This document shows positions 1-64,000 of a stretch of DNA of 64,000 nucleotides, in pieces; position 1 is the first letter of the stretch; every line of letters starts with the position of its first letter. Source of the DNA: Rufibacter tibetensis. GTDB taxonomy: Bacteria > Bacteroidota > Bacteroidia > Cytophagales > Hymenobacteraceae. The notes beneath the pieces were generated by a model. That model saw only the letters and a list, made by a program, of their open reading frames with translations, was not told where the DNA came from and did no database searches. The stretch covers positions 3,021,501-3,085,500 of the forward strand of contig NZ_CP012643.1 in the NCBI RefSeq assembly GCF_001310085.1, read 5' to 3'. The position numbers and the translations under genes were made by a program.

Positions 1-18
1 TGCAGGTATATATTATAA

Positions 19-246
19 TCAGTATCTATTTCCAGCGCAGACTGTCAACCAAGATAACTTCTTTTTACGAATTGCCAAGTTGACTGACACAGCACTTAGC
101 TGATAAATCTGGAGACCTTCCTGGCTGACAACAAACCCAGTTGTAAAAGACGAGTTACTCTTAACCTCCCTAGATACCCTTCTTGTCTTACTCAAAATAT
201 TGCAAACTCCTGCAGCAGGGAACTCTTCTTGCACAGGTTTTTCCAT
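19..246 (-). CDS. Candidate small ORF, unknown (75 aa), divergent from the BlaI-like gene
   Basis: An ATG-initiated reading frame of 75 residues lies head to head with the BlaI-like gene, 92 bp away, so the operator cluster at 272-305 could in principle serve both. The protein has no signal peptide, no membrane segment and no motif that I recognise. There is no obvious ribosome binding site. It may be a real small target of the repressor or chance. The other 110 bases at the left edge show nothing further. Confidence 0.2.
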   Translation of the reverse strand: MEKPVQEEFPAAGVCNILSKTRRVSREVKSNSSFTTGFVVSQEGLQIYQLSAVSVNLAIRKKKLSWLTVCAGNRY

Positions 247-271
247 GTATTAGAAACTTGATTTTAAATTA

Positions 272-305
272 ACTAAACTTTTAGTTTGTAAACTAAGTAT
301 TTAGT
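272..305. promoter_or_regulatory. Cluster of three overlapping palindromic operators
   Basis: Three dyads overlap: 272-285 (arms ACTAAA/TTTAGT), 281-296 (arms TTAGTTT/AAACTAA, centre GT) and 292-305 (arms ACTAA/TTAGT). ACTAA and TTAGT half-sites recur at an exact 20 bp interval, and another TTTAGT follows at 312-317. Winged-helix BlaI/MecI/CopY repressors bind such dyads as dimers, and the gene directly downstream encodes one, so autoregulation is the simple reading. The sites are seen; the binding is inferred. Confidence 0.6.
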
Positions 306-315
306 TGTATGTTTA
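285..315 (+). promoter_or_regulatory. Candidate Bacteroidota-type promoter of the BlaI/M56 operon
   Basis: TTTG at 285-288 and TATGTTTA at 308-315 are separated by 19 bases, which fits the Bacteroidota primary sigma pattern (-33 TTTG, -7 TAnnTTTG) with one mismatch. Both elements lie inside or next to the operator dyads, as expected for a repressible promoter. Confidence 0.4.
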
Positions 316-338
316 GTGAGTCATTCAAGTAAATCACC

Positions 339-716
339 ATGAAAGAGTTAACCAAAGCAGAAGAACAGGTCATGCAAATCCTCTGGAACCTGCAGCAGGG
401 TTTCGTGAAAGACATTCTGGACCAGTTGCCAGAGCCTAAACCCGCCTACAACACTGTTTCCACCATCGTCAGGATTCTGGAAAAGAAAGGGTTTGTGGGG
501 TACAAGGCTTATGGCAAAACACACGAGTATTATCCTCTCATTGCCCGTGACGATTACCGCCACTTTTACCTGAAAAACTTTGTAAGCGGCTACTTTGGCG
601 GCTCTTTCAAGCGATTGGTGTCCTTTTTTGCGAAGGAAGAGAACATGGATCTGCAGGAGTTAGAGGAAATGCTCAAACACGTGAAAGAAGACCTTAACAA
701 AGAAGAAAATGAATGA
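339..716 (+). CDS. BlaI/MecI/CopY-family transcriptional repressor
   Basis: A 125-residue winged-helix repressor, the usual length for this family. The N-terminal half carries the helix-turn-helix, with the recognition-helix motif PAYNTVSTIVRILEKKG at about residues 34-50; the C-terminal half is the dimerisation and cleavage region. In the Bla/Mec systems the partner M56 sensor protease inactivates the repressor, and the next gene is an M56 protein whose start codon overlaps this gene by 8 bp (ATGAATGA), so the two are translationally coupled. Multiple palindromes upstream make autorepression likely. No beta-lactamase gene is visible nearby, so the regulated process is more likely envelope stress or another response than antibiotic resistance. 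The inducing signal is unknown. Confidence 0.9.
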   Translation: MKELTKAEEQVMQILWNLQQGFVKDILDQLPEPKPAYNTVSTIVRILEKKGFVGYKAYGKTHEYYPLIARDDYRHFYLKNFVSGYFGGSFKRLVSFFAKEENMDLQELEEMLKHVKEDLNKEENE

Positions 717-2883
717 GACCCTGCTACAATACCTGCTGGAATCGGCCGTGGGCCTAACCCTGCTCTTCCTCTTTTATGCCCTTGTTTTGAGAAAAGAGAC
801 TTGTTTCCAGTTTAACAGGTTCTACCTCATGGCCGCTCTTTTCCTTTCATTGGTAGTGCCGCTCTCCCAACTTCCAGGCATTGCTCTTTGGCCTGAACCG
901 GTAGAACAGGAAATAGTCCTGGAGGCAGCCTTTGAGCCTGTCTCTTTAGTGGCAAGTCAGGATGTAGCAACTTCTCAGGAAACTTTCAACTACTGGAGCC
1001 TGCTGTATGCGGTGTATGGAGTAGGCGTACTGTTTTTCGCCATCAGGTTTCTGGTGCAGTTTGTACGCCTCAGGCAGTTTGCCAATCAGGAAGGGACTTC
1101 CTTTTTTCTGCCTAACCGGGCGCCCGTGATTCTGACCCACGGTCAGTTTCCTACCTTTTCTTTCTGGCGTTGGGTTTTCTTTGACAACAGCCAGCCGCTT
1201 ACCCCAGAAGAGACAGAACGGATTTTGCAGCATGAGCAGGTGCACATAGACCAGCGGCATACGCTGGACGTGTTGCTGGTGTCATTGGCTGGAATTGTCT
1301 TCTGGTTTAACCCATTGCTACTGCTCTTCAAAAAAGCTCTGGAGCAAACCCATGAGTTCATCGCCGATGCCCATGTAGCCAGAACCTCAAGCCCCAGCGC
1401 TTATTCCTCTTTGCTGGTAAAGCAGGTGTTCAAAAATGCAGATTTCCATTTAGGCAGTTACTTCTTCCTCAATAAATCACTCACCTTAACCAGAATCAAG
1501 ATGATGAAAAAACTACATCAGTCCCCCAAACGCAGCAGAATGCTGCTGGTAATTCCTGCTTTGGCCTTGTTCCTGACCGCCGTTGCCGCCATGCGCCCCG
1601 TTTCTAAGGAAGAAGCAAGCATAAACTCGATTGGAAAAGCCCAGGAAGGAGCCGCCCAGTTTCCGGGAGGAAGAGAAGCTTTGAACGCGTATGTGAAAAA
1701 CCGTTTGGTGTTGCCAGAGGTGGCGTTCCAGAAAAGGAAAAGCGAGCAGGACTTCGTGAAAGTGACGGGTACCATTGAGGTGGAGGTACAGGAAGACGGC
1801 ACCGCCGTATACCGCAGAACCGTTGACCTGGACGTGCGCCCCAACCACTCAGAGGTAGTTACCGCCGTCACCAAACAGTTCGCCGTGCTGGTAAGCCAGA
1901 TGCCCCGGTGGACTCCAGCCCAGAAAAACGGAAAACCCCTCTCTTCCAAAGAGACCATTTCCATTTCCAGCGTGAGCGGCAACTTCTTAACGTATGCCTC
2001 TTACCTGGATAGTCGCCAACAGAAAACCTCCGTTTCTTCCAAGGCAAATGGCATAAAAGGGTCAAACACTAATGAGGAAGTAATCGTGACGGGTAAGCCT
2101 CTGCCTGGTCAACTGCCGCAGGAACAAAAAGCTTCTTCTACTCATAAAGAAGTTACAGTGGTAGGCAGACCAACCTCTACGGAACTCAAGCAAGAGGAAC
2201 CTGTAGACACCAAGGTGTTTATAGCCGTTGAGCAAATGCCGGAGTTTCCTGGTGGGCAAGCTGCCATGTTCAAATACCTGACTGACAACATTGTTTACCC
2301 GGAAGACGCCAAACAAGCGAAGATATCGGGCGTTATGGTAGCGTCTTTTATTGTCAATGCGCAAGGAAAAGTCACCAAAGTGGAGGTGGTAAAAAAGCTG
2401 CATTCCTCTTTAGATCAGGCCTTTGTGAAAGCATTGCAAAACATGCCGCTTTGGACCCCGGGTACCCAAAACGGGAAGGCAGTTTCTGTTAAATATACTG
2501 TTCCGTTCCGGGTGGTGGGAGAGACAACTCCTACTACTGCCAAGGAGCAGGCCCAAGTCAAAGACGACAGGGTGTTCATAGCCGTTCAGCAGATGCCTGA
2601 GTTTCCGGGCGGGCAGAAGGCGCTGTTTAAGTACTTATCAGATGTCATTGATTTTCCGGAAGAAGCCCGGCAAGCCAAAGCCGAAGGCACGGCAGTGGCA
2701 ACGTTTGTAGTCACCGCAGAGGGGAAGATCACGAAGGTGGAAGTAATAAGAAAAGTGCATCCTGCTTTAGACCAGGCTTTCCAAAAAGCCCTCCAAAACA
2801 TGCCAGATTGGGCACCCGGCACTCAAAACGGTAAACCCGTAAACGTGAAGTATACGGTGCCTTTTAGAGTAGTTCTTCCCTAG
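709..2883 (+). CDS. M56-family (BlaR1-like) membrane metallopeptidase with three TonB-C-like modules
   Basis: A 724-residue integral membrane sensor protease. The N-terminal ~300 residues hold several hydrophobic segments (about 10-28, 38-55, 95-115, 190-210 and 280-297) and the zinc motif HEQVH at 175-179, typical of M56 proteases facing the cytosol. After the last membrane helix come three periplasmic repeats of the TonB C-terminal type, at about 312-418, 503-603 and 622-724. The second and third each begin with a VFIAV..MPEFPGGQ motif and end in KYTVPFRV. The last two are close duplicates; the first is more diverged. BlaI/M56 pairs with a TonB-C tail are common in Bacteroidota, and the tail may bind an outer membrane partner or act as the sensor. 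A terminator follows at 2911. Confidence 0.88.
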   Translation: MNETLLQYLLESAVGLTLLFLFYALVLRKETCFQFNRFYLMAALFLSLVVPLSQLPGIALWPEPVEQEIVLEAAFEPVSLVASQDVATSQETFNYWSLLYAVYGVGVLFFAIRFLVQFVRLRQFANQEGTSFFLPNRAPVILTHGQFPTFSFWRWVFFDNSQPLTPEETERILQHEQVHIDQRHTLDVLLVSLAGIVFWFNPLLLLFKKALEQTHEFIADAHVARTSSPSAYSSLLVKQVFKNADFHLGSYFFLNKSLTLTRIKMMKKLHQSPKRSRMLLVIPALALFLTAVAAMRPVSKEEASINSIGKAQEGAAQFPGGREALNAYVKNRLVLPEVAFQKRKSEQDFVKVTGTIEVEVQEDGTAVYRRTVDLDVRPNHSEVVTAVTKQFAVLVSQMPRWTPAQKNGKPLSSKETISISSVSGNFLTYASYLDSRQQKTSVSSKANGIKGSNTNEEVIVTGKPLPGQLPQEQKASSTHKEVTVVGRPTSTELKQEEPVDTKVFIAVEQMPEFPGGQAAMFKYLTDNIVYPEDAKQAKISGVMVASFIVNAQGKVTKVEVVKKLHSSLDQAFVKALQNMPLWTPGTQNGKAVSVKYTVPFRVVGETTPTTAKEQAQVKDDRVFIAVQQMPEFPGGQKALFKYLSDVIDFPEEARQAKAEGTAVATFVVTAEGKITKVEVIRKVHPALDQAFQKALQNMPDWAPGTQNGKPVNVKYTVPFRVVLP

Positions 2884-2910
2884 TGAAGTATCTGTCCATA
2901 CAAACAAAGA

Positions 2911-2943
2911 AGAGAGCCCAGATTAGTTCCCGGGCTCTTTTTT
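2911..2943 (+). terminator. Intrinsic terminator of the BlaI/M56 operon
   Basis: A stem AGAGCCC (2913-2919) pairs with GGGCTCT (2932-2938), followed by an uninterrupted T run to 2943. It lies 28 bp after the M56 stop codon. Confidence 0.8.
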
Positions 2944-3137
2944 GTAAAACAGGTTTGAAACAAACTAGCCAATCGGGCAGCAGAACCAAGCCATGAAGTA
3001 GCTACTAATGATGCATAATTTCGTATTTAAAGCATACGTTCTTATAGCAATCCATCTGACTTAAAGCAGTAATCTGGTTGAGGCCAGGTTTGGTTAATGA
3101 GTAAGTACATCAAAGAAATTAAATCGTTACTCCTGAT

Positions 3138-3545
3138 ATGAACGCATTAAGATTTCTGCTACTTGCCTTGGTCATGACCTGTGTTTTTAAAGCACAGGCG
3201 CAAAATGCTCCCTCAGATCTAACCGATTTTCTAAAGCGATTCCAACTTTTTGAGAAGCATCACAACCCAAAGGTGCGCGACACCATGCCTATTCTTAAAC
3301 CTGATAAAGGAGAGACGGCGGCTATTCCCAACGCGATTAAAAAAAACCGGGGCTTTATGATAGACCCCGTCACCAGGCTGCAGCACTACCCACAGTTGGG
3401 GAAAGTCTATGACCCTGAGACGGGTTACAGCATTTCGTATGATCCCAAAGCCGAATATAAGATAGACGTGCAAGCCGGGAAGGTGTACAAAGGAGACATG
3501 GAAGTTAAACCTGAAAGGCGAGGAAGTTCGTCAGACAAGGGGTAG
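3138..3545 (+). CDS. Small secreted protein of unknown function
   Basis: A 135-residue protein that starts with a clear signal peptide (MNALRFLLLALVMTCVFKAQAQ, probable cut after AQA or AQAQ). The mature part is charged and proline-rich and has a C-terminal tail rich in Lys, Arg, Ser and Asp. The segment DPETGYSISYDPKAEYKID at about 95-113 looks like a short beta-rich repeat. No cysteines are apparent in the mature part and no sorting domain is seen. The gene stands alone, 19 bp from the convergent S8 protease gene. I do not recognise a family. Confidence 0.65.
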   Translation: MNALRFLLLALVMTCVFKAQAQNAPSDLTDFLKRFQLFEKHHNPKVRDTMPILKPDKGETAAIPNAIKKNRGFMIDPVTRLQHYPQLGKVYDPETGYSISYDPKAEYKIDVQAGKVYKGDMEVKPERRGSSSDKG

Positions 3546-3564
3546 GGCTTTAGGTATCTAAGAC

Positions 3565-5127
3565 CTATTGCCAGATCAATTCCATCACGGTGGTTCCTAC
3601 CTGCACAGTGGTATGGGTCTCGCCAAGAAGGCGTTTCACCACTACTTTCCTTGTGCGCGGAGAAAGCTTCTGCTGGGTGATTACCTGCGTTTCAGACTTT
3701 TTCCTGAACAACACAATTCCTCCGTTATCTGCAATGTCTTGTTCTGCCTTAGGTTTGAAAGTAAACTGATTCCCCTTCACCAGTTGCGGCGTACGGGCAG
3801 GAGCTATGACCCCTTTAGCCAGTTCTAGAGCCTTACCTGCATTAGGCACACCGTAACCCACGAAGTTATTCCCGAAAGGGTAAAGGTGGCTGCTTTTCTT
3901 GATGATGTCGGTGAGTTGCCGGGGCGTAAGGGCAGGATTCTCCTGTAAAAGACAGGCGACTAAACCTGTAATAATGGGTGCTGAAAAAGAGGTGCCCGAA
4001 GAGGCAAAGCAGGCCACATCTGGTTTCAAATAAGGTAAGAAGGCAGGCCCTATGCTGCTGTAGCCTTGTTTGGTCCAGGCAGAAAAGTCAGTGGCTCCAA
4101 CAGAAAGTACGCCCTGGGCATCGGCGGGCGTGTTGATGATCTGCCACTTTTTGGTGCCGCCGTCGTTTCCGGCTGCTATCACCAGCATCATACCTTTTTG
4201 TTCCACTGCCATCTGCACGGCCCGGGCAATGTAACTGGTGCCGTCCATTTGCTCAGGACGGTAGTTCTCGGCGGGGTTGTCAAAACCGGTGCCGTACCCT
4301 AATGACGAATTCACCAACCGGACTCCCAGGCTATCCATCCATTCCAGTGCCCGCACAAAGTATTCTTCCTCTATCCGGGCTTCACGGCCCCCGTGGTCGG
4401 TGCGGGCCAGGTAATAGTCTGCTTCCCGGGCAAAGCCACTTTGTGTCTGCTGCTTAGGGTCAGCACCACCCAGGCAAAGGAGCACCTCTGTACCATGCGC
4501 ATCCATCAAACTTTCGCGTTTGTCAAAAACCTGGCTGTGGGCAGGGGTCACAAAGTCGCGGTAGGCGATTATTCGCTTATTTTCGAAAAGGGGCTGTAAA
4601 CCGGCCTTCTGGGGCGCTTCATAAAAGCCAGCATCAATCACGCCCACTTTCACGCCCCGTCCGGTGAGGCCTGCTGCCAGTAAAGCCTCTGGTTTCAGCT
4701 GGCTCAAGGCTTTACCCAGGAACCTGGGATTGAAGGGCGTGGCCGTTTGGGAAGGGACAAAGTAGCCCGTGATAGGTTGTAGATGCTGCACAAAAGAAGC
4801 CTCCTCCAGCCGGATGGCTTGACTTGGGGTGGCCGTCACTACTGCTGCGTTAAGCCATTTAGAAACGGAGGACACGGTGAAGCCCCAGTTTACAAGGCTG
4901 TCAAGGTAAGGCTGGTGTACGGGGGCATCTGAAAGCTGGGAGAGGGGCAGGTGCTGTAGGCAGCGTTTCTGCAAAGTGGCTTCGGTTACCAGAGGGCCTT
5001 TACCGGGATTAGGTTTGTCTTTGAAGATAACCCAATAGCGGGCCTGGGCCTGCGCGTCAGGAGAAGAGAAGCCGGTTATAAAGAAGGCACAGAAAAAAAA
5101 TAAGAAAGTACAAACCCTCACATTCAA
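3565..5127 (-). CDS. Secreted S8-family subtilisin-like serine protease
   Basis: A 520-residue subtilase. A signal peptide (about 1-27) is followed by an I9-like propeptide region (about 30-120) and the peptidase domain (about 155-420). The catalytic triad is visible as Asp165 in VGVIDAGF, His211 in DAHGTEV and Ser380 in GTSFSAP, with the oxyanion Asn321 in AAGND. The C-terminal ~90 residues form a short region that may be an incomplete carrier or PPC-like module; there is no recognisable type IX sorting domain. The family degrades proteins outside the cytoplasm. It is transcribed alone, convergent with the small secreted protein and divergent from the aminopeptidase gene. Confidence 0.92.
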   Translation of the reverse strand: MNVRVCTFLFFFCAFFITGFSSPDAQAQARYWVIFKDKPNPGKGPLVTEATLQKRCLQHLPLSQLSDAPVHQPYLDSLVNWGFTVSSVSKWLNAAVVTATPSQAIRLEEASFVQHLQPITGYFVPSQTATPFNPRFLGKALSQLKPEALLAAGLTGRGVKVGVIDAGFYEAPQKAGLQPLFENKRIIAYRDFVTPAHSQVFDKRESLMDAHGTEVLLCLGGADPKQQTQSGFAREADYYLARTDHGGREARIEEEYFVRALEWMDSLGVRLVNSSLGYGTGFDNPAENYRPEQMDGTSYIARAVQMAVEQKGMMLVIAAGNDGGTKKWQIINTPADAQGVLSVGATDFSAWTKQGYSSIGPAFLPYLKPDVACFASSGTSFSAPIITGLVACLLQENPALTPRQLTDIIKKSSHLYPFGNNFVGYGVPNAGKALELAKGVIAPARTPQLVKGNQFTFKPKAEQDIADNGGIVLFRKKSETQVITQQKLSPRTRKVVVKRLLGETHTTVQVGTTVMELIWQ

Positions 5128-5280
5128 AAGATTAATTGACGGCTGTTTGCCTGCAAATTACCATAGAAAGTCATACATTTAAGCTTCAGAAAACCATCGT
5201 TTTCAGGCTCCTTGCCCAAAAGCAGGCCAGAAACGTCCATAGCCAGTAGCACACCCCTAACTACTATCAAACGTACCGCC

Positions 5281-6570
5281 ATGAAATACGAGTCTATCGG
5301 GAAAGACCTTTACCTTCACAACAGAAAGAAATTCACGCCTTACCTTAAACCGCAGTCATTGGCCATCTTTCATTCCAATGACGTCATGCCCACCAATGCC
5401 GACGGTACCATGCCGTTCCGGCAGAACAGCGACCTGTTGTGGCTGAGCGGCATTGACCAGGAAGAAAGCGTGTTAATCCTTTTCCCCGATGCCCGTGAGG
5501 AACGCCTGAAAGAAATCCTGTTCGTACGCGAGACAAATGACCACATTCTCACCTGGGAAGGGTACAAACTTACAAAAGAACAGGCCCGTGAGGTGTCTGG
5601 CATTGAGACTATTTTCTGGACCCACGAGTTTGACAGCATCCTTAATTCTTTGATGCCTTACGTGGAGAACGTCTACCTTAACTCAAACGAGCACCTGCGG
5701 GCCGTGGTAGAGGTTGAAACCCGTGATGCCCGTTTCATCAAGAAGATAAAAGAGAAATACCCGCTGCACAACTACTGCCGCAGCACCCAGCACCTGCACT
5801 ACCTGCGCTCCATCAAGCACCCGCGCGAGATTGAGCTCATGCGCACCGCCTGCAACATCACAGAGAAAGCTTTCCGCCGCCTGCTCAAGTTTGTGAATCC
5901 CGGCGTGATGGAGTACGAGATTGAAGCCGAGATCAGCCATGAGTTCCTGCGCAACCGCTCCCGCGGCCCGGCTTACAGTTCCATTATCGCCTCGGGCGCC
6001 AATGCCTGCATTCTGCATTACGTAGACAATTTCAGGGAGTGCAAAGACGGCGATGTGCTCCTCATGGACTTCGGGGCCGAGTACGCCAACTATGCCGCTG
6101 ACCTTTCGCGCTCTATTCCGGTGAACGGCAAGTTTACCTCGCGCCAGGCCGATGTCTACAACTCAGTGTTGCACGTGATGAAAACTGCCCGGCAGATGCT
6201 GGTACCCGGCAACACGCTGGACCAGTACCACAAGTTTGTAGGCAAGGTGATGGAGAACGAACTCATCAAGCTGAACCTGCTTTCTGAGGAAGAGGTCAAC
6301 AACCAGAACCCCGCGCAACCGCTGTACAAGAAATACTTCCCACACGGCACCTCCCATTTCCTGGGCTTAGACGTGCATGACGTGGGCGACAAATACCGTC
6401 CGTTTGAGGAAGGCATGGTCTTCACCTGCGAGCCCGGCATTTACATCAAAGAAGAGGGCTTGGGCATCAGGCTGGAGAATGACATTCTCATCACCCACAA
6501 TGGCCCGGTAGATTTAATGGCGAATATTCCGCTGGAACTGGAAGACATTGAGCGCGAAATGCGCGGATAA
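5281..6570 (+). CDS. pepP: Aminopeptidase P (Xaa-Pro aminopeptidase, M24B)
   Basis: Metallo-aminopeptidase that removes the N-terminal residue before proline. I place the start at the ATG at 5281 (MKYESIGKDLYL), giving 429 residues, the normal length; the frame stays open upstream only to a TTG at 5212. An aminopeptidase P N-terminal domain (about 1-150) precedes the pita-bread domain, whose metal ligands are visible in LLMDFGAEYANYAADLSRS, the PHGTSHFLGLDVHD segment, FTCEPGIY and GIRLENDILI. The gene precedes a tolC-like gene on the same strand, but a perfect 18-bp hairpin lies between them. Cytoplasmic peptide turnover is the likely role. Confidence 0.93.
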   Translation: MKYESIGKDLYLHNRKKFTPYLKPQSLAIFHSNDVMPTNADGTMPFRQNSDLLWLSGIDQEESVLILFPDAREERLKEILFVRETNDHILTWEGYKLTKEQAREVSGIETIFWTHEFDSILNSLMPYVENVYLNSNEHLRAVVEVETRDARFIKKIKEKYPLHNYCRSTQHLHYLRSIKHPREIELMRTACNITEKAFRRLLKFVNPGVMEYEIEAEISHEFLRNRSRGPAYSSIIASGANACILHYVDNFRECKDGDVLLMDFGAEYANYAADLSRSIPVNGKFTSRQADVYNSVLHVMKTARQMLVPGNTLDQYHKFVGKVMENELIKLNLLSEEEVNNQNPAQPLYKKYFPHGTSHFLGLDVHDVGDKYRPFEEGMVFTCEPGIYIKEEGLGIRLENDILITHNGPVDLMANIPLELEDIEREMRG

Positions 6571-6592
6571 ACCATGTAGATTTTTAGTAGCG

Positions 6593-6631
6593 CTGTTCTG
6601 GGGCTGTTTTTGTAAAACAGCCCCAGAACAG
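6593..6631. repeat. Class C palindrome: perfect 18-bp hairpin
   Basis: Arms 6593-6610 and 6614-6631 are perfect reverse complements (CTGTTCTGGGGCTGTTTT on the left) with a TGT loop. No T run follows, so it is not a standard terminator. It belongs to the dispersed palindrome family described in the findings. Confidence 0.85.
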
Positions 6632-6674
6632 TATTGCATACCAGGCCGGATGGCCCATTAGCAGATTATTTAGA

Positions 6675-8225
6675 GTGAACGTGAGTAAAAGAGTACGAGT
6701 AGCTGCCACCAAAAATGCCCTTGCCTGTATCTGGACCTTAGGTGGCTTTTTCATGACATTCAACGCAGTAGCACAGGAGACAGCCGCCCCCCTTCCCGTG
6801 GAAGAGGAAGATCCCAACACCCGTAGGTTGAATTTGCCTGAAGTGATTAAGATGGCCAAAGAGCAGTCGCCCAGCTATCAGCAGGCGCTTACGCAATTGG
6901 AAAACCGTACCTGGCAGTTCCAAACCTACAAAAGCAATTACCTGCCCCAATTGGCTTTGTATGGCACTTTGCCTTCTTACACCAAAGATTATGAACGGCT
7001 CACAGACCCTGAGGGGCGGGTAAACTTTGTTCCGGTTCAATCTGCAACTTCTTCGGCGCATTTAGAACTTAAGCAGAACATTGGTCTAACCGGGGGTACT
7101 ATTGCCATTGATTCCAAGCTGAACCGGATTGATAACTTCCATGAAGTGCGGGGGCATAGCTTTGTATATGCCTCCAACCCAGTGGTAGTAACGCTGCGTC
7201 AGCCTCTTTTTAACCACAATGGGTTGAAGTGGGACCGCAAAACAGAGCCCCTGCGGTACGAGGAAGCCAAACGTAACTTCTGGGAGGAAATGGAGCGCAT
7301 CTCGGTGCGGGCTACGGATCTGTTTTTCTCCCAATTACATAGCCAGATCAGCTATGACATTGCCCAGAAGAACGTGGCGAACAATGATACGCTTTTCAAG
7401 ATTGCGCAGGCGCGGTTCTACAACGCCAAAATAAGTGTAAACGAATTGCTGCAACTGGAACTCAGTCTGCTCAACTCTAAACAAAGCCTGGAGCAGGCCA
7501 GGATGGACATTGAAACCAGCACCTTGCGCTTGAAAACGTACTTGGGTTTCACGGAGACCTACCCCATCCGGTTGCTACCGCCTGACTATATACCTCAATT
7601 TGAGGTAAATGAAGAGGTTGCGCTAAAGCAGGCCCGGGAAAACCGTTCCCGCATGATCGGGATCAAACGTGAGCAGATAGATGCTGAGCGCAACCTGGAC
7701 TGGGCCGAGTCAAGTGCCGGCGTCAATGCAGATCTTTTTCTGCAGTACGGCTTAACGCAGCGGGCGGGTTCTCTGGGACCGGTGTACCAGGACCCTACAG
7801 ATCAGCAACGGGTCAACCTGGGGCTTAGCGTTCCTTTAATGGACTGGGGCCGCAACAAGTCTAAGATAGGTACCGCTAAAGCCAACCTGAAGCTGGTGAA
7901 AGCCAACTTAGAGCAGCAGCGCGTAAGTTTTGAGCAAGATGTCTTCTTACAGGTGAAACGCTTTAAGATGCTGCGTGAGCAGATGAAGTTGGCGAAACAA
8001 GCGAATGGGTTGGCCGAGCGCCGTTTCCTGGGAGCCAGAGACCGTTACTTAGGAGGAAAGATAAATCTCCTAGAGTTAAACCAGGCCGCCACAGAGCGTG
8101 ATTCGGCCCGCCGCAGCTACGTAAGTTCCCTGCGAAATTTCTGGGATGCTTATTATAACCTAAGATTGCAAACGCTTTATGATTTTGAAACAAATCAGCC
8201 GTTAACCATGCCTTTGCCATTTTAA
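6675..8225 (+). CDS. TolC-family outer membrane efflux protein
   Basis: A 516-residue outer membrane channel subunit of the OEP/TolC type, the exit duct for efflux pumps and type I secretion. The start is a GTG at 6675 (another GTG at 6681 is possible); either keeps the N-terminal signal peptide that ends in FNAVAQ near residue 34. Two internal repeats of long amphipathic helices are seen, one around 56-290 with LNLPEVIKMAKEQSPSYQQA and one around 310-500 with the typical AKANLKLVKANLEQQRVSFEQ and NLLELNQA segments. No inner membrane pump or adaptor gene is adjacent, so its partner is elsewhere. A strong bidirectional terminator follows at 8276. Confidence 0.9.
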   Translation: MNVSKRVRVAATKNALACIWTLGGFFMTFNAVAQETAAPLPVEEEDPNTRRLNLPEVIKMAKEQSPSYQQALTQLENRTWQFQTYKSNYLPQLALYGTLPSYTKDYERLTDPEGRVNFVPVQSATSSAHLELKQNIGLTGGTIAIDSKLNRIDNFHEVRGHSFVYASNPVVVTLRQPLFNHNGLKWDRKTEPLRYEEAKRNFWEEMERISVRATDLFFSQLHSQISYDIAQKNVANNDTLFKIAQARFYNAKISVNELLQLELSLLNSKQSLEQARMDIETSTLRLKTYLGFTETYPIRLLPPDYIPQFEVNEEVALKQARENRSRMIGIKREQIDAERNLDWAESSAGVNADLFLQYGLTQRAGSLGPVYQDPTDQQRVNLGLSVPLMDWGRNKSKIGTAKANLKLVKANLEQQRVSFEQDVFLQVKRFKMLREQMKLAKQANGLAERRFLGARDRYLGGKINLLELNQAATERDSARRSYVSSLRNFWDAYYNLRLQTLYDFETNQPLTMPLPF

Positions 8226-8275
8226 GTGAAAACAAAAGTCGTTTTTACCAGGGTTTTTGGAAAATAGGCCAAAAA

Positions 8276-8316
8276 ACAGAAGAGCCCGCTGGTACTACCA
8301 GCGGGCTCTTCTGTTT
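8276..8316. terminator. Bidirectional terminator between tolC-like and STAS-like genes
   Basis: A 19-bp perfect stem (8276-8294 with 8296-8314) containing AGAGCCCGCTGG, preceded by an A run and followed by TTT. It lies between convergent genes and can serve both. Confidence 0.85.
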
Positions 8317-8329
8317 AAAAGTTTGATTC

Positions 8330-8743
8330 TTATTTAACGGTGCTGTAGGCAGCAAGCCATTTTTTGGCAGTTTCTAAGTTGTCAAATGATTTCGCTTCAA
8401 AAGACTTTAATTGGTTGAGGAAAGTAGACGCCGAAGATTCTCCAAAGCTCTCAGGGTTGGCCAGCATTGCGAAGCGTTTCAGCCCGGCCTTGGCAGCGCT
8501 GGGCGCCCACTCATTAATAACCCAGTCCATAGAGTGGTCCCAAGAGCCAATAATGAGACGGGTATCATTTAATACGCAATTGTAGCCGGCATCTGCCAGT
8601 GCCTGCGTGTAGGCTTTGGCCCCGGTTTTTACATTCTCTTCGGTTAAGTACCCCATCCAGTTTACATAAATCAACCTGTTTTGGGAATCTTCTTTGATAC
8701 TGAGGTAAACTCTTCCAAAAGGGTTAATAAGTTCTTTGGTCAT
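8330..8743 (-). CDS. STAS/SpoIIAA-like cytoplasmic protein of unknown function
   Basis: A 137-residue protein with no signal peptide or membrane segment. The strand-helix alternation (LIYVNWMGYLTEENVKTGAK, YNCVLNDTRLIIGSW, LKRFAMLANPESFG) resembles the SpoIIAA-like/STAS fold of small proteins common in Hymenobacteraceae. In those proteins an aromatic-rich strand pair surrounds a helix that would move with ligand or partner. No phosphorylatable serine of the classical anti-anti-sigma type can be assigned with confidence. It is monocistronic, with a terminator on each side. The role is unknown. Confidence 0.7.
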   Translation of the reverse strand: MTKELINPFGRVYLSIKEDSQNRLIYVNWMGYLTEENVKTGAKAYTQALADAGYNCVLNDTRLIIGSWDHSMDWVINEWAPSAAKAGLKRFAMLANPESFGESSASTFLNQLKSFEAKSFDNLETAKKWLAAYSTVK

Positions 8744-8891
8744 AGTTGTGATACAGGTTGTTTTTCTTTCAATCGCAAATGTAGATATTTTGATGTATAT
8801 CTTTTTAGCGAAAGTACTACTACGTGTATATCAAATTCCGGATATAGCTGTTTATGGGCTAATTTTAAGAAAACCGGGTAAAACAATGAAA

Positions 8892-8938
8892 AAGAAAAAG
8901 GGTGTCGGGCTATTTATCAGCTCGGCACCCTTTTTTGG
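8892..8938. terminator. Terminator of the pyrR-pyrB operon
   Basis: A long hairpin (AAAAAGGGTGTCGGGCT paired with AGCTCGGCACCCTTTTTT, including G-U pairs). On the minus strand it ends in a T-rich run, 50 bp past the pyrB stop codon. The T run on the plus side makes it usable in both directions. Confidence 0.8.
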
Positions 8939-8988
8939 TATTGGCTTATTTGTAGAAGCCTAAGCCGCTTCTACTTGAATTTTATGAA

Positions 8989-9912
8989 TTATCCTTTGCT
9001 GGCCAGCAGATACAACACAGCCATTCTAATGGCTACACCATTCTCTACCTGGTCCAGGATGATGGAATGGTGCGAGTCTGCGGCGTCTGAGGTAAGTTCC
9101 ACACCTCGGTTGATGGGGCCGGGGTGCATCAGGACAATTTCCTTGTCCAGTTCATCCAGCATCTTCTTGTTAATCCCGAAGTACAGGGCATACTCACGCA
9201 AAGACGGGAACAGCTTGCCTTGCTGGCGCTCCAGTTGGATGCGTAGCACGTTGGCTACATCGCACCACTGTAAGGCCTCGCGCACGTTCCAGAAGATCTT
9301 CACACCTAAATCACCAATGTGCTTCGGCAATAAGGTGGGCGGACCGCAAACCGCTACTTCAGCACCTTGCATCTGCAGCGCGAAAATGTTGGAAAGTGCC
9401 ACGCGCGAGTGAGTGATGTCACCAATAATGGCTATTTTCTTGCCGGCTACTTCGCCCAGTTTTTGCCGGATGGAGAAGGAGTCTAGTAAGGCTTGCGTGG
9501 GGTGCTCGTGCGTACCGTCACCGGCATTGACAATGTTGGCCTGGATTTTACGCGACAGAAAGTGCGGCGCACCGGGGCTGCTGTGGCGCATCACAATCAT
9601 GTCTACTTTCATAGACAGAATGTTGTTCACCGTATCCAGCAGCGTTTCACCTTTTTTCACCGAACTGCCCGAGGCCGAGAAGTTGATCACATCCGCTGAC
9701 AGGCGTTTTTCTGCCAGTTCAAAGGAAAGCTTGGTACGTGTAGAGTTCTCAAAGAAGACGTTGGCAATGGTGACATCACGCAACGAAGGCACTTTTTTGA
9801 TAGGCCTGTTCAGAACCTCTTTAAACTGGTCAGCGGTTTCAAAAATCAATTGGATGTCCTGGGGAGTAATCTCTTTGATACCCAACAGGTGCCGGACGCT
9901 AAGCTGTTGCAT
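8989..9912 (-). CDS. pyrB: Aspartate carbamoyltransferase catalytic subunit
   Basis: Second step of pyrimidine synthesis: carbamoyl phosphate plus aspartate to carbamoyl aspartate. At 307 residues it has the normal catalytic-chain length. The carbamoyl phosphate loop is FFENSTRTKLSFE (about 53-65), followed by HPTQALLDSFSI and the C-terminal aspartate-binding segment HPGPINRGVEL. Its start codon overlaps the end of pyrR by 14 bp, so the two form a coupled operon. No pyrI regulatory chain gene is adjacent, so it may be of the trimer-only or PyrR-regulated type. A terminator follows at 8892-8938. Confidence 0.96.
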   Translation of the reverse strand: MQQLSVRHLLGIKEITPQDIQLIFETADQFKEVLNRPIKKVPSLRDVTIANVFFENSTRTKLSFELAEKRLSADVINFSASGSSVKKGETLLDTVNNILSMKVDMIVMRHSSPGAPHFLSRKIQANIVNAGDGTHEHPTQALLDSFSIRQKLGEVAGKKIAIIGDITHSRVALSNIFALQMQGAEVAVCGPPTLLPKHIGDLGVKIFWNVREALQWCDVANVLRIQLERQQGKLFPSLREYALYFGINKKMLDELDKEIVLMHPGPINRGVELTSDAADSHHSIILDQVENGVAIRMAVLYLLASKG

Positions 9913-10471
9913 GGGGTTCTTCTTGGTCTGGGGTAGGAGTGAGGAGCCAGATGACGTCCTCAGGAGAATCTTGGCCTTGCCAGGTCACTTCCACCCGCTG
10001 CGAGTGCAGGGAGTCTACGCGCTGGCCGGTATAGGTAGCCTCAATGGGTAAATCACGGGTGTATTGGCGGTCAATGAGTACCAGTAATTCTACCTGGTCT
10101 GGTCTGCCGTAGGAGATCATGGCATCAATGGCCGCTCTTACTGACCGGCCGGTGTACAGTACATCGTCTACCAGAATCACGCGCTTGCCTTCCAGAGAGA
10201 AATCTACTTTGGTGGCATTGGGTGCCAGGGGAGTGGCGCGGCGGCGGAAGTCATCGCGGTGGAAGGTGATGTCCAGGTAACCAGTCTGGACAGTGATGCC
10301 CAGAATTTCCTTCAACGTTTGCTGAAGGCGGTCTGCCACGTAAATGCCACGGGGCTGAAGACCTAAAATCACAGAATCAGAAAAATCGCGGTGCGTCTCT
10401 ATGAGCTGGTGCGCCAGGCGCCGGATCATAATCTGAAACAGTGCGTGCGGAACAATGAGGCGTTTATGCAT
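9899..10471 (-). CDS. pyrR: PyrR bifunctional regulator / uracil phosphoribosyltransferase
   Basis: A 190-residue type I phosphoribosyltransferase of the PyrR family. The PRPP-binding motif VILVDDVLYTGRSVRAAIDA is at about 95-114. In Gram-positive bacteria PyrR binds pyr mRNA in response to UMP and also makes UMP from uracil. Here the gene heads a two-gene unit with pyrB. I see no clear PyrR anti-antiterminator structure in the 200 bp upstream, so RNA-level control is not supported by sequence alone. The divergent nhaA gene begins 209 bp away. Confidence 0.93.
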   Translation of the reverse strand: MHKRLIVPHALFQIMIRRLAHQLIETHRDFSDSVILGLQPRGIYVADRLQQTLKEILGITVQTGYLDITFHRDDFRRRATPLAPNATKVDFSLEGKRVILVDDVLYTGRSVRAAIDAMISYGRPDQVELLVLIDRQYTRDLPIEATYTGQRVDSLHSQRVEVTWQGQDSPEDVIWLLTPTPDQEEPHATA

Positions 10472-10680
10472 GGCCGGGTTTTGGACAAAGATAAAGACTT
10501 ACCGGCAGCCTAGGGTAGTAGAACCTTATTTTTCTTAGAACAACAGCAAGCGCAGAACAGAAATTTATAGAGGGCTTGAATACAGATTTTTTACTTTACA
10601 CGACTAACCATCAAGGAGCTTATAACGGGGAGGTTCTAAGTACCACCACTTTTATACCCGTATTCCCGTAAGACAGGTTT

Positions 10681-11865
10681 ATGGCTAAACTCATTAACCT
10701 AAAAGTATTTCCAGACTTCTTCAGATCCGCCTCGGCTGGTGGTATCATTCTGATTTTTTCCCTGGTTGTTTCCTTGCTTATTGCCAACTCTGCCTGGGGC
10801 GACGCGTTCGCCAATTTCCTGCAGACCCAGTTGGGCTATGAGTCTGAGCAGGTTCACCTGAAGTACCCCTTGCTTCTGTGGGTGAATGACGGCCTTATGG
10901 CTATCTTCTTTTTGTTGGTGGGGCTGGAAATTAAGCGTGAGCTCCTGGAAGGCGAATTGTCCTCTGTAAGGAAAGCTGCTTTGCCTGTGTTCGCCGCAGT
11001 GGGAGGCATGCTGATTCCGGCAGGGATCTATGCCCTTGTAAACGGAGGAACTGACACCGCCAGCGGATGGGGCATTCCCATGGCCACAGACATTGCCTTT
11101 GCCATTGGATTGCTTTCCCTTCTGGGAAATAAGGTGCCCACCGGATTGAAGATTTTCTTGACGGCTTTGGCCATTGTAGATGATCTGGGCGCCATTGTGG
11201 TGATTGCCGTCTTCTATTCTGAGGGGTTGCACATTACCTACTTGCTTTACGCGGGCGGTATCTTCCTGCTATTGCTGGTATTTAATAAGACGGGCATAAA
11301 GTCATTATTCTTTTACTTGATACCAGGGGTGTTCATGTGGTACTTCATTCACCATTCGGGGGTACATGCCACGGTGGCCGGGGTGCTTACGGCGCTCACC
11401 ATACCTACCACCCCAGATGCAAAGGAGTCTCCGTTGGAGCACCTAGAGCATGCCCTTACCAAACCCGTCAACTTTCTGATCATGCCTATATTTGCCTTGG
11501 CCAATACCAACATCAGGTTTGAAGCCGGTATGGTGGAAGGGTTGTTAAGCCCGCTGAGTATTGGAATTGTTTTAGGGCTGTTTTTAGGAAAACCTCTCGG
11601 AATCTTGGTCACAAGCTGGTTGGCGGTGAAGTTAAAAGTGAGCGTTCTGCCTAAGGGCGTAAACTGGAAGATGGTAACGGGCATGGGTTTGCTGGCCGGA
11701 ATAGGCTTCACCATGTCTATCTTCATTGCCCTGCTTTCCTTCTCAGACCTTGCTCACCAGACAGAAGCCAAGTTCTCTATTCTGGTGGCTTCTGTGCTGT
11801 CTGGCGTCTTAGGGTATTTTATGCTGAAGGCGTTTTCTTCCAAGACCTCCCTTAAAGCAAGGTAG
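10681..11865 (+). CDS. nhaA: Na+/H+ antiporter NhaA
   Basis: Inner membrane sodium/proton antiporter for pH and sodium homeostasis, 394 residues with about 12 hydrophobic segments. The diagnostic ion-binding acids are present as Asp137 in MATDIAFAIG and the pair Asp167-Asp168 in AIVDDLGAI. The C-terminal motif GIGFTMSIFIALL is also typical. The gene is single, divergent from pyrR and convergent with a secreted-protein gene only 13 bp downstream, with no terminator hairpin between them. Confidence 0.95.
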   Translation: MAKLINLKVFPDFFRSASAGGIILIFSLVVSLLIANSAWGDAFANFLQTQLGYESEQVHLKYPLLLWVNDGLMAIFFLLVGLEIKRELLEGELSSVRKAALPVFAAVGGMLIPAGIYALVNGGTDTASGWGIPMATDIAFAIGLLSLLGNKVPTGLKIFLTALAIVDDLGAIVVIAVFYSEGLHITYLLYAGGIFLLLLVFNKTGIKSLFFYLIPGVFMWYFIHHSGVHATVAGVLTALTIPTTPDAKESPLEHLEHALTKPVNFLIMPIFALANTNIRFEAGMVEGLLSPLSIGIVLGLFLGKPLGILVTSWLAVKLKVSVLPKGVNWKMVTGMGLLAGIGFTMSIFIALLSFSDLAHQTEAKFSILVASVLSGVLGYFMLKAFSSKTSLKAR

Positions 11866-11878
11866 CGCATTTCTTTTG

Positions 11879-13423
11879 TTAAAACGCCATGTTCTGGAGG
11901 TAAAATACGGTGCGGGCCTCTCCATGGGCAGGTTTAATGCGCTGGAACCCGAAGGCAACAAAATTGCTTCCGTACCAATGTATTATTTGTTCATTGGTGC
12001 TAGTAATCCTCTTTTCGGTTTTGTCCTGTAGCCGTACCAGCACTCTTTCTTTGTTTGTGAAAGAGGCATTTGGCTTTAGGGTTTTATGCCAGACGTAATC
12101 CTTCTCCTGGTAAACCAAGGTGATATTGCCCGCTGAAGAAACACCTGCTTTGAGAGTAGGGTCCAAAGCCGGATATGTTTGGTTGCGGAGTTTGTACGTG
12201 TTATCCCACAGCAGATTGCCTTCATGGTCAAACACGCAGGCAATGGCGTGGGTGAACTGGTAGCCGTCAAACCTGATTCGTTTGTCATTGTAATGAGGTA
12301 AACGCCCGTTTTCTTTTCTGAATTCATCTTTGGTGAGCGTGGTATAATGCGGATAGTACACTTCTCCTACCAAGGCAAAGCCCTGTGGGTGCGGCATGAT
12401 GGGGTGCAGCAATACTTGTTGCTCCAGAATCAAGGCGCGCTCCTTCTCTTCTTTGCGGGCTAGCTTGGCTTTCATACGGCGCTTTCCGCGCGGAGACAGG
12501 TATTCAAAGAAGTGACTAAGTTTGTACAGGTCATAGTACGCAATCTGCCCGGCCAGCGTGCTGATAAACAACCCATTGGCGTATTTGTCAGTGCGGTACC
12601 CATAGGTGCCCACCAAAAACTTGTTCAGCGTGTCACCAGGAGTGAGGCGGGCAGGTTGCAGCGTGTTGTTGGTGCGAGTGTTAAGGTCAGGCTGTATAAA
12701 GTAAGTGCCTGTTACGTCGCCCTTCGTGTTCATGCGTTTCACCTGAACCCGTGAGCGTTGCCCGTTTGTTTCTGCTACCACAAATTCCACTGCTCTGGAA
12801 AGGGTGTCCACCCTGAATTCTCCCAAATCTTTCTCCATGCCCAAAACAGCAGGCAACAGTTTTACTTCCTCCTGCAGCGGATTCAAGTGCAACATATTCA
12901 AGGTAAACCTATCCACTGCGCTCAAAAATACCTGCCCATCTAAAGCGGTCATTTCCTTGAAAAGGAGATTGGAAGACGGCAAGGTGTGTTCACTGGCCGT
13001 TGCCATTCCTGTCTTCGCATTCACCTGGTAGAGGAGGAGTTTCTGGCTGGTAAGGGTAGAAAACAAAAGGTAAATTCTACCCCGCTCCGCAGAAATGAAT
13101 AATAAACCGGTGTTAGGCAAATGCTCATACTTGGTTTCCCAGACTCTTTTAAGCTGGCGGTCATATTTGGTGAGCACGAAATCGTTTTTGCCAAACCAGG
13201 CATTACGTTTCATGGATACCAGCAGCAGGGCACTGTCTGGCAGCGCCTGAACGTAATGTTCATTGTCAAAGGAATTGCTCTTCAGTTCTGACCGGTATGT
13301 CTGATCAGGTGGAGCAGGTTTCTCTCTATTCTTGTATTTCTGACGTGCAGCGGCATTTAAAGCACAGCAGAACAGGGCTACGATGTACAACAATAGAGAA
13401 CTAAGATACCTGAAGCGCTGCAT
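11879..13423 (-). CDS. Secreted protein of unknown function, tandem paralog A
   Basis: A 514-residue exported protein with a signal peptide ending near AAAR at 25-28, then a basic stretch and a long beta-rich body. Segments such as SALLLVSMKRNAWFGKNDF, KLLLYQVNAKTG and RIYLLFSTLT suggest blade-like repeats, perhaps a beta-propeller, but I cannot assign a family. A basic, helical insert (YLSPRGKRRMKAKLARKEE) sits near 310-330. It is the downstream member of a pair with the gene at 13602-15155; the last 35 residues are identical in both. The genes are 178 bp apart on the same strand, and the spacer holds a class C palindrome. Location is probably periplasm or cell surface. Confidence 0.7.
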   Translation of the reverse strand: MQRFRYLSSLLLYIVALFCCALNAAARQKYKNREKPAPPDQTYRSELKSNSFDNEHYVQALPDSALLLVSMKRNAWFGKNDFVLTKYDRQLKRVWETKYEHLPNTGLLFISAERGRIYLLFSTLTSQKLLLYQVNAKTGMATASEHTLPSSNLLFKEMTALDGQVFLSAVDRFTLNMLHLNPLQEEVKLLPAVLGMEKDLGEFRVDTLSRAVEFVVAETNGQRSRVQVKRMNTKGDVTGTYFIQPDLNTRTNNTLQPARLTPGDTLNKFLVGTYGYRTDKYANGLFISTLAGQIAYYDLYKLSHFFEYLSPRGKRRMKAKLARKEEKERALILEQQVLLHPIMPHPQGFALVGEVYYPHYTTLTKDEFRKENGRLPHYNDKRIRFDGYQFTHAIACVFDHEGNLLWDNTYKLRNQTYPALDPTLKAGVSSAGNITLVYQEKDYVWHKTLKPNASFTNKERVLVRLQDKTEKRITSTNEQIIHWYGSNFVAFGFQRIKPAHGEARTVFYLQNMAF

Positions 13424-13524
13424 ATGATTGGGAGTAGGGAATGCCTCAATATAGCAAAAAACTCATGTAAAGTATGTTGTCCCTTAACATACAAGTAAGC
13501 TTTGGTAACAGGCAATTTCCTTTA

Positions 13525-13545
13525 CCTGTTTTGAAAAAAAGCAGG
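13525..13545. repeat. Class C palindrome (short form)
   Basis: CCTGTTTT (13525-13532) pairs with AAAGCAGG (13538-13545) with one mismatch. It matches the core of the dispersed palindrome family but the outer arms are degraded. Confidence 0.5.
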
Positions 13546-13601
13546 AATAAGTTCTAAGATTGTTGAGGTTCTGGTTCAAAAATCAACTCAGTTGGAAACT
13601 T

Positions 13602-15155
13602 CTAAAACGCCATGTTCTGGAGGTAAAAGACGGTGCGGGCCTCGCCGTGGGCAGGTTTAATGCGTTGGAACCCGAAGGCAACAAAATTGCTTCCGTACCA
13701 GTGTATGATGCCTTCGTCATTGCTGGCGAACAGTTTCTCAGACTCATCCTGCAGGCGTACCTCTACTTTTTCTTCGTTGGAGAGGGAAGTTTTAGGTTTT
13801 AAGGTCTTGTACCAGATTTCTTCCTCGTCTGGGTACACCAGCGTGATATTGCCTTCCGGCGAAACGCCCGCTTCTACTGTTGGGGCAAGGTTCTGGTACG
13901 TTTCGTTCTGAAGCTTGTAAGAGTTGTCCCAGAGCAGGTTTCCTTCCCGGTCAAAGACGCAGACAATGGCATGGGTGAACCGGTAACCGTCAAATTGCCT
14001 CCTGACGCTTTGCCTGATATCTGGGTACCTGCCGGTAATGTCAGTGTACGGGTTGATACCGCCGTTTCTGTACTGCGGGTAGTAGATTTCTCCTACAATG
14101 GCATACCCCTGCGGGTGCGGCATAACTGGGTGCAGCAACAAACGGTAGCGCAACACCAGGGGCTTTCCCCTGGCTTCCTGCCGGGCAAACTTCTCTTTCA
14201 TGCGCCGTTCCGCGCGCGGCGAAAGGTATTCAAAGAAGTGGTCCAGCTTGCTGAAATCGTAGTACTTGATGTCTCCGCCCAGGCTGCTGGTGAACAAACC
14301 TTTAGAGAAAACCGAAGTGCGGTAGCCGTAGGTGCCCAGCAGGGTTTTGCTTAACGTATCACCCGGGGTAAGGCGGGCGCCCTGCAAAGTATTGTCATTG
14401 CGGTACTCCATCTCGGGTTGAATGAAATAGGTGCCAATCACCTCTCCCTTGGAGTTCATGCGTTTGGTTTGCACCCTTGAGCGCCACCCATTAGATTCTG
14501 CCACCACAAATTCAACTGCCTTGGTAAGCGTGTCTACCCTGAACTCGCCCAAGTCTTCTTCCATGCCAAACACAGCGGGCAGAAGCTCAATCTCTTCTTT
14601 GCTGGGGTCCAGGTGCAGCATGTTGAGGTTGTTCCGGTCCAAGCCATTCAAAAACACCTGTCCGTCTAAGGCAGCCATTTCTTTAATGGTAATATAGGAA
14701 GAGGGCAGGGTGTGCTCGCTGAAAGTGGCGGTACCAGTGGCGTTGTTCACCTGGTACAGCAGTAGTTTCTTGTTGGTGAGCGTAGAAAACAGCAGGTAGA
14801 CCTTTTTGCGCTCAGCGGCCACAAAAAGCAAGTCGTGGTTTGCCTTATGCTCATGTTTGGTTTGCCAGACAGACTTCAGCTCTTTGTTGTATTTGGTAAG
14901 CGTGAAGTCATTCTTGCCAAACCAGCTGTTGCGTTTGGTGGAAATCACCAATATACTGCTGTCTGGCAGGGCATGCACAAAATGTTCATCATCAAAAGAG
15001 CTGCTTTCCAATTCTACCCGGTAGGTTTGGGCAGGCGGTGCCGGTTTCTCCTTGTCTTTTTCTTTTCGTTTTTGGGCTTGGGCCATGAAAACCCAGCCCC
15101 AGCAAAGCAGGAGAAACAGGTACCGCCAATGGGTGCTTTTGGTGAGTGGCAACAT
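13602..15155 (-). CDS. Secreted protein of unknown function, tandem paralog B
   Basis: A 517-residue exported protein, paralogous over its full length to the neighbour at 11879-13423. Shared landmarks are QTYR.EL.S.SFD.EH near 40-56, WFGKNDF.LTKY, LFSTLT.KKLLLYQVN, GEFRVDTL..AVEFVVAE, GTYFIQP, YLSPR..RRMK and the identical 35-residue C-terminus ending in QNMAF. The signal peptide ends near FMAQAQ. The DNA of the two 3' ends is far more alike than the rest of the genes. Function unknown; the lack of any sorting or TonB module suggests a periplasmic protein. Confidence 0.7.
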   Translation of the reverse strand: MLPLTKSTHWRYLFLLLCWGWVFMAQAQKRKEKDKEKPAPPAQTYRVELESSSFDDEHFVHALPDSSILVISTKRNSWFGKNDFTLTKYNKELKSVWQTKHEHKANHDLLFVAAERKKVYLLFSTLTNKKLLLYQVNNATGTATFSEHTLPSSYITIKEMAALDGQVFLNGLDRNNLNMLHLDPSKEEIELLPAVFGMEEDLGEFRVDTLTKAVEFVVAESNGWRSRVQTKRMNSKGEVIGTYFIQPEMEYRNDNTLQGARLTPGDTLSKTLLGTYGYRTSVFSKGLFTSSLGGDIKYYDFSKLDHFFEYLSPRAERRMKEKFARQEARGKPLVLRYRLLLHPVMPHPQGYAIVGEIYYPQYRNGGINPYTDITGRYPDIRQSVRRQFDGYRFTHAIVCVFDREGNLLWDNSYKLQNETYQNLAPTVEAGVSPEGNITLVYPDEEEIWYKTLKPKTSLSNEEKVEVRLQDESEKLFASNDEGIIHWYGSNFVAFGFQRIKPAHGEARTVFYLQNMAF

Positions 15156-15225
15156 AAGGTGCTTTTAAGAAATTACAGGTAACCCAGTAAAAACGCCAAC
15201 GTTCTGCCGGTGGTTTTCTTGCCTC

Positions 15226-15630
15226 TTATTGGCCCATACTGAGCAGAATATCAAATTCTTCCGGTGTTAACGGCATTACTGACAGCCGCGATTGCCGAAG
15301 CAGCGCAATGTTCTGCAGCCGCTCTTCTTTTTTGATCTGATCTAAAGTCACTGGTGTAGCAAACGCTTGCTCCGGCACCAGGGTTACTGCCACCCATTGG
15401 GTCTCCTCGGTGGTAGGGTCCTGGAAAGCCTCGCGACTTACTTTGGCCACCCCTACAATGGATTTCTCAGAAACGCTGTGGTAGTACAGCACCAGGTCAT
15501 TGACCTGCATTTTCTGGAGGTTGTTACGGGCTTGGAAGTTCCGGACTCCGTCCCAGGTGGTTTGTTTATCGCGTTGCAGGTCAGACCAGGCGTATTTTTC
15601 AGGTTCAGTTTTAACGAGCCAGTAGTTCAT
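15226..15630 (-). CDS. EVE domain-containing protein
   Basis: A 134-residue single-domain EVE protein (relative of the YTH/PUA folds that bind modified nucleic acid bases). The start is the ATG at 15630 (MNYWLVKTEPEKYAW), which matches the conserved N-terminus of the family; an upstream TTG at 15648 would only add six residues. Visible family motifs are WDGVRNFQARNNL, DLVLYYHS and IVGVAKVSREAF. EVE proteins are often found with DNA modification or restriction systems but also occur alone in many bacteria, as here. Confidence 0.9.
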   Translation of the reverse strand: MNYWLVKTEPEKYAWSDLQRDKQTTWDGVRNFQARNNLQKMQVNDLVLYYHSVSEKSIVGVAKVSREAFQDPTTEETQWVAVTLVPEQAFATPVTLDQIKKEERLQNIALLRQSRLSVMPLTPEEFDILLSMGQ

Positions 15631-15701
15631 AGGTAAGCTAAAAAACAAGTAACTGCCTGTTTAAAGGAAAGCACTTGCCATACATAAAAGGTAAAAGGTA
15701 T

Positions 15702-16097
15702 CTATTCTTGGTTTGGTTTGCGCCGTATTTTGATCACTTCGGCAGAGACTGAGACAATCTCCAGTTCTTCCGGCTTGTGTTTTGGGTTGTCATAGGTAAT
15801 GAACAAGCGGTTCTTGCCCTTGGCTTCCCACTTGCCGGGCTGTTCTTCCAGGCCATCGGCTGGGGCAATGCCGTACCGCAGAAACGTGCCGTCTTCCTGA
15901 ATCATAAACCCGGTGCGTCCGCGCGAAGGGGGAAAATCAAAGGTATTGGGCCGGTATGTCTTCACATCCACTGAGTCTTCTTCATAGGAATTAAGCCAGG
16001 TCAGCCCGTACACCGAAGCCGGTAACTCAGGTCCGGCCCCGCACTTGGCAGCCATCAGGATCAAAGCCAGCAAACTCAGCAAATAGAGGTTTTTCAT
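15702..16097 (-). CDS. Small putative lipoprotein
   Basis: Starting at the ATG at 16097 this is a 131-residue protein with a lipoprotein-like N-terminus (MKNLYLLSLLALILMAAKCG) whose lipidated cysteine would be Cys19. The mature part has a beta-rich pattern (FMIQEDGTFLRYGIAP, GKWEAKGKNRLFITYDN) seen in small lipocalin-like Bacteroidota lipoproteins. The longer frame up to 16145 would hide the signal sequence, so I reject it. Function unknown; envelope location is likely. It is divergent from the PolX-like gene across an inverted-repeat element. Confidence 0.6.
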   Translation of the reverse strand: MKNLYLLSLLALILMAAKCGAGPELPASVYGLTWLNSYEEDSVDVKTYRPNTFDFPPSRGRTGFMIQEDGTFLRYGIAPADGLEEQPGKWEAKGKNRLFITYDNPKHKPEELEIVSVSAEVIKIRRKPNQE

Positions 16098-16157
16098 ACG
16101 GTAGAGGGTTCGCCGGGCTATTTGCCAACGACAATCCTGGCACAATATACTAAAAAA

Positions 16158-16331
16158 GAGTCCTGAGTTCTGATTCTGTAGACCTGAGTTAGTTTTGTTT
16201 TAGGGCAATTTTTATAAAACAGGCCTAAAAATGGAAAGGTATTCTTCAACCTTTACCCAATCTGTCGCTTCTTCTTTATAAACCAGAACTCTACAATTGA
16301 CTCAGGGGGCCAGATTCAGAACTCAGGACTC
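16158..16331. repeat. Class D inverted repeat with period-7 arms, containing a class C core
   Basis: The left arm at 16158-16178 and the right arm at 16311-16331 are reverse complements at 20 of 21 positions. Both are built of degenerate 7-bp units (GAGTCCT, GAGTTCT on the left; AACTCAG, GACTCAG on the right). A class C palindrome lies in the middle at 16198-16231. No ORF fits inside. Confidence 0.75.
16198..16231. repeat. Class C palindrome
   Basis: TTTTAGG on the left and GGCCTAAAAA on the right surround a TTTTTATAAAA centre, matching the family plan. It sits inside the period-7 inverted repeat. Confidence 0.6.
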
Positions 16332-16374
16332 AGTTCCGTATCTTTGTCTAAACCCCTTTTCAGTATCCTTACCT

Positions 16375-18084
16375 GTGGAGAATAAAGAACTCATCCGTAT
16401 GTTCCGGCTCACGGCTTCTTTGATGGAGCTGCACGACGAGAACCCGTTTAAAATAAGATCCTTTACCAGCGCCGTTATGGTAATGGAGCGCATAGAATCG
16501 CCCATCCACCAGATGAGCCAAGCCCAGCTAGAGAAACTGGACGGTATTGGCAAAGGCATGGCCGGCAAGATCATGGAAGCCATTCAGACCGGCAGCCACG
16601 CTGACCTGAACCGCCTCCTGGAAACCACCCCCGAAGGCGTGGTGCAGATGCTCAACATCAAAGGCATTGGTCCTAAGAAGATCAAAACCATCTGGAAAGA
16701 CCTGGGGGTAGATACTATTGGAGGACTGCGCGAGGCCTGCGAGAAAAACGAGGTGTCTAAGCTGAAAGGCTTCGGGGCGAAAACCCAGGAGACCATTCTG
16801 CAGGGGCTGCAGTACACCGAGTCTAATAAAGGAAAGGTGCTCTGGGCGGAGGCGGAGACCCTGGCGCTGGAATTACTTTCTTTCCTGAAAAACAGGCCTG
16901 AAACGGTAGCCGCCGAAGTTGTAGGGGAGATCCGCCGCAACTTAGAGACCGTGGAAACCTTGCAGTTCCTATTAAGCCTGAACAATGAGGCTAACTGGCC
17001 CTCCTTCCTGGCCGAACTGCCGGGAGTGTCGCCGCAGGAAACAGTTTCAGGACCGTTTGTGTGGCGTGGACTGGTAGACACTTCCGGCCTGAAGTTGGAG
17101 GTGCGGTTGGTGCCGGAGCGCCGGTTCGCCAACCAGACCCTGTTGTACTCGGCGAATTCTGCCTGGTTAACGCAGCCGGTGAACGAGGCCGGTGATACGC
17201 TCATGGCCGAAGCCTACGGTGAACCTGCCGCTTCAGAAGAAGAAATTTTCCAGCGGGTACAGTTGCCGTACATCGCACCAGAGTTGCGGGAAAGTGCCCG
17301 GGTTCTGGAAATGGCCCGCGAAAACAAACTGCCTACCTTGCTTACTGATGGAGACCTGAAAGGCATCCTGCACAACCACAGCACCTACTCAGACGGCGCC
17401 CACACGCTAGAGCAAATGGCGGTGCATTGCCAGCAACTGGGCTTTGAGTACCTGGGCATGTGCGACCACTCCAAGTCTGCCTTCTATGCCAACGGACTGC
17501 AAGAGTTCCGGGTACGCGAACAGCAAAAAGAGATTGACCGCCTGAACCAGGAACTAGGTCCGTTCCGCATCTTCAAAGGCATTGAGTCTGATATCCTGAC
17601 TGATGGTTCACTAGACTATGACAACGACGTGCTGGCTTCCTTTGATTTCATTGTGGCCTCCATCCACAGCAACCTGAAAATGGACATCGTGAAGGCCACA
17701 GATCGTTTGGTGAAAGCCATCCAGAATCCCTACACCACCATCTTGGGTCACCCCACCGGGCGTTTGCTGCTCCGCCGTGAGGGATATCCTATTGACCACA
17801 AGACCGTGATTGACGCCTGTGCTGCAAACCAGGTGATTATTGAAATCAACGCAAACCCTCGGCGCTTAGACTTAGAATGGCGCTGGGTAGAATACGCCCT
17901 AAGCCAGAACGTCCTCCTCAGCATTAACCCAGATGCCCACAGCATGCGCGGCTACGATGACATGCGCTACGGCGTACTTGTGGGCCGCAAAGGCGGCTTA
18001 ACCGCAGAGATGACGTTCAATACGAAAAGCCGGGATGAAGTGGCTTCATATTTTGCAGAGCGGAAGAGGGCGAAGGGGATTTAA
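16375..18084 (+). CDS. PolX-like helix-hairpin-helix/PHP protein with decayed polymerase site
   Basis: I start this at the GTG at 16375 (VENKELIRMFRLTASL), which matches the conserved PolX N-terminus; the frame upstream runs through a repeat. At 569 residues it has PolX length. Helix-hairpin-helix motifs (LDGIGKGMAGKI and IKGIGPKKIKTI) occupy about 45-110. The palm region is recognisable but its catalytic positions are changed: the usual GS.RR...GDxD reads GEIRRNLETVETLQ (184-197), and the third acid is Glu242 in LEVR. The C-terminal PHP domain is intact, with HNHSTYSDG (from His333), CDHS, GIESDIL, ASIHSN, GHPTG and INPDAHS. A PHP 3'-5' exonuclease or phosphoesterase activity without polymerase activity is therefore likely. 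It may act in base excision repair. Confidence 0.85.
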   Translation: MENKELIRMFRLTASLMELHDENPFKIRSFTSAVMVMERIESPIHQMSQAQLEKLDGIGKGMAGKIMEAIQTGSHADLNRLLETTPEGVVQMLNIKGIGPKKIKTIWKDLGVDTIGGLREACEKNEVSKLKGFGAKTQETILQGLQYTESNKGKVLWAEAETLALELLSFLKNRPETVAAEVVGEIRRNLETVETLQFLLSLNNEANWPSFLAELPGVSPQETVSGPFVWRGLVDTSGLKLEVRLVPERRFANQTLLYSANSAWLTQPVNEAGDTLMAEAYGEPAASEEEIFQRVQLPYIAPELRESARVLEMARENKLPTLLTDGDLKGILHNHSTYSDGAHTLEQMAVHCQQLGFEYLGMCDHSKSAFYANGLQEFRVREQQKEIDRLNQELGPFRIFKGIESDILTDGSLDYDNDVLASFDFIVASIHSNLKMDIVKATDRLVKAIQNPYTTILGHPTGRLLLRREGYPIDHKTVIDACAANQVIIEINANPRRLDLEWRWVEYALSQNVLLSINPDAHSMRGYDDMRYGVLVGRKGGLTAEMTFNTKSRDEVASYFAERKRAKGI

Positions 18085-18114
18085 AGGATAATAGAAATAC
18101 TCTTTTACTTCATA

Positions 18115-18163
18115 TAAAAAGAAATGAGGGTATCTGCAAAGCAGATAACCCTCATTTCTTTTT
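18115..18163. terminator. Bidirectional terminator after the PolX-like gene
   Basis: An approximately 20-bp stem containing GAAATGAGGGTATCTGC, with one bulged base, flanked by an A run and a T run. It lies between convergent genes. Confidence 0.85.
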
Positions 18164-18212
18164 TAGCTAGGATAAACAGGTCATCACCTGAATTGAAATT
18201 TTATTCAAAGTT

Positions 18213-19037
18213 CTAGAAGTTATATTCTGAAGGAACAAACTCCTTAAAAGATGCTTTCCCTTTTACAACCAAAAACTCTACTGTTCTTTTTACTTTCTGA
18301 GGTTGCCCCTTGTAGGACCCTGGTTGCCATTTAGGCATCTTTTCTAATACTTCTATTAAGTTTTGTTCGATGCCATGGCCTAGTTCTGAAAGAGCTTTGA
18401 TTTTGGTTATTTGGCCTGCAGGGGAAACGATAAAGGAAAGTTTAGCTGTGCCATCAATCTTTTGTTTGGCTGCTTCTTTTGGCACCTGGTAGTTTTGTTT
18501 GACATAGGCCCGGAAAGATTTATCTCCTTTAAGAAATTGTGGTCGTTTTTCAATGTCTAAGAAAACACCGGTTTCATAGGCCTCTTTATCATAAGTATAG
18601 TTGCCAAAGGGCAATTTGTCACGTAAAAAGCTAGGCACAGGCTTGGGTGCAGGTACGCGGATAGGAATAGTATACTTAACATTTACGGTTGCACCATCCT
18701 GTTTGCCGGGTTTCCATTGGGGCATACCTTTTATGAGGTTTACTGCATTTTCATCTACTAAGGGATGTACTCTGCTTAATACCTCTACATCCTGTACAAA
18801 GCCAATGTAATCTACTACAAAGCTAATATTTAAAGTGGCTAAGGAGTCCTCAGTATATTGATATCTAGGTGTTCCAAAATTCGATTTGATGTAATAGGAT
18901 AATGAGTCAAATCCACCGGGAAATTCTGGCATTTCCTCAACTGAAATGTAGATTTTAGAATTTGGGATCTTATCTTTTTGTGCTAAAGTTGGAATGCTTA
19001 AAAGAAGAAATAAAATGCAAAAGTAGAGGTGCTTCAT
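18213..19037 (-). CDS. Secreted protein with two TonB-C-like modules
   Basis: A 274-residue protein with a signal peptide (about 1-19, ending in PTLAQ) and two modules of the TonB C-terminal fold, about 30-132 and 155-262. The first carries VEEMPEFPGG and KYTIPIRV, the second RPQFLKGDKSFRAYV and KRTVEFLVV, so they are related to the modules of the M56 protein at 709-2883. There is no N-terminal membrane anchor of the ExbB/D-coupled type, so it cannot act as a normal energy transducer. A periplasmic binding role is more likely. Transcribed alone. Confidence 0.8.
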   Translation of the reverse strand: MKHLYFCILFLLLSIPTLAQKDKIPNSKIYISVEEMPEFPGGFDSLSYYIKSNFGTPRYQYTEDSLATLNISFVVDYIGFVQDVEVLSRVHPLVDENAVNLIKGMPQWKPGKQDGATVNVKYTIPIRVPAPKPVPSFLRDKLPFGNYTYDKEAYETGVFLDIEKRPQFLKGDKSFRAYVKQNYQVPKEAAKQKIDGTAKLSFIVSPAGQITKIKALSELGHGIEQNLIEVLEKMPKWQPGSYKGQPQKVKRTVEFLVVKGKASFKEFVPSEYNF

Positions 19038-19324
19038 AGGGTAAAAGTAAAAAAATTATGATTTTACCCGCACAAGATAATTAAAAGTAAAGTCTGTTTG
19101 TTACCTGTATTCTTAAAAATATGCCTAGTATGATCAGGTACGCTGTATTATTTATGATCATATAGAATTAGCCAAAGGAAAGCACATTAGCACCTTTCCT
19201 TTATGATAGTATCACCTTGTGGGGTCTAATTGATTTGTGTCCTGCCTCAGCCAAATCGTAATGCTTTCTTCAAAGAGTTTATCCATTTTGCCTCTCAGAG
19301 TACTAGCATACCAATAGCCGAGTT

Positions 19325-19552
19325 TTGCACTTCATAAGCACCACGCTGCTGTTGATCTTGCTGGTAGTAGCCATTGTTCTGGGGTGTTTTACCTGGTTAT
19401 GGTTTTTGCCAGTCATTGGCGTGGGTAGGGGCATGTCTCCGTTAAGAAGAATAAACCGGCAAGGTTTCAAAATCTGTTATACAGTCTGGCCTCAGGGTAT
19501 TGTGGTGTTCTCCCATCTGCTTACGGGCAAGCAAAAATTCAAAGCAAAATAA
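19325..19552 (+). CDS. Possible small membrane protein (75 aa)
   Basis: The frame opens with TTG and has no clear ribosome binding site. Its first 35 residues form one strongly hydrophobic segment (LLLILLVVAIVLGCFTW), then a basic stretch (SPLRRINRQGFK). That pattern resembles a real single-span protein but may be chance in the 720-bp gap between 19038 and 19757. The rest of that gap holds a class B inverted repeat, a class C palindrome and AT-rich DNA. Confidence 0.3.
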   Translation: MHFISTTLLLILLVVAIVLGCFTWLWFLPVIGVGRGMSPLRRINRQGFKICYTVWPQGIVVFSHLLTGKQKFKAK

Positions 19553-19566
19553 GCCAATTCCCCTCG

Positions 19567-19659
19567 TTTGTCATTTTAGAAAGATCTTGTGGCCGAACTA
19601 AACAGGCTTTGCATAAACGCTACTACTGTTGGCCCACAAGATCCTTTCAGGATGACAAA
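19567..19659. repeat. Class B inverted repeat, stand-alone copy
   Basis: Left arm TTTGTCATTTTAGAAAGATC then TTGTGG; right arm CCACAAGATCCTTTCAGG then ATGACAAA. The arms are imperfect reverse complements of about 28 bp with a ~35 bp centre. The same sequence occurs nested inside the class A elements near 34.3 and 40.4 kb. Confidence 0.8.
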
Positions 19660-19704
19660 AAAGGAAGAAGTGCATGTCGATAAGAGTACCTGCTTACTAT
19701 CACC

Positions 19705-19742
19705 TGCTTTGATTGGATTTTCTAAAAAGCAGGCTAAAAGCA
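19705..19742. repeat. Class C palindrome (degraded)
   Basis: TGCTTT and AAAGCA form the outer arms around ATTTTCTAAAAA; CCTGCTTT (19703-19710) also pairs with AAAGCAGG (19726-19733). It lies 16 bp past the stop codon of the sugar dehydrogenase gene. Confidence 0.5.
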
Positions 19743-19757
19743 AAGAACAGAATTGAA

Positions 19758-21356
19758 CTACTCTTTCCGTCTTTTATCAGCCACTTGGGCTGCCGCCTTT
19801 GAATCAGTCTGAGTTTTCCCTCCTGTTTTCCCGCCCGAAGTATTCTTCAAAGCAGTGCCGCCTTTCACGTAGGTGAACTCCAGAATAGAACCCCGGTAAT
19901 GGCTGCCTTTCGGGTCCTCACCCGAGGGGCCAGAGGTCACCGTGGAACTGTCTACGGCCAGGTACAGCTTTTTACCATCTGGTGAAATGGCCAGGTCACG
20001 GTAACGGATTTTTGACTTAAAATACGTGAGGGTGTCACCGGTCACATCTGTGCCTGCGGCGTTCAGTTGCAGCCTGATCAGTTTACCGGTTTTAAGCGTA
20101 GGGATGAGCAGGGAGTTTTGCCAGCCGGGTATGCCTGAGGCGGTGTATACGGCAATGCTGCTTGGCGCTTCAGACGGCCATTCGGGAGAGTTGTTTTCAC
20201 CGCTTCTCACCTGTGTTAGGGTTTTGGTCAGAAAAGCGTTAGAATTTGGGTTGAAGCTGTAAATAGGGTCGCGGTACGTCTGCGCCCCTATAGCGGCGGC
20301 GTTGTCTTTCTCGCTTTTGATGGTAGGGTAGGTGGTGTGCCACTCGCCAGGGATTTGGGTATGGTTGCTTACGCCCGCGGCCAGCCCGTTGTAGTTGCCG
20401 TCATTGTACCCGATGACGAGCGGATGCCCGAAGTTCTTGCCTTTTTCAATTACGTTGATCTCGTCATCGGAATAAGGGCCGTGTTCGCTCGTGTAGATTC
20501 TTCCGGTACCGCCAATCACAGCATAGGCCAGACCTTGGGCATTGCGGTGACCGGTGCTCCAGACGGCATTTTGTTTCTGGGCTGAAGTGAACGGGTTGTC
20601 GTTCGGGATCCAGCGGTCATACTGGTTTTTATCGGTGTCGGGCTCCAGGTTGAACCGAAGTACTTTTCCTTCATAGCTGCTGGTGAGTTGAGCGCGGTTG
20701 GTCCGGCCTACGTTCTTGAACTGACCGGCACCCATATCGCCAACGGTGTTGAACAGGTAGTTTTTGCCTTGCACCGGAGCAATCAACAAGCGACCTGAGT
20801 TGTGATCGTTGCTGCCCGGAATGCTGTCGCAGAGCACCATAGGATTGGAGAGTTTCTGCGCCTTTGCATCATAGGTATACCGCACCAGCCTCATCATGAA
20901 ATGGCAGCCCCCAAAGTTAGGATCGCAGCCTTCGCCCTTTTTCCCGGCGCCGGCAAAATCATAGGCATACGCCAGGTACACATACGGCTTGCCCGAGAGG
21001 AGCTGTGGGTGCAAAGACATTCCCATCAATCCGCCTTGCGGCCAGGGCTTTCCGCCGTCCACCGAGTCAGAAACTTTGTCATAGCGCGGGAATTTCCGGG
21101 CGGAGGTAAGGTCCAGTAAAACAGTCTGCGCGCCGGTAGTTGGGTTCAGACGGCTTACCTTGTAGCCTTTGGCTTCGGTAATCCAGAGGTGGTTGTCAGG
21201 GCCGTAGGTGACTTCCCAGGGATCGCTGAGTTTGTCTTTGACTACCCGCACGGTAAAGGTTTCGCCTTTGGGTCCGGTAAGGTCCTGGGCAGAAACAGGA
21301 ACAGAAAAACAGGTAAGAGGCAGGAGAAAAGACCAGAACAGAAAGCAACGCATCAT
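19758..21356 (-). CDS. PQQ-dependent sugar dehydrogenase-like protein (GSDH family)
   Basis: A 532-residue exported protein with a signal peptide ending near VSAQ at residue 24. The body is a six-bladed beta-propeller of the glucose/sorbosone dehydrogenase family: LSDPWEVTYGPDNHLWITEA at the first blade, GGLMGMSLHP, SNDHNSGRLLIAP, TGHRNAQGLAYAV, IYTSEHGPYSDDEIN and YRDLAISPDGKKLYLAVD. The family oxidises sugar alcohols or aldoses in the periplasm with PQQ. The C-terminal tail is low complexity (GGTALKNTSGGKTGGKTQ). No PQQ synthesis genes are visible, so cofactor supply is from elsewhere. The adjacent AraC-type regulator gene is a possible controller. Confidence 0.88.
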   Translation of the reverse strand: MMRCFLFWSFLLPLTCFSVPVSAQDLTGPKGETFTVRVVKDKLSDPWEVTYGPDNHLWITEAKGYKVSRLNPTTGAQTVLLDLTSARKFPRYDKVSDSVDGGKPWPQGGLMGMSLHPQLLSGKPYVYLAYAYDFAGAGKKGEGCDPNFGGCHFMMRLVRYTYDAKAQKLSNPMVLCDSIPGSNDHNSGRLLIAPVQGKNYLFNTVGDMGAGQFKNVGRTNRAQLTSSYEGKVLRFNLEPDTDKNQYDRWIPNDNPFTSAQKQNAVWSTGHRNAQGLAYAVIGGTGRIYTSEHGPYSDDEINVIEKGKNFGHPLVIGYNDGNYNGLAAGVSNHTQIPGEWHTTYPTIKSEKDNAAAIGAQTYRDPIYSFNPNSNAFLTKTLTQVRSGENNSPEWPSEAPSSIAVYTASGIPGWQNSLLIPTLKTGKLIRLQLNAAGTDVTGDTLTYFKSKIRYRDLAISPDGKKLYLAVDSSTVTSGPSGEDPKGSHYRGSILEFTYVKGGTALKNTSGGKTGGKTQTDSKAAAQVADKRRKE

Positions 21357-21442
21357 AACAGGTAATAAAGATTTTCTGTCTTTAAACCTGCCTCCTGAGA
21401 TTAGGTTGTGGTAAAAGGCTCTCTATGAAGTAGATTCCGTAT

Positions 21443-22315
21443 TTATCTTTTCTGCCGAAATTGTTCCGGGGTGATTTCGGCCTGTTTTTTGAAAAACCGG
21501 CCGAAATAAGAATTGTCCTCAAAGCCGAGGGCCTGCGCCACCTGCGCAATATTGAGGTGCGGCGAGTGGGTGAGCAGTCGTTTGGCTTCCAGGATCAAGC
21601 GTTCCTGCAGCAGGTCAGTGGTGGTTTTGCCCAGGTTCTGTTTGCAGAGTTCGTTCAGGTACTTGGGCGAAAGGTGCAGGGCATGGGCGTAGAAACTGGT
21701 GGGCAGGTGCTCCAGGTAATGGTTCTCCACCAAAGTTTCCAGTTGGTACAACTGAAAAGGCCAGATGTTTTCTTCCGACGCCACCGTGGTTTTAGGATAA
21801 AGCCGGGCCAGTTGAATGAGCAGCAATTCCAGGTAAGCGCGCAAGGCATCAATCTGAAAAGGAGCAGCCCTAGAGTATTCCTGTTGCATTTGGTGCAGGA
21901 GCTGTTCTACCGGAGAAAGGGAATTTGGCTGAACATTGAATACCGGCGGGTGCTGCCAGGTTTGGAAAAAGGGGAACTGCCGTAATGCGTCGGCTTCGCG
22001 GTTTCCGCGGTAAAACTCGGGAGTGAAAAACAGCAGGGTGCCTTCCGTCTCGGGAGAAAGGTCCCAGGCGTGTACTTGCCCGGGCGTGAGGAAGAAAACA
22101 CTTCCGGGCTTCACGTCATAGAGAGTGAAATCAATGGTGTGGGTGCCCTGCCCGTTTCTGACTACCAACAAAAGATAGAAATCATGTTTGTGCGGGGCCT
22201 GCACAAAGGCGTGCTTCTGCCGGTGCGCCTGTAGATCGGCTACGTGGATGCCGCGGGAAAGGGCCTTGGCCGGAGTAAAATCAGGAATACGGTAAACAGG
22301 AAGCTTTTCGGGCAT
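21443..22315 (-). CDS. AraC-family transcriptional regulator
   Basis: A 290-residue one-component regulator. The N-terminal half is a cupin-type sensing domain (HKHDFYLLLVVRNGQGTH at about 43-60, then GSVFFLTPGQVHAW). The C-terminal ~100 residues hold the two helix-turn-helix motifs, with the signature HLNIAQVAQALGFEDNSYF then GRFFKKQAEITPEQFR. The likely effector is a small carbohydrate or aromatic molecule, but nothing in the sequence fixes it. The neighbouring sugar dehydrogenase gene on the same strand is the nearest candidate target. The DNA encoding the second HTH happens to form a palindrome resembling class C, explained by conserved codons. Confidence 0.9.
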   Translation of the reverse strand: MPEKLPVYRIPDFTPAKALSRGIHVADLQAHRQKHAFVQAPHKHDFYLLLVVRNGQGTHTIDFTLYDVKPGSVFFLTPGQVHAWDLSPETEGTLLFFTPEFYRGNREADALRQFPFFQTWQHPPVFNVQPNSLSPVEQLLHQMQQEYSRAAPFQIDALRAYLELLLIQLARLYPKTTVASEENIWPFQLYQLETLVENHYLEHLPTSFYAHALHLSPKYLNELCKQNLGKTTTDLLQERLILEAKRLLTHSPHLNIAQVAQALGFEDNSYFGRFFKKQAEITPEQFRQKR

Positions 22316-22340
22316 AAGGCAAGCAACCAGCGGTCTGCCG

Positions 22341-22376
22341 GTTTTGCCCCAATTTGCGAAAATTAGCGCTAAAAAC
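22341..22376. repeat. Class C palindrome (degraded), next to the DUF983 stop codon
   Basis: GTTTTGCCCCAATTT on the left and AAAATTAGCGCTAAAAAC on the right keep the family plan (outer A/T arms, GC block, inner A/T arms). It ends 3 bp from the stop codon of the DUF983 gene. Confidence 0.5.
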
Positions 22377-22379
22377 AGT

Positions 22380-22784
22380 CTAATGCCCTTTGGCTTGCGG
22401 ATCCTGTGCGGCCAACGGATTATAGCTGATGAAGATGTTAATCCAGATAGCGCGGGAAAGTTTGAAAAGCGCAGGCATGAACAAAAGCAGCGAAAGAATT
22501 AGAGCAGCCATGAACATCCAGAGGGTGATTTCCTCAGAGAACAGCATCATCAAACCCACAATGGCCAGGGTTGGTCCGGCGGTAAGGCCGTAGCTCACAA
22601 ACATGGCCCCGTAATAGTACCCCGGTTCCGGTTCATACATCTGGTGGCACACCGGGCAATGGTCCAGCATTTTAGACATTTTACTGTAACTCAGCAGGCT
22701 GTTGTTCTCAAACAAATTTCCTTCCTGGCACCGGGGGCATTTCAGCTTGCAGATGCTGTACAGTTTAGAGCCTTTTCCTAACAT
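22380..22784 (-). CDS. DUF983 membrane protein
   Basis: A 134-residue small membrane protein. A zinc-ribbon-like N-terminus has two CxxC pairs (CPRCQEG at about 14-20 and CPVCHQMY at about 43-50), followed by the YYYGAMFVSYG motif and two or three membrane helices (about 63-82, 85-105 and 107-125). This matches the DUF983 family, which is found in many bacteria and sometimes next to cytochrome oxidase genes. Function unknown. It lies upstream of the AraC gene on the same strand, separated by 64 bp. Confidence 0.88.
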   Translation of the reverse strand: MLGKGSKLYSICKLKCPRCQEGNLFENNSLLSYSKMSKMLDHCPVCHQMYEPEPGYYYGAMFVSYGLTAGPTLAIVGLMMLFSEEITLWMFMAALILSLLLFMPALFKLSRAIWINIFISYNPLAAQDPQAKGH

Positions 22785-23166
22785 AGCTTTCGTTCGTTTT
22801 CTCTTAACAAAGGTACGTAGCCCACTAGTTTATGGATAGGACAGAAGGCGGGAGTTGTCGCAGTTTTATCCGGAAGGGCAGGATTTAAGGCTCCTTTTCA
22901 GAAAAAAGCCCTGAAGCGTACTCCTTAAGCAGGTAAGAAGATTTCTAGAAATAAAAATAGCTGTACCGTCTTTTTGTTGTAATAAAAGGGCAGGTTCGTC
23001 TACTAATCAGTGAGTTGAAGAGTTTACTCGTGGAACGTCCTTTTTTCCGGTTTCCCTTCAGCTCAGAAATGCTGGACCTATTCTGATATCTATAAAATAG
23101 CTACCTCATCTTTCATCTAAGAAATCTGATTCAGCATCGTTCTAAAAACAGCACAAAAACCCTTTC
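22785..23166. other. Gene-free gap upstream of the M16 operon
   Basis: This 382-bp divergent region contains one class C-like palindrome (22889-22910, GGCTCCTTTTCAG then AAAAAAGCC) and AT-rich sequence that probably holds the promoters of both flanking genes. I see no ORF, RNA gene or strong operator. Confidence 0.5.
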
Positions 23167-24531
23167 ATGACTTTTCACAAACCTAAAACCAGTATGTTTT
23201 CAAAGAAGCATTTTCTCGTTGCAGCGGCAGCGGCCATGCTCTCCTCTACAACTGCCCAGGCGCAAAAAGTAGAGTTCACCGAGTATGACTTACCCAACGG
23301 TTTACACGTGATCCTGCACCAGGACAAATCTGCCCCGGTGGTAGCGGTGTCTGTGATGTACCACGTGGGCTCTAAAAACGAACAAGTGGGCCGTTCTGGC
23401 TTTGCGCACTTCTTTGAGCACTTGCTTTTTGAGGGTTCGCAAAATATCAAACGTGGCGAGTTCATGAAACTGGTGTCCAGCAACGGGGGCCAGAACAATG
23501 CCAACACCTCGCATGACCGCACCTTTTATTACGAAGTGTTCCCCAGCAACCAACTGAAATTAGGTTTGTGGCTTGAGAGCGAAAGAATGCTGCACCCGGT
23601 CATCAATGAGGTGGGCGTAAAGACGCAGAACGAGGTGGTGAAAGAAGAGAAACGCATGCGGATTGACAACAGCCCGTACGGTAATTTCACAAATGAGATC
23701 TTCAAGCGCCTGTTCACCAAGCACCCGTACACTTGGCAACCCATCGGGTCTATGGCTGATCTGGATGCCGCTAAACTAGAAGAGTTTCAGGCTTTCTTCA
23801 AGAAATACTACGTGCCTAACAACGCGGTGCTTTCCATTGCCGGTGACATTGACATCGCCCAAACCAAGGAACTGGTAAATGCCTATTTCGGCCCTGTACC
23901 TAAAGGAGCGCCGGTAAACTACCAGAAAGTGGTGGAAGCTCCTATCACCAAAATGATTGTGGACACCGCGTATGATGCCAACATCCAGATTCCAGCTATT
24001 ATGTCGGCGTACCGGGTGCCGGGCATGAGCGAGAAGGATTCCAAAACCATGGAGATGATTTCTTCCATCTTGTCTGGTGGCGCCAGTTCTAAACTATACA
24101 AGAAAATGGTGGACGAGAAGAAAAGCGCCTTGCAGGTAGGGGCCTTCAACTTCGCGCTGGAAGATTACGGCGCGTATATCACCTATGCCCTGCCTAACAA
24201 CAATACGCCTCTGCCGGACTTATTGAAAGACATTGATGCTGAGGTAGCCAATCTGCAAAACAACCTGATCTCTGAAGAGGATTACAAAAAGATCCAGAAC
24301 CAGTTTGAAAACAACTACGTGACCGCTAACTCTACCATGCTGGGCGTGGCCGAGAACCTGGCCAGCGGGTACACTTTCCATAACAAGAACACCAACAACA
24401 TCAACCAGGAATTGGACAAAATCAGAGGCATATCGCGCCAGGACATTCAGGCAGCGGCCAGGAAATACCTGCAGCCTAACTCACGGGTAGTGTTGTATTA
24501 CTTACCGGCACAGGCTAAAACGGCTAATTAA
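23167..24531 (+). CDS. M16-family zinc peptidase, catalytic subunit
   Basis: A 454-residue periplasmic insulinase/processing-peptidase type protein. The signal peptide ends near TTAQAQ at 33 (start at 23167, with 23194 equally possible). The inverted zinc motif HFFEH is at 81-85, with the third ligand Glu near 161 in NEVVKEEKR. The second M16 domain lacks the motif, as usual. The next gene, 70 bp downstream on the same strand, encodes an M16 protein without the motif, so the two probably form a heterodimer like the mitochondrial processing peptidase. Substrates are probably peptides or secreted protein fragments. Confidence 0.92.
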   Translation: MTFHKPKTSMFSKKHFLVAAAAAMLSSTTAQAQKVEFTEYDLPNGLHVILHQDKSAPVVAVSVMYHVGSKNEQVGRSGFAHFFEHLLFEGSQNIKRGEFMKLVSSNGGQNNANTSHDRTFYYEVFPSNQLKLGLWLESERMLHPVINEVGVKTQNEVVKEEKRMRIDNSPYGNFTNEIFKRLFTKHPYTWQPIGSMADLDAAKLEEFQAFFKKYYVPNNAVLSIAGDIDIAQTKELVNAYFGPVPKGAPVNYQKVVEAPITKMIVDTAYDANIQIPAIMSAYRVPGMSEKDSKTMEMISSILSGGASSKLYKKMVDEKKSALQVGAFNFALEDYGAYITYALPNNNTPLPDLLKDIDAEVANLQNNLISEEDYKKIQNQFENNYVTANSTMLGVAENLASGYTFHNKNTNNINQELDKIRGISRQDIQAAARKYLQPNSRVVLYYLPAQAKTAN

Positions 24532-24601
24532 TTTTTCAGAAGAGATCGCTGGGTTGAGGCGACGTATGTGAACCTCGGCGTAGCCAAAAGAAGAAACCAC
24601 C

Positions 24602-26689
24602 ATGAAGAAATATATATTCCTTGCTGCCAGTGCCCTGTTGCTGTTCAACGCTGAGGCGCAGGTAACCATAGACAGATCAAAGAAACCGGCCGCAGGTCCG
24701 GCTCCGGTCATTACGCTGCAAGACCCCACTACCTTTAAGTTGAAAAACGGCATTACGGTGCTGGTAGTGGAAGACCATAAACTGCCCCGGGTGTCGGCCT
24801 CTTATTTCATAGATGCAGGCCCTATCACTGAAGGCAAAAAGGCCGGTGTGGTCACCCTCATGGGTCAGATGCTCAACGAGGGCACCAAAGACATGACCAA
24901 GGCTCAGTTTGACGAAGCCGTAGACAGAATGGGGGCCGATGTGGGGTTATCCGCTGCAGGCGGCAGCGCGGCAGCTCTGACCCGCTATTTTCCCCAGGCG
25001 TTTGCGTTGATGGGAAAAGGGCTGAAGAACCCCGCTTTTACCCAAGAGTCTTTTGACAAGCTGAAGTCGCAGACGTTAACGGGGTTGAAGAGCAATGAAA
25101 AGAATGTAAAAGCAATCTCGGGGCGGGTGGTTAGCGCCCTGACGTTTGGCAAGAACCATCCCAGCGGCGAGTTTGTGACCGAGGAGTCTATCAAAGGCTT
25201 AACTCTGGCAGATGTGAAGGAAGCATATGCCAAATACATTACTCCTTCCCGCGGCTACCTGACCATTATTGGCGACATTAAACCAAATGACGCAAAGAAA
25301 CTGGCCGAAGAAGTATTAGGCGACCTGAAAGGACCCAAGCTGACTTTGCCTGCTTTGGCTGCTGTGCCAAACCCAGCTAAAACCGAGATCAACCTGGTAG
25401 ACATGTCCAATGCGGTGCAGTCAGAGATCACGGTGACCAACCTGGTGGACCTCAAGATGAACCATCCAGATTACTTTCCGGTGTTGCTGGCAAATCAGAT
25501 TTTGGGCGGTGGGAGCTCTGGCCGCTTGTTCAATAACCTGCGCGAGAAACACGGCTTCACGTACGGTGCCTATTCAGGCATTGGGGCCGGGCGTTTCCAG
25601 AACACGTTTTCGGCCTCGGCTTCGGTAAGGACCGCTAAAACAGACAGTGCCATTGTGGAGTTTATGAACGAGATCAACGGCCTGCGTACCCAGAAGGTGT
25701 CCGATGAAGAACTGGCCAACGCGAAAGCCTTGTACAACGGATCGTTTGCGTTGGGCCTGGAAAACAAAGCCCGCACTGCCGCCTTCGCCCGTAACATTCT
25801 CATCAATGACCTGCCTAAAGATTTCTACCGCACGTATCTGCAGAAAGTGAATGCGGTGACCAAGGATGACATCCAACGCGTGGCGCAGAAATACTTCAAC
25901 AGCGGCAATGCCCGTGTGGTAGTAGTAGGCAATGCCTCTCAGATGATGGACGGCCTCAAAAGGTTGAACATCCCGGTAAAGCAGTATGACGTGTATGCCA
26001 ACCCTGTAACGGCTGGAGCCTCTTCTTCCACCACCACCAATGTAAAAGCCGCTGATGTGTTCAGCAATTATCTGAAAGCCCTGGGCGGAGTAGAGGAACT
26101 GAAAAAAGTGAAATCTATTTCTTCGGCCATGAGCATGCAAATGCAAGGCGCTAACCTGGAGGTGGAATTTAAAAAAATGAGCCCTAATCTGGAAGCCATG
26201 ACCATGTCAATGGGTGGTAATCAGGTTATGAAAACCCGATTCAACGGAACTGCCGGTTACCAGGAGCAAATGGGCCAGAAAAAACCTTTGACCCCAGAAG
26301 AGATCAAAGAGAAAAACGCTGTTTCCAGTTTATTTGAACAATTTGATTACCTAAACAACCCGGCGTTTAAAGCTGAGGTGAAGGGTGTGGAAAAAGTGAA
26401 TGGTTCTGATGCGTACAAAGTGATGATCACCCAACCAACGGGTAAATCAAAGACCGAGTTTTATGACGTAGCCAGCAAGCTTCTGGTGAAAACCGAGGAG
26501 GCAACTACTTCCAATAACATGACCATCAATAACACAGTTGAAGTTGGAGACTACAAGAAAGTGGGTGCCATTCTGTTCCCGCATACCCAAACGGTTACTA
26601 TCTCTGCCGGCGGACAGCAGCAGGTGATGGAAATGAAAGTCAAAGCCGTGAAGGTGAATGAGGGCGTAACTGCCGCAGATTTCAACTAA
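24602..26689 (+). CDS. M16-family non-catalytic partner with C-terminal LolA-like domain
   Basis: A 695-residue exported protein with a signal peptide ending near AEAQ at residue 20. The M16 fold occupies about 40-470, but the HxxEH site is replaced (TLMGQMLNEGTKD), so it cannot bind zinc there. The FTYGAYSGI segment of the substrate-binding partner is kept at about 320-328. An additional ~220 residues follow (about 480-695), a beta-rich domain (MSMQMQGANLEVEFKKM, YKVMITQPTGKSKTEFYD, VGAILFPHTQTV) that resembles the LolA/outer membrane lipoprotein sorting fold. It is co-transcribed with the catalytic partner, and a terminator follows at 26708. Confidence 0.88.
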   Translation: MKKYIFLAASALLLFNAEAQVTIDRSKKPAAGPAPVITLQDPTTFKLKNGITVLVVEDHKLPRVSASYFIDAGPITEGKKAGVVTLMGQMLNEGTKDMTKAQFDEAVDRMGADVGLSAAGGSAAALTRYFPQAFALMGKGLKNPAFTQESFDKLKSQTLTGLKSNEKNVKAISGRVVSALTFGKNHPSGEFVTEESIKGLTLADVKEAYAKYITPSRGYLTIIGDIKPNDAKKLAEEVLGDLKGPKLTLPALAAVPNPAKTEINLVDMSNAVQSEITVTNLVDLKMNHPDYFPVLLANQILGGGSSGRLFNNLREKHGFTYGAYSGIGAGRFQNTFSASASVRTAKTDSAIVEFMNEINGLRTQKVSDEELANAKALYNGSFALGLENKARTAAFARNILINDLPKDFYRTYLQKVNAVTKDDIQRVAQKYFNSGNARVVVVGNASQMMDGLKRLNIPVKQYDVYANPVTAGASSSTTTNVKAADVFSNYLKALGGVEELKKVKSISSAMSMQMQGANLEVEFKKMSPNLEAMTMSMGGNQVMKTRFNGTAGYQEQMGQKKPLTPEEIKEKNAVSSLFEQFDYLNNPAFKAEVKGVEKVNGSDAYKVMITQPTGKSKTEFYDVASKLLVKTEEATTSNNMTINNTVEVGDYKKVGAILFPHTQTVTISAGGQQQVMEMKVKAVKVNEGVTAADFN

Positions 26690-26707
26690 GCGTACTTATC
26701 TGTAAAA

Positions 26708-26755
26708 GAAAGGGAGCAGGCTGTTAAAGTCCGCTCCCTTTCTGTTTGCCTTTTT
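26708..26755 (+). terminator. Terminator of the M16 operon
   Basis: Stem GAAAGGGAGC (26708-26717) with GCTCCCTTTC (26733-26742), followed by a T-rich stretch. It lies 18 bp after the stop codon. Confidence 0.8.
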
Positions 26756-26823
26756 CTAGAAGTGAGTTGTTTTTCACTAAGTCCATTCTAATGCGGCATT
26801 GGCTTGGGGGTTTGAGAATACTG

Positions 26824-26859
26824 CTTTTGGCCTGTTTTCAGGAAATAAGGCCAGAAAAG
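26824..26859. repeat. Class C palindrome abutting a stop codon
   Basis: CTTTTGGCCTGTTTTC on the left and AAATAAGGCCAGAAAAG on the right around CAGG. It ends one base from the stop codon (26861-26863) of the T9SS cargo gene. Confidence 0.75.
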
Positions 26860-26860
26860 C

Positions 26861-27979
26861 TCACCGTTTCACAAGTAACTTTTGGATCATCTTTCCCTGT
26901 GAGGTTTTGAGGTGCAGGAGATAAAAGCCTTCCGGCAAACCTACCACGTTGAAGACCCATCCGTCCTTAGATTTTACAGGAACAGGCAGTGGGAATGATA
27001 TTCCCACCGAATTATACACCTTAGTTTCCAGAAGCTGTACAGAAGCAGGTACTTTCAGCGTCAACGTAGATGTAGCCGGGTTAGGGAAGGTGGAAACCTG
27101 CTGTTGCCACTCTTCAGAGATTCCGGTCACAATTGGGGCTTCACGCACAATCAGTTGCCTGTCTCGCATTACCTGACCAATTAGCCTGCCTCCGCGCCAT
27201 TCTTCCACTACCATAGCAACTACAAATTCCCCTAGAACTCCTGGAGTATTCCAGATTAGTTGACCGGTGTTTCTGTTCAGGTTGTATCCTGCTGGGTTTC
27301 CAGAATCAACTGTGCCCAAGAAGTTCTCCAATCCCCTATGTCCGGGCGAGTTCGTTCCCACAGGGTTGCCGCAGGCATTTTCGCCACTGCTTGTTAGAGG
27401 TGTCACTAACTTATAAGAGAGGCTATCACCATCAGCATCAAAGCCAGCATGATTGTGTATGAAGGTTTGATTGCGGAAGGCAATATCATCTGGAAGACCT
27501 TTCAGAATCGGGGAGCGGTTTATCCCTAAAAAAGGATCTGCCACCAAGGTGCTCTGCAAAAAGAATGTTTGTTGTGCCGTGTTGGAGGTATTGACAGTAC
27601 CGGCGTTTCGGCTAGATCCAACATAAGTGATTTTATAAGTACCCGGCCCAGAATACGTGTGCTCAAACTGATAGATGTTAACGAAGGTGCCCAGTTGTGA
27701 AGCTCCTATTATTGTTCTTGATTCTCGGGCTACTGTCTGTTTGGTACAGTCTCCAAAGTGCATAGTTGCCTCTATATCTTCAAAGGGGGGAGGGACTACA
27801 CTGTACGTAACCAAAGTGATAAAAAACCTCAGAGGATTACGGGCAGCCGTAGTGTCGCTTTTATAATATATTTCACCAGCACGGATATGTGAAGCCTGAG
27901 AGGAGAATGAAATCAAAATAAATAAGAGTGAGGGCAGAAGTAAGGTTTTTGCCTGTTTAAGTGATGGGGGAGGTATCAT
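26861..27979 (-). CDS. Secreted protein with type A T9SS sorting domain
   Basis: A 372-residue surface or secreted protein. The signal peptide (about 1-28) ends near SSQAS. The central region (about 35-270) is beta-rich, with SHIRAGEIYYKSD and HNHAGFDADGDSLSYKLVTP, a cadherin/Ig-like motif with a DxDGD calcium-type loop. The last ~80 residues are a type A C-terminal sorting domain (VSTFPNPATSTLTLKVPAS, LPEGFYLLHLKTSQGKMIQK, ending in LVKR), which sends the protein through the type IX secretion system. Its partner substrates are unknown; adhesion is a reasonable guess. It is a stand-alone gene between two palindromes. Confidence 0.85.
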   Translation of the reverse strand: MIPPPSLKQAKTLLLPSLLFILISFSSQASHIRAGEIYYKSDTTAARNPLRFFITLVTYSVVPPPFEDIEATMHFGDCTKQTVARESRTIIGASQLGTFVNIYQFEHTYSGPGTYKITYVGSSRNAGTVNTSNTAQQTFFLQSTLVADPFLGINRSPILKGLPDDIAFRNQTFIHNHAGFDADGDSLSYKLVTPLTSSGENACGNPVGTNSPGHRGLENFLGTVDSGNPAGYNLNRNTGQLIWNTPGVLGEFVVAMVVEEWRGGRLIGQVMRDRQLIVREAPIVTGISEEWQQQVSTFPNPATSTLTLKVPASVQLLETKVYNSVGISFPLPVPVKSKDGWVFNVVGLPEGFYLLHLKTSQGKMIQKLLVKR

Positions 27980-28177
27980 ATAGGGGAAGATGTTTTTAAA
28001 TAATATTAAATTTTTAATATACTTTGTATTACAGGTAAGTTATTAATTTCTAAGATATTATATAGAGTATATGCAGGTTTAAATTTTGGAGTTACAAAAC
28101 CAAAAGGCTATACCTTCTTTCACTGAAAAAACCATCTAGAATTGAAAAACTTGAAATCCCTTATATTGCTTTCTAGA

Positions 28178-28209
28178 TTTCAATATGTTTTCCAGAAATA
28201 AGGCCTAAA
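28178..28209. repeat. Class C palindrome (left arm degraded)
   Basis: The right half (AGAAATAAGGCCTAAA) matches the family; the left half (TTTCAATATGTTTTCC) keeps only the inner and outer A/T parts. It lies 17 bp before the symporter start codon. Confidence 0.45.
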
Positions 28210-28225
28210 TGGCAGTGCCCTTTCT

Positions 28226-29623
28226 ATGCTCGTCTTTTTTGTTCTGCTGTACTTAGTTCTGAATGTAGCAATAGGCCTTTGGGCAGCACGCCGCGTACAC
28301 AACACAGCAGACTTTATGCTGGCTGGCAGAGCGTTGCCCTTGCCCATGGCCACGGCGGTGGTATTTGCCACCTGGTTTGGTTCTGAGACCATTTTGGGTG
28401 CCTCCGCCGAAGTGGCAGAAGACGGCTTGATTGGTATGGTGGAAGATCCGTTAGGGGCAGCCCTGTGCCTGGTGCTGGTGGGACTATTCTTCGCCCGGAA
28501 ACTGTACCGTATGAACCTGCTCACCTTCGGTGATTTTTACCGGGTCAAGTTTGGCCGCACCACTGAAATCATTGCCTCCTTCTGTCTCGTGATTTCCTAT
28601 TTTGGCTGGGTAGCCGCCCAGATGGTGGCCCTAGGAATTGCCTTCAACCTGCTACTGGGTACCACGCTGGTACAAGGCATTCTGATCGGGAGTTTTCTGG
28701 TGGTGCTGTACACGTATTTTGGCGGAATGTGGAGTGTAAGCGTAACCGATTACCTGCAGACTATCATGATCATTCTGGGCTTGCTTGTTGTCACTTGGTG
28801 GGTGATGCGCGAAAAGCCCATTGCGGAAGTTACCGCCACTTTGCCCGCAGATTTCTTCCGGATTACACCCAAAGCCGGAGCCTCCTTCTCCGGGTGGCTC
28901 AACTACCTGGCACTTTGGATGACCATCGGGCTGGGTTCTATACCGCAGCAGGATGTCTTTCAACGCGTGATGTCGTCTAAGTCGGAAAAGGTGGCAGTAA
29001 GCGCCTCTTTGTTGGCTGCCTTGTTGTACGTCACTATTGCTTTACTGCCCTTGGTTCTGGCCATTTACGCCAAAGTTCTCCATCCAGAATTGGCCTCCCA
29101 AGATGCCCAGATGCTGGTGCCCGGCTTAATCTTAGGTTACAGCCCAATGTTCATCAAAGTATTGTTTTTTGGCGCCTTGATCTCAGCTATCATTAGTACT
29201 GCCAGTGGCGCTGTTCTGGCTCCTGCTTCTATCTTAAGTGAGAATTTAATTCGGCCCTTTTTCAAAGACATCACTGATAAAAAGCTACTCGCCTTGTCCC
29301 GTGGAAGCGTGCTGGTAGTAGCGGTAATTTCCCTGGGTTTTGCCTTGTCCCGTAACAATATTCATGAACTGGTAAGTGAATCTTCAGCTTTGAGTCTGGT
29401 AAGTTTGTTGGTGCCATTGGTGGCGGGTATTTACCTAAAGAAGACATCAGCGGTAGCAGCAATATTGTCTATGGCTTTTGGAATGGGAGTGTGGTTTTTC
29501 TGCCGTATCTCAGGCACCGAAGTGGAGCCTCTGTGGTATGGATTAGCCGGAAGTGTGTTGGGGTATTTAGTGGGCATGACTTTGTTCCGTGCAAGAGCAG
29601 GCGGACTGCTAGCCAGACCCTGA
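28226..29623 (+). CDS. Sodium:solute symporter family protein
   Basis: A 465-residue inner membrane transporter of the SSS family (relatives PutP, PanF and vSGLT) with about 13 hydrophobic segments. Family motifs seen are DFMLAGRALPLPMATAVVF and FATWFGSETILGAS near 32-60, TYFGGMWSVSVTDYLQ near 168-183, and the GALISAIISTASGAVLAPAS helix near 315-334 with the sodium site serines. The substrate cannot be told from sequence. It is a single gene, convergent with the arginine operon across a class A element and terminator. Confidence 0.9.
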   Translation: MLVFFVLLYLVLNVAIGLWAARRVHNTADFMLAGRALPLPMATAVVFATWFGSETILGASAEVAEDGLIGMVEDPLGAALCLVLVGLFFARKLYRMNLLTFGDFYRVKFGRTTEIIASFCLVISYFGWVAAQMVALGIAFNLLLGTTLVQGILIGSFLVVLYTYFGGMWSVSVTDYLQTIMIILGLLVVTWWVMREKPIAEVTATLPADFFRITPKAGASFSGWLNYLALWMTIGLGSIPQQDVFQRVMSSKSEKVAVSASLLAALLYVTIALLPLVLAIYAKVLHPELASQDAQMLVPGLILGYSPMFIKVLFFGALISAIISTASGAVLAPASILSENLIRPFFKDITDKKLLALSRGSVLVVAVISLGFALSRNNIHELVSESSALSLVSLLVPLVAGIYLKKTSAVAAILSMAFGMGVWFFCRISGTEVEPLWYGLAGSVLGYLVGMTLFRARAGGLLARP

Positions 29624-29674
29624 TGCGTATCAGGCCTGTGTTCATAAAAAGCATTTAAAACGAAATCTGTCCTA

Positions 29675-29849
29675 CGCTGGCGCGAGCGTCCCGCTCGTGT
29701 CCGCACGCATTCCAGATTGTATTTCTGTATTTCTTAATGAGGACACGTGTTTGAATTTCGAGTCACCACTACAAAATCAATTTTTTTGTAGTGGTTGAAA
29801 GAATGTATTTGGAATGCGTACGGACACGAGCTGGAAGCTCGCGCCAGCG
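29675..29849. repeat. Class A inverted-repeat element 1
   Basis: A 175-bp element. The left arm starts CGCTGGCGCGAGC and includes GCTCGTGTCCG then ACGCATTCCA; the right arm is its reverse complement. Each arm has a small internal hairpin; the left one here is GAGC-GTCCC-GCTC. An 11-bp hairpin (CCACTACAAAA at 29766-29776 with TTTTGTAGTGG at 29784-29794) lies near the right arm. No ORF. Confidence 0.85.
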
Positions 29850-29860
29850 GAGAATAGCAA

Positions 29861-29897
29861 CAAAATGGCTCTCTGGTTTAATCAGAGAGCCATTTTT
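29861..29897 (-). terminator. Terminator of the arginine operon
   Basis: A 14-bp perfect stem AAAATGGCTCTCTG (29862-29875) with CAGAGAGCCATTTT (29883-29896), 40 bp past the argH stop on the minus strand. T-rich on both sides. Confidence 0.7.
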
Positions 29898-29900
29898 GTG

Positions 29901-29932
29901 TTAAGGCTGTTTTCAGCAAAACATGCTAAAAG
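29901..29932. repeat. Class C palindrome next to the argH stop codon
   Basis: TTAAGGCTGTTTTC on the left and AAAACATGCTAAAA on the right around a short loop. It ends 4 bp from the argH stop. Confidence 0.55.
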
Positions 29933-29936
29933 TAGA

Positions 29937-31268
29937 TTACACCAGCAGCTCAGCAATGGCTTTGTCTACTTTCTCAAACTGGAAGCCGCTTAGGACTTCC
30001 TCCATCAAGCCTTTTATCTCCGTTGTGCACAAGTTGCCAATGCTGCCCTCATGCGTGTGATTCACGGTTTCAGGTCTTTCAAATTCGCCTTTTTCAATGG
30101 CTACCCCCACGTTCTTGTACGCATCTCTGAACGGCACTCCGCTTAGCACCTGGTTATTCACGACTTCCACGCTGAAGAGGTATTTGTATTTCTCATCTTT
30201 CAGAATGTCTTCGTTCAGCTTCAGGTTCGGCAGCATGAAAGTCATCATCTCCAGGCAGTTCCTGATTTCAGTGAACGCGGGGAAGAAGCTTTCTTTGAGC
30301 AACTGCAACTCACGGTGATAACCGGACGGCAAGTTGCCGAGGAGCATCTGAATCTCAGTAGGTAGCGCTTGCAGGCGGTTGCATTTGCCACGCATGATTT
30401 CAAACACGTCAGGGTTCTTCTTGTGTGGCATGATGCTGGAACCGGTGGTCAGTTCACCAGGCAGTGTCACGAAGGCGAAGTTCTGGCTCATGTACAGGCA
30501 CACGTCCATGGCCATGCGGCCGAGCGTGCTGGCAATAGACGCCAAGCCCATGCTTACGCTGCGCTCAGTTTTGCCACGACCCATCTGGGCGTACACCACG
30601 TTGTAGTTCAACGCTTCGAAGCCCAGTAAATCGGTCGTCATCTGGCGGTTCAAAGGGAAGGAACTTCCGTAACCAGCCGCCGAGCCTAGAGGATTTTTGT
30701 TGCTGATTTTGTAGGCCGCTTGCAACATCTGCAAGTCATCTACCAAACTCTCGGCATAAGCGCCAAACCATAACCCGAACGAAGAAGGCATGGCTACCTG
30801 CAAATGGGTGTAACCTGGAAGTAGAATATGCTTGTTCTTTTCGCTGAGCTCCTGTAAGGTGGTGAACAGCGTGTGCACGGCCTCCACCGTCTGCCGGATT
30901 TCATGACGGATAAACAGTTTCAGGTCTACCAGCACCTGGTCGTTGCGGGAACGGCCGCTGTGGATTTTTTTGCCAGCCTCGCCCAACCGACGAGTGAGCA
31001 ACATCTCTACCTGCGAGTGTACGTCTTCCACACCTGGCTCAATGGTAAACTCGCCGCGTTCAATGCTTTTGTAAATCTCTTTGAGTTCACGCTGCACATC
31101 CGCTAAGTCTTCTGACTCCATCAACCCGATGCTCTCCAGCATGCGTGTGTGTGCCAGGGAGCCCAGCACATCAAAAGGAGCTAATTGTAAGTCCATCTCG
31201 GCGTCTTTGCCCACGGTGAACTTTTCTACATTTTGCGCGACGGAGGTTTCTTTTTGCCAGAGTTTCAT
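29937..31268 (-). CDS. argH: Argininosuccinate lyase
   Basis: Last step of arginine synthesis: argininosuccinate to arginine plus fumarate. At 443 residues it is slightly short of the usual 450-460, within family range. The superfamily signature SSIMPHKKNPDVFE is at about 277-290, with the catalytic serine in the TGSS loop, and SGRSNDQVLVD near 106-116 (read SGRSRNDQVL). It is the last gene of the arginine operon, one base after the deacylase gene, and is followed by a terminator. Cytoplasmic. Confidence 0.96.
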   Translation of the reverse strand: MKLWQKETSVAQNVEKFTVGKDAEMDLQLAPFDVLGSLAHTRMLESIGLMESEDLADVQRELKEIYKSIERGEFTIEPGVEDVHSQVEMLLTRRLGEAGKKIHSGRSRNDQVLVDLKLFIRHEIRQTVEAVHTLFTTLQELSEKNKHILLPGYTHLQVAMPSSFGLWFGAYAESLVDDLQMLQAAYKISNKNPLGSAAGYGSSFPLNRQMTTDLLGFEALNYNVVYAQMGRGKTERSVSMGLASIASTLGRMAMDVCLYMSQNFAFVTLPGELTTGSSIMPHKKNPDVFEIMRGKCNRLQALPTEIQMLLGNLPSGYHRELQLLKESFFPAFTEIRNCLEMMTFMLPNLKLNEDILKDEKYKYLFSVEVVNNQVLSGVPFRDAYKNVGVAIEKGEFERPETVNHTHEGSIGNLCTTEIKGLMEEVLSGFQFEKVDKAIAELLV

Positions 31269-31269
31269 G

Positions 31270-32334
31270 CTAAGCGGTAATAACAGGAGTCAATAATTGT
31301 ATGTAAAGGGCAATGCCCTCTTCTAATTCTGAAAGGTAAAGGTACTCATCTGCGGTATGCGAGCGCGCTGAGTCTCCGGGACCAATCTTTAGCGATGGAA
31401 TATCCAACAGTGCCTGATCTGAGGTAGTAGGAGAGCCATACAGGTTCCTTCCCAGCTTAACTCCCGATTGCACAATTGGATGGTTCTGGTCAATGGACGA
31501 TGGGCGCAAGCGGGTAGAGCGTGGCGTCACCTCGCTTTTTACATGCTCCCTGATGATGCTCAACACTTCTTCAGGCTGATAAGCATCGGTCATGCGCACG
31601 TCTACCGTGTATTTGCATTGGTCCGGCACTACATTGTGCTGAGAACCTGCCTGAATTACCGTCACACTCATTTTGATAGGACCTAAGAAGCTAGACTCCT
31701 TCGGGAAACGGAATGTGCGGAACCACTCAATATCTGATAGGGCTTCGTAGATAGCATTTACGCCTTCCTCGCGAGCAGCATGACCACCTTGTCCGTGAGC
31801 TATGCAATCCAACACCATCAAACCTTTTTCGGCAACGGCCAGGTGCATCTGAGTAGGTTCACCCACAATGGCAAACTCCAGCTCACCCAGCTCCGGGTAC
31901 ACCAGCTCAATGCCGTTTCTGCCGGAAATTTCTTCCTCGGCAGTGGCTGCCACCACCAGATTATAGGTTAAATCCTCCCGGTCATAAAAATGCAGGAAGG
32001 TAGCAATAAGAGACACCAGACAACCACCTGCATCATTGCTGCCCAAGCCTATGAGTTTGCCGTCTTGCACCGTAGGCGTAAACGGGTCAAAAGCCCAGCT
32101 AGGGTGCGGCTTTACGGTGTCATGGTGGGAATTCAACAATACTGTAGGCAAGGCAGGGTTGTGGTGCTTATTAAACGCCCAAACATTGTTCTCCTTCCGA
32201 TGAATCTCCACGCCTTTAGCCTGTAGGAACTGTGTGATTGCCTCGGCTGTTCCTGCCTCCTCGCGGCTGAACGACTGGATAGAAATCAACTTCTGGAGCA
32301 GGCTTAAAGCGTCTTGGTATAAGGTGTTATTCAT
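31270..32334 (-). CDS. M20-family N-acyl-citrulline (or N-acyl-ornithine) deacylase
   Basis: A 354-residue zinc peptidase of the M20/ArgE-DapE family. Metal-binding motifs are LNSHHDTVKPHPSWAFDPF (about 65-83), GLGSNDAGGCLVS with the bridging Asp and the catalytic ATAEEEISGRNG. Operon position right after argB and proC and before argH, together with an N-acyl-ornithine carbamoyltransferase, suggests it removes the acyl group from N-acetyl- or N-succinyl-citrulline, not from acetyl-ornithine. This is inference from Xanthomonas and Bacteroides pathways. argH starts one base later. Confidence 0.88.
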   Translation of the reverse strand: MNNTLYQDALSLLQKLISIQSFSREEAGTAEAITQFLQAKGVEIHRKENNVWAFNKHHNPALPTVLLNSHHDTVKPHPSWAFDPFTPTVQDGKLIGLGSNDAGGCLVSLIATFLHFYDREDLTYNLVVAATAEEEISGRNGIELVYPELGELEFAIVGEPTQMHLAVAEKGLMVLDCIAHGQGGHAAREEGVNAIYEALSDIEWFRTFRFPKESSFLGPIKMSVTVIQAGSQHNVVPDQCKYTVDVRMTDAYQPEEVLSIIREHVKSEVTPRSTRLRPSSIDQNHPIVQSGVKLGRNLYGSPTTSDQALLDIPSLKIGPGDSARSHTADEYLYLSELEEGIALYIQLLTPVITA

Positions 32335-32357
32335 TTAGGAGGTACACTATCTATAGT

Positions 32358-32383
32358 CCCCTTAAAGGGGGGTAGGAGGGATG
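32358..32383. repeat. CCCC/GGGG palindrome with G-rich tail
   Basis: CCCCTT-A-AAGGGG (32358-32370) continues into GGGTAGGAGGGATG. It resembles a C/G-run repeat I believe is common between Bacteroidota genes; that memory cannot be checked here. It lies between proC and the deacylase gene. Confidence 0.5.
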
Positions 32384-32401
32384 ATTATATCTGCTGATTC
32401 T

Positions 32402-32435
32402 CTTTTTTAGCTATTTTCTGGAAAACAGGCCAAAG
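32402..32435. repeat. Class C palindrome
   Basis: CTTTTTTAGCTATTTTC on the left and GAAAACAGGCCAAAG on the right. Located 38 bp past the proC stop. Confidence 0.65.
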
Positions 32436-32472
32436 CCAGCAATTCGAATGGAGAAAAGGCAGTGCCTGGCCT

Positions 32473-33294
32473 CTATTTTTCGTCGGTATACAATTTCTCT
32501 GCTTTCTGAGCCGAGGTGCGGATGCCTTTGATCATGGCAGAACTGAAGCCATTGTGCTCCATTTCGTTGAGACCGGCAATGGTACAGCCTTTTGGTGAGG
32601 TCACTTTGTCAATCTCGTTTTCTGGGTGGCTACCGAAATGCAGGAGCAAAGAAGCCGCACCTTTGGCGGTTTGAGCTGCCATACGCAAAGCATCACCGGC
32701 ATGGAAACCAATTTCAGTGCCACCTTGAGCTGCCGCTCTGATGGAGCGCAGGAAGAAAGCAATCCCGCAGGCCACCAGCGCCGTAGCCGAAGACATCAGT
32801 TCTTCCTCAATCTCCACCGTTTCACCTACGGCGGAGAAGATGTCTTTTACTAGGGCCATGTTCTCCGCAGAAGCGTTCCTGCTGGCAATGCAGGTCATGG
32901 ATTCTTGGATAGCGATGGCGGTGTTGGGCATAGCGCGCACCACTTCCACTACTTTGCCAATACGGGTGATAATATCCGTCACGGCCACGCCGGTCACAAT
33001 AGAAATGAACAGATGGCGGCTTGGGTCTATGCTCTCCGAGATGTTGTCCAGCACGCTATCCAACTGCTGCGGCAGAATGCTCAGAACCACAATATCAGCC
33101 TCGGATACGGCTAGAGCGTTGTTGCTGGAAGCGCGGTACCCTTGCTCCACCATCGTGTCTAATAACTTGGTATTCCGGCGGGTGAGGGTAATGTCCTCGG
33201 CGCGGTATTTTCCTGAGGCGACCATGCCTTTGGCCAGCGCAATGCCCATGTTGCCGCCGCCCAGAATGGCTATTTTCTTGTACTGTTCACTCAT
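32473..33294 (-). CDS. proC: Pyrroline-5-carboxylate reductase
   Basis: Final step of proline synthesis, NADPH-dependent reduction of pyrroline-5-carboxylate. A 273-residue protein with the nucleotide fold KIAILGGGNMGIALAKGMV at about 7-25 and the C-terminal signature (VTSPKGCTIAGLNEMEHNG) at about 236-254. Placement inside the arginine operon links proline and arginine supply: both start from glutamate, and pyrroline-5-carboxylate can also arise from ornithine. Spacers on both sides carry class C palindromes. Confidence 0.95.
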   Translation of the reverse strand: MSEQYKKIAILGGGNMGIALAKGMVASGKYRAEDITLTRRNTKLLDTMVEQGYRASSNNALAVSEADIVVLSILPQQLDSVLDNISESIDPSRHLFISIVTGVAVTDIITRIGKVVEVVRAMPNTAIAIQESMTCIASRNASAENMALVKDIFSAVGETVEIEEELMSSATALVACGIAFFLRSIRAAAQGGTEIGFHAGDALRMAAQTAKGAASLLLHFGSHPENEIDKVTSPKGCTIAGLNEMEHNGFSSAMIKGIRTSAQKAEKLYTDEK

Positions 33295-33379
33295 GGTTCT
33301 TGTATGTTTTACGCCATTGACTGGCTGTGAATCAATTTATTATTGCTGCAAGAAAACAGTTAAAGGGGTAACTGCGGTT

Positions 33380-33415
33380 GTTTTAATCCTCTTTTCGAGA
33401 AAACAGCCAGAAAAC
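33380..33415. repeat. Class C palindrome
   Basis: GTTTTAATCCTCTTTTC on the left and GAAAACAGCCAGAAAAC on the right. It lies between argB and proC. Confidence 0.65.
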
Positions 33416-33431
33416 ATATATCCATATTTGG

Positions 33432-34229
33432 CTACAGCGTAATCTTAGTACCAACTTTTTCACCAGCGGCAATGGTTTGGATTTCGGCGGCGTGCCCAAT
33501 GATAACCGCCTTCACCCCCGCTTGTAGCGCGGCAAAAGCGTTATCCAGTTTAGGAAGCATTCCTGCGAAGATGGCGCCTTGCTCTTTCAGTTGCGCATAG
33601 TTATCTGGTTGCAGGTGGTGGATGACACTGTTTTCATCTTCCACATCCAGCAGCACGCCTTTCTTCTCAAAACAATAGATTAGGTTCACTTCAAATTGGC
33701 GGCTAAGCGCTACCGCAAGGGTAGAGGCAATGGTATCTGCGTTGGTATTGAGCATGTTGCCCTGACCATCATGCGTCAATGCCGCGAAGATTGGAGTAAG
33801 ACCTTGTTCAGCTAAGGAAGCCAAGAAAGGTACATTCACCTGATCTGGACTTTCTACATCACCCACAAAGCCGTAGTCAATATCTTTCAACGAGCGCTTA
33901 TGGGCCGGAATAACATTGGCATCAGCACCGGTCAAACCAAGGGAGTTGCAGCCTCTGGCTTGCAGCTGCGCTACCAGATTCTTATTCAGCAATCCACCGT
34001 ACACCATGGTTACTACGCGCAAAGTGTCTGCATCCGTAATGCGGCGGCCGTTCACCATATTGGGTTCAATGCCTAACTGCTTGCTCAGTTCAGAGGCAAT
34101 TTTCCCGCCTCCGTGTACTAGGACTTTGGGGCCTTTGATGGCTGCGAAGTCTGTTAAAAACTGATCTAACTGGGCTGGGTTGTCCAGTACATTTCCCCCT
34201 ATTTTGATGACGCTGATTTTAGTAGACAC
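33432..34229 (-). CDS. argB: N-acylglutamate kinase
   Basis: Phosphorylates N-acetyl- or N-succinyl-glutamate, the second step of the acylated pathway. At 265 residues it is the standard length. The amino acid kinase motifs are VIKIGGNVLDNP (7-18), LVHGGGK (about 37-43) and GLTGADANVI near 97-106. The start is a GTG at 34229; no ATG lies nearby. The product is the usual feedback control point in some bacteria, but no arginine-binding N-terminal extension is present. The spacer upstream to argF' holds a class A element. Confidence 0.94.
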   Translation of the reverse strand: MSTKISVIKIGGNVLDNPAQLDQFLTDFAAIKGPKVLVHGGGKIASELSKQLGIEPNMVNGRRITDADTLRVVTMVYGGLLNKNLVAQLQARGCNSLGLTGADANVIPAHKRSLKDIDYGFVGDVESPDQVNVPFLASLAEQGLTPIFAALTHDGQGNMLNTNADTIASTLAVALSRQFEVNLIYCFEKKGVLLDVEDENSVIHHLQPDNYAQLKEQGAIFAGMLPKLDNAFAALQAGVKAVIIGHAAEIQTIAAGEKVGTKITL

Positions 34230-34252
34230 GAGATAGTATACTTAAGACCTTA

Positions 34253-34458
34253 CGCTGGCGCGAGCTTGCAGCTCGTGTCCGCACGTATTTTTGATAACTA
34301 AATATTATTGTCATCCTAAAAGGATCTTGTGGGCGAACTAGTAAAGCTCTATTCAAGCGGTACTGCCGTTAGCCATCAAGATCTTTCCAAGATGACATGA
34401 GGAGGATTAATACTGTGAAGAAATGCGTGCGGACACGAGCTGCAAGCTCGCGCCAGCG
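34253..34458. repeat. Class A inverted-repeat element 2, with nested class B repeat
   Basis: A 206-bp element between argF' and argB. Outer arms are ~33 bp reverse complements (CGCTGGCGCGAGC then TTGCAGCTCGTGTCCGCACG on the left), each with a GAGCT/AGCTC hairpin. A class B repeat is nested inside at 34310-34396 (GTCATCCTAAAAGGATCTTG to CAAGATCTTTCCAAGATGAC). It fills nearly the whole spacer. Confidence 0.88.
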
Positions 34459-34464
34459 GCACTC

Positions 34465-35418
34465 TTACTGAATACTTTCCAACAGACGCTTCAATACTGC
34501 TTGCGCGGCGAATTCACGGTTAGCAGCTTCGTTCACTACTAACGAGTTTGGTCCGTCCAAAATCTCATCGCTTAGCTCTACGTTGCGTCGAACGGGAAGA
34601 CAGTGCATTACTTTGGCGTTGTTGGTGTTAACCAGGTGTTGATTAGTCAGCATCCAGCTGGCGTCTTGGGTTAGCACCTGTCCGTAGGGTTGGTAGGTAG
34701 ACCAGTTCTTTATATAGATGAAGTCTGCACCTTCTAATGCTTCTGCTTGGTTGTGCGTGATGGTCGCGCCGTTGGTGAACTGCGGGTCTAGTTCATAACC
34801 TTCCGGGTGCGTAATCACGAAGTCTACATCAGCCGCACACATCCACTCAGCAAATGAGTTTGGTACTGCCTGTGGCAATGCTTTTACGTGCGGTGCCCAG
34901 GTTAACACTACTTTCGGCCGACGGCCTTGGGGTGCATGCTCAGAGATGGTCACTAAATCTGCCAGACTTTGCAGTGGGTGACGAGTAGCTGACTCTAAAC
35001 TCACGAATGGCACGTTGGCGTACTGGATGAACTTCTTCAGAATCTCTTCTGAGTAGTCTTCTTCCACATTCTGCAGCTTAGGGAAAGAGCGCATGCCCAG
35101 CACATCGCAGTACTGGCCCATGACGGCGGCGGCATCTTTGATGTGCTCTACGGTGGTACCATTCATAATAGCACCGTCCTGCGTTTCCAAAGCCCAGCCT
35201 TCCTGACCCATGTTCATCACCATTACATTCATACCCAGACTCTGAGCAGCTTTTTGCGTGCTGAGGCGGGTACGTAAGCTTGGATTTAAGAAAATAAGAC
35301 CAAGGGTTTTATGCTTGCCTAAGTCCTCAAAAGCGTATGGGTTTTGCTTCAGCTCAAGGGCTTCCTGCACCAAAGCATTGATATCTTCTACGTCGTGAAC
35401 GGAGGTGAATTGCTTCAT
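34465..35418 (-). CDS. argF': N-acyl-L-ornithine carbamoyltransferase
   Basis: Transfers a carbamoyl group to an N-acylated ornithine. A 317-residue protein with the variant phosphate loop SLRTRLSTQ at 47-55 (ordinary ornithine enzymes have STRTR), TRHPLQSLADL near 145-155 and HCLPVRR near 277-283; it aligns along its length with Bacteroides fragilis SOTCase as I remember it. The residue that sets acyl preference, Pro90 in that enzyme and Glu92 in the Xanthomonas acetyl enzyme, is Val90 here (MNGTTVEHI). Since it is not acidic, a succinyl or mixed preference is slightly favoured, but this is unproven. It sits between argD and argB. Confidence 0.9.
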   Translation of the reverse strand: MKQFTSVHDVEDINALVQEALELKQNPYAFEDLGKHKTLGLIFLNPSLRTRLSTQKAAQSLGMNVMVMNMGQEGWALETQDGAIMNGTTVEHIKDAAAVMGQYCDVLGMRSFPKLQNVEEDYSEEILKKFIQYANVPFVSLESATRHPLQSLADLVTISEHAPQGRRPKVVLTWAPHVKALPQAVPNSFAEWMCAADVDFVITHPEGYELDPQFTNGATITHNQAEALEGADFIYIKNWSTYQPYGQVLTQDASWMLTNQHLVNTNNAKVMHCLPVRRNVELSDEILDGPNSLVVNEAANREFAAQAVLKRLLESIQ

Positions 35419-35429
35419 CTTTTATGAGG

Positions 35430-35511
35430 TATCATGTATCGGATATCAAGTATCACGACACATGGTTAAGAAAAATCTAAAATCTTGATACGTGCTACTT
35501 GCTACGTGATA
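35430..35511. repeat. Class D inverted repeat with period-7 arms
   Basis: Four 7-bp units TATCATG, TATCGGA, TATCAAG, TATCACG (35430-35457) face four inverted units CTTGATA, CGTGCTA, CTTGCTA, CGTGATA (35484-35511) across a 26-bp centre. The argD stop codon and last residues (VSRSK) lie inside the right arm. Confidence 0.8.
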
Positions 35512-36631
35512 CTAAATCAGCAAATGCGTCTAAAAATCTATCCAACTCGGCTTTAGTTACATTCAAAGCTGGCAGAATACGGATCGTGTTTTTGTTAGAC
35601 GCTGAGCCGGTGAAAATGCGGAACTCATCTAACATGGCTTTGCGGAGGGGAGCGCAAGGGTTTTCCAGCTCAATACCCACCATCAAACCTTGACCTCGGA
35701 CCTCACGCACACCTGGTAAAGCTTTGGCTTTTTCCATAAGATAGTCGCCCATCTTGGCAGCGTTCTCTATCAGATTTTCCTGCTCCATCACTTCCAACAC
35801 CGCTGAAGCAGCAACGCAGGCCAGGTAATTGCCCCCGAAGGTGGTACCTAGCATACCGTGCTTGGCCGGGATTTCAGGCGAAATCAACACGCCTCCCACT
35901 GGGAATCCATTGCCCATCCCTTTGGCAACCGTAATCAAGTCCGGACGGATACCGGCATGTTGGTGCGCAAAGAATTTACCAGAGCGACCGTAACCAGACT
36001 GAACTTCGTCCAGAATAAGCAGGGCGCCGTGTTTCTTGGCTAGTTTTTCCAAATCCTGCAAAAATGGAGCATCCGGAATGACTACACCGCCTACACCCTG
36101 AATACCTTCAATGATAATAGCTGCTACTTCATTCGTAGCTAACGCTTCTTCCACCGCAGCGGAATCATTGAACGGCAGGAACAGAATATTATCTGTTTCA
36201 TTCACCGGAGCTACAATGCTTGGATCATCTGTAGCGGCCACGGCAGCAGAGGTACGCCCGTGAAAAGATTTGCGGAAGGAGATTACTTTTTTGCGACCGG
36301 TATGGAAAGAGGCCAGTTTAAGCGCATTCTCATTGGCCTCGGCACCAGAGTTCACCAGAAAGAACTGGTAATCTTCATAGCCGCTGAGCTTCCCCAGTTT
36401 ATCTGCCAATTCTTGTTGCTGCGGAATCTTTACCGAATTAGAGTAAAAGCCCATGTTGTTCAGCTGCTCAGTTAAGCGCTTTACATAATGCGGGTGGCTG
36501 TGGCCGATGGAAATTACGGCATGACCACCATATAAATCCAGGTATTTAGTACCGTTCTTGTCCCAAAGCGTGGAGCCAAGAGCCTTTACCGGTGTTATAT
36601 CAAAAAGAGGGTAAACGTCGAAGAGATTCAT
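35495..36631 (-). CDS. argD: N-acyl-ornithine aminotransferase
   Basis: PLP-dependent class III aminotransferase converting N-acylglutamate semialdehyde to N-acyl-ornithine. A 378-residue protein; the PLP motif LLILDEVQSGYGRSGKFFAH is at about 205-223 and the Schiff-base lysine is Lys237 in TVAKGMG. NSGAEANENALK near 94-105 is also typical. Its C-terminal residues and stop codon are supplied by the right arm of a period-7 repeat, so the end of the protein may have been reshaped by that repeat. The wide 217-bp spacer to argC holds three separate palindromes. Confidence 0.94.
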   Translation of the reverse strand: MNLFDVYPLFDITPVKALGSTLWDKNGTKYLDLYGGHAVISIGHSHPHYVKRLTEQLNNMGFYSNSVKIPQQQELADKLGKLSGYEDYQFFLVNSGAEANENALKLASFHTGRKKVISFRKSFHGRTSAAVAATDDPSIVAPVNETDNILFLPFNDSAAVEEALATNEVAAIIIEGIQGVGGVVIPDAPFLQDLEKLAKKHGALLILDEVQSGYGRSGKFFAHQHAGIRPDLITVAKGMGNGFPVGGVLISPEIPAKHGMLGTTFGGNYLACVAASAVLEVMEQENLIENAAKMGDYLMEKAKALPGVREVRGQGLMVGIELENPCAPLRKAMLDEFRIFTGSASNKNTIRILPALNVTKAELDRFLDAFADLVSRSK

Positions 36632-36672
36632 GAGCGTGATGAAGATGGAAGACGTAAGACATCATTTCATTT

Positions 36673-36714
36673 GCTTGTTTTGGCCTGTTTTTCTGAAAAC
36701 AGGCCAAAACAAGC
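36673..36714. repeat. Class C palindrome: perfect 19-bp hairpin, best copy
   Basis: Arms 36673-36691 and 36696-36714 are perfect reverse complements (GCTTGTTTTGGCCTGTTTT on the left) with a TCTG loop. It is the best-preserved member and defines the family plan. Confidence 0.9.
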
Positions 36715-36728
36715 TTTCTGCAGAAAGC
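36713..36728. repeat. Perfect 16-bp palindrome
   Basis: GCTTTCTGCAGAAAGC reads the same on both strands. It starts in the last two bases of the class C hairpin and could form an operator dyad or part of an extended cruciform. Confidence 0.6.
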
Positions 36729-36737
36729 ATTGCTGAT

Positions 36738-36842
36738 CGCTGGCGCGAGCTTGCAGCTCGTGTCCTACAGCATTGCTGATTTAGCTTTCTCAACAAATTG
36801 ATCTGGAATACCTGCGGACACGAGCTGCAAGCTCGCGCCAGC
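36738..36842. repeat. Class A inverted-repeat element 3 (short)
   Basis: The shortest class A copy at 105 bp, with arms CGCTGGCGCGAGCTTGCAGC and their reverse complement. No class B insert. It ends 7 bp before the argC stop codon. Confidence 0.85.
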
Positions 36843-36848
36843 CAAGTA

Positions 36849-37841
36849 TTAAAACCCGATAGCTTTCAGTTGTAAGCCAGCCCTTTCATCTAGTCCGAAC
36901 AGCAGGTTCATATTCTGAACGGCTTGGCCTGAGGCACCTTTCAGCAGGTTATCAATCATGCTGGTGATGACTAACTGGTCATCATGCTTCTCTATATATA
37001 AGAGGCACTTGTTGGTGTTCACTACCTGTTTCAGGTCTGGGTTCTGAGACGTAATGAGGGTATACGGGTGCCCCTCGTAGAACTGCCTGTATACTTGCTG
37101 TGCTTCCTCCAAACTCAGGTCTGAGCGTAGGTAAGTCGTACACATGATACCCCGGCTGAAATTACCTCGATAAGGCACAAAGCGGATAGCTGTGTCTACG
37201 TTGCTTTGCAGCGATTGTAGGCTCTCGGTTATCTCATGTAAGTGCTGATGCCCGAATACCTTATAGCTGGATACATTATTATTGCGCCAGCTAAAATGTG
37301 AGGTCTCCGCTAATTTCTGACCCGCACCGGTAGAACCTGTAATGCCGCTTACGTGTACTTCGGGCGGCAAAGAACCGTTCTGAGCGAGCGGGAGCAAGGC
37401 TAACTGAATAGCCGTTGCAAAACAGCCCGGGTTGGCCAAGTTGGCAGCAGTTTTGATTTTTTCACGGTTCAGTTCAGGCAAGCCGTATACAAACTGACGG
37501 TTACCAAGAGAAGACTTCGCAGTCAATCGAAAATCCTGACTCAGGTCAATAATCTTTACCTCGTCCGGAATAGTATTAGCGTCTAAAAACTTCTTGGCAT
37601 CGCCGTGGCCTACACAAAGGAACAGAACATCTACATCGGTGTTCAGTTCATTGGTAAATACCAAATCAGTATCGCCCAGCAAGTCTGTATGCGTCTCTGT
37701 CACTAGTTTACCGGCCTGGCTATTGCTGTGCACAAAAGTGATCTGTGCCTGCGGGTGGTGCACCAGCAGCCGCAGCAACTCACCACCGGTGTAGCCTGCT
37801 CCGCCTACTATGCCCACTTTTATAAGATTACTCTGCGCCAT
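36849..37841 (-). CDS. argC: N-acylglutamyl-phosphate reductase
   Basis: NADPH-dependent reduction of N-acyl-glutamyl phosphate to the semialdehyde. A 330-residue protein with the nucleotide motif VGIVGGAGYTGGELLRLL at about 9-26 and the catalytic cysteine Cys140 in NPGCFATA. The start codon (ATG at 37841) overlaps the end of argG by 14 bp, so the two are translationally coupled. The stop codon lies 7 bp from a class A element. Confidence 0.95.
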   Translation of the reverse strand: MAQSNLIKVGIVGGAGYTGGELLRLLVHHPQAQITFVHSNSQAGKLVTETHTDLLGDTDLVFTNELNTDVDVLFLCVGHGDAKKFLDANTIPDEVKIIDLSQDFRLTAKSSLGNRQFVYGLPELNREKIKTAANLANPGCFATAIQLALLPLAQNGSLPPEVHVSGITGSTGAGQKLAETSHFSWRNNNVSSYKVFGHQHLHEITESLQSLQSNVDTAIRFVPYRGNFSRGIMCTTYLRSDLSLEEAQQVYRQFYEGHPYTLITSQNPDLKQVVNTNKCLLYIEKHDDQLVITSMIDNLLKGASGQAVQNMNLLFGLDERAGLQLKAIGF

Positions 37842-39024
37842 CTTCTCCGTTAATTAAACGGTACATCATGGTTTGATTCCCGAAAATTTTAGAGAAGCCT
37901 TTCACGTCTTCACCCGACCAGGCGTTGTTCATTTCGCCATAAGAACCGAATTTAGATGACATGAGGTCATGATCAGACTCAATGCCTTCTACCTGGAAAC
38001 GGTACGGTGCCAACAGCACGTGTACTTTACCAGTTACGGTTTTCTGAGTATCTGTCAGGAAGGTCTCGATGTTGCGCATGGTTGGGTCCAGGAACTGGCC
38101 CTCGTGCATCCAGTTACCATACCAAGTAGCCAAGCTGTCTTTCCAGTATAGCTGCCACTTGGTTAAGGTATGTTTCTCCAGCGCATAGTGCGCTTTGATG
38201 ATGACCATTGGCGCAGCGGCCTCAAAGCCTACTCTTCCTTTGATACCAATAATAGTGTCACCCACGTGAATGTCTCTGCCAATGGCGAAACCACCCGCAA
38301 TCTCCTGCAGCTTTTGGATCACGTGCACGGGGTTGTCAAACATCTCATCGTTCAATCCAACTGGCTCACCGTTTTTAAAGTGCAGCGTAATGCGCTCTGG
38401 CGTTTCTTTGGTCAGTTGCGTTGGGTAAGCAGACTCTGGCAACGCCTGGTGCGACGTCAATGTCTCCTTACCACCTACAGAAGTACCCCAGATACCCTTG
38501 TTAATTGAGTATTGCGCCTTCTGGAAGTCCATCTCCACACCATGCTCTTTCAAATAAGCAATCTCCTCCTCGCGCGACAGTTTCAAGTCGCGGATAGGAG
38601 TGATGATTTGCACGTTAGGCACCAGAATGTTGAAGACCATGTCAAAACGTACCTGGTCGTTACCAGCGCCGGTGCTACCGTGTGCTACGGCTTCAGCACC
38701 AATCTCCTGGGCGTACTTGGCAATGGCTACCGCTTGTGAGATACGCTCGGCACTCACAGAAAGCGGGTAGGTGTTGTTTTTCAGTACATTGCCAAAAATC
38801 AGATACTTCAGGCAAGACTGGTAGTAGTTATCGGTTTCGTCTAAGGTTATGTGGTGGGCTACCCCCAGATTTTCAGCCCTTCGGGCAATTTCCGCTAACT
38901 CCTCTTCAGAGAAGCCGCCGGTATTCACAATGGCCGAATAGATTTCATAACCTTGTTCCAGCAGGTACTTCACACAAAAAGATGTGTCTAAGCCGCCACT
39001 GAACGCGAGAACTACTTTTTTCAT
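37828..39024 (-). CDS. argG: Argininosuccinate synthase
   Basis: Joins citrulline and aspartate with ATP. A 398-residue protein with the PP-loop motif VLAFSGGLDTSFC at 4-16 and AHGSTGAGNDQVRFD near 115-129. A short C-terminal region is typical for the class. It is the second gene in the operon, downstream of the acyltransferase gene across a 115-bp spacer made of period-8 repeats. The next gene, argC, overlaps by 14 bp. Confidence 0.96.
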   Translation of the reverse strand: MKKVVLAFSGGLDTSFCVKYLLEQGYEIYSAIVNTGGFSEEELAEIARRAENLGVAHHITLDETDNYYQSCLKYLIFGNVLKNNTYPLSVSAERISQAVAIAKYAQEIGAEAVAHGSTGAGNDQVRFDMVFNILVPNVQIITPIRDLKLSREEEIAYLKEHGVEMDFQKAQYSINKGIWGTSVGGKETLTSHQALPESAYPTQLTKETPERITLHFKNGEPVGLNDEMFDNPVHVIQKLQEIAGGFAIGRDIHVGDTIIGIKGRVGFEAAAPMVIIKAHYALEKHTLTKWQLYWKDSLATWYGNWMHEGQFLDPTMRNIETFLTDTQKTVTGKVHVLLAPYRFQVEGIESDHDLMSSKFGSYGEMNNAWSGEDVKGFSKIFGNQTMMYRLINGEDGAE

Positions 39025-39034
39025 TTTAATGAGA

Positions 39035-39145
39035 GAATGAGTGAATGTAAGAATGAGCGAAAATTTTTGGTAAGCGAATGAAGGTTGAGTGAATGAGAGA
39101 ATAGGTATATTTTATTCACTCATTCAATCAACCACTCATTCAACC
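39035..39145. repeat. Class D inverted repeat with period-8 arms
   Basis: The left side has units GAATGAGT, GAATGTAA, GAATGAGC (39035-39058); the right side has ATTCACTC, ATTCAATC, AACCACTC, ATTCAACC (39114-39145). A 12-bp exact reverse-complement core is GAATGAGTGAAT (39035-39046) with ATTCACTCATTC (39114-39125). The stop codon of the upstream acyltransferase gene (39140-39142) lies in the right arm. Confidence 0.8.
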
Positions 39146-39697
39146 ATTATCGGTTTTGGGTGGCACATACAGCATGGCCGTGCAGAGGCAGTTGCTGCGC
39201 TCTTTCATGGTCAGGATATCGAAGTTGACGCAGCTACGGCAGCCTTTCCAGAACTCCTCGTCTTTGGTGAGTTCTGAATACGTCACCGGACGATAGCCCA
39301 GATCTGAGTTAATCTTCATCACCGCCAATGCCGTGGTCAACCCGAAAATCTTGGCATGGGGGTACTTGGTGCGGGACAGTTCAAAGATTTTCTCTTTGAT
39401 GCGTTTGGCAAGCCCACTTTTGCGCAGGTGCGGCGAGACAATCAACCCGGAATTTGCCACGTACTCGCCGTGTCCCCAGGTTTCTATGTAGCAAAAGCCC
39501 GCCCAGTTTCCTTCGGCATCAAAGGCAATGACTGCTTTGCCTTCGGTCATCTTCTGGGCAACGTACAACGGAGAGCGCTTTGCGATACCGGTGCCCCGTG
39601 CTTTTGCAGAGGCTTCCATCTCATCGCAGATTTGCTGGGCAAAAGGAGTATGTTCCTCAGAGGCCACCACTACCGTGAAAGCATTTTGAGTTTCCAT
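39140..39697 (-). CDS. GNAT-family N-acylglutamate synthase (ArgA-like), first gene of the arginine operon
   Basis: From the ATG at 39697 (METQNAFTVVVASEEH) this is 185 residues; the frame stays open to 39775 but the conserved part starts here. A GNAT fold with the CoA loop LRKSGLA at about 111-117 and the motif AKIFGLTTALAVMKIN downstream. In Bacteroidota, an ArgA-like GNAT encoded in front of argG makes the N-acylated glutamate that starts the pathway; whether acetyl-CoA or succinyl-CoA is used is unresolved. It opens the operon and has no terminator before argG. The stop codon sits inside a period-8 repeat. A regulator such as ArgR is not seen in the window. Confidence 0.8.
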   Translation of the reverse strand: METQNAFTVVVASEEHTPFAQQICDEMEASAKARGTGIAKRSPLYVAQKMTEGKAVIAFDAEGNWAGFCYIETWGHGEYVANSGLIVSPHLRKSGLAKRIKEKIFELSRTKYPHAKIFGLTTALAVMKINSDLGYRPVTYSELTKDEEFWKGCRSCVNFDILTMKERSNCLCTAMLYVPPKTDNG

Positions 39698-39775
39698 GGA
39701 AACGTTTGTCAAAGGCTGCAACTCTACAGCCGTAGCGTACATACGCATGGGTATATAAATTGATAAGAAAGACAA

Positions 39776-40301
39776 AAAGAAAAAGAGGCTGTTACCGAAT
39801 TGTAATTGCGGTAGACAGGAAAGAAGCTAGGGTGGTTATAAACTTGTTACAACCTGCACCAATGGCCTAGCGCCTGGATCGGGTAAGGTAAATGGGTTGA
39901 CAAAAAACTGTTCTGGGAAGAACAGAAAAAAGCGCACTCCTGGTGATGGAGCGTTTTACCGTTGCCATAACAACTGATAAAAGCGACTTTTTATTCATTG
40001 ATTTAGGATAGTATAAAAAAACAAGGCTTCTTCTTGAAAGCTCTCGCAAAGATTCTATATAAAAAATGAAAATACCAAAATATAGGTTCAAATTTTACAA
40101 AAAATTAATCTAGAGTATCAAGTAGATAAGGAAAAAAGACAAGTAGCGCCTGATCAATACCGATTTGGAATGTTTCAAAGCTTAATTCTGAAAAATGAAC
40201 CAGGAATGATAAGGTAGCCCTTTACGCTTAGGGTTTGTTGGGCATGCTACGTGTTATGTATTAGATGTAAGTGGAGATATGAAGTTTTGAAGTATACTTT
40301 T
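39776..40301. other. AT-rich gene-free gap upstream of the arginine operon
   Basis: This gap holds the likely operon promoter region and two weak hairpins at about 39907-39955 (CTGTTC/GAACAG and GCGCACTCC/GGAGCG). A 74-codon minus-strand frame at 39867-40091 is low complexity and I reject it as a gene. A class A element follows from 40302. Confidence 0.5.
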
Positions 40302-40521
40302 CGCTGGCGCGAGCTTGCAGCTCGTGTCCGCACGAATTCCTGAAAAGCTTGCCTTTATGATAACTTACCACCTTCTTATCATCTTAGAAAGATCTTGGGA
40401 GCGAGCTGTAACAGCGCTTCTTTATCGCATTTCTAGTTCGCTCACAAGATGCTTTCAGGATCGCAACTACGAAGAAACAGTCAGGAATGCGTGCGGACAC
40501 GAGCTGGAAGCTCGCGCCAGC
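40302..40521. repeat. Class A inverted-repeat element 4, with nested class B repeat
   Basis: A 220-bp element with ~33-bp arms; the right arm hairpin is GAGCT-GGA-AGCTC. A class B repeat is nested at about 40379-40462 (ATCATCTTAGAAAGATCTTG to ACAAGATGCTTTCAGGAT). The region between terminator and element has no ORF. Confidence 0.85.
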
Positions 40522-40551
40522 AAAACCCAATGAAAAACATACTGTTAAACC

Positions 40552-40583
40552 AAAAGAGCCGAGATGTGTTTCCCGGCTCTTTT
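40552..40583 (-). terminator. Terminator of the amidohydrolase gene
   Basis: AAAAGAGCCG (40552-40561) with CGGCTCTTTT (40574-40583), 25 bp past the stop codon on the minus strand; both ends carry A/T runs. Confidence 0.75.
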
Positions 40584-40607
40584 AGTAAAATAAGATCAAA
40601 AACAGAT

Positions 40608-43600
40608 TTAGTGGGTACCACCATGGCAACCGCAGGCTTCCCCGGCGATGCCGTAGAAGCGGGTGTTCAGGTCATCGTGCCAGTCAAAGGTGCTGGTGTT
40701 GTTGTCCCAGTAGAACTTGCCCATGGGTTTGTTGTAGTTGCCTATCTCTGTTAAGGTTTCAGCATCATACAAACGGCCGTTCACCATGGTGTAGCGCACG
40801 CTCTCTGAGTTCTGGATGTTCTCCAGCGGGTTTTTGTCCAGTACAATCAAATCTGCTAGTTTGCCTTGCTCCAGGGAACCTAGTTCTTTGTCCATGCCCA
40901 GGTAATTGGCTCCGTTGATGGTGGCTGCTTGCAGCGCCTCATGATTGGTCATGCCGCCTTGCTGCAGCATCCACAACTCCCAGTGGGCACCTAAGCCTTG
41001 TAACTGGCCGTGTGCGCCCAGGTTTACTTTCACACCTTTGTCGGTCAGCGCTTTCAATGTACGGGAGGTGGCGATGTAGCCTTGGTCGTATTCTTCATCA
41101 GGCACCAGGGTCACACGGCGCGAACGGCCATCAATCACGGCTCTTGGCGTGAAGCGCAGGAGACGATCCTTTTCCCACACCTTGGTTTTCTGATACCAGT
41201 AGTATTCACCGGAGTTACCGCCGTAGTTTACAATGAGAGTAGGGGTGTAGCCGGTTTTGCTGGCGGCCCAAAGCTGAAGCACGTCACTGTACACCGGCGC
41301 AATCGGAATGTTGTGCTCAATACCGGTGTGGCCGTCCAGGATCATGGTCATGTTGTGGAAGAAGGTAGAACCGCCCTCGGGCACCACCGACATGTCCAGT
41401 TCACGGGCCGCCTGTATGATCTGCTGACGTTGCTCCCGGCGGGGCTGGTTGTAGCTTTTCACCGAGAAAGCGCCCACGGCTTTCAGGCGGCGTAAGTGCG
41501 AGCGGGCATCGTCCAGGCTGTTCACCACGGCTTTGAAGTTGCCATCGGCACCGTACAGGATGGTACCAGTAGAGTAAATGCGCGGACCTACCATGTGGCC
41601 AGCTTTTACCATCTCGCTCTGGCTGTACACCATCTCGGTAGAGGAAGACGGATCGTGGGTAGTCGTCACGCCGTAGGCAAGGTTTGCCAGGTACGACCAC
41701 TGCTTTTTAGGGCTCATGCCCAACCGGAAGGTGCCCAAATGAGCGTGCACGTCTACGATGCCTGGCATAATGGTTTTGCCTTGTGCATCAATCACCTTAG
41801 CTCCGGCCGGAACCTGTACCGAACCTGCCGGCCCCACGGCCACAATGCGGTTTCCGTCTACTACCAAAGTGCCGTTCTCAATCACCTCGTTGCCTTTCAT
41901 GGTGATGATGCGGGCATTGGTAAAGGCAACTTTGCCCTGCGGTACATCAGTGTTTAGTTGCAGGCCAACTTTGATGCCGGTGGTGTCAATTGGCGGAATG
42001 TTGGCCACGGCGCCCTCCACAAACTTGAAGCGGTTCTTGAGATCGTTGGTGAAGTACTCCTCGCCCAGCATCCAGTGCACTTTCTTGCTATCTGCAGACC
42101 AGTGCACGCTGGTACCGGCATCGCGGGTAACGCGGGCCACAGGCACAGCCTTGGTGTCAGCACCTAATTCCATTCCTCTTCCGGCCGCCGGGAACGGCGC
42201 GATGTACACGTTGAACAACTCAGTCCAGGCAATCCATTGGTTGTCGGGGCTGGGAACAAACTGGTTCGCGTATTTAGAGGTGAAGTGCGTCTGCACGTCA
42301 TTGCCGTTCAGGTCTACGCTTCTGAACGCTACGCCATCACCCTCACCAGCCATGAAGAAAATGCGGGAGCCATCGCGGTTAAAGCTGGGTAATACGCCTT
42401 GTTTCTGCACCAGCGTAGCTGCGCCGCCTTTGGCTGAGAGCACGTATATACCCGGGTCTTTGGCGAAGGTGTGACCCTGGTGATCATTGCCTCGATCTTT
42501 CTGGAATACGATTTGCTTGCCATCTGGGGAGAAGGCCGGGTTGGTGAAGAAGCCTTTCTCCTGGGTGATTTTGCGCGGTTTTTTAGAATTCAGGGCTAAA
42601 ACGTACAGGGCACCGTGCTTGTCATCGTCCCAAGTGCTGTACACAATTTCCTTACCGCTCGGGCTGAACGCAGGGTAAAACTCAAAATCGGTGCTGTTGG
42701 TGAGGCGCTCGGGTTTACCGTTAGGCAACTGCTTTTTCCAGAGGAAACCGGCAGCGTTGAACACCAGCGTTTTACCATCAGGTGAGGTCACCGCGTTGCG
42801 GATCATCTTAGAGGTAAACTGCTTAGGGGCTACTTCCTCGGGCTTGGCCACGTGCTTTACGGCCTCGGCAATGGAGTGCTGCGCCGAAGCGGTAAACGGA
42901 ATTTCCCTGGCGCTGGATTTAGCCACGTCTACGTTCCAGAGTTTGCCCTTCGCCCACACAATAATATTCTTGCCGTCTGGCGTGAAATCAAAATTAGGGT
43001 ACACCCCAAAAATGGCCCAGGCTTCCTGCTGGTCTTTGCTCAGTTGGTCGTACACGGGGCGTTCCTCGCCAGTAGCCAGGTTGTGCACGTACAGCACTGT
43101 TTTGGTGCGCACCCGGCGTACCAAGGCCAAAGTTTTGCCATCCGGTGAAATGGTGGGCCGCATGGCGCTGCCGTTCCCTCCAAGTATGTTTTCAATCTCG
43201 CCGGTCTGGCGGTTCACCCGTCTAATAATGTAAATCTGCCCATTGGGGTCTTTGTTGTACTCAAAGGTGGTGCCGCCACTCATGTCTTCGGCAAAGTACA
43301 CGTACTTGCCGTCTGGTGATACCCACGGCTCACCTACGTCTTGCTGCTCGTTTTTGCGTTTGGTGAGCTGCATGCCGGTACCGCCGCCAATGTGGTACTG
43401 CCAGATCTCGCCAGCGCCCAGCGAACGCTTCTCGGTGAAGTGCTTGCGGGCAATGATGTACTGGCCATCGGGAGTCCAGACGCCGTTGTTCAGCAGTCGG
43501 AAGTTCTCCTTGGTCATGGCTTTGGGGTTAGCGCCGTTCACGTCCATGACCCAGATGTTGTCGCCGCCCTCTTTGTCTGAGGTAAAGGAGATCTGCTTGC

Positions 43601-43892
43601 CGTTAGGACTGAACCGGGGCTGCACTTCATAGGCTGGTCCGCCCGCCAGCAACGTGGCCTGACCACCCGTGATGGGCAGTTTGTAGATGTCACCCAACAG
43701 ATCGAAGACAATTTCCCTTCCGTCTGGGCTCACGTCCAGGTTCATCCAGGTGCCTTCAGAAACAGAGATGTTGATTTGTTTGGATGGTCCGCGAGTCTCA
43801 GTCACAGACCATTTCTTTTTGTCTTCCTGCCCCTGCGCCATGACCGACAAGCCACATGCTAGGGAGAGGAAAAGAAGAAAGGGTTTACGCAT
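40608..43892 (-). CDS. Exported PD40 (TolB-like) plus amidohydrolase protein
   Basis: A large two-domain protein of 1,094 residues. A signal peptide (ends near VMAQGQ at 22) is followed by a TolB/PD40 beta-propeller over about 40-650, with repeats such as SPDGREIVFDLLGDIY, SPNGKQISFTSD, SPDGKTLALVRR and SPSGKEIVYSTWDD. The C-terminal ~400 residues are an amidohydrolase of the imidazolonepropionase type, with the metal motif DVHAHLGTF and ADLIVLDKNPLENI near the end. The periplasmic propeller may bind peptide or cell-wall material for the hydrolase. It is a single gene, divergent from the SusC operon. Confidence 0.88.
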   Translation of the reverse strand: MRKPFLLFLSLACGLSVMAQGQEDKKKWSVTETRGPSKQINISVSEGTWMNLDVSPDGREIVFDLLGDIYKLPITGGQATLLAGGPAYEVQPRFSPNGKQISFTSDKEGGDNIWVMDVNGANPKAMTKENFRLLNNGVWTPDGQYIIARKHFTEKRSLGAGEIWQYHIGGGTGMQLTKRKNEQQDVGEPWVSPDGKYVYFAEDMSGGTTFEYNKDPNGQIYIIRRVNRQTGEIENILGGNGSAMRPTISPDGKTLALVRRVRTKTVLYVHNLATGEERPVYDQLSKDQQEAWAIFGVYPNFDFTPDGKNIIVWAKGKLWNVDVAKSSAREIPFTASAQHSIAEAVKHVAKPEEVAPKQFTSKMIRNAVTSPDGKTLVFNAAGFLWKKQLPNGKPERLTNSTDFEFYPAFSPSGKEIVYSTWDDDKHGALYVLALNSKKPRKITQEKGFFTNPAFSPDGKQIVFQKDRGNDHQGHTFAKDPGIYVLSAKGGAATLVQKQGVLPSFNRDGSRIFFMAGEGDGVAFRSVDLNGNDVQTHFTSKYANQFVPSPDNQWIAWTELFNVYIAPFPAAGRGMELGADTKAVPVARVTRDAGTSVHWSADSKKVHWMLGEEYFTNDLKNRFKFVEGAVANIPPIDTTGIKVGLQLNTDVPQGKVAFTNARIITMKGNEVIENGTLVVDGNRIVAVGPAGSVQVPAGAKVIDAQGKTIMPGIVDVHAHLGTFRLGMSPKKQWSYLANLAYGVTTTHDPSSSTEMVYSQSEMVKAGHMVGPRIYSTGTILYGADGNFKAVVNSLDDARSHLRRLKAVGAFSVKSYNQPRREQRQQIIQAARELDMSVVPEGGSTFFHNMTMILDGHTGIEHNIPIAPVYSDVLQLWAASKTGYTPTLIVNYGGNSGEYYWYQKTKVWEKDRLLRFTPRAVIDGRSRRVTLVPDEEYDQGYIATSRTLKALTDKGVKVNLGAHGQLQGLGAHWELWMLQQGGMTNHEALQAATINGANYLGMDKELGSLEQGKLADLIVLDKNPLENIQNSESVRYTMVNGRLYDAETLTEIGNYNKPMGKFYWDNNTSTFDWHDDLNTRFYGIAGEACGCHGGTH

Positions 43893-44518
43893 TGTTTGTT
43901 TTAGATGTGTTTTCCAAAATTAGGCAGAAAAACGGACTGCTTCATCAAAAACGAACAAGAGGCAAGCTTATGTATTTTGATTTATAGTTTAAAGAATCTA
44001 GTAGCACCAGGGCGTGAAGTTTCTAGTTCAAACCTTGGTCTCACTAAGTTGTAATTCAAAAACATAGTGCCACAGGAATTGACTTGTATGTGTAAAATGG
44101 GGCTTGTCTTGCACCTTATATCTTCTATTTGGAGGAAGTTGCTTTACACAGCAATGGCTATCCATTTTAATCCTGTGATACCTTGAAGGCTATTGTGAAT
44201 AATGGTGAACACTAAAGAATTGTATAGGATAAAACTTATAAAATAAGAGGTTATTGATTATGATGGGTAAATTGTAAAAGTTTAATATATCATTCCACAA
44301 TACAATTTATTTTGTAAGTTTTTACTGTATGAGATATATATAATATGAAAAATGTACAAATTATGTAAACCTGGGATAATCATGTAGCTACTGGTAATTA
44401 AACTTTACTAACAAAGATTTGTTTTATAAGGCTTCTTTGGGTTGGAATCTTTGTAACTGACATAATATTAACTTAATATTAGGCTTCAAAACCAATTTTA
44501 ACCTAACTACAATTTAAC
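43893..44518. other. Long AT-rich gap in front of the SusC/SusD operon
   Basis: This 626-bp region is markedly more AT-rich than its surroundings and holds no ORF, RNA gene or known repeat class that I can support. It probably contains the operon promoter and leader. I do not see a convincing TTTG-N19-TAnnTTTG pair. Confidence 0.4.
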
Positions 44519-47500
44519 ATGAAGAAAATCTTACTTTTAGTTCTCTTTCTGTTTTCCGTGGTGCTGCAAGAAGCCGCGGCGCAGACAAGAACTATCACAG
44601 GAAGAGTGACTGACGCGAGCACTGGCGAAGGAATGCCTGGTGTGACCGTTCAGCTCAAAGGAACCACGACTGCCGTGCCTACGGATGTTAATGGAGGTTA
44701 TTCTATCAGTGTTCCTGCTAGTGGAGGTACCTTGATTTTTACGTTCATTGGTTATACAAACCAGGAAATAGCAATTGGAACACAATCAACTGTAAATGCC
44801 AGACTAGCTACTGATGCAGAACAGCTAAAAGAAGTAGTGGTAACTGCATTGGGTGCAGAGAGAACGAAAAACTCACTTCCTTATGCTGCGCAGCAGGTGG
44901 AAGGAGAGGCGATTACTATTGCACGTAACCCCAATGCAGTTAATTCATTGGCTGGTAAAGTTGCTGGTTTGAACATTACACAGAACAACACTATGGGTGG
45001 TTCTACCAACGTGGTAATGCGTGGTACCAAATCAATCACTGGTAACAACCAGGCCCTATTTGTGGTTGATGGCGTTCCTATCAGTAATGCTAACACCAAC
45101 ACTGCAAACCAGAGAACGGGTCGTGGTGGCTATGACTACGGTAACGCTGCCGCTGACATCAACCCAGATGACATTGAGTCAATGAGCGTACTGAAAGGTG
45201 CTGCTGCAACGGCGTTGTATGGTTCACGTGCCGCTAACGGTGTGATCATGATCACTACTAAAAAAGGTAGAAGAGGTCTTGGGATCACCATGAACAATGG
45301 TATGACGGTGGGCATTGTAGACGAAAGCACTGCTCCTAAGTACCAGAAACAGTATGGTGCTGGTTACGGAAAATATTATGGTCCTAATAGGAACATGTTC
45401 TTCAACCAACGTGATATGAACGGGGACGGTGTTCTTGATCTAGTTGTTCCTTTCACTGAAGACGCTTCTTATGGTGCTCCTTTTGATCCAAGTCTGATGG
45501 TGTACCAGTGGAACTCATTAGATCCAACCTCTCCTACGTACCGCCAGGCAACTCCTTGGGTAGCTGCTGAAAACGATCCAAACTACTTCTTTGAGAACGC
45601 TGTTTCTGTGAACAACAGCATCATCTTAGACGGAGGAAACGAAAACGCCAATTTCAAACTGGGCTTCACCAGAAATGAGGACAAGGGTATTCTTCCTAAC
45701 AGTAACCTGACCAAGAACATGGTCAACTTTGCGGCTGGTTATACTGTGTCTCCTAAATTGACTACCAATGCCTCTATTAACTTTTCCAAGATAAATGGCT
45801 TAGGTCGTTATGGAACTGGTTATAGCTCTTTCAACCCAATGCAACAGTTCAGACAATGGTGGCAAACCAACGTTGATGTGAAGGAGCAAAAAGAAGCGTA
45901 TTTCCGTAACAGACAAAACGTTACCTGGAATACCCGTAGTGCTACAGATTTAAGACCTATCTATTCTGATAACCCATACTGGGTACGTTACGAGAACTAT
46001 GAGAATGATGAGCGTTATCGTTATTTTGGTAATGTGTCTGCTACTTACAAGTTTGCCGATTGGTTTAATTTGATGGGTAGAATCACCTTAGATTCTTATG
46101 ACGAAATACAGGAAGAAAGAAACGCAGTGGGTAGTACCGGTGTGGCTGCTTACTCTCGTTTCAACAGAACTGCCAGAGAGTTCAACTATGACCTGATCGC
46201 TAATTTCAACAAGATGGTCTCTGGGGGTGATATAAGCTTATCTGGTTTAGTAGGTGCTAACATTCGTAGAAACTATGAGAACTCCATCTTTGCTCAAACC
46301 AATGGTGGCCTGGTAGTTCCAAGATTATATTCTTTGTCTAACTCAGTGAGCCCACTCAACCCACCATCAGAAAATGAAGTGAGAGTTGGCGTTGATGGTA
46401 TTTTTGCCAGTGCTACTGTTGGGTACAAAGAGACTTTGTTCTTAGACATAACTGGTAGAAGAGATAAGTCTACTACATTGTTGTCTCCAAACAATGTGTT
46501 CTATTATCCTTCAATTGCAACCAGCTACGTTTTCTCTGAAACGTTGAAAGAGACATTGCCTTGGTTAAGCTATGGTAAAGTTCGTTTGAACTATGCAGAA
46601 GTAGGTAACGATGCTCCGGCACTTTCTATCTATGATGTGTATGACAAGCCAGCTGGATGGGGTTCAATTCCATTGTTCTCTGTAGTTGGAACTAAAAACA
46701 ACCAAAACCTGAAACCAGAAAGAACCAAGAGTATTGAGGCTGGTTTGGAAATGGCCTTCCTGCAAGGAAAAGTTGGTTTTGACTTAACAGTGTACAAAAC
46801 CAATACTGTAGACCAAATCCTGCCAGTAAGTGTTTCTACTGCCACAGGTTACAACTCTACTTTTGTGAACTCTGGTGAGGTAGAAAACAAGGGTATTGAG
46901 GTTTCTGCCTTCGTTTCTCCAATTAAGACCGATGACTTCTCCTGGACCATGAATGTGAACTGGTCAAGAAACAGAAATGAAGTTCTCTCTCTGTATGAAG
47001 GTGTGCAAAACATCTCATTGTCAACATACCAGGGTGGTATGTCTTCCAACGCAACTGTAGGTCGTCCGTTTGGTATGCTGCGCGGTGCTGGTTTTGTGTA
47101 CAAAGACGGTGAGAGAGTAGTGAATGAATCTGGGCATTACCTGCGTGCTCCTAACACTGAGATTGGTGACCCTAATGCCAACTGGAGAGGTGGTGTTTCT
47201 AACACCTTGAACTACAAAGGTGTTTCCCTGTACTTCCTGGTAGATGTTCGCCAAGGCGGAGATGTGTTCTCTCTGGATAACCACTACGGTTACGGTACAG
47301 GTCTTTATGAAGAAACTACCCGTAACAATGATTTAGGCAACCCATCGCGTAGCCCTATCTCAGAAGGTGGTGGTGTTATCTTACCAGGTGTGAAAGAAGA
47401 TGGTACCCGTAATGACATCCGCGTAGAAAACGAGGAAGGTCTTTATGGCTACGTATTCATGCCACAAGAGTACCATGTCTATGATGCTAGCTTTGTGAAG

Positions 47501-47734
47501 TTAAGAGAAGTTTCACTGGGTTATACCTTACCTGCTGTATTGATGGCAAAATTGAAACCATTCTCATCAATTGATGTTTCTTTGGTTGGTAGAAACCTAT
47601 GGATCATCCACAAAAACTTGCCTTATGCAGATCCTGAAGATGGATTAAGCTCTGGTAACTTAGGACAAGGATATATCTCAGGTTCTTATCCAAGCACGCG
47701 TAATCTTGGGTTCAACGTAAGATTCAAATTTTAA
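44519..47734 (+). CDS. SusC/RagA-family TonB-dependent outer membrane transporter
   Basis: A 1,071-residue outer membrane receptor. The signal peptide ends near AAAQ at 22. The SusC-specific carboxypeptidase-regulatory-like domain (ITGRVTDASTGEGMPGVTVQLKGT) occupies about 26-105. The plug domain, with the typical TALYGSRAANGVIMITTKKG at about 237-256, and a 22-strand barrel follow, ending in a short aromatic-terminated strand (RNLGFNVRFKF). Together with the SusD lipoprotein directly downstream, it imports a large nutrient, probably a polysaccharide or peptide. There is no sigma/anti-sigma pair or enzyme gene next to it to identify the substrate. Codon use is more AT-rich than the neighbours, which may reflect high expression. 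Confidence 0.95.
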   Translation: MKKILLLVLFLFSVVLQEAAAQTRTITGRVTDASTGEGMPGVTVQLKGTTTAVPTDVNGGYSISVPASGGTLIFTFIGYTNQEIAIGTQSTVNARLATDAEQLKEVVVTALGAERTKNSLPYAAQQVEGEAITIARNPNAVNSLAGKVAGLNITQNNTMGGSTNVVMRGTKSITGNNQALFVVDGVPISNANTNTANQRTGRGGYDYGNAAADINPDDIESMSVLKGAAATALYGSRAANGVIMITTKKGRRGLGITMNNGMTVGIVDESTAPKYQKQYGAGYGKYYGPNRNMFFNQRDMNGDGVLDLVVPFTEDASYGAPFDPSLMVYQWNSLDPTSPTYRQATPWVAAENDPNYFFENAVSVNNSIILDGGNENANFKLGFTRNEDKGILPNSNLTKNMVNFAAGYTVSPKLTTNASINFSKINGLGRYGTGYSSFNPMQQFRQWWQTNVDVKEQKEAYFRNRQNVTWNTRSATDLRPIYSDNPYWVRYENYENDERYRYFGNVSATYKFADWFNLMGRITLDSYDEIQEERNAVGSTGVAAYSRFNRTAREFNYDLIANFNKMVSGGDISLSGLVGANIRRNYENSIFAQTNGGLVVPRLYSLSNSVSPLNPPSENEVRVGVDGIFASATVGYKETLFLDITGRRDKSTTLLSPNNVFYYPSIATSYVFSETLKETLPWLSYGKVRLNYAEVGNDAPALSIYDVYDKPAGWGSIPLFSVVGTKNNQNLKPERTKSIEAGLEMAFLQGKVGFDLTVYKTNTVDQILPVSVSTATGYNSTFVNSGEVENKGIEVSAFVSPIKTDDFSWTMNVNWSRNRNEVLSLYEGVQNISLSTYQGGMSSNATVGRPFGMLRGAGFVYKDGERVVNESGHYLRAPNTEIGDPNANWRGGVSNTLNYKGVSLYFLVDVRQGGDVFSLDNHYGYGTGLYEETTRNNDLGNPSRSPISEGGGVILPGVKEDGTRNDIRVENEEGLYGYVFMPQEYHVYDASFVKLREVSLGYTLPAVLMAKLKPFSSIDVSLVGRNLWIIHKNLPYADPEDGLSSGNLGQGYISGSYPSTRNLGFNVRFKF

Positions 47735-47744
47735 TTAAGCGAAA

Positions 47745-49172
47745 ATGAAAAGAATACTTTATTTCTGCATCCCAGCTTTGCTATTCACAAGCTCGTGCGT
47801 AGATAGCTTAGATGATTATAATATAAACACGAAAGCTGCTACTGAAGTACCAGGTGCCACCTTGGTTACCGCCGCAGAACGTAGCTTGACTAATATCATC
47901 ACCAGCTCAAGCGTAAACAACAATCCGTTCAGGTTCTATGCTCAGTATTGGGCGGCTACTACTTATCCTGATGAGAGCCAGTACATTATTGCCACCAGAC
48001 AAGTAGATAGAAACTTCTGGGACCCATTGTACAGAGATGTATTACGTGACTTGAAAGAAGCCAAGACCATTATTACAGCCAACAATTTGCTAGATCCAAA
48101 GATCAAAGCAAATCAACTGGCTTCCATTGAAGTATTGGAGGTATATGCCTGGTCTGTATTGGTAAACACCTTTGGCGATGTTCCTTACTCAGAAGCATTA
48201 GACATCACTAAAGTTCTTCCTAAGTACGATGATGATGCTGCTATCTACGCTGATCTGGTAGTACGTTTAGACAAAGCCATTGGCATGTTTGACGCTACTG
48301 CTACCGGCTTAGGAAACGCAGACATCATCTACAGTGGTAACGTTCCTAACTGGATAGCATTTGCTAACTCATTGAAGTTAAGAATGGGGATGACCTTAGC
48401 CGATGTGGAACCAGCCAAAGCAAAAACAATGGTAGAGGCTGCTGCACCTAACGTGATTAAGTCTAATGCGCAAAGCGCAGATGTTACGTATCTTGCCACT
48501 ACGCCTAACACAAACCCAGTTTGGCTTGACTTAGTGCAAAGCGGTAGAGCTGACTTTGTAGGGGCAAATACAATCATTGATAGGATGAATACTCTGAATG
48601 ATCCAAGAAGAAATGATTACTTCAAGCCATTGGCTAACGGAACATTCAAAGGTGGGATCTACGGAGCATCAAACGACTATAGTTCGAACTCTGCCCCTGG
48701 TACTATGCTGGAAAGCCCAACCACTCCTGGAATGCTACTTTCTTACTCAGAAGTAGAATTCCTATTGGCTGAAGCTGTAGAAAGAGGATTTGCCGTAGGC
48801 GGTACCGCAATGAGCCATTATAATGCAGCTATTACTGCCTCTATCTTAGAGTGGGGCGGTACTGAAGCAGAAGCCTTGGCTTACATTGCACAGCCTTCTG
48901 TAAACTACCTGACTGCTTCTGGAAACTACAAGCAGAAAATTGGTACTCAGAAATGGATAGCTCTTTATAACAACCCTGTAGAAGGTTGGAAAGAGTGGAG
49001 AAGATTAGATGCTCCTAACCTGGTTAAACCAGCTCAAGGTATCAGTGAAATTCCACTACGGTTAACGTACCCAACCACAGAAATGAACAGTAATGGTGAA
49101 AATGTCAAGGCTGCTTCTGCTGCAATTGGCGGTAACACTGTCACTTCTAAAATATTCTGGGATAAATTCTAA
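47745..49172 (+). CDS. SusD/RagB-family nutrient-binding lipoprotein
   Basis: A 475-residue outer membrane lipoprotein that caps the SusC channel. The lipidated cysteine is Cys18 (LLFTSSCVDSLDD), followed by the acidic residues typical of surface lipoprotein export. TPR-like helical repeats fill the body, and the C-terminal part contains the family-typical NNPVEGWKEWRRLDAP. It starts 10 bp after the SusC stop, so it is in the same operon. A terminator follows at 49205. The sequence type is the short SusD-like_2 form, often linked to peptides rather than glycans, but this is tentative. Confidence 0.94.
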   Translation: MKRILYFCIPALLFTSSCVDSLDDYNINTKAATEVPGATLVTAAERSLTNIITSSSVNNNPFRFYAQYWAATTYPDESQYIIATRQVDRNFWDPLYRDVLRDLKEAKTIITANNLLDPKIKANQLASIEVLEVYAWSVLVNTFGDVPYSEALDITKVLPKYDDDAAIYADLVVRLDKAIGMFDATATGLGNADIIYSGNVPNWIAFANSLKLRMGMTLADVEPAKAKTMVEAAAPNVIKSNAQSADVTYLATTPNTNPVWLDLVQSGRADFVGANTIIDRMNTLNDPRRNDYFKPLANGTFKGGIYGASNDYSSNSAPGTMLESPTTPGMLLSYSEVEFLLAEAVERGFAVGGTAMSHYNAAITASILEWGGTEAEALAYIAQPSVNYLTASGNYKQKIGTQKWIALYNNPVEGWKEWRRLDAPNLVKPAQGISEIPLRLTYPTTEMNSNGENVKAASAAIGGNTVTSKIFWDKF

Positions 49173-49204
49173 GACAGAATATACTGGCCGAAAGGCCTGA
49201 ACTT

Positions 49205-49240
49205 AAAAGCTCTAGCAGGTAACTGCTAGAGCTTTTTTTT
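49205..49240 (+). terminator. Terminator of the SusC/SusD operon
   Basis: A 14-bp perfect stem AAAAGCTCTAGCAG (49205-49218) with CTGCTAGAGCTTTT (49223-49236), GTAA loop and a T run to 49240. Confidence 0.9.
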
Positions 49241-49350
49241 ATGTGATGAAGCTAGCTTGAGGTTCTATTAAAAATCAAGCTGTGTTGGCACCATAAAATT
49301 TACTCTGAGAGGAGAAAGAAAAGACTGTGCATTAGAAAGCTGTTAAAGCA

Positions 49351-49379
49351 CAAAGGCTTGATCATTGACCAAGCCTTTG
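49351..49379. terminator. Second hairpin between SusD and the ABC gene
   Basis: CAAAGGCTTG (49351-49360) with CAAGCCTTTG (49370-49379). It could terminate the convergent ABC transporter gene; the T run is weak. The rest of this 304-bp gap shows nothing. Confidence 0.5.
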
Positions 49380-49476
49380 CTAAAGAAAACTTATAGAAGA
49401 AGAGTGTTAAAGATGTAAGCCAAAGAGTGGAGGTCAACCTATATTAATCTGATAGTGGCTGTGGCTCTACATTATG

Positions 49477-51297
49477 CTACTGCACATCAAACTGGAGCCT
49501 CAACAAGTTCGCGTAAATCCCATCCGGGTTGTAAGCCAGCTGCTCATGAGAACCTTGCTCTACAATCTGCCCTTTGTCAATCACTAAAATCTTGTCTACT
49601 TTTCTGATGGTAGCTAACCGGTGTGCGATGATAATGGTAGTCCGGTTCTTCATGAGTTCATCCATAGCCTCCTGCACCAACATCTCAGACTCAGAGTCCA
49701 GTGAACTGGTAGCTTCGTCCAAAATCAGGATAGCAGGGTCTTTTAAGATGGCACGGGCAATAGCAATGCGTTGACGCTGGCCTCCGGAGAGTTTAATGCC
49801 ACGCTCACCCACTACGGTTTCAAACGCTTCAGGGAAAGATTGGATGAACTGTAAGGCATTTGCTTTTTGCGCTGCCACCAACACTTCTTCCTCTGTCGCA
49901 TTGGGTTTGCCATAAGCAATGTTTTCCCGGATGGTACCTCCAAAGAGAAGAACTTCCTGCGGAACAATGCCTAGGTTTCCACGCAAATCCTGCAGCGGCA
50001 TCAGGTTGATATTTTGCCCATCCACATAGATTGTGCCCTGCTCCACTTTGTAGAATTTCATGAGCAATTGGGCAATGGTAGACTTGCCCGCACCGCTGGA
50101 ACCTACTAACGCTATTTTCTCACCGGCTCTTATCTCGAAATGGATGTTTTGCAGTACCTGCAGATCGGGACGAGTAGGGTAGGAGAAGCCTACATGGTCA
50201 TAGCGCACGTTTCCATTGAACCGTACCGGCGTTGTAGCTAACTGACCAAGGTCAGCCTGTTCTACCGGTTGATCCAGGATTTCCAGAATACGCTCTGAAG
50301 CCCCAATGGACACCTGGATCTTCGCATAAAGATCACCAAGTCCGGCTACTGATGCTCCAATGAAGGTAGTGTAAAGAATAAAGGAGGTTAAATCACCAAA
50401 GGTCAACTCCCCGCGCTGCACCAAGGTTGCCCCGTACCAGATCACCAGGATAATCCCGCCGAATAGCCCTATGATAATAAAGGAGATAAAAGCGCCCCGG
50501 TAGAAAGAGGTAGAAATAGCCGTTTTAACAGATTTTCCCAGAGCTTGTTTATAGCGATTGATTTCAAACAACTCATTGGTAAAGGCTTTCACTACTTGTA
50601 TGGCCTGCAAAGTTTCCTCCACTATCACGTTTGTAACTGCTAATTCATCCTGCGTCTTTTTGGAGAGTTTTTTCAATTTCTTACCAAAAACCATAGCCAG
50701 AATAATCAGGAGCGGGAAAGTGGCCAGCATGAACAATGAAAGCTTCACCGAGATAAACATGATAAACCCGATGCCTACCAACAGGGTGGTTACCTGCCTG
50801 AAAAGCTCAGCCAAAGTAATAGAGAAGCCGTCCTGGATGTAACTTACGTCTGAAGTAATACGGCTGGTGATTTCCCCCACCCGGCGTTGTTCAAAAAAGG
50901 TGAGGGGTAGCCCCATAAATTGGGTGTAAAGGCTGGTTCTGACATCAGAGATAGCCCTCTCACTAACCTGGGCGAAGAAGTACACCCTAAAAAAGGAGAA
51001 GATGCCTTGTAGCGCAATGACCCCAAACAGCAGAAGGGCCAGGTAGTCTATGTCCTGAAAGAAAGCGGTGGGCTTACCTACGGCAGCGTCCAGGAGCATT
51101 CCTGTAACCGCCGGAAAAGCCATGAAGGTAAGGCTGGAGAAGAGTAGAAACACCAGGCCTATGTAAAACTTGCCTTTGTAAGGCAAAAGAAATCTGAATA
51201 TCTGAAGGCCCCTCCGCAAACTCTCTTTGTTCAGTTTGGGTTTAGCTTCTGTTTCAAGTCCGGCTGCCGTGCCTGGCCCGAATCCTCGTTTTGCCAT
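49477..51297 (-). CDS. ABC transporter, permease plus ATPase half-transporter
   Basis: A 606-residue half-transporter from the ATG at 51297 (MAKRGFG); the frame is open to a GTG at 51345 but the conserved part starts here. The six-helix exporter domain (about 35-330) is followed by the ATPase domain with Walker A GSSGAGKST (Lys405), the Q-loop, signature LSGGQRQRIA and Walker B ILILDEATSS. It would function as a homodimer in the inner membrane exporting lipid, peptide or drug. Substrate unknown. The gene is single, preceded by a class C palindrome at 51377. Confidence 0.93.
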   Translation of the reverse strand: MAKRGFGPGTAAGLETEAKPKLNKESLRRGLQIFRFLLPYKGKFYIGLVFLLFSSLTFMAFPAVTGMLLDAAVGKPTAFFQDIDYLALLLFGVIALQGIFSFFRVYFFAQVSERAISDVRTSLYTQFMGLPLTFFEQRRVGEITSRITSDVSYIQDGFSITLAELFRQVTTLLVGIGFIMFISVKLSLFMLATFPLLIILAMVFGKKLKKLSKKTQDELAVTNVIVEETLQAIQVVKAFTNELFEINRYKQALGKSVKTAISTSFYRGAFISFIIIGLFGGIILVIWYGATLVQRGELTFGDLTSFILYTTFIGASVAGLGDLYAKIQVSIGASERILEILDQPVEQADLGQLATTPVRFNGNVRYDHVGFSYPTRPDLQVLQNIHFEIRAGEKIALVGSSGAGKSTIAQLLMKFYKVEQGTIYVDGQNINLMPLQDLRGNLGIVPQEVLLFGGTIRENIAYGKPNATEEEVLVAAQKANALQFIQSFPEAFETVVGERGIKLSGGQRQRIAIARAILKDPAILILDEATSSLDSESEMLVQEAMDELMKNRTTIIIAHRLATIRKVDKILVIDKGQIVEQGSHEQLAYNPDGIYANLLRLQFDVQ

Positions 51298-51376
51298 GTA
51301 TACTAGTTCGTATTTGGTAGTAACCATGCCACCGGTAAGTGGCACTTAATGTTCCTTTCTCTTAAGTAGTCTCTTT

Positions 51377-51411
51377 GTTTAGAGCCTGTTTTTACAAAAT
51401 AGGAGCGAAAC
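51377..51411. repeat. Class C palindrome
   Basis: GTTTAGAGCCTGTTTT on the left and AAAATAGGAGCGAAAC on the right; located 80 bp upstream of the ABC start codon. Confidence 0.65.
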
Positions 51412-51481
51412 AGAACCAAAACCGCGGACTCAGAGAAAGCAACCCGCAAAGGTAGCCATTACCGTTGACTTACCCATTGTA

Positions 51482-52954
51482 TTAAACAGGAGAAACAGCA
51501 GCGGCAGAAAGAGTTCTACGGGAAGACACCATCCAAAGGCCTAAAAACATAAGCAAGCCATTCAATAACAGCACCTCAAACCCAAATTGATACCCCCAGA
51601 ACCACTTAGCAGAATTAGAGCTTATGACATACGTAAGCACCGGGGAAAGTACCCCCAAAACAGGCACGAACCCGTCACGCACAGTACGGCTGGTCATCAA
51701 CCCAAAGCTGTACATGCCCAACAGAGGCCCGTAAGTATAGCCCACCAGGGTGAAGAGCATGGCAATAATGCTTTCATTATGAAAGGCTCTAAACAGCAGA
51801 ATCACACCCATCAGCAGAACAGAGAAGCCAAGGTGCACCCAGTTTTTGTACCTAAGCCGCTCGGTTTCGGGCCTTTTTTGGAAGTTCAGGAAATCTACGC
51901 AGAAGGCGGTAGTAAGCGAGGTGAGCGCGGAGTCTGCTGAGGCGTACGTAATGGCTGTGATACCCAAAATGAACGCTACTCCCGCCACAGCCGGAAAGTG
52001 CTGCAACGCTAGCATTGGAAAGACATCATCCCCTTTGGTAGGAAGTGAAATTCCCTTCTGGGTTGCATATAGATACAGCAAAGCCCCAAGACACAGAAAC
52101 AGTACATTCACCAGCACCAAAATCACTGTAAACCAGAACATGTTCTTCTGGGCTTCGGGCAGGTTGCGGCAGCTCAGGTTTTTCTGCATCATGTCCTGGT
52201 CCAAACCTGTCATGGCAATGGTAATGAAGGCACCCGCTAATAGCTGCTTTACAATGTAGTTAGGGGCTTTGGTGTCCCATTCCCAAAGGCGGGCATAAGA
52301 GCTGTTTGATATGGTGTCGACTAGTCCTGAAAACGAAATGGTCAGCTCTTCAGAAACAACCCAAATGCTGATGCCCAAACACAGGAGCATGGCCAGGGTT
52401 TGCAGGGTGTCGGTCCAGATGATGGTTTTCATGCCACCCCTGAAGGTATAGACCCAGATAAAAGCAATGGTGATGCCCACCGTTCCAGCGAAGGGAATGC
52501 CCAACGGCCCGAAAACAGCCAGTTGTAACACTCCTGCTACCAGGTACAGCCGCAACGCAGCGCTTAAAGTGCGAGACAGTAGGAAAAAAGCGCTTCCTGT
52601 TTTATAGGACCAATATCCTAACCGTTGCTCCAGGTAGGTGTAGATAGAAACCAAGTTCAGCCGGTAATACAGCGGGAGCAGCACTAACCCAATGACCAAA
52701 TAGCCTAGCGCGTATCCTAACACCATCTGCAAATAGGTGAATCCCGTTTTCTCCACCATGCCCGGAATAGACACAAACGTGATCCCAGAAAGGGTAGTGC
52801 CAATCATCCCAAACGCCACCACGTACCACGGCGATGCCCGGTTGGCCAGGAAAAAGCCCGCCGTAGATTCTCCTTTTTTACTAGTCACAAAGGAAACCAG
52901 CAAAAGCAGGCAGAAATAAGAGACAATGATACCTAAGGTAAGAAGAGGAGACAT
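51482..52954 (-). CDS. Sodium:solute symporter family protein, tandem copy 1
   Basis: A 490-residue transporter of the SSS family with about 13 membrane segments, start at the ATG at 52954 (MSPLLTLGII); an upstream TTG is in frame. Close relative of the next gene over the whole length (KKGESTAGFFLANRASPWYVVAFGMIG, TYLEQRLGYWSYKTGSAF, TFRGGMKTIIWTDTLQTLAM). A GLDQDMMQKNLSC motif is shared. Substrate unknown; sialic acid, sugar or amino acid relatives all exist in the family. Confidence 0.92.
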   Translation of the reverse strand: MSPLLTLGIIVSYFCLLLLVSFVTSKKGESTAGFFLANRASPWYVVAFGMIGTTLSGITFVSIPGMVEKTGFTYLQMVLGYALGYLVIGLVLLPLYYRLNLVSIYTYLEQRLGYWSYKTGSAFFLLSRTLSAALRLYLVAGVLQLAVFGPLGIPFAGTVGITIAFIWVYTFRGGMKTIIWTDTLQTLAMLLCLGISIWVVSEELTISFSGLVDTISNSSYARLWEWDTKAPNYIVKQLLAGAFITIAMTGLDQDMMQKNLSCRNLPEAQKNMFWFTVILVLVNVLFLCLGALLYLYATQKGISLPTKGDDVFPMLALQHFPAVAGVAFILGITAITYASADSALTSLTTAFCVDFLNFQKRPETERLRYKNWVHLGFSVLLMGVILLFRAFHNESIIAMLFTLVGYTYGPLLGMYSFGLMTSRTVRDGFVPVLGVLSPVLTYVISSNSAKWFWGYQFGFEVLLLNGLLMFLGLWMVSSRRTLSAAAVSPV

Positions 52955-53033
52955 GGTGTACGCAGCGGTTGTATTACTCAAACGCGCACAAAAGTAAGGC
53001 TAACAGTGCAAACTTCAGGTCTCTTTATTTGCA

Positions 53034-53062
53034 GGCTGTTTTAGAGAAATCGCCTCTAAACT
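53034..53062. repeat. Class C-like palindrome (degraded)
   Basis: GGCTGTTTTAGAG and CTCTAAA (53054-53060) form a hairpin around AAATCGC. One of two palindromes in the symporter spacer. Confidence 0.4.
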
Positions 53063-53079
53063 GAAGCAATCACCTATCT

Positions 53080-53142
53080 GTAAAAAAAGAATTCCTCTGC
53101 CTTAGGGTTATTTTTCCAATAGGAGCCCTAAAGCAGAGGAAT
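53080..53142 (-). terminator. Terminator of symporter copy 2, built from a class C palindrome
   Basis: ATTCCTCTGC (53091-53100) pairs with GCAGAGGAAT (53133-53142), with an inner CTTAGGG/CCCTAAAG pairing that has one mismatch. Read on the minus strand the stem is followed by a T run (the A run at 53082-53088 on plus), so it is a good terminator 22 bp past the stop codon. The inner part keeps the class C plan. Confidence 0.8.
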
Positions 53143-53163
53143 CAGAAGAGACAGCTTTTGAGC

Positions 53164-54636
53164 TTAATAGCTCTCAGTGACGTCTACAAATTCAGACTTT
53201 CTTCGAGAGATAGAGTACAGCCCCATGAAAGTAAGGAAGCCGTTCAAGATCAAAACTTCAAACCCGAACTCGTAACCCCAGAACCAGTCTACTGAGTTCA
53301 GGCTGATGATATAGGTAAGAATAGGAGCCACCACACAGATGAATGGAACCAGGTTGTCGCGCACCGGACGGTTGGTGAAGACCCCGAAGGAATATAAGCC
53401 GAGCAGCGGTCCGTATGTATACCCTGCCACCTTAAACACGGCTTGTACCACGCTTTCATCGTTCACAATCTTGAAGATGACAATCACAATGGCCATGATA
53501 ACAGAGAAAGCCAAATGGACCCAGTTTTTCATCTTGATTCGCTCTGCTTCGGGTCGGTTTTTAAAGTCAAGGAAGTCCACGCAAAAGGAGGTAGTTAAGG
53601 CTGTCAGCGCTGAATCTGCTGAAGCGTACGTGATGGCGGTAATCCCTAGGATGAACACAATCCCCATAAAGGCAGAGAAATGATTAAGCGCCAAAAATGG
53701 AAAAACGTTATCACCTTTCTCCGGTAGAGCTATGCCTTCGGCCTGACCGTACAGGTACAGCAGCGCGCCCAAACTCAGGAACAGAATGTTTACAAACAAG
53801 ATGATGACCGTAAAGGAGAACATGTTTTTCTGTGCCTCCTTCAGGTTTTTGCAGCTCAGGTTTTTCTGCATCATGTCCTGGTCTAGCCCCACCATCACAA
53901 TGGAAATAAAGAAGCCTGACAAAAACTGCTTGAAGAAATAGCGCGGGTCTTTCACATCCCAAAAGAAAACCTGTGAGAATCTACTTTCACTGATGGTGTT
54001 CACCATGTTGTTGAAAGAAAGGTTCAGGTCCTGAGAGATGGTGATAATGGTGATGCCCACACAAAGCAGCATGGCTAAGGTCTGGAAGGTGTCAGTCCAG
54101 ATAATAGTTTTCATACCGCCCCTGAACGTATACACCCAGATTAGACCAATGGTGATGATCACGGTCACCTCAAATGGAATCCCAAGGCCGTCAAACACGG
54201 CCAACTGAAGCACGCCTGTTACCAGATACAGGCGCAAAGCGGCACCCAGCGTCCTTGATAGCAGGAAGAAACCAGCCCCTGTTTTATAAGACCAATACCC
54301 AAACCGCTGCTCCAGGTAAGTATAGATAGACACCAGGTTCAGCCGGTAATACAAAGGCATGAGCACCAGCGCCACCACAAAGTACCCCAGCATGTTTCCT
54401 AAAATCAGCTGCAAATAAGAGAACTGAGCCTTTTCTACCATACCCGGCACCGAGATGAAGGTAACCCCAGATAGGGACGTCCCGATCATTCCAAATGCAA
54501 CCACGTACCACGGCGAAGAGCGGTTTGCCAGGAAGAAGCTATCTGTAGATTCACCTTTCTTACTTGTGAGAAAAGAGATGAGAATCAGGATACAAAAATA
54601 GCCGGCAATGATGAGCAGAATTAGCGTGGAAGACAT
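53164..54636 (-). CDS. Sodium:solute symporter family protein, tandem copy 2
   Basis: A 490-residue SSS transporter, nearly co-linear with copy 1 (KKGESTDSFFLANRSSPWYVVAF, TYLEQRFGYWSYKTGAGF, TFRGGMKTIIWTDTFQ, GLDQDMMQKNLSC). The paralogs share their ITAITYASADSALTALT segment near residue 330, which belongs to the sodium-binding helix. The pair arose by tandem duplication. The spacer between them contains two palindromes and a terminator, so they are likely expressed separately. Confidence 0.92.
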   Translation of the reverse strand: MSSTLILLIIAGYFCILILISFLTSKKGESTDSFFLANRSSPWYVVAFGMIGTSLSGVTFISVPGMVEKAQFSYLQLILGNMLGYFVVALVLMPLYYRLNLVSIYTYLEQRFGYWSYKTGAGFFLLSRTLGAALRLYLVTGVLQLAVFDGLGIPFEVTVIITIGLIWVYTFRGGMKTIIWTDTFQTLAMLLCVGITIITISQDLNLSFNNMVNTISESRFSQVFFWDVKDPRYFFKQFLSGFFISIVMVGLDQDMMQKNLSCKNLKEAQKNMFSFTVIILFVNILFLSLGALLYLYGQAEGIALPEKGDNVFPFLALNHFSAFMGIVFILGITAITYASADSALTALTTSFCVDFLDFKNRPEAERIKMKNWVHLAFSVIMAIVIVIFKIVNDESVVQAVFKVAGYTYGPLLGLYSFGVFTNRPVRDNLVPFICVVAPILTYIISLNSVDWFWGYEFGFEVLILNGFLTFMGLYSISRRKSEFVDVTESY

Positions 54637-54771
54637 GTGCTGTACAGAGGATTGTGAGTTCTTGTAATAAGCTGATTAAGCAAATATAAAGAAAAAACGA
54701 TACGAGGTTTAGGAGGCATTTATCCTCTGTATCTTCTTTTTTGATAAATTTAATAAAAAAGGTGAATAAAA

Positions 54772-54807
54772 AAGAAGCCTTGCTGTTAAAAGTCAGCAAG
54801 GCTTCTT
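54772..54807 (-). terminator. Terminator of the outer membrane protein gene
   Basis: AAGAAGCCTTGCTG (54772-54785) with CAGCAAGGCTTCTT (54794-54807); on the minus strand followed by a T run. 28 bp past the stop. Confidence 0.8.
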
Positions 54808-54834
54808 AATAAAATTTAAAAATAATAACTCCTT

Positions 54835-55452
54835 CTAATACCCCCACATTGAGTTGAAGCCAGTAGCCGGATAACCCCCAAAGGAGCCGTTAGCACCATT
54901 GCCGTACCGCACTCCACCAGAAACGGTCACGTTAGGTGCTACCTGGTAGTGCGCCTGAAACTGGAAGCCCTGGTTTGGGTACCGACCATAGGTGAAAGGG
55001 TTGTTTTGCCAGCGGTTCATAGAAGAGGGACTCATGTCCTTCCAGACGCTTCCGGTTAGCAGAAGTCTTTCGCTCATGGCGTAGGTTCCACCCATATGCA
55101 GGAGGTACTGGCGGTCTGGAGCAGCGGTCATTAAGGTGGAGGTGCCTTCGCCATTGGCGGAAGTACTGAAAGTAGGACCACCCCAGGTCTGTAACATGGT
55201 CAAGCTGCTGAATACGTGCAACCGGGGAGTTAACCGGAACTGCACCCGCGGCTCCACATAAGAAACCGACCCGAATCTATTGAAAGCTGCGCCTGCGTTC
55301 AGGCCATAGCTCACACGTGGAACAGAGGGGGCCGTAACTTTTAGCGAATCTGGGTTAGAGTACCCCAGGTCAAGCCCCTGCGCTTGCCCTGGCAACGCGC
55401 TGTCAGCCCAAGAGAGCAGAGCAAAAAGGAATATGAAGAGTTTGTTTGACAT
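54835..55452 (-). CDS. Secreted putative outer membrane beta-barrel protein
   Basis: A 205-residue protein with a signal peptide ending near GQAQG at 24-25. The body has alternating hydrophobic strands (SYGLNAGAAFNRFGSVSYVE, RQYLLHMGGTYAMSERLLLT, GFQFQAHYQVAPNVTVSGGV) and is rich in Gly, Tyr and aromatic residues, ending with NSMWGY. It looks like an 8-stranded or larger barrel without a known family. It is monocistronic. Confidence 0.6.
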   Translation of the reverse strand: MSNKLFIFLFALLSWADSALPGQAQGLDLGYSNPDSLKVTAPSVPRVSYGLNAGAAFNRFGSVSYVEPRVQFRLTPRLHVFSSLTMLQTWGGPTFSTSANGEGTSTLMTAAPDRQYLLHMGGTYAMSERLLLTGSVWKDMSPSSMNRWQNNPFTYGRYPNQGFQFQAHYQVAPNVTVSGGVRYGNGANGSFGGYPATGFNSMWGY

Positions 55453-55563
55453 CTGGTTTAAGTAAAGCTAAACCGAAGAAAGGCAAATTTGCCCTACACT
55501 CTTCGGTACTACTAATGTACGGATTTCTCCCTTCAAACGAAACAACTGTTCTGTTAGTCTATA

Positions 55564-55612
55564 GGTTCTGTTTCGGCCCTGTTTTCCCAGAATCAGTCCT
55601 AAAAAAGAAACC
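55564..55612. repeat. Class C palindrome (degraded, long)
   Basis: GGTTCTGTTTCGG on the left faces CCTAAAAAAGAAACC on the right around CCCTGTTTTCCCAG. It lies 38 bp past the M61 stop codon. Confidence 0.4.
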
Positions 55613-55649
55613 AAAGACACTACTTTCACAGGCAAAAGGCACCATGGGT

Positions 55650-57479
55650 TTATGCTTTCCTGCTTAACCAAGCTTCACGGCGGGCTTTTGCGTCTTTCGG
55701 CACGGTTTGGTTTGCTTTTTCCAGCGGCACCAGTTTTACCTCAGGGTCTTGCGCTAAGGTAATTTGCGCCGTCTTTTTCGTGCCTTGTTGTAGAACTTCC
55801 AATGGCACCTGGTCGCCGGGTTTGTGTTTGGCCAACAGGCTATCCAAAGTTTTTTGGTCTGTTAGTTTCTTACCGTCCAGAGTAAGGAGAACATCATTGC
55901 GGTCAAGGCCTGCTTTGTAGAGCGGGCTGTTGCTGAAGGTTCCCTGGGCAATGGTGGCCTGGTCATCCTGGAATTTTAGGCCTTCCCAACCTAGCACTGC
56001 TTTAGAAGATGTTTGTAAAGCCAAACCCATTTGCTTAGCCAAGGCCTCATAGGGTATTATCTCCTTGCCATAAATGTGGCGCTTAAAGAAATCCTGCGCA
56101 AACCCGGGATCCTTGGTCAGGTCAGCCAAGGCTTTTTCCAGATCAGGCAGGGTATAGGGTTTCTCAGGTTTGCCGTGGCGTTGCCAGAGCAGGCGCATGT
56201 AGTCGTCTAAAGTCAGGTTCTTGAACTTGGTGCGCAGCGTGAAGTCCAGCCCAATGGCAATGGCGTTGCCGTAGGTGTAATAGGAGATGTAGGTATTGGT
56301 TCGGTTAGTGGCGTCAACAGAGCGGGAGGCATCTACAAACGGAGCCTGTTGGCTCATTTCAACCGGCGAGAAGTGGTCTTTCCCTGGCGAAACTCTTAAA
56401 GCCAGAATAGGATAGGCCACACTGCCCAAGTAATCTGATTGGGAAGTGATCCCGGCTCTGTGCAGTAATAAGGTGCCGTAGTAACTGGTAAACCCTTCGG
56501 CCAGCCACAATTCTCCGCTCATGTTGGCATCGGCGAAGTTGAAGGGCTCCAGGCTCTGAGGTCTGATACGCTCCACGTTCCAGGCATGGAAAAACTCATG
56601 CGACAGCGTACTTAGGTTTGGGTTCATGCCCGTCTGCAGCGATTGGGAACTGGTAATGATGGTGGAGTTGCGGTGTTCCATGCCATCGCCGGGCGTGCCG
56701 GGCAGGTAGCAGGCAATAAAGGTATATTCCCCGAAGTCAAAGGCCGGAAGCTCTCCAAAAACGGCCTGCGACTCAGTCACAATGCGTTTGGCTTTCTGGG
56801 TGTACTCGTCCAGCTGTTGTGAAGTGCCGTTGTGGTGCATCCCAATCCTGATTTTCTGCGTGCGTCCCTTTTCTTGGACCGGCCATTCGCGCCACTGCAG
56901 GTCAGCTAGCTCTGTGGGGCTGTCCATGAAATATTGAAAGTCTGGGGCCGAAAAGGTGAGCGGAGCCGTCTCGCGTTTCAGTTGGTTAGCGGCCGTCCAG
57001 TTTTTACCGGCCGGAGGGGTAAAGCTTACCTGCACCGGGGCTTTCTCTAACCCATTGGCGTATAGAAAAGTGGCCGGGGCGTTTAGGTGGGCGTGGCTTA
57101 GGCTAACACCAGCATAGGTGCCGTCAGGGTGGTCTGCGAACAGTGTGTATTTCACGTGCACGGTTCCATCATGGCCGCTTACATTCCACTGGTGCAGGTT
57201 GGGTCTGTTGACTTGCAACGTGCGGCCCTGGCCATCGGTTACCTGTACGTCATACACGTTCTTGGCGAACTCATGCAAGGCATATCGGCCGGGTGAGGAG
57301 CGAGCCATGCGCACTTCCAGCACAGGAGCCTGAACTCCCTTGAAAGTAGCCGTGATAGAAGCCTCATGGTGGACTGCATTTTCAAAAGATACCTGATAGT
57401 TGACGCTCTGTTGCGCCATGGCCGGGGAAGCGAACGCCAGGGCTGCTATAGCCAGGGCAGTGAAGAGAGTTTTCTTCAT
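55650..57479 (-). CDS. M61-family glycyl aminopeptidase with PDZ domain
   Basis: A 609-residue secreted peptidase from the ATG at 57479 (MKKTLFTALAIAALAFASP), where the signal peptide begins; the longer frame is ignored. The zinc motif HEFFH is at 294-298 in the sequence LSHEFFHAWNVERIRP, preceded by a beta-rich N-terminal domain. After the catalytic part (about 140-430) comes a PDZ-like domain with the LYKAGLDRNDVLLTLDGKKL segment, and a short C-terminal tail. Acts in the periplasm or outside. No operon partner is clear; the methyltransferase gene lies 59 bp upstream on the same strand. Confidence 0.9.
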   Translation of the reverse strand: MKKTLFTALAIAALAFASPAMAQQSVNYQVSFENAVHHEASITATFKGVQAPVLEVRMARSSPGRYALHEFAKNVYDVQVTDGQGRTLQVNRPNLHQWNVSGHDGTVHVKYTLFADHPDGTYAGVSLSHAHLNAPATFLYANGLEKAPVQVSFTPPAGKNWTAANQLKRETAPLTFSAPDFQYFMDSPTELADLQWREWPVQEKGRTQKIRIGMHHNGTSQQLDEYTQKAKRIVTESQAVFGELPAFDFGEYTFIACYLPGTPGDGMEHRNSTIITSSQSLQTGMNPNLSTLSHEFFHAWNVERIRPQSLEPFNFADANMSGELWLAEGFTSYYGTLLLHRAGITSQSDYLGSVAYPILALRVSPGKDHFSPVEMSQQAPFVDASRSVDATNRTNTYISYYTYGNAIAIGLDFTLRTKFKNLTLDDYMRLLWQRHGKPEKPYTLPDLEKALADLTKDPGFAQDFFKRHIYGKEIIPYEALAKQMGLALQTSSKAVLGWEGLKFQDDQATIAQGTFSNSPLYKAGLDRNDVLLTLDGKKLTDQKTLDSLLAKHKPGDQVPLEVLQQGTKKTAQITLAQDPEVKLVPLEKANQTVPKDAKARREAWLSRKA

Positions 57480-57538
57480 GGAGTGGGATGTTTCAACCCC
57501 CAAGATACGCACCAAACCTTGAAACCACTAAAGAGGCT

Positions 57539-58213
57539 TTACTTACTTGTTTTAGCCAGTAAAGCAGCTTTTTGCAGGACTTGTGCCCGTATAAACTTCC
57601 CGTAAAAAAAAGCTTCTTGCTGGGGTTTATAGCCTAATTTTTGGAAAAGGCTTTCAAAAGGAGGAAGGGTCTTGCCTAAGATGCCGCTCACCAACCCAAA
57701 GAACCAGTACATGCCCCACAGTAAGGGCTTTTGCCAAATTTTTCTTAGTGGAGAAGGAGACAAATAGAAGTCAGTGTGTAGCCAGAGCCCGGTTGGGAAT
57801 AAGGCCTGATCCAGTCGCTGCATCATAGCATACGCCTGCTGGGGAGTGAAAAGGTCAAGGACAAATGGAGTGAGCACCACGTGAAACATCTCTGAGGAGG
57901 AAAGGCTAGCTTCCGTTCCCAGTCTGAACTCCACGGTTGTTTTAGATGCGGTTGGAAGAACGTTTCCCTTCGCTTTTTCCAGCATTTTGGAAGAAGCCTC
58001 CAGAAACAGAACGTGAGCGGGTGTAGAATGCTGCAGCACTTGATTCAGGATCCATCCGCTGCCCCCGCCCAGAATAAGTACCCGCGCTCCTGCTGGGATG
58101 CAAGACAGAAAATGCGCCTGGGCCCGTTGCTGTGACTTCCCATACACTAACTTTGCCAAAGCATCATATACCGGAGAAATGAGGTTGAAGTCAGGAACTG
58201 AGGAAGAGGGCAT
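57539..58213 (-). CDS. Class I SAM-dependent methyltransferase
   Basis: A 224-residue protein from the ATG at 58213 (MPSSSVPDFNLIS), preferred over a GTG at 58273 that lies inside a palindrome. The Rossmann motif I VLILGGGSGWILNQVL is at about 44-59, motif II VLFLEASSKML at about 67-77, and a Leu-rich C-terminal half follows (KLVYGKSQQ near the start, GLWLHTDFYLSP later). The family methylates small molecules or lipids; substrate unknown. Not obviously linked to the M61 gene. Confidence 0.8.
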   Translation of the reverse strand: MPSSSVPDFNLISPVYDALAKLVYGKSQQRAQAHFLSCIPAGARVLILGGGSGWILNQVLQHSTPAHVLFLEASSKMLEKAKGNVLPTASKTTVEFRLGTEASLSSSEMFHVVLTPFVLDLFTPQQAYAMMQRLDQALFPTGLWLHTDFYLSPSPLRKIWQKPLLWGMYWFFGLVSGILGKTLPPFESLFQKLGYKPQQEAFFYGKFIRAQVLQKAALLAKTSK

Positions 58214-58226
58214 GGGAAGAAATTGG

Positions 58227-58286
58227 CTTCCTCTTTTCGGGGTGTTTTCAGAAAGCAAAGCTAAAAACGCCACCCGAAAAGAGAAG
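58227..58286. repeat. Class C-like palindrome (long loop)
   Basis: CTCTTTTCGGG (58231-58241) pairs exactly with CCCGAAAAGAG (58273-58283); inner TGTTTTC and AAAAACG also match the class C plan. It sits between the methyltransferase and CinA-C genes. Confidence 0.55.
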
Positions 58287-58308
58287 CAGGCATCTATTGA
58301 AACAGCTG

Positions 58309-58803
58309 TTATACGTGTTGGAAGTGCCGTTCTATTGTCGCCTCCAATTTGTTGAAAATGAAGTCTTCGGTCTGCTCCCGCATTTTCTTCGCATCGCCTT
58401 TGAAAACCTCCCGGTACTCTTCTACCTTTTCTTTAAACAGAATGGATACAAAAGTGGTACCAATGGGTTTCTCCGCTGTTTCAGAGCCTCCCTGTCCGAA
58501 TAAACCAGTGACTGCCACGCAGACATCGGCTTTCAGGAGTTTGTGAAGGCCCAGTACCATTTCATTGGTGGTCTGTTGGCTTTCGGCGGTGTAGAGCTTC
58601 AGGGTTTCATTTTTTACGCCCAAGACTTTGTTTTTGGCAGTAGCACTATACGTAACCATGCTGCCCAGGAAGACATCTGTGGTGCCGGTGGCCTCGCTCA
58701 CGGCTGCCGCCAGGCTACCAGAAGTGCAACTTTCAGCAAAAGCCAGGGTTAGGTTCTTATCTTTGAATTTCAGGATGAGTTTGGTCAGTTCCTCGGGCTT
58801 CAT
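58309..58803 (-). CDS. CinA C-terminal-domain (nicotinamide nucleotide amidase-like) protein
   Basis: A 164-residue stand-alone CinA-C domain, the fold that in PncC deamidates nicotinamide mononucleotide. Motifs seen are LTLAFAESCTSGSLAAAVSE (18-37), GSMVTYSATAKNKVLG (about 47-62), and VTGLFGQGGSETAEKPIGT (about 118-136). No N-terminal molybdopterin-binding domain is present. NAD recycling is the probable role. Gene is transcribed alone. Confidence 0.88.
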   Translation of the reverse strand: MKPEELTKLILKFKDKNLTLAFAESCTSGSLAAAVSEATGTTDVFLGSMVTYSATAKNKVLGVKNETLKLYTAESQQTTNEMVLGLHKLLKADVCVAVTGLFGQGGSETAEKPIGTTFVSILFKEKVEEYREVFKGDAKKMREQTEDFIFNKLEATIERHFQHV

Positions 58804-58907
58804 AAGGCTTATTTTCAGGGTATGAGTTTCTTACTGCTTTTAGCTGGTTGGAGTTGCCTTAAAGGCCATGCTCAACACCGGCTGCACAGGTTACGTACCA
58901 TAGAGGG

Positions 58908-58954
58908 CTTTCTGTTTTAGGGTTCTTCTAAGAAAACCGCTTCAAAACTGAAAG
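58908..58954. repeat. Class C palindrome upstream of the PAP2 gene
   Basis: CTTTCTGTTTT (58908-58918) pairs with AAAACTGAAAG (58944-58954) with one mismatch; GGTTCTTCT and AGAAAACC form the centre. It ends 16 bp before the PAP2 start. Confidence 0.55.
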
Positions 58955-58970
58955 GATATAGATTGACACT

Positions 58971-59690
58971 ATGAAAAAAACGTTTCGGAAATTTCTGGCG
59001 ACCACGGCATTGTTTACAGTGGAGCTGGTAGTGATATGGGCTGTGTTTTTGGTGTGCCTTATCTTGTTTTTCTGGCTGGCTAAGGAAGTATTACCTGGCC
59101 GGGAGTTGAAATTTGACAGCCGGGCCTTTGCCTGGGCCGATGAGCGCGCAAACCCTTCCCTTACTGAATTTATTAAAGGAGTGACATTTCTGGCTTCGCG
59201 GAACTTCATCTCAGGGGCTGGGCTCATGATGATTGGGTACTTCCTGTTTGTGAAGAAGCACAAATGGTATTCTTTGAAAGTGCCGGTGATTGCGGTGGGC
59301 AGTATCTCGCTCAACCTGCTGCTTAAATACCTGTTCAACCGTCCGCGCCCGCTGGTGCCGCACCTGGTAGATTCTTATGGGCTCAGTTTCCCCAGCGGGC
59401 ACGCCATGATTAGTGCCTCTTTTTATGGGTTGCTCATTTACCTGGTCTGGAAAAATGTGGAGGAGTCACATTGGCGCTTTTTGCTGGTGACCTTGCTGGT
59501 GCTTTTGATCTTGTTTATCGGCTTTAGCCGGGTGTACCTGCACGTGCATTACGCCACAGATGTTCTGGCTGGCCTTGCAGCCGGATTAGGATGGGTGATT
59601 CTGGCCATTTTTCTGCTCAACCGCATGGAGAAATTCTCTAAACGCAACCTGAACCAGGTGGTGAAAGGAGAGGAACAGCCCATAGTATAA
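58971..59690 (+). CDS. PAP2-family phosphatase
   Basis: A 239-residue integral membrane phosphatase with about six membrane helices. The three PAP2 signature motifs are seen: KYLFNRPRPL at about 119-128, SFPSGHAM near 139-146, and SRVYLHVHYATDVLAG near 183-198. The family removes phosphate from undecaprenyl pyrophosphate or phosphatidic acid and matters for envelope lipid recycling. The palindrome at 59691 begins right after the stop codon. Confidence 0.9.
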   Translation: MKKTFRKFLATTALFTVELVVIWAVFLVCLILFFWLAKEVLPGRELKFDSRAFAWADERANPSLTEFIKGVTFLASRNFISGAGLMMIGYFLFVKKHKWYSLKVPVIAVGSISLNLLLKYLFNRPRPLVPHLVDSYGLSFPSGHAMISASFYGLLIYLVWKNVEESHWRFLLVTLLVLLILFIGFSRVYLHVHYATDVLAGLAAGLGWVILAIFLLNRMEKFSKRNLNQVVKGEEQPIV

Positions 59691-59721
59691 CAGGCTATTT
59701 TACAAAAAGGAGCTTAAAACT
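59691..59721. repeat. Class C palindrome directly after the PAP2 stop codon
   Basis: CAGGCTATTTTAC on the left and AAAAAGGAGCTTAAAACT on the right. The first base follows the TAA (59688-59690). Confidence 0.5.
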
Positions 59722-59825
59722 ACGGCACTTTCTTTCGGCCGTAATTATACTAATACTACTTAAAAATCATTATATTTATACAGCTCCTTTCAAGTACGTG
59801 CCTTTTATATAAACTGGTGCCTTCT

Positions 59826-60443
59826 ATGCCCGAAAACGCTATAATGCCTCAAACAAAGCTACAGTTAGTTTACCAGCACATTGTAACCAAGCTACAGGAA
59901 GAGCTTCCGGTAGAGTTGAGTTACCATTGTGCGAGGCATACGTTAGATGTGTTTCACCAGGCTCAGGCAATAGCCGAATATGAAGGCATAAAAGACCCGG
60001 AAGAACTTTTGCTGTTGCAGGTGAGCGCCCTTTATCATGATTCTGGGTTTCTTCAAGCGTATGACCAGCATGAGGAGAAAAGCTGTGATCTGGCCCGCGC
60101 AGATCTACCAGGGTTCGGGTTTAGCCCGGCCCAGATTGAAACCATTTGTGGTCTCATTTTAGCTACAAAAGTTCCTCAGGTTCCACAAACCAAGTTGCAG
60201 GAAATTCTCTGCGATGCTGACTTAGATTATCTTGGCCGCAATGACTTTTTCCAAATTGGGGAAACCCTTTTTCAGGAGTTTCTCAGCTATGGCGTGTTGC
60301 AGGACGAAGTGCGTTGGAACCAATTGCAGGTGAGATTTCTGGAGAACCATCGGTTTTTTACCTGTTTTTCTAAAAACAACCGTGAAAAGAAAAAGCAGAA
60401 GCACCTGAAGCTGATCAAGGCCAAGCTTACTCAGCCGTCTTAG
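59826..60443 (+). CDS. HD-domain metal-dependent phosphohydrolase
   Basis: A 205-residue cytoplasmic HD protein from the ATG at 59826; an in-frame GTG lies 9 bp upstream. HCARHTLDVFHQA at about 34-46 and ALYHDSGFLQ near 68-77 carry the HD metal ligands; DADLDYLGRNDF follows near 127-138. Substrates could be nucleotides or cyclic dinucleotides. The last ~30 residues are strongly basic and are encoded over a class C-like palindrome (60351-60382). The 3' end overlaps the convergent cNMP-binding gene by 17 bp. Confidence 0.8.
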   Translation: MPENAIMPQTKLQLVYQHIVTKLQEELPVELSYHCARHTLDVFHQAQAIAEYEGIKDPEELLLLQVSALYHDSGFLQAYDQHEEKSCDLARADLPGFGFSPAQIETICGLILATKVPQVPQTKLQEILCDADLDYLGRNDFFQIGETLFQEFLSYGVLQDEVRWNQLQVRFLENHRFFTCFSKNNREKKKQKHLKLIKAKLTQPS

Positions 60444-60873
60444 CAGTCCGGTGCTCTACTAGTTTAATGTCCATCTGCCGAAGGCGCCGGCACAACGTTT
60501 TCAGGATTCCTTTCAAGACCTCGGCATTGGAGATCATGATTTCATAAAAAGGCTCCTGCTCTAGTTTAAGCAGGATAGTTTCTTCTACGGTAGTGGCGCT
60601 GGCAGACCTGGGCTCGGCGTCCAAGATAGACAACTCACCTAAGATTTCATTTTCCTCCAGAATGGCAAAGGTGTGTTCCTCGTCATGTATCCGGATTTTG
60701 CCTTTGTAAATAAAATACATGCTGGTGCCCATGTCTCCCTTCGCAAACACCTGGGTGCCGGTAGTGAGGTAGAGTTCCTCCAAGGCACCCGCCAACTCCA
60801 CCAAATTTGTTTCTGGGGTGTCGTGAAAAATTCTAGATGAATTTAAGGTCAACACTTTCTCTATTAGCAGCAT
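60427..60873 (-). CDS. Cyclic nucleotide-binding domain protein
   Basis: A 148-residue cNMP-binding domain with no DNA-binding part. The phosphate-binding cassette GELSILDAEPRSASA is at about 92-106, including the Arg that grips the cyclic phosphate. The ATG overlaps the end of the NTT-like/HEAT gene by 41 nt in another frame, so expression is coupled. In many bacteria these domains are fused to an NTT-HEAT protein, so this may be the third domain of a split protein. The starting sequence MLLIEKVLTL is like the linker in the fused forms as I recall them. Confidence 0.85.
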   Translation of the reverse strand: MLLIEKVLTLNSSRIFHDTPETNLVELAGALEELYLTTGTQVFAKGDMGTSMYFIYKGKIRIHDEEHTFAILEENEILGELSILDAEPRSASATTVEETILLKLEQEPFYEIMISNAEVLKGILKTLCRRLRQMDIKLVEHRTAKTAE

Positions 60874-63598
60874 GTTTCAAGGTTGTAAGTTGTGATAAGT
60901 GAGAGATCACAAATTCACGAGTTTCTGTGTAAAGGGTATCTGAGGTGGTTGGTTCGGGCGTGATGGCCTCGGCCAGTTCAGGCTCAGGTAAGGATATTAT
61001 GCAATAGCAGGCCACAGACTTCACCCAAGGGGAGCAGCCAGCAGGGTTGTCCGTCACTATTTCATGGATGATCTGGGAAGTACTCAGTTTTTTCTTGTCT
61101 TTAGGAGATTGCCATCTTTTCTCCTTTTCTAAATGGAAATCAATGAGCGCTTCCACCACCAGAAAACATCTTTTTGGGATCACCTGCTCCAGCATTTCAA
61201 TGGCGTTCGCTATTTTTTCAGGTGACCCTATAGACAAGAGGTCCATCACCCGGTTAATGCTTTGCCGGTCATACACTAGGGCCAGGCTTTTCATGATACT
61301 TTTGATGTCTTGCCTCAACTCAGAGGCCAGGGACTCTGCCAGTAACGGAGCCTCTGGTTTTTTGGCTAGGGTATGGCAATAAAGGGCTTTCCGGCGGCTA
61401 TGCACCATTTTGGTTTTGAGCCAACTCAATACAGCTGTTTTTGTTTCTTTGAAGAGTTTGGCGTTTTTATTCCAGAGGGCTTCTATCACCTCATCCTGGT
61501 ACTGGTGTTCTGTTTTTAGGAGTTGGGTAAGGAACTGGGTGGAAAAATCTCCTTTCACTTTTCCGGCGGCTCGTATCAATACCAACTCAAGGTCTTTGCT
61601 TTCGGGCTTTTCAGTTAGGTTTAGAGGCGCAAAGGCTTCGTCCCCGAAAAGTACCACGGCATTCTGCAGGGCATAGGGAGTTTTTCTAGACTGGCCCACG
61701 TGCAGTATTTGGGGCAGGAGGGAAGCGTCTTTAGTTTTGCCAGCCGTTTCTAGAGCCTTCTTGTATACTTTTTCAGAAGTGTCCTGCAGCAGGGTTTCAA
61801 TGAAAGGCTTGAAATCAGTATGAAGTGCCTTGGCGAAGATGTCCAGCACTGCCAATCGCTCTTCTTCTTTCTCACTTGTAGAAAGTGCTTCCAGGTGGTG
61901 TCTTACCCGTTGGTGCGCTTCCTCTTCGCCCCGGAGGGACAAGCCAATTAAGGCAGCTTTTTTGATCTCCAGATCTTCTGTAAGTAGAAGCTCAGGGGGC
62001 TGAGGAGTAAGAAAGTAGTAAGCCGTGGTCAGAGCCGGTTTGGTGGAAGCATTTGAGTTTTCCTGCATTGCCTGCTCTATGGTAGAAAAGGCATTGGTGA
62101 GTTTTAAAGCCACTATTCTGGAAATGACATATTTCTGTACTAACCCAGAGGGGCTTTGCAGCAAGGGAAGTAGGCGCTTCTCCAGGTTTTGGTCCCCCGC
62201 TCGTTCCAGCAACTCCAGAGCTAATATTACTTCTTGCGGATTTTTGCTGTTTAGTTTGTCCATCAAAAGAATCTTCACCGACACATCATTCAGAAACAGC
62301 TCAGACCCGGTGAAATACCCTTTCTTCAAGGCGTTGACCAGAGAGCGGAGGTACTCTTTCTTTATCAGGAAGATAGAACCAATCCAGGCTATTAGCAGAC
62401 CTACCAATATCTGGGTAACTAAAGTGATTGAAATATTGCCGTACAGGTAATTGTACCCCGTTAAGAATACGCCACTAATCATTAAGGCAATAGGCATGGT
62501 GTAACCTTTTGAAATGAGGTGCCCTTTTAGCCTTGAGTGTGGGTCAAGGGGCTGGAAAAGCACAAGGAATGCGGGCTCCTGCACCGCTGATTTCAGCACC
62601 TCAGACAGCAGTACCATTACCCCAAACATGATGAAGATATTAGTTTGGTTTTCAAAGGGCAGCAGCATGATGATGGAGATGGTCAACAATATTACAGGTG
62701 CCAATAACAGGGAATTTGTTAACCCCAGCCGGCTGATCACCCTGCTGCTAAGCATCAGTTTTACCATTATGGCCAGGACCCTTCCAACCGCGAAGAACAT
62801 TCCTAAGAAGGCCGCAATCTCAGGGCTCGTGTAGTACCTTGATTTTACCTCAGACAGGAACGTGTAATCTACCAGGGAATAGACCGTGAAGACTATCACT
62901 GAGAAAACCGCAATAGAGAAAATAAGATGGTTATGGAAGTGCTTGGCTATGAAAGTTTTTTCTGGCACATGTTCATGGTGCACGGCATGACCCAGATCAG
63001 AGATGGCTTGGTGCTCAAAATTCCTCAGGAAGAAGAAAGCCAACAGAAAGCTGCCTATGGTTACCCATAACAAACTCTCCACCCCCAACACTGGGGCTAG
63101 AACAGACGCTGCCGTATACCCAAACATCTTAGCCGGTATGTCTCCGGCTCCCACCACAAAAAATAAACGTTTACTTTCCCGTACATTGAAGATAATGGCG
63201 GCCAAGCCCCAGAAAGCGTAGCCTATTAACATGTACACAACCATGTTCCAGGCCGCCAGGAAAAAAGGCAGCCATTTAGCTGGAACCAAAGTCAGTCCGG
63301 CCCAGGAGAGGAAAATGGAGATAGCAGAGAAGAGAATGACCGTTTGTAACAGCTTTTTAGGGCTTAACCTGGTTTCAAGTTTCCCATAAAAGAGGTTCGT
63401 GATCAGCATCAGTACTGCTGAGACGATGTATACTTTTGGAAAATCTTTGAGCTCAAAGGCGTCAAGGAACATGGCCAGCGTACCAGTAAAGAGGGTAGAC
63501 GTGGCAATACCCAAACAAAACTGCACCAGGAACAACTGCTTCACCACCCTGGATTCAGCAGTTTTGATATTCAACAGCAAATTTATTCTGCTATTCAT
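60833..63598 (-). CDS. NTT-like/MFS membrane protein with HEAT repeats
   Basis: A 921-residue protein. The first ~420 residues hold about 12 membrane segments of the nucleotide-transporter/MFS type (AWNMVVYMLIGYAFWGLAAI, RLFFVVGAGDIPAKMFG and similar motifs), followed by a cytosolic region of about 430-900 that consists of HEAT-like helical repeats (EVILALELLERAGDQ, EVIEALWNKNAKL, IANAIEMLEQVIPKR). NTT proteins with HEAT and cNMP domains are known in free-living bacteria; nucleotide transport is not assured in this subfamily. The cNMP-binding domain is encoded as a separate, overlapping gene. The 3' end reads through a weak period-7 repeat at 60879-60899. Confidence 0.82.
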   Translation of the reverse strand: MNSRINLLLNIKTAESRVVKQLFLVQFCLGIATSTLFTGTLAMFLDAFELKDFPKVYIVSAVLMLITNLFYGKLETRLSPKKLLQTVILFSAISIFLSWAGLTLVPAKWLPFFLAAWNMVVYMLIGYAFWGLAAIIFNVRESKRLFFVVGAGDIPAKMFGYTAASVLAPVLGVESLLWVTIGSFLLAFFFLRNFEHQAISDLGHAVHHEHVPEKTFIAKHFHNHLIFSIAVFSVIVFTVYSLVDYTFLSEVKSRYYTSPEIAAFLGMFFAVGRVLAIMVKLMLSSRVISRLGLTNSLLLAPVILLTISIIMLLPFENQTNIFIMFGVMVLLSEVLKSAVQEPAFLVLFQPLDPHSRLKGHLISKGYTMPIALMISGVFLTGYNYLYGNISITLVTQILVGLLIAWIGSIFLIKKEYLRSLVNALKKGYFTGSELFLNDVSVKILLMDKLNSKNPQEVILALELLERAGDQNLEKRLLPLLQSPSGLVQKYVISRIVALKLTNAFSTIEQAMQENSNASTKPALTTAYYFLTPQPPELLLTEDLEIKKAALIGLSLRGEEEAHQRVRHHLEALSTSEKEEERLAVLDIFAKALHTDFKPFIETLLQDTSEKVYKKALETAGKTKDASLLPQILHVGQSRKTPYALQNAVVLFGDEAFAPLNLTEKPESKDLELVLIRAAGKVKGDFSTQFLTQLLKTEHQYQDEVIEALWNKNAKLFKETKTAVLSWLKTKMVHSRRKALYCHTLAKKPEAPLLAESLASELRQDIKSIMKSLALVYDRQSINRVMDLLSIGSPEKIANAIEMLEQVIPKRCFLVVEALIDFHLEKEKRWQSPKDKKKLSTSQIIHEIVTDNPAGCSPWVKSVACYCIISLPEPELAEAITPEPTTSDTLYTETREFVISHLSQLTTLKHAANRESVDLKFI

Positions 63599-64000
63599 GT
63601 AAGTAGGTAACTAGGTGATTCCATTTCCTTCTTTGTTTTTTCGTGCGTAAGGTATCTCTGATGTGATCTGAGAGATATTCTCAGGAAAAGCGGGGCGTGA
63701 AGGTGTTACTACTACTTCCGGTTAAAAGCTCATTACTGCATATTGGTATTGGTTAGCTCATGTGATTTTACCTGATCTGTATCTTTTCCAAGGTGTTTTC
63801 CTGAAATCGATTCAAAAGAAGACGCAGCCGGTTGGCCATAAAACTTTGGGTGCTAGCTGCAACCTACAACCTACAACTTATTTGGTTTACAGGTACTACG
63901 CTTCCTTTTATAAATGAAGGTGTGTAATGTTCTTGAAATCAATAAATTAAGGTAGAATTTTGAGAAGCTAGGGCGGGAGGTAGGGAATTGTTACCTCTTG
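63599..64000. other. Gene-free right edge
   Basis: The last 402 bp contain no supportable ORF. There is one class C-like palindrome (63782-63819, TCTTTT and AAAAGA outer arms around GGTGTTTTCCTGAAATC) and a short period-7 run (ACAACCT-like units, 63859-63879) that faces the weak repeat at 60879-60899 in inverted orientation. The rest is AT-rich. Confidence 0.5.

Follow-up and report, generated by a model that had tools for sequence, protein, structure and literature searches.

A genus-restricted family of four-box intergenic palindromes in Rufibacter, possibly sites for a DNA-binding protein

The intergenic palindromes of Rufibacter tibetensis form a real family, which is narrower and cleaner than first described. 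Each is a 44-base signal with two-fold (mirror) symmetry that sits between genes and carries four short boxes (YGTTTT, YGTTTT, AAAACR and AAAACR), spaced 11 bp apart within each arm and with approximately 4 bp between the arms. The family is found throughout the genus Rufibacter, is restricted to that genus, and occupies orthologous positions that have been kept across it. We give roughly even chances to the reading that the palindrome serves, as a two-fold symmetric site in double-stranded DNA, a putative dimeric or tetrameric DNA-binding protein and marks an intergenic boundary. The window referred to below is the whole stretch of R. tibetensis DNA analysed, 64,000 nucleotides in length.

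Members in the window

The family was modelled as two arms, CYGTTTTRRGSCYGTTTT-NNNN-AAAACRGSCYYAAAACRG, using a weight matrix trained on 82 copies with a perfect core in a congener, G224. The matrix favours G224-like copies, so that counts for the window's species (G000) are lower bounds. A preliminary description had listed 20 places in the window as one family of hairpins with a common plan. The listed sequences were present at their positions, and the arms at 6593 and 36673 are perfect, as claimed. Eleven of the 20 places fit the model at 15.6 to 44 bits, as do three unlisted ones at 20 to 24 bits, two of them within called genes (Table 1); no score of 4 bits or more arose in 20 shuffles of the window. 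The other nine fall below 4 bits. Among these, 22889 is probably a decayed member, since the syntenic gap of G224 holds an intact element with which it can be aligned. The gap containing 53034 and 53091 holds at least one member in 11 of the 13 genomes compared and none at the cut-off in G000, and the membership of 13525, 19705, 22341, 28178, 59691 and 63782 is unproven. Two of the stop-codon contacts reported earlier, at 26861 and 29937, are right, whereas the places to which 22380 and 59690 belong score too low for membership. The loop of 3 to 4 bases originally described suits G000, where the centre length is 4 in 61/79 and 3 in 18/79, but in G224 the length is 4 in 239 of the 244 members.

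A motif-independent count over 800 kb of G000, which takes in ordinary terminators, gave 240 hairpins with at least 11 of 14 pairs, 196 of them intergenic, against 63 to 77 in three shuffles. An Rfam search of the window returned no match at gathering score.

Table 1. Palindromes of the window, with scores from the G224 matrix and occurrence in other genomes
Positions	Strand	Listed as	Status	Bits	Features	Other genomes
2922..2965	.		unlisted member	20.2		
6591..6633	.	6593	member	44.0	loop 3; co-directional gap	
16193..16235	.	16198	member	28.0	loop 3; divergent gap	
21469..21512	.		unlisted member	24.2	within 3' end of called gene 21443-22315	
22878..22921	.	22889	probably decayed member		alignment to intact G224 element	
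26819..26862	.	26824	member	22.4	convergent gap; stop codon 26861 at its end	
29894..29937	.	29901	member	32.4	convergent gap; stop codon 29937 at its end	G295 and G297 have members at this gene end
32398..32441	.	32402	member	23.7	co-directional gap	
33376..33419	.	33380	member	27.7	next gene 81 bp away	members in gap in 13/14 genomes compared
36672..36715	.	36673	member	32.3	most perfect palindrome	member in gap in 16/16 genomes; 14 at 31-43 bp from same gene end
51373..51415	.	51377	member	30.9	loop 3	members in gap in 11/14 genomes compared
55566..55609	.	55564	member	26.3		members in gap in 8/11 genomes compared
58229..58272	.	58227	weak member	15.6		
58910..58952	.	58908	member	23.9	loop 3; divergent gap, CinA-domain gene / PAP2 gene	members in gap in 10/15 genomes compared
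60349..60392	.		unlisted member	20.5	within 3' end of called gene 59844-60443	

Genus range, genomic position and conservation

The A/T skeleton of the palindrome occurs in 40 (G302) to 1705 copies per genome in 16 Rufibacter genomes, a clear excess over chance (control 2 to 16), and stays at control level in 104 other genomes of the bacterial family. Members lie outside called genes in 239/244 cases over 800 kb of G224 and in 74/81 over 800 kb of G000, which bears out the intergenic bias reported earlier; genes were called by our own hexamer model (80% coding in G000, 78% in G224), which misses short genes and places starts approximately, and the gap classes inherit both. Member density is greatest in convergent gaps and half as great in divergent ones, which contain 30 of the 244 G224 members. 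The upstream stop is nearer than the next start for 95/123 members in G224 and 36/52 in G000. No members were found in the 140 kb of contig C2, by its size a putative plasmid, and contig C3 (7.5 kb) holds a single one at 16 bits, inside a called gene, and none at 20 bits. Spacing is at most slightly regular (CV 1.25; intergenic positions drawn at random give 1.38, sd 0.09). Members are also found nested in the loops of other inverted-repeat families, and viral contigs gave one match, L306.

Syntenic retention between G224 and G000 was 48/104 versus 7/122. Between-species identity reached 0.90 in the T/A core (50 columns), compared with 0.51 elsewhere in the element (126 columns) and 0.56 in the flanks (271 columns); the core differs from the flanks at p = 3e-15, and TTT/AAA runs in the flanks have an identity of only 0.62. 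These comparisons show the T/A core of the four boxes to be under selection. In copies picked by one arm, most T positions of the other arm are kept at 0.91 to 0.99, and bases at its R, S and Y positions are exchanged for others of their class. The window's species keeps mainly the T/A core, so the requirement on the site seems to be relaxed or changed there.

Many G224 copies carry 40 to 60 bits of information, more than point mutation could easily have built up at this number of sites, which requires that some copying took place. Nearest-neighbour distances among copies equal the independent-column expectation. In G224, members are common between genes for which the G000 stretch used for comparison has no ortholog (35/87), which suggests gain, with the reservation that such orthologs may lie outside the compared 800 kb.

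Competing explanations

A protein-binding site was the reading offered last in the preliminary description and is now the best supported of its three, the site itself being putative. The copies have the near-fixed geometry and selected core that such a site would show, and the reading draws on genus-restricted abundance, near-fixed spacing, nearest-neighbour distances like those of independent columns, the selected core, the lack of a wobble preference, divergent copies and syntenic retention. The putative protein would sit on the palindrome and read the T/A tracts on one face of each arm. The bound site may then act both ways as an intergenic boundary, as an organiser of the nucleoid or as a transcription roadblock.

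Coupled change between the arms counts against this reading, as do the high information content of the G224 copies and the suggestion of gain in that species. Double changes between G224 and G000 orthologs were Watson-Crick in 96/111 cases versus 3625/5581 with the arms swapped, in ortholog groups matched on score and on how far the sites lie from gene ends, into which some sites enter twice. From a simple half-site model one would not expect this excess. Global alignment of the G224-G000 gaps, in which only 12/117 elements were indel-free and which is of supporting use only, gave double changes that were Watson-Crick in 15 cases and not in 4. Arm pairing favours the protein reading at positions -3 and -1, where it equals the independent expectation, and at -4, where it is close to it (0.58 versus 0.52). 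It speaks against that reading at -2, -5, -6 and -11 to -14, where the expectation is exceeded, as does the total of 4383 Watson-Crick pairs versus 4020 with the arms swapped. Compensatory change, proposed earlier as a check on the family, is present but modest.

Another origin would be a REP-like or MITE-like dispersed element whose spread preceded the radiation of the genus and which perhaps is still spreading in certain lineages while decaying in others, its location reflecting tolerated intergenic insertion. We think this unlikely. The family is dispersed and looks decayed in the window's species, as the preliminary suggestion of a non-autonomous element would have it, and it runs to hundreds to more than 1000 copies with an approximately 40-fold difference between species. 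The nested copies, the G224 members between genes with no ortholog seen, the high information content of the copies and a slight excess at the low end of the pairwise distances point the same way. Against it, the positions are orthologous, the T/A core is selected, the nearest-neighbour median equals the null with no recent master copy, and the 140 kb of contig C2 is without members. No target site duplication was found in G224 (best excess over control 0.05, 239 copies); for the 44 copies of G000 the excess reached up to 0.11 over 98 combinations tried. Arm pairing continues past the motif in 8/239 copies only, and is not a rule. Y1_Tnp is absent at the cut-off from G237 despite 970 skeleton copies.

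A link to a tyrosine transposase was rejected, with 0 to 6 Y1_Tnp per genome and members at 17/30 fetched loci in inconsistent positions. Left arms with no strong partner number 42 in G224 and 80 in G000 (an 800-kb stretch each); among the 15 listed per genome, most have a decayed partner and a few no visible one. As candidate ends of an insertion sequence or parent element, the unpartnered left arms of these two stretches were also matched to the nearest following right arm, up to 4 kb off, and this was rejected, the distances being without pattern.

That the family is an RNA element, with a 3' hairpin that terminates transcription or protects mRNA in both directions, is in our view improbable, and the earlier proposal of a selected 3' mRNA structure was not supported. 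Members do lie nearer the upstream stop than the next start and are densest in convergent gaps, and compensatory change fits in part. A strict stem of their own is held by 56/244 members and 19/244 abut another, where about 5-6 are expected; in 34/156 sense-oriented single-member gaps the hairpin spans the whole element and has a T-rich tail. However, RNA wobble pairs are not preferred overall: transcript-oriented mismatches in 296 members comprise 344 G-U and 429 A-C, minus-strand groups 193 versus 297; in 19 co-directional orthologous pairs G-U (32) is slightly above A-C (28), a point against the protein reading. Copies are present between divergent genes, where their density is half the convergent value, whereas terminator-like hairpins fall to 0.06 versus 0.96 per kb. 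Conservation is confined to the T/A core and does not extend to the GC portion of the stem. Substitution of terminators by members looked strong in one test and disappeared against random masking and with strict stems; the tests conflict, and no substitution is claimed.

Templated correction of quasi-palindromes, a mutational process that would keep the arms alike without function, accommodates the coupled double changes and the few arms that reach into unique flank, but it should act everywhere, yet positions -3 and -1 show no coupling and -4 little, and it leaves the genus-specific sequence and conserved T/A core unexplained, so that we hold it very improbable.

Known systems and significance

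Bacterial extragenic palindromes are usually explained as mobile-DNA relics or RNA hairpins. No description of the four-box Rufibacter palindromes was found among the literature matches listed.

REP/BIME palindromes (GTAG and CGTC superfamilies), which have been proposed to act in supercoiling or termination, resemble them in being short, high-copy and mostly intergenic, in preferring convergent and co-directional gaps and in lying near stop codons (PMC3733652). The Rufibacter consensus differs in being symmetric, with no conserved tag outside the arms like the unpaired GTAG or CGTC motif at one end of REPs (PMC3733652), and in its near-fixed 4-bp centre, selected T/A boxes and lack of a consistent tyrosine transposase neighbour, to which the GTAG type is linked. 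Like MITEs, the palindromes are short, dispersed inverted repeats, but they have no target site duplication or recognised parent, lone arms are few and, in the two 800-kb stretches, have no consistent distant partner. Placement after stop codons recalls bidirectional intrinsic terminators, and the outer box CTGTTTTA doubles as the U tract in some Rufibacter terminators; unlike terminators, the palindromes have T tracts inside the arms and A tracts on the 3' side, no wobble preference, and copies in divergent gaps. Within each arm, the spacing of T/A tracts by 11 bp, one helical turn, recalls phased A tracts and the sites of nucleoid-associated proteins (PMC3940949). The palindromes differ in being discrete, dyad-symmetric consensus sites rather than a diffuse periodic signal, and in having tract centres approximately 7-8 bp apart across the dyad.

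The orthologous copies display selection on features of double-stranded DNA within one genus only. At odds that we put well below even, they may amount to a chromatin-like boundary system specific to Rufibacter, in which up to a thousand or more bidirectional, putatively protein-bound sites would shield transcription units from one another and give order to the nucleoid. Strong versions in some species stand beside weak ones in others, so that the putative binding protein can be sought, and the palindromes allow gene-boundary or chromosome-organising roles to be tested.

Geometry and distribution of class C

The consensus of class C, the intergenic palindrome family studied here, was drawn from 64 copies in named loci picked for a perfect core, together with 82 perfect-core copies from an 800-kb stretch of G224, another Rufibacter genome. 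Each arm, CYGTTTTRRGSCYGTTTT, carries two YGTTTT boxes 11 bp apart and is mirrored about four loosely specified bases. A two-arm weight matrix built from the 82 G224 copies found 239 members per 800 kb of G224 and 44 in R. tibetensis, with none in either shuffle. Of 244 G224 members taken at a slightly lower cut-off, 239 have a 4-base center; in R. tibetensis, at a 16-bit cut-off, 61 of 79 have a center of this length and 18 have one of 3 bases. The G224 800 kb also has 102 perfect hairpins that lie between genes and do not belong to class C; 34 of them show YGTTTT, the sequence of the class C box, near a stem end.

R. tibetensis (5.41-Mb genome, 5.17-Mb chromosome) is a species with a weak class C family. 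Eleven of the 20 window places in the preliminary description are members by the matrix and the remainder fall below cut-off; three places absent from that list are members too. Genome-wide, TGTTTTN{2,6}AAAACA occurs 103 times, against 3 for the reversed pattern. In a further R. tibetensis comparison, TGTTTT-N3-5-AAAACA occurs 18 times (16 intergenic), against 0-1 for rearranged palindromes of equal composition; the direct repeat TGTTTT-N3-5-TGTTTT is also enriched (16 copies, 15 of them intergenic), which two boxes per arm would predict.

In a sample of the order, three congeners had 118-431 copies of TGTTTTN{2,6}AAAACA (control 0-3); the remaining 287 genomes had 0-109 (controls 0-111). All 16 Rufibacter genomes carry CCTGTTTTN{2,6}AAAACAGG (2-311 copies; control 0 in each). 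The copy-number check proposed in the preliminary description was borne out by the skeleton TTTT-N7-TTTT-N4-AAAA-N7-AAAA, one mismatch being allowed. These 16 genomes have 40-1705 copies of it, an approximately 40-fold spread between species (control 2-16); a further 104 genomes from the family have 0-18 (controls 0-17). Across 395 genomes of the phylum, the fuller pattern with one mismatch matched only R. tibetensis, the sole Rufibacter sampled (10 copies). Among the matches listed in a scan of named genomes, GCCTGTTTTN{2,5}AAAACAGGC recurred in Rufibacter (R. ruber, immobilis, hautae, sediminis, latericius, glacialis, roseus, psychrotolerans and further species), with scattered single matches elsewhere. 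Judged by these pattern counts, class C is specific to Rufibacter.

Features in and around the window and on other contigs
Location	Observation
22889	place in the preliminary list; probable decayed member by alignment, not by matrix score
beside orthologs of 33432-34229 (congener gaps, for example)	short perfect palindrome AGACCTCACAGGTTTTGAAAACCTGTGAGGTCT and CGGTCTGTCCCCTGACAGACCG repeat, in several species
34230-34464; 36632-36848; many congener gaps	filled by long inverted repeats of other families (CTGGCGCGAGC..., GTCATCCTGAAAGGACC..., ACCTCACCCCC..., GACACTCGTAGGAGC...)
gap 34465-35418/35495-36631	members in 3/16 genomes, within a larger inverted repeat
gap 39025-39139	degenerate TCAATCATTCACTCA-like repeats able to fold back; likewise in most congeners
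C2 (smaller 235-kb R. tibetensis contig, inferred plasmid), 1-140000	no class C member of at least 16 bits in these 140 of 235 kb; about 14 expected at the chromosomal rate
L306 (IMG/VR viral contig), 1275-1310	one match to the full class C pattern

Conservation of the core and of position

Identity was compared in five gaps around the window, taking positions -8, -7, 3, 4 and 5 of each arm as the T/A core. Mean pairwise identity was 0.90 in the core (50 columns), 0.51 in the rest of the element (126) and 0.56 in the flanks (271; core versus flank p = 3e-15, rest versus flank p = 0.36). The outer-box G (0.83) and first T (0.85) were also high; TTT/AAA runs in the flanks averaged 0.62, in a comparison whose columns repeat, so that its own p-value is not independent. 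We infer that class C is a dyad-symmetric double-stranded DNA site whose T/A core is under selection.

When G224 copies were picked by one arm, the core of the partner arm held T at 0.99, 0.98, 0.98, 0.98 and 0.96 and its remaining T positions at 0.83-0.92, while R, S and Y positions exchanged inside their own class. Positions fixed by this choice cannot be judged for pairing; elsewhere, pairing equaled the independent expectation at -3 and -1, was close to it at -4 (0.58 versus 0.52) and exceeded it at -2, -5, -6 and -11 to -14. The R. tibetensis partner core was at 0.78-0.86, and box G positions fell to 0.30-0.36.

For the compensatory changes raised in the preliminary description, the result was divided. 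Double changes were Watson-Crick in 96 of 111 cases between G224 and R. tibetensis orthologs, but the multi-species share (764/1010) only equaled that of unrelated members (4842/6362; swapped arms 3625/5581). Since the G224-R. tibetensis share lies above both, the coupling of the arms is real but modest. It counts against a pure half-site model; contributions may come from a dimer that prefers symmetric sites, from cruciform DNA or from templated correction.

Positions are kept between species. At 79% nucleotide identity (aligned segments over 300 bp, 20-kb set), R. tibetensis has a member of at least 14 bits in 48 of 104 syntenic gaps holding a G224 member, against 7 of 122 without one, and the distance to the gene end is often the same within a few bp. 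The five gaps have members in 16/16, 13/14, 11/14, 8/11 and 10/15 genomes, the last being the divergent gap between a CinA-domain gene and a PAP2 gene. Other nearby gaps have members in few genomes, so gain or loss also occurs. Gaps between genes without an ortholog in the compared stretch hold members as often as conserved gaps in G224 (35/87 versus 105/226) and less often in R. tibetensis (6/101 versus 47/220), which hints that gain continued in the former and ceased in the latter.

Mobile-element, RNA and terminator readings

The dispersed non-autonomous element of the preliminary description holds as to dispersal, but positions are kept between species, no target-site duplication was found at G224 members, and there is no consistent link to Y1_Tnp, the tyrosine transposase domain. 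Genomes carry 0-6 Y1_Tnp genes; none reaches the cut-off in G237, a congener in which the skeleton occurs 970 times, and a member accompanies 17 of the 30 Y1_Tnp loci fetched, in no fixed place. Pairing extends beyond the motif in only 8 of 239 G224 members. Nearest-neighbor distance among 234 members had a median of 7 (7.05 in column-permuted sets) and a 5th percentile of 4 versus 5.1, compatible with a small number of recent copies. Members often lie inside loops of the CTGGCGCGAGC-, GTCATCCTGAAAGGACC-, ACCTCACCCCC- and GACACTCGTAGGAGC-type families.

As the preliminary description had it, members are nearly all intergenic: 5 of 244 in G224 lie inside called genes, the others in co-directional (149), convergent (60) and divergent (30) gaps. 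Density per kb in these three gap types was 1.34, 1.80 and 0.93 in G224 and 0.46, 0.86 and 0.23 in R. tibetensis; terminator-like hairpins, in the G224 comparison, gave 0.43, 0.96 and 0.06. Of the cores in co-directional gaps, 95 of 123 (G224) and 36 of 52 (R. tibetensis) lie closer to the stop codon upstream than to the start codon that follows.

A selected 3' mRNA structure, also proposed earlier, is not upheld, given the 30 members in divergent gaps and the lack of a G-U excess over A-C in transcript orientation. Pairs in 296 co-directional members were Watson-Crick in 4383 cases, G-U in 344, A-C in 429 and of another kind in 764; the corresponding counts with swapped arms were 4020, 403, 501 and 996. 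Oriented one-sided changes between orthologs were 193 G-U and 297 A-C in minus-strand groups, and 32 and 28 in 19 G224-R. tibetensis pairs.

Tests of whether members replace terminators disagreed, and no role in termination is claimed: a fold-based test gave fewer terminators with members present, a difference removed by masking (convergent G224 gaps, 0.40 with a member and 0.29 when the same place was masked at random in gaps without one). Strict stems in G224 did not differ between gaps with and without members (12/34 versus 7/23 convergent; 19/110 versus 16/133 co-directional); R. tibetensis had a weak trend (3/13 versus 24/57; 2/39 versus 32/201, p = 0.08). Strict stems adjoin 19 of 244 G224 members (approximately 5-6 expected), and 56 of 244 themselves form one.

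Predicted role

The conserved protein-binding site of the preliminary description agrees with the core-to-flank difference in identity, and a putative protein is probably bound to the class C site. Its predicted role in Rufibacter would be that of a nucleoid site, an insulator or a roadblock.
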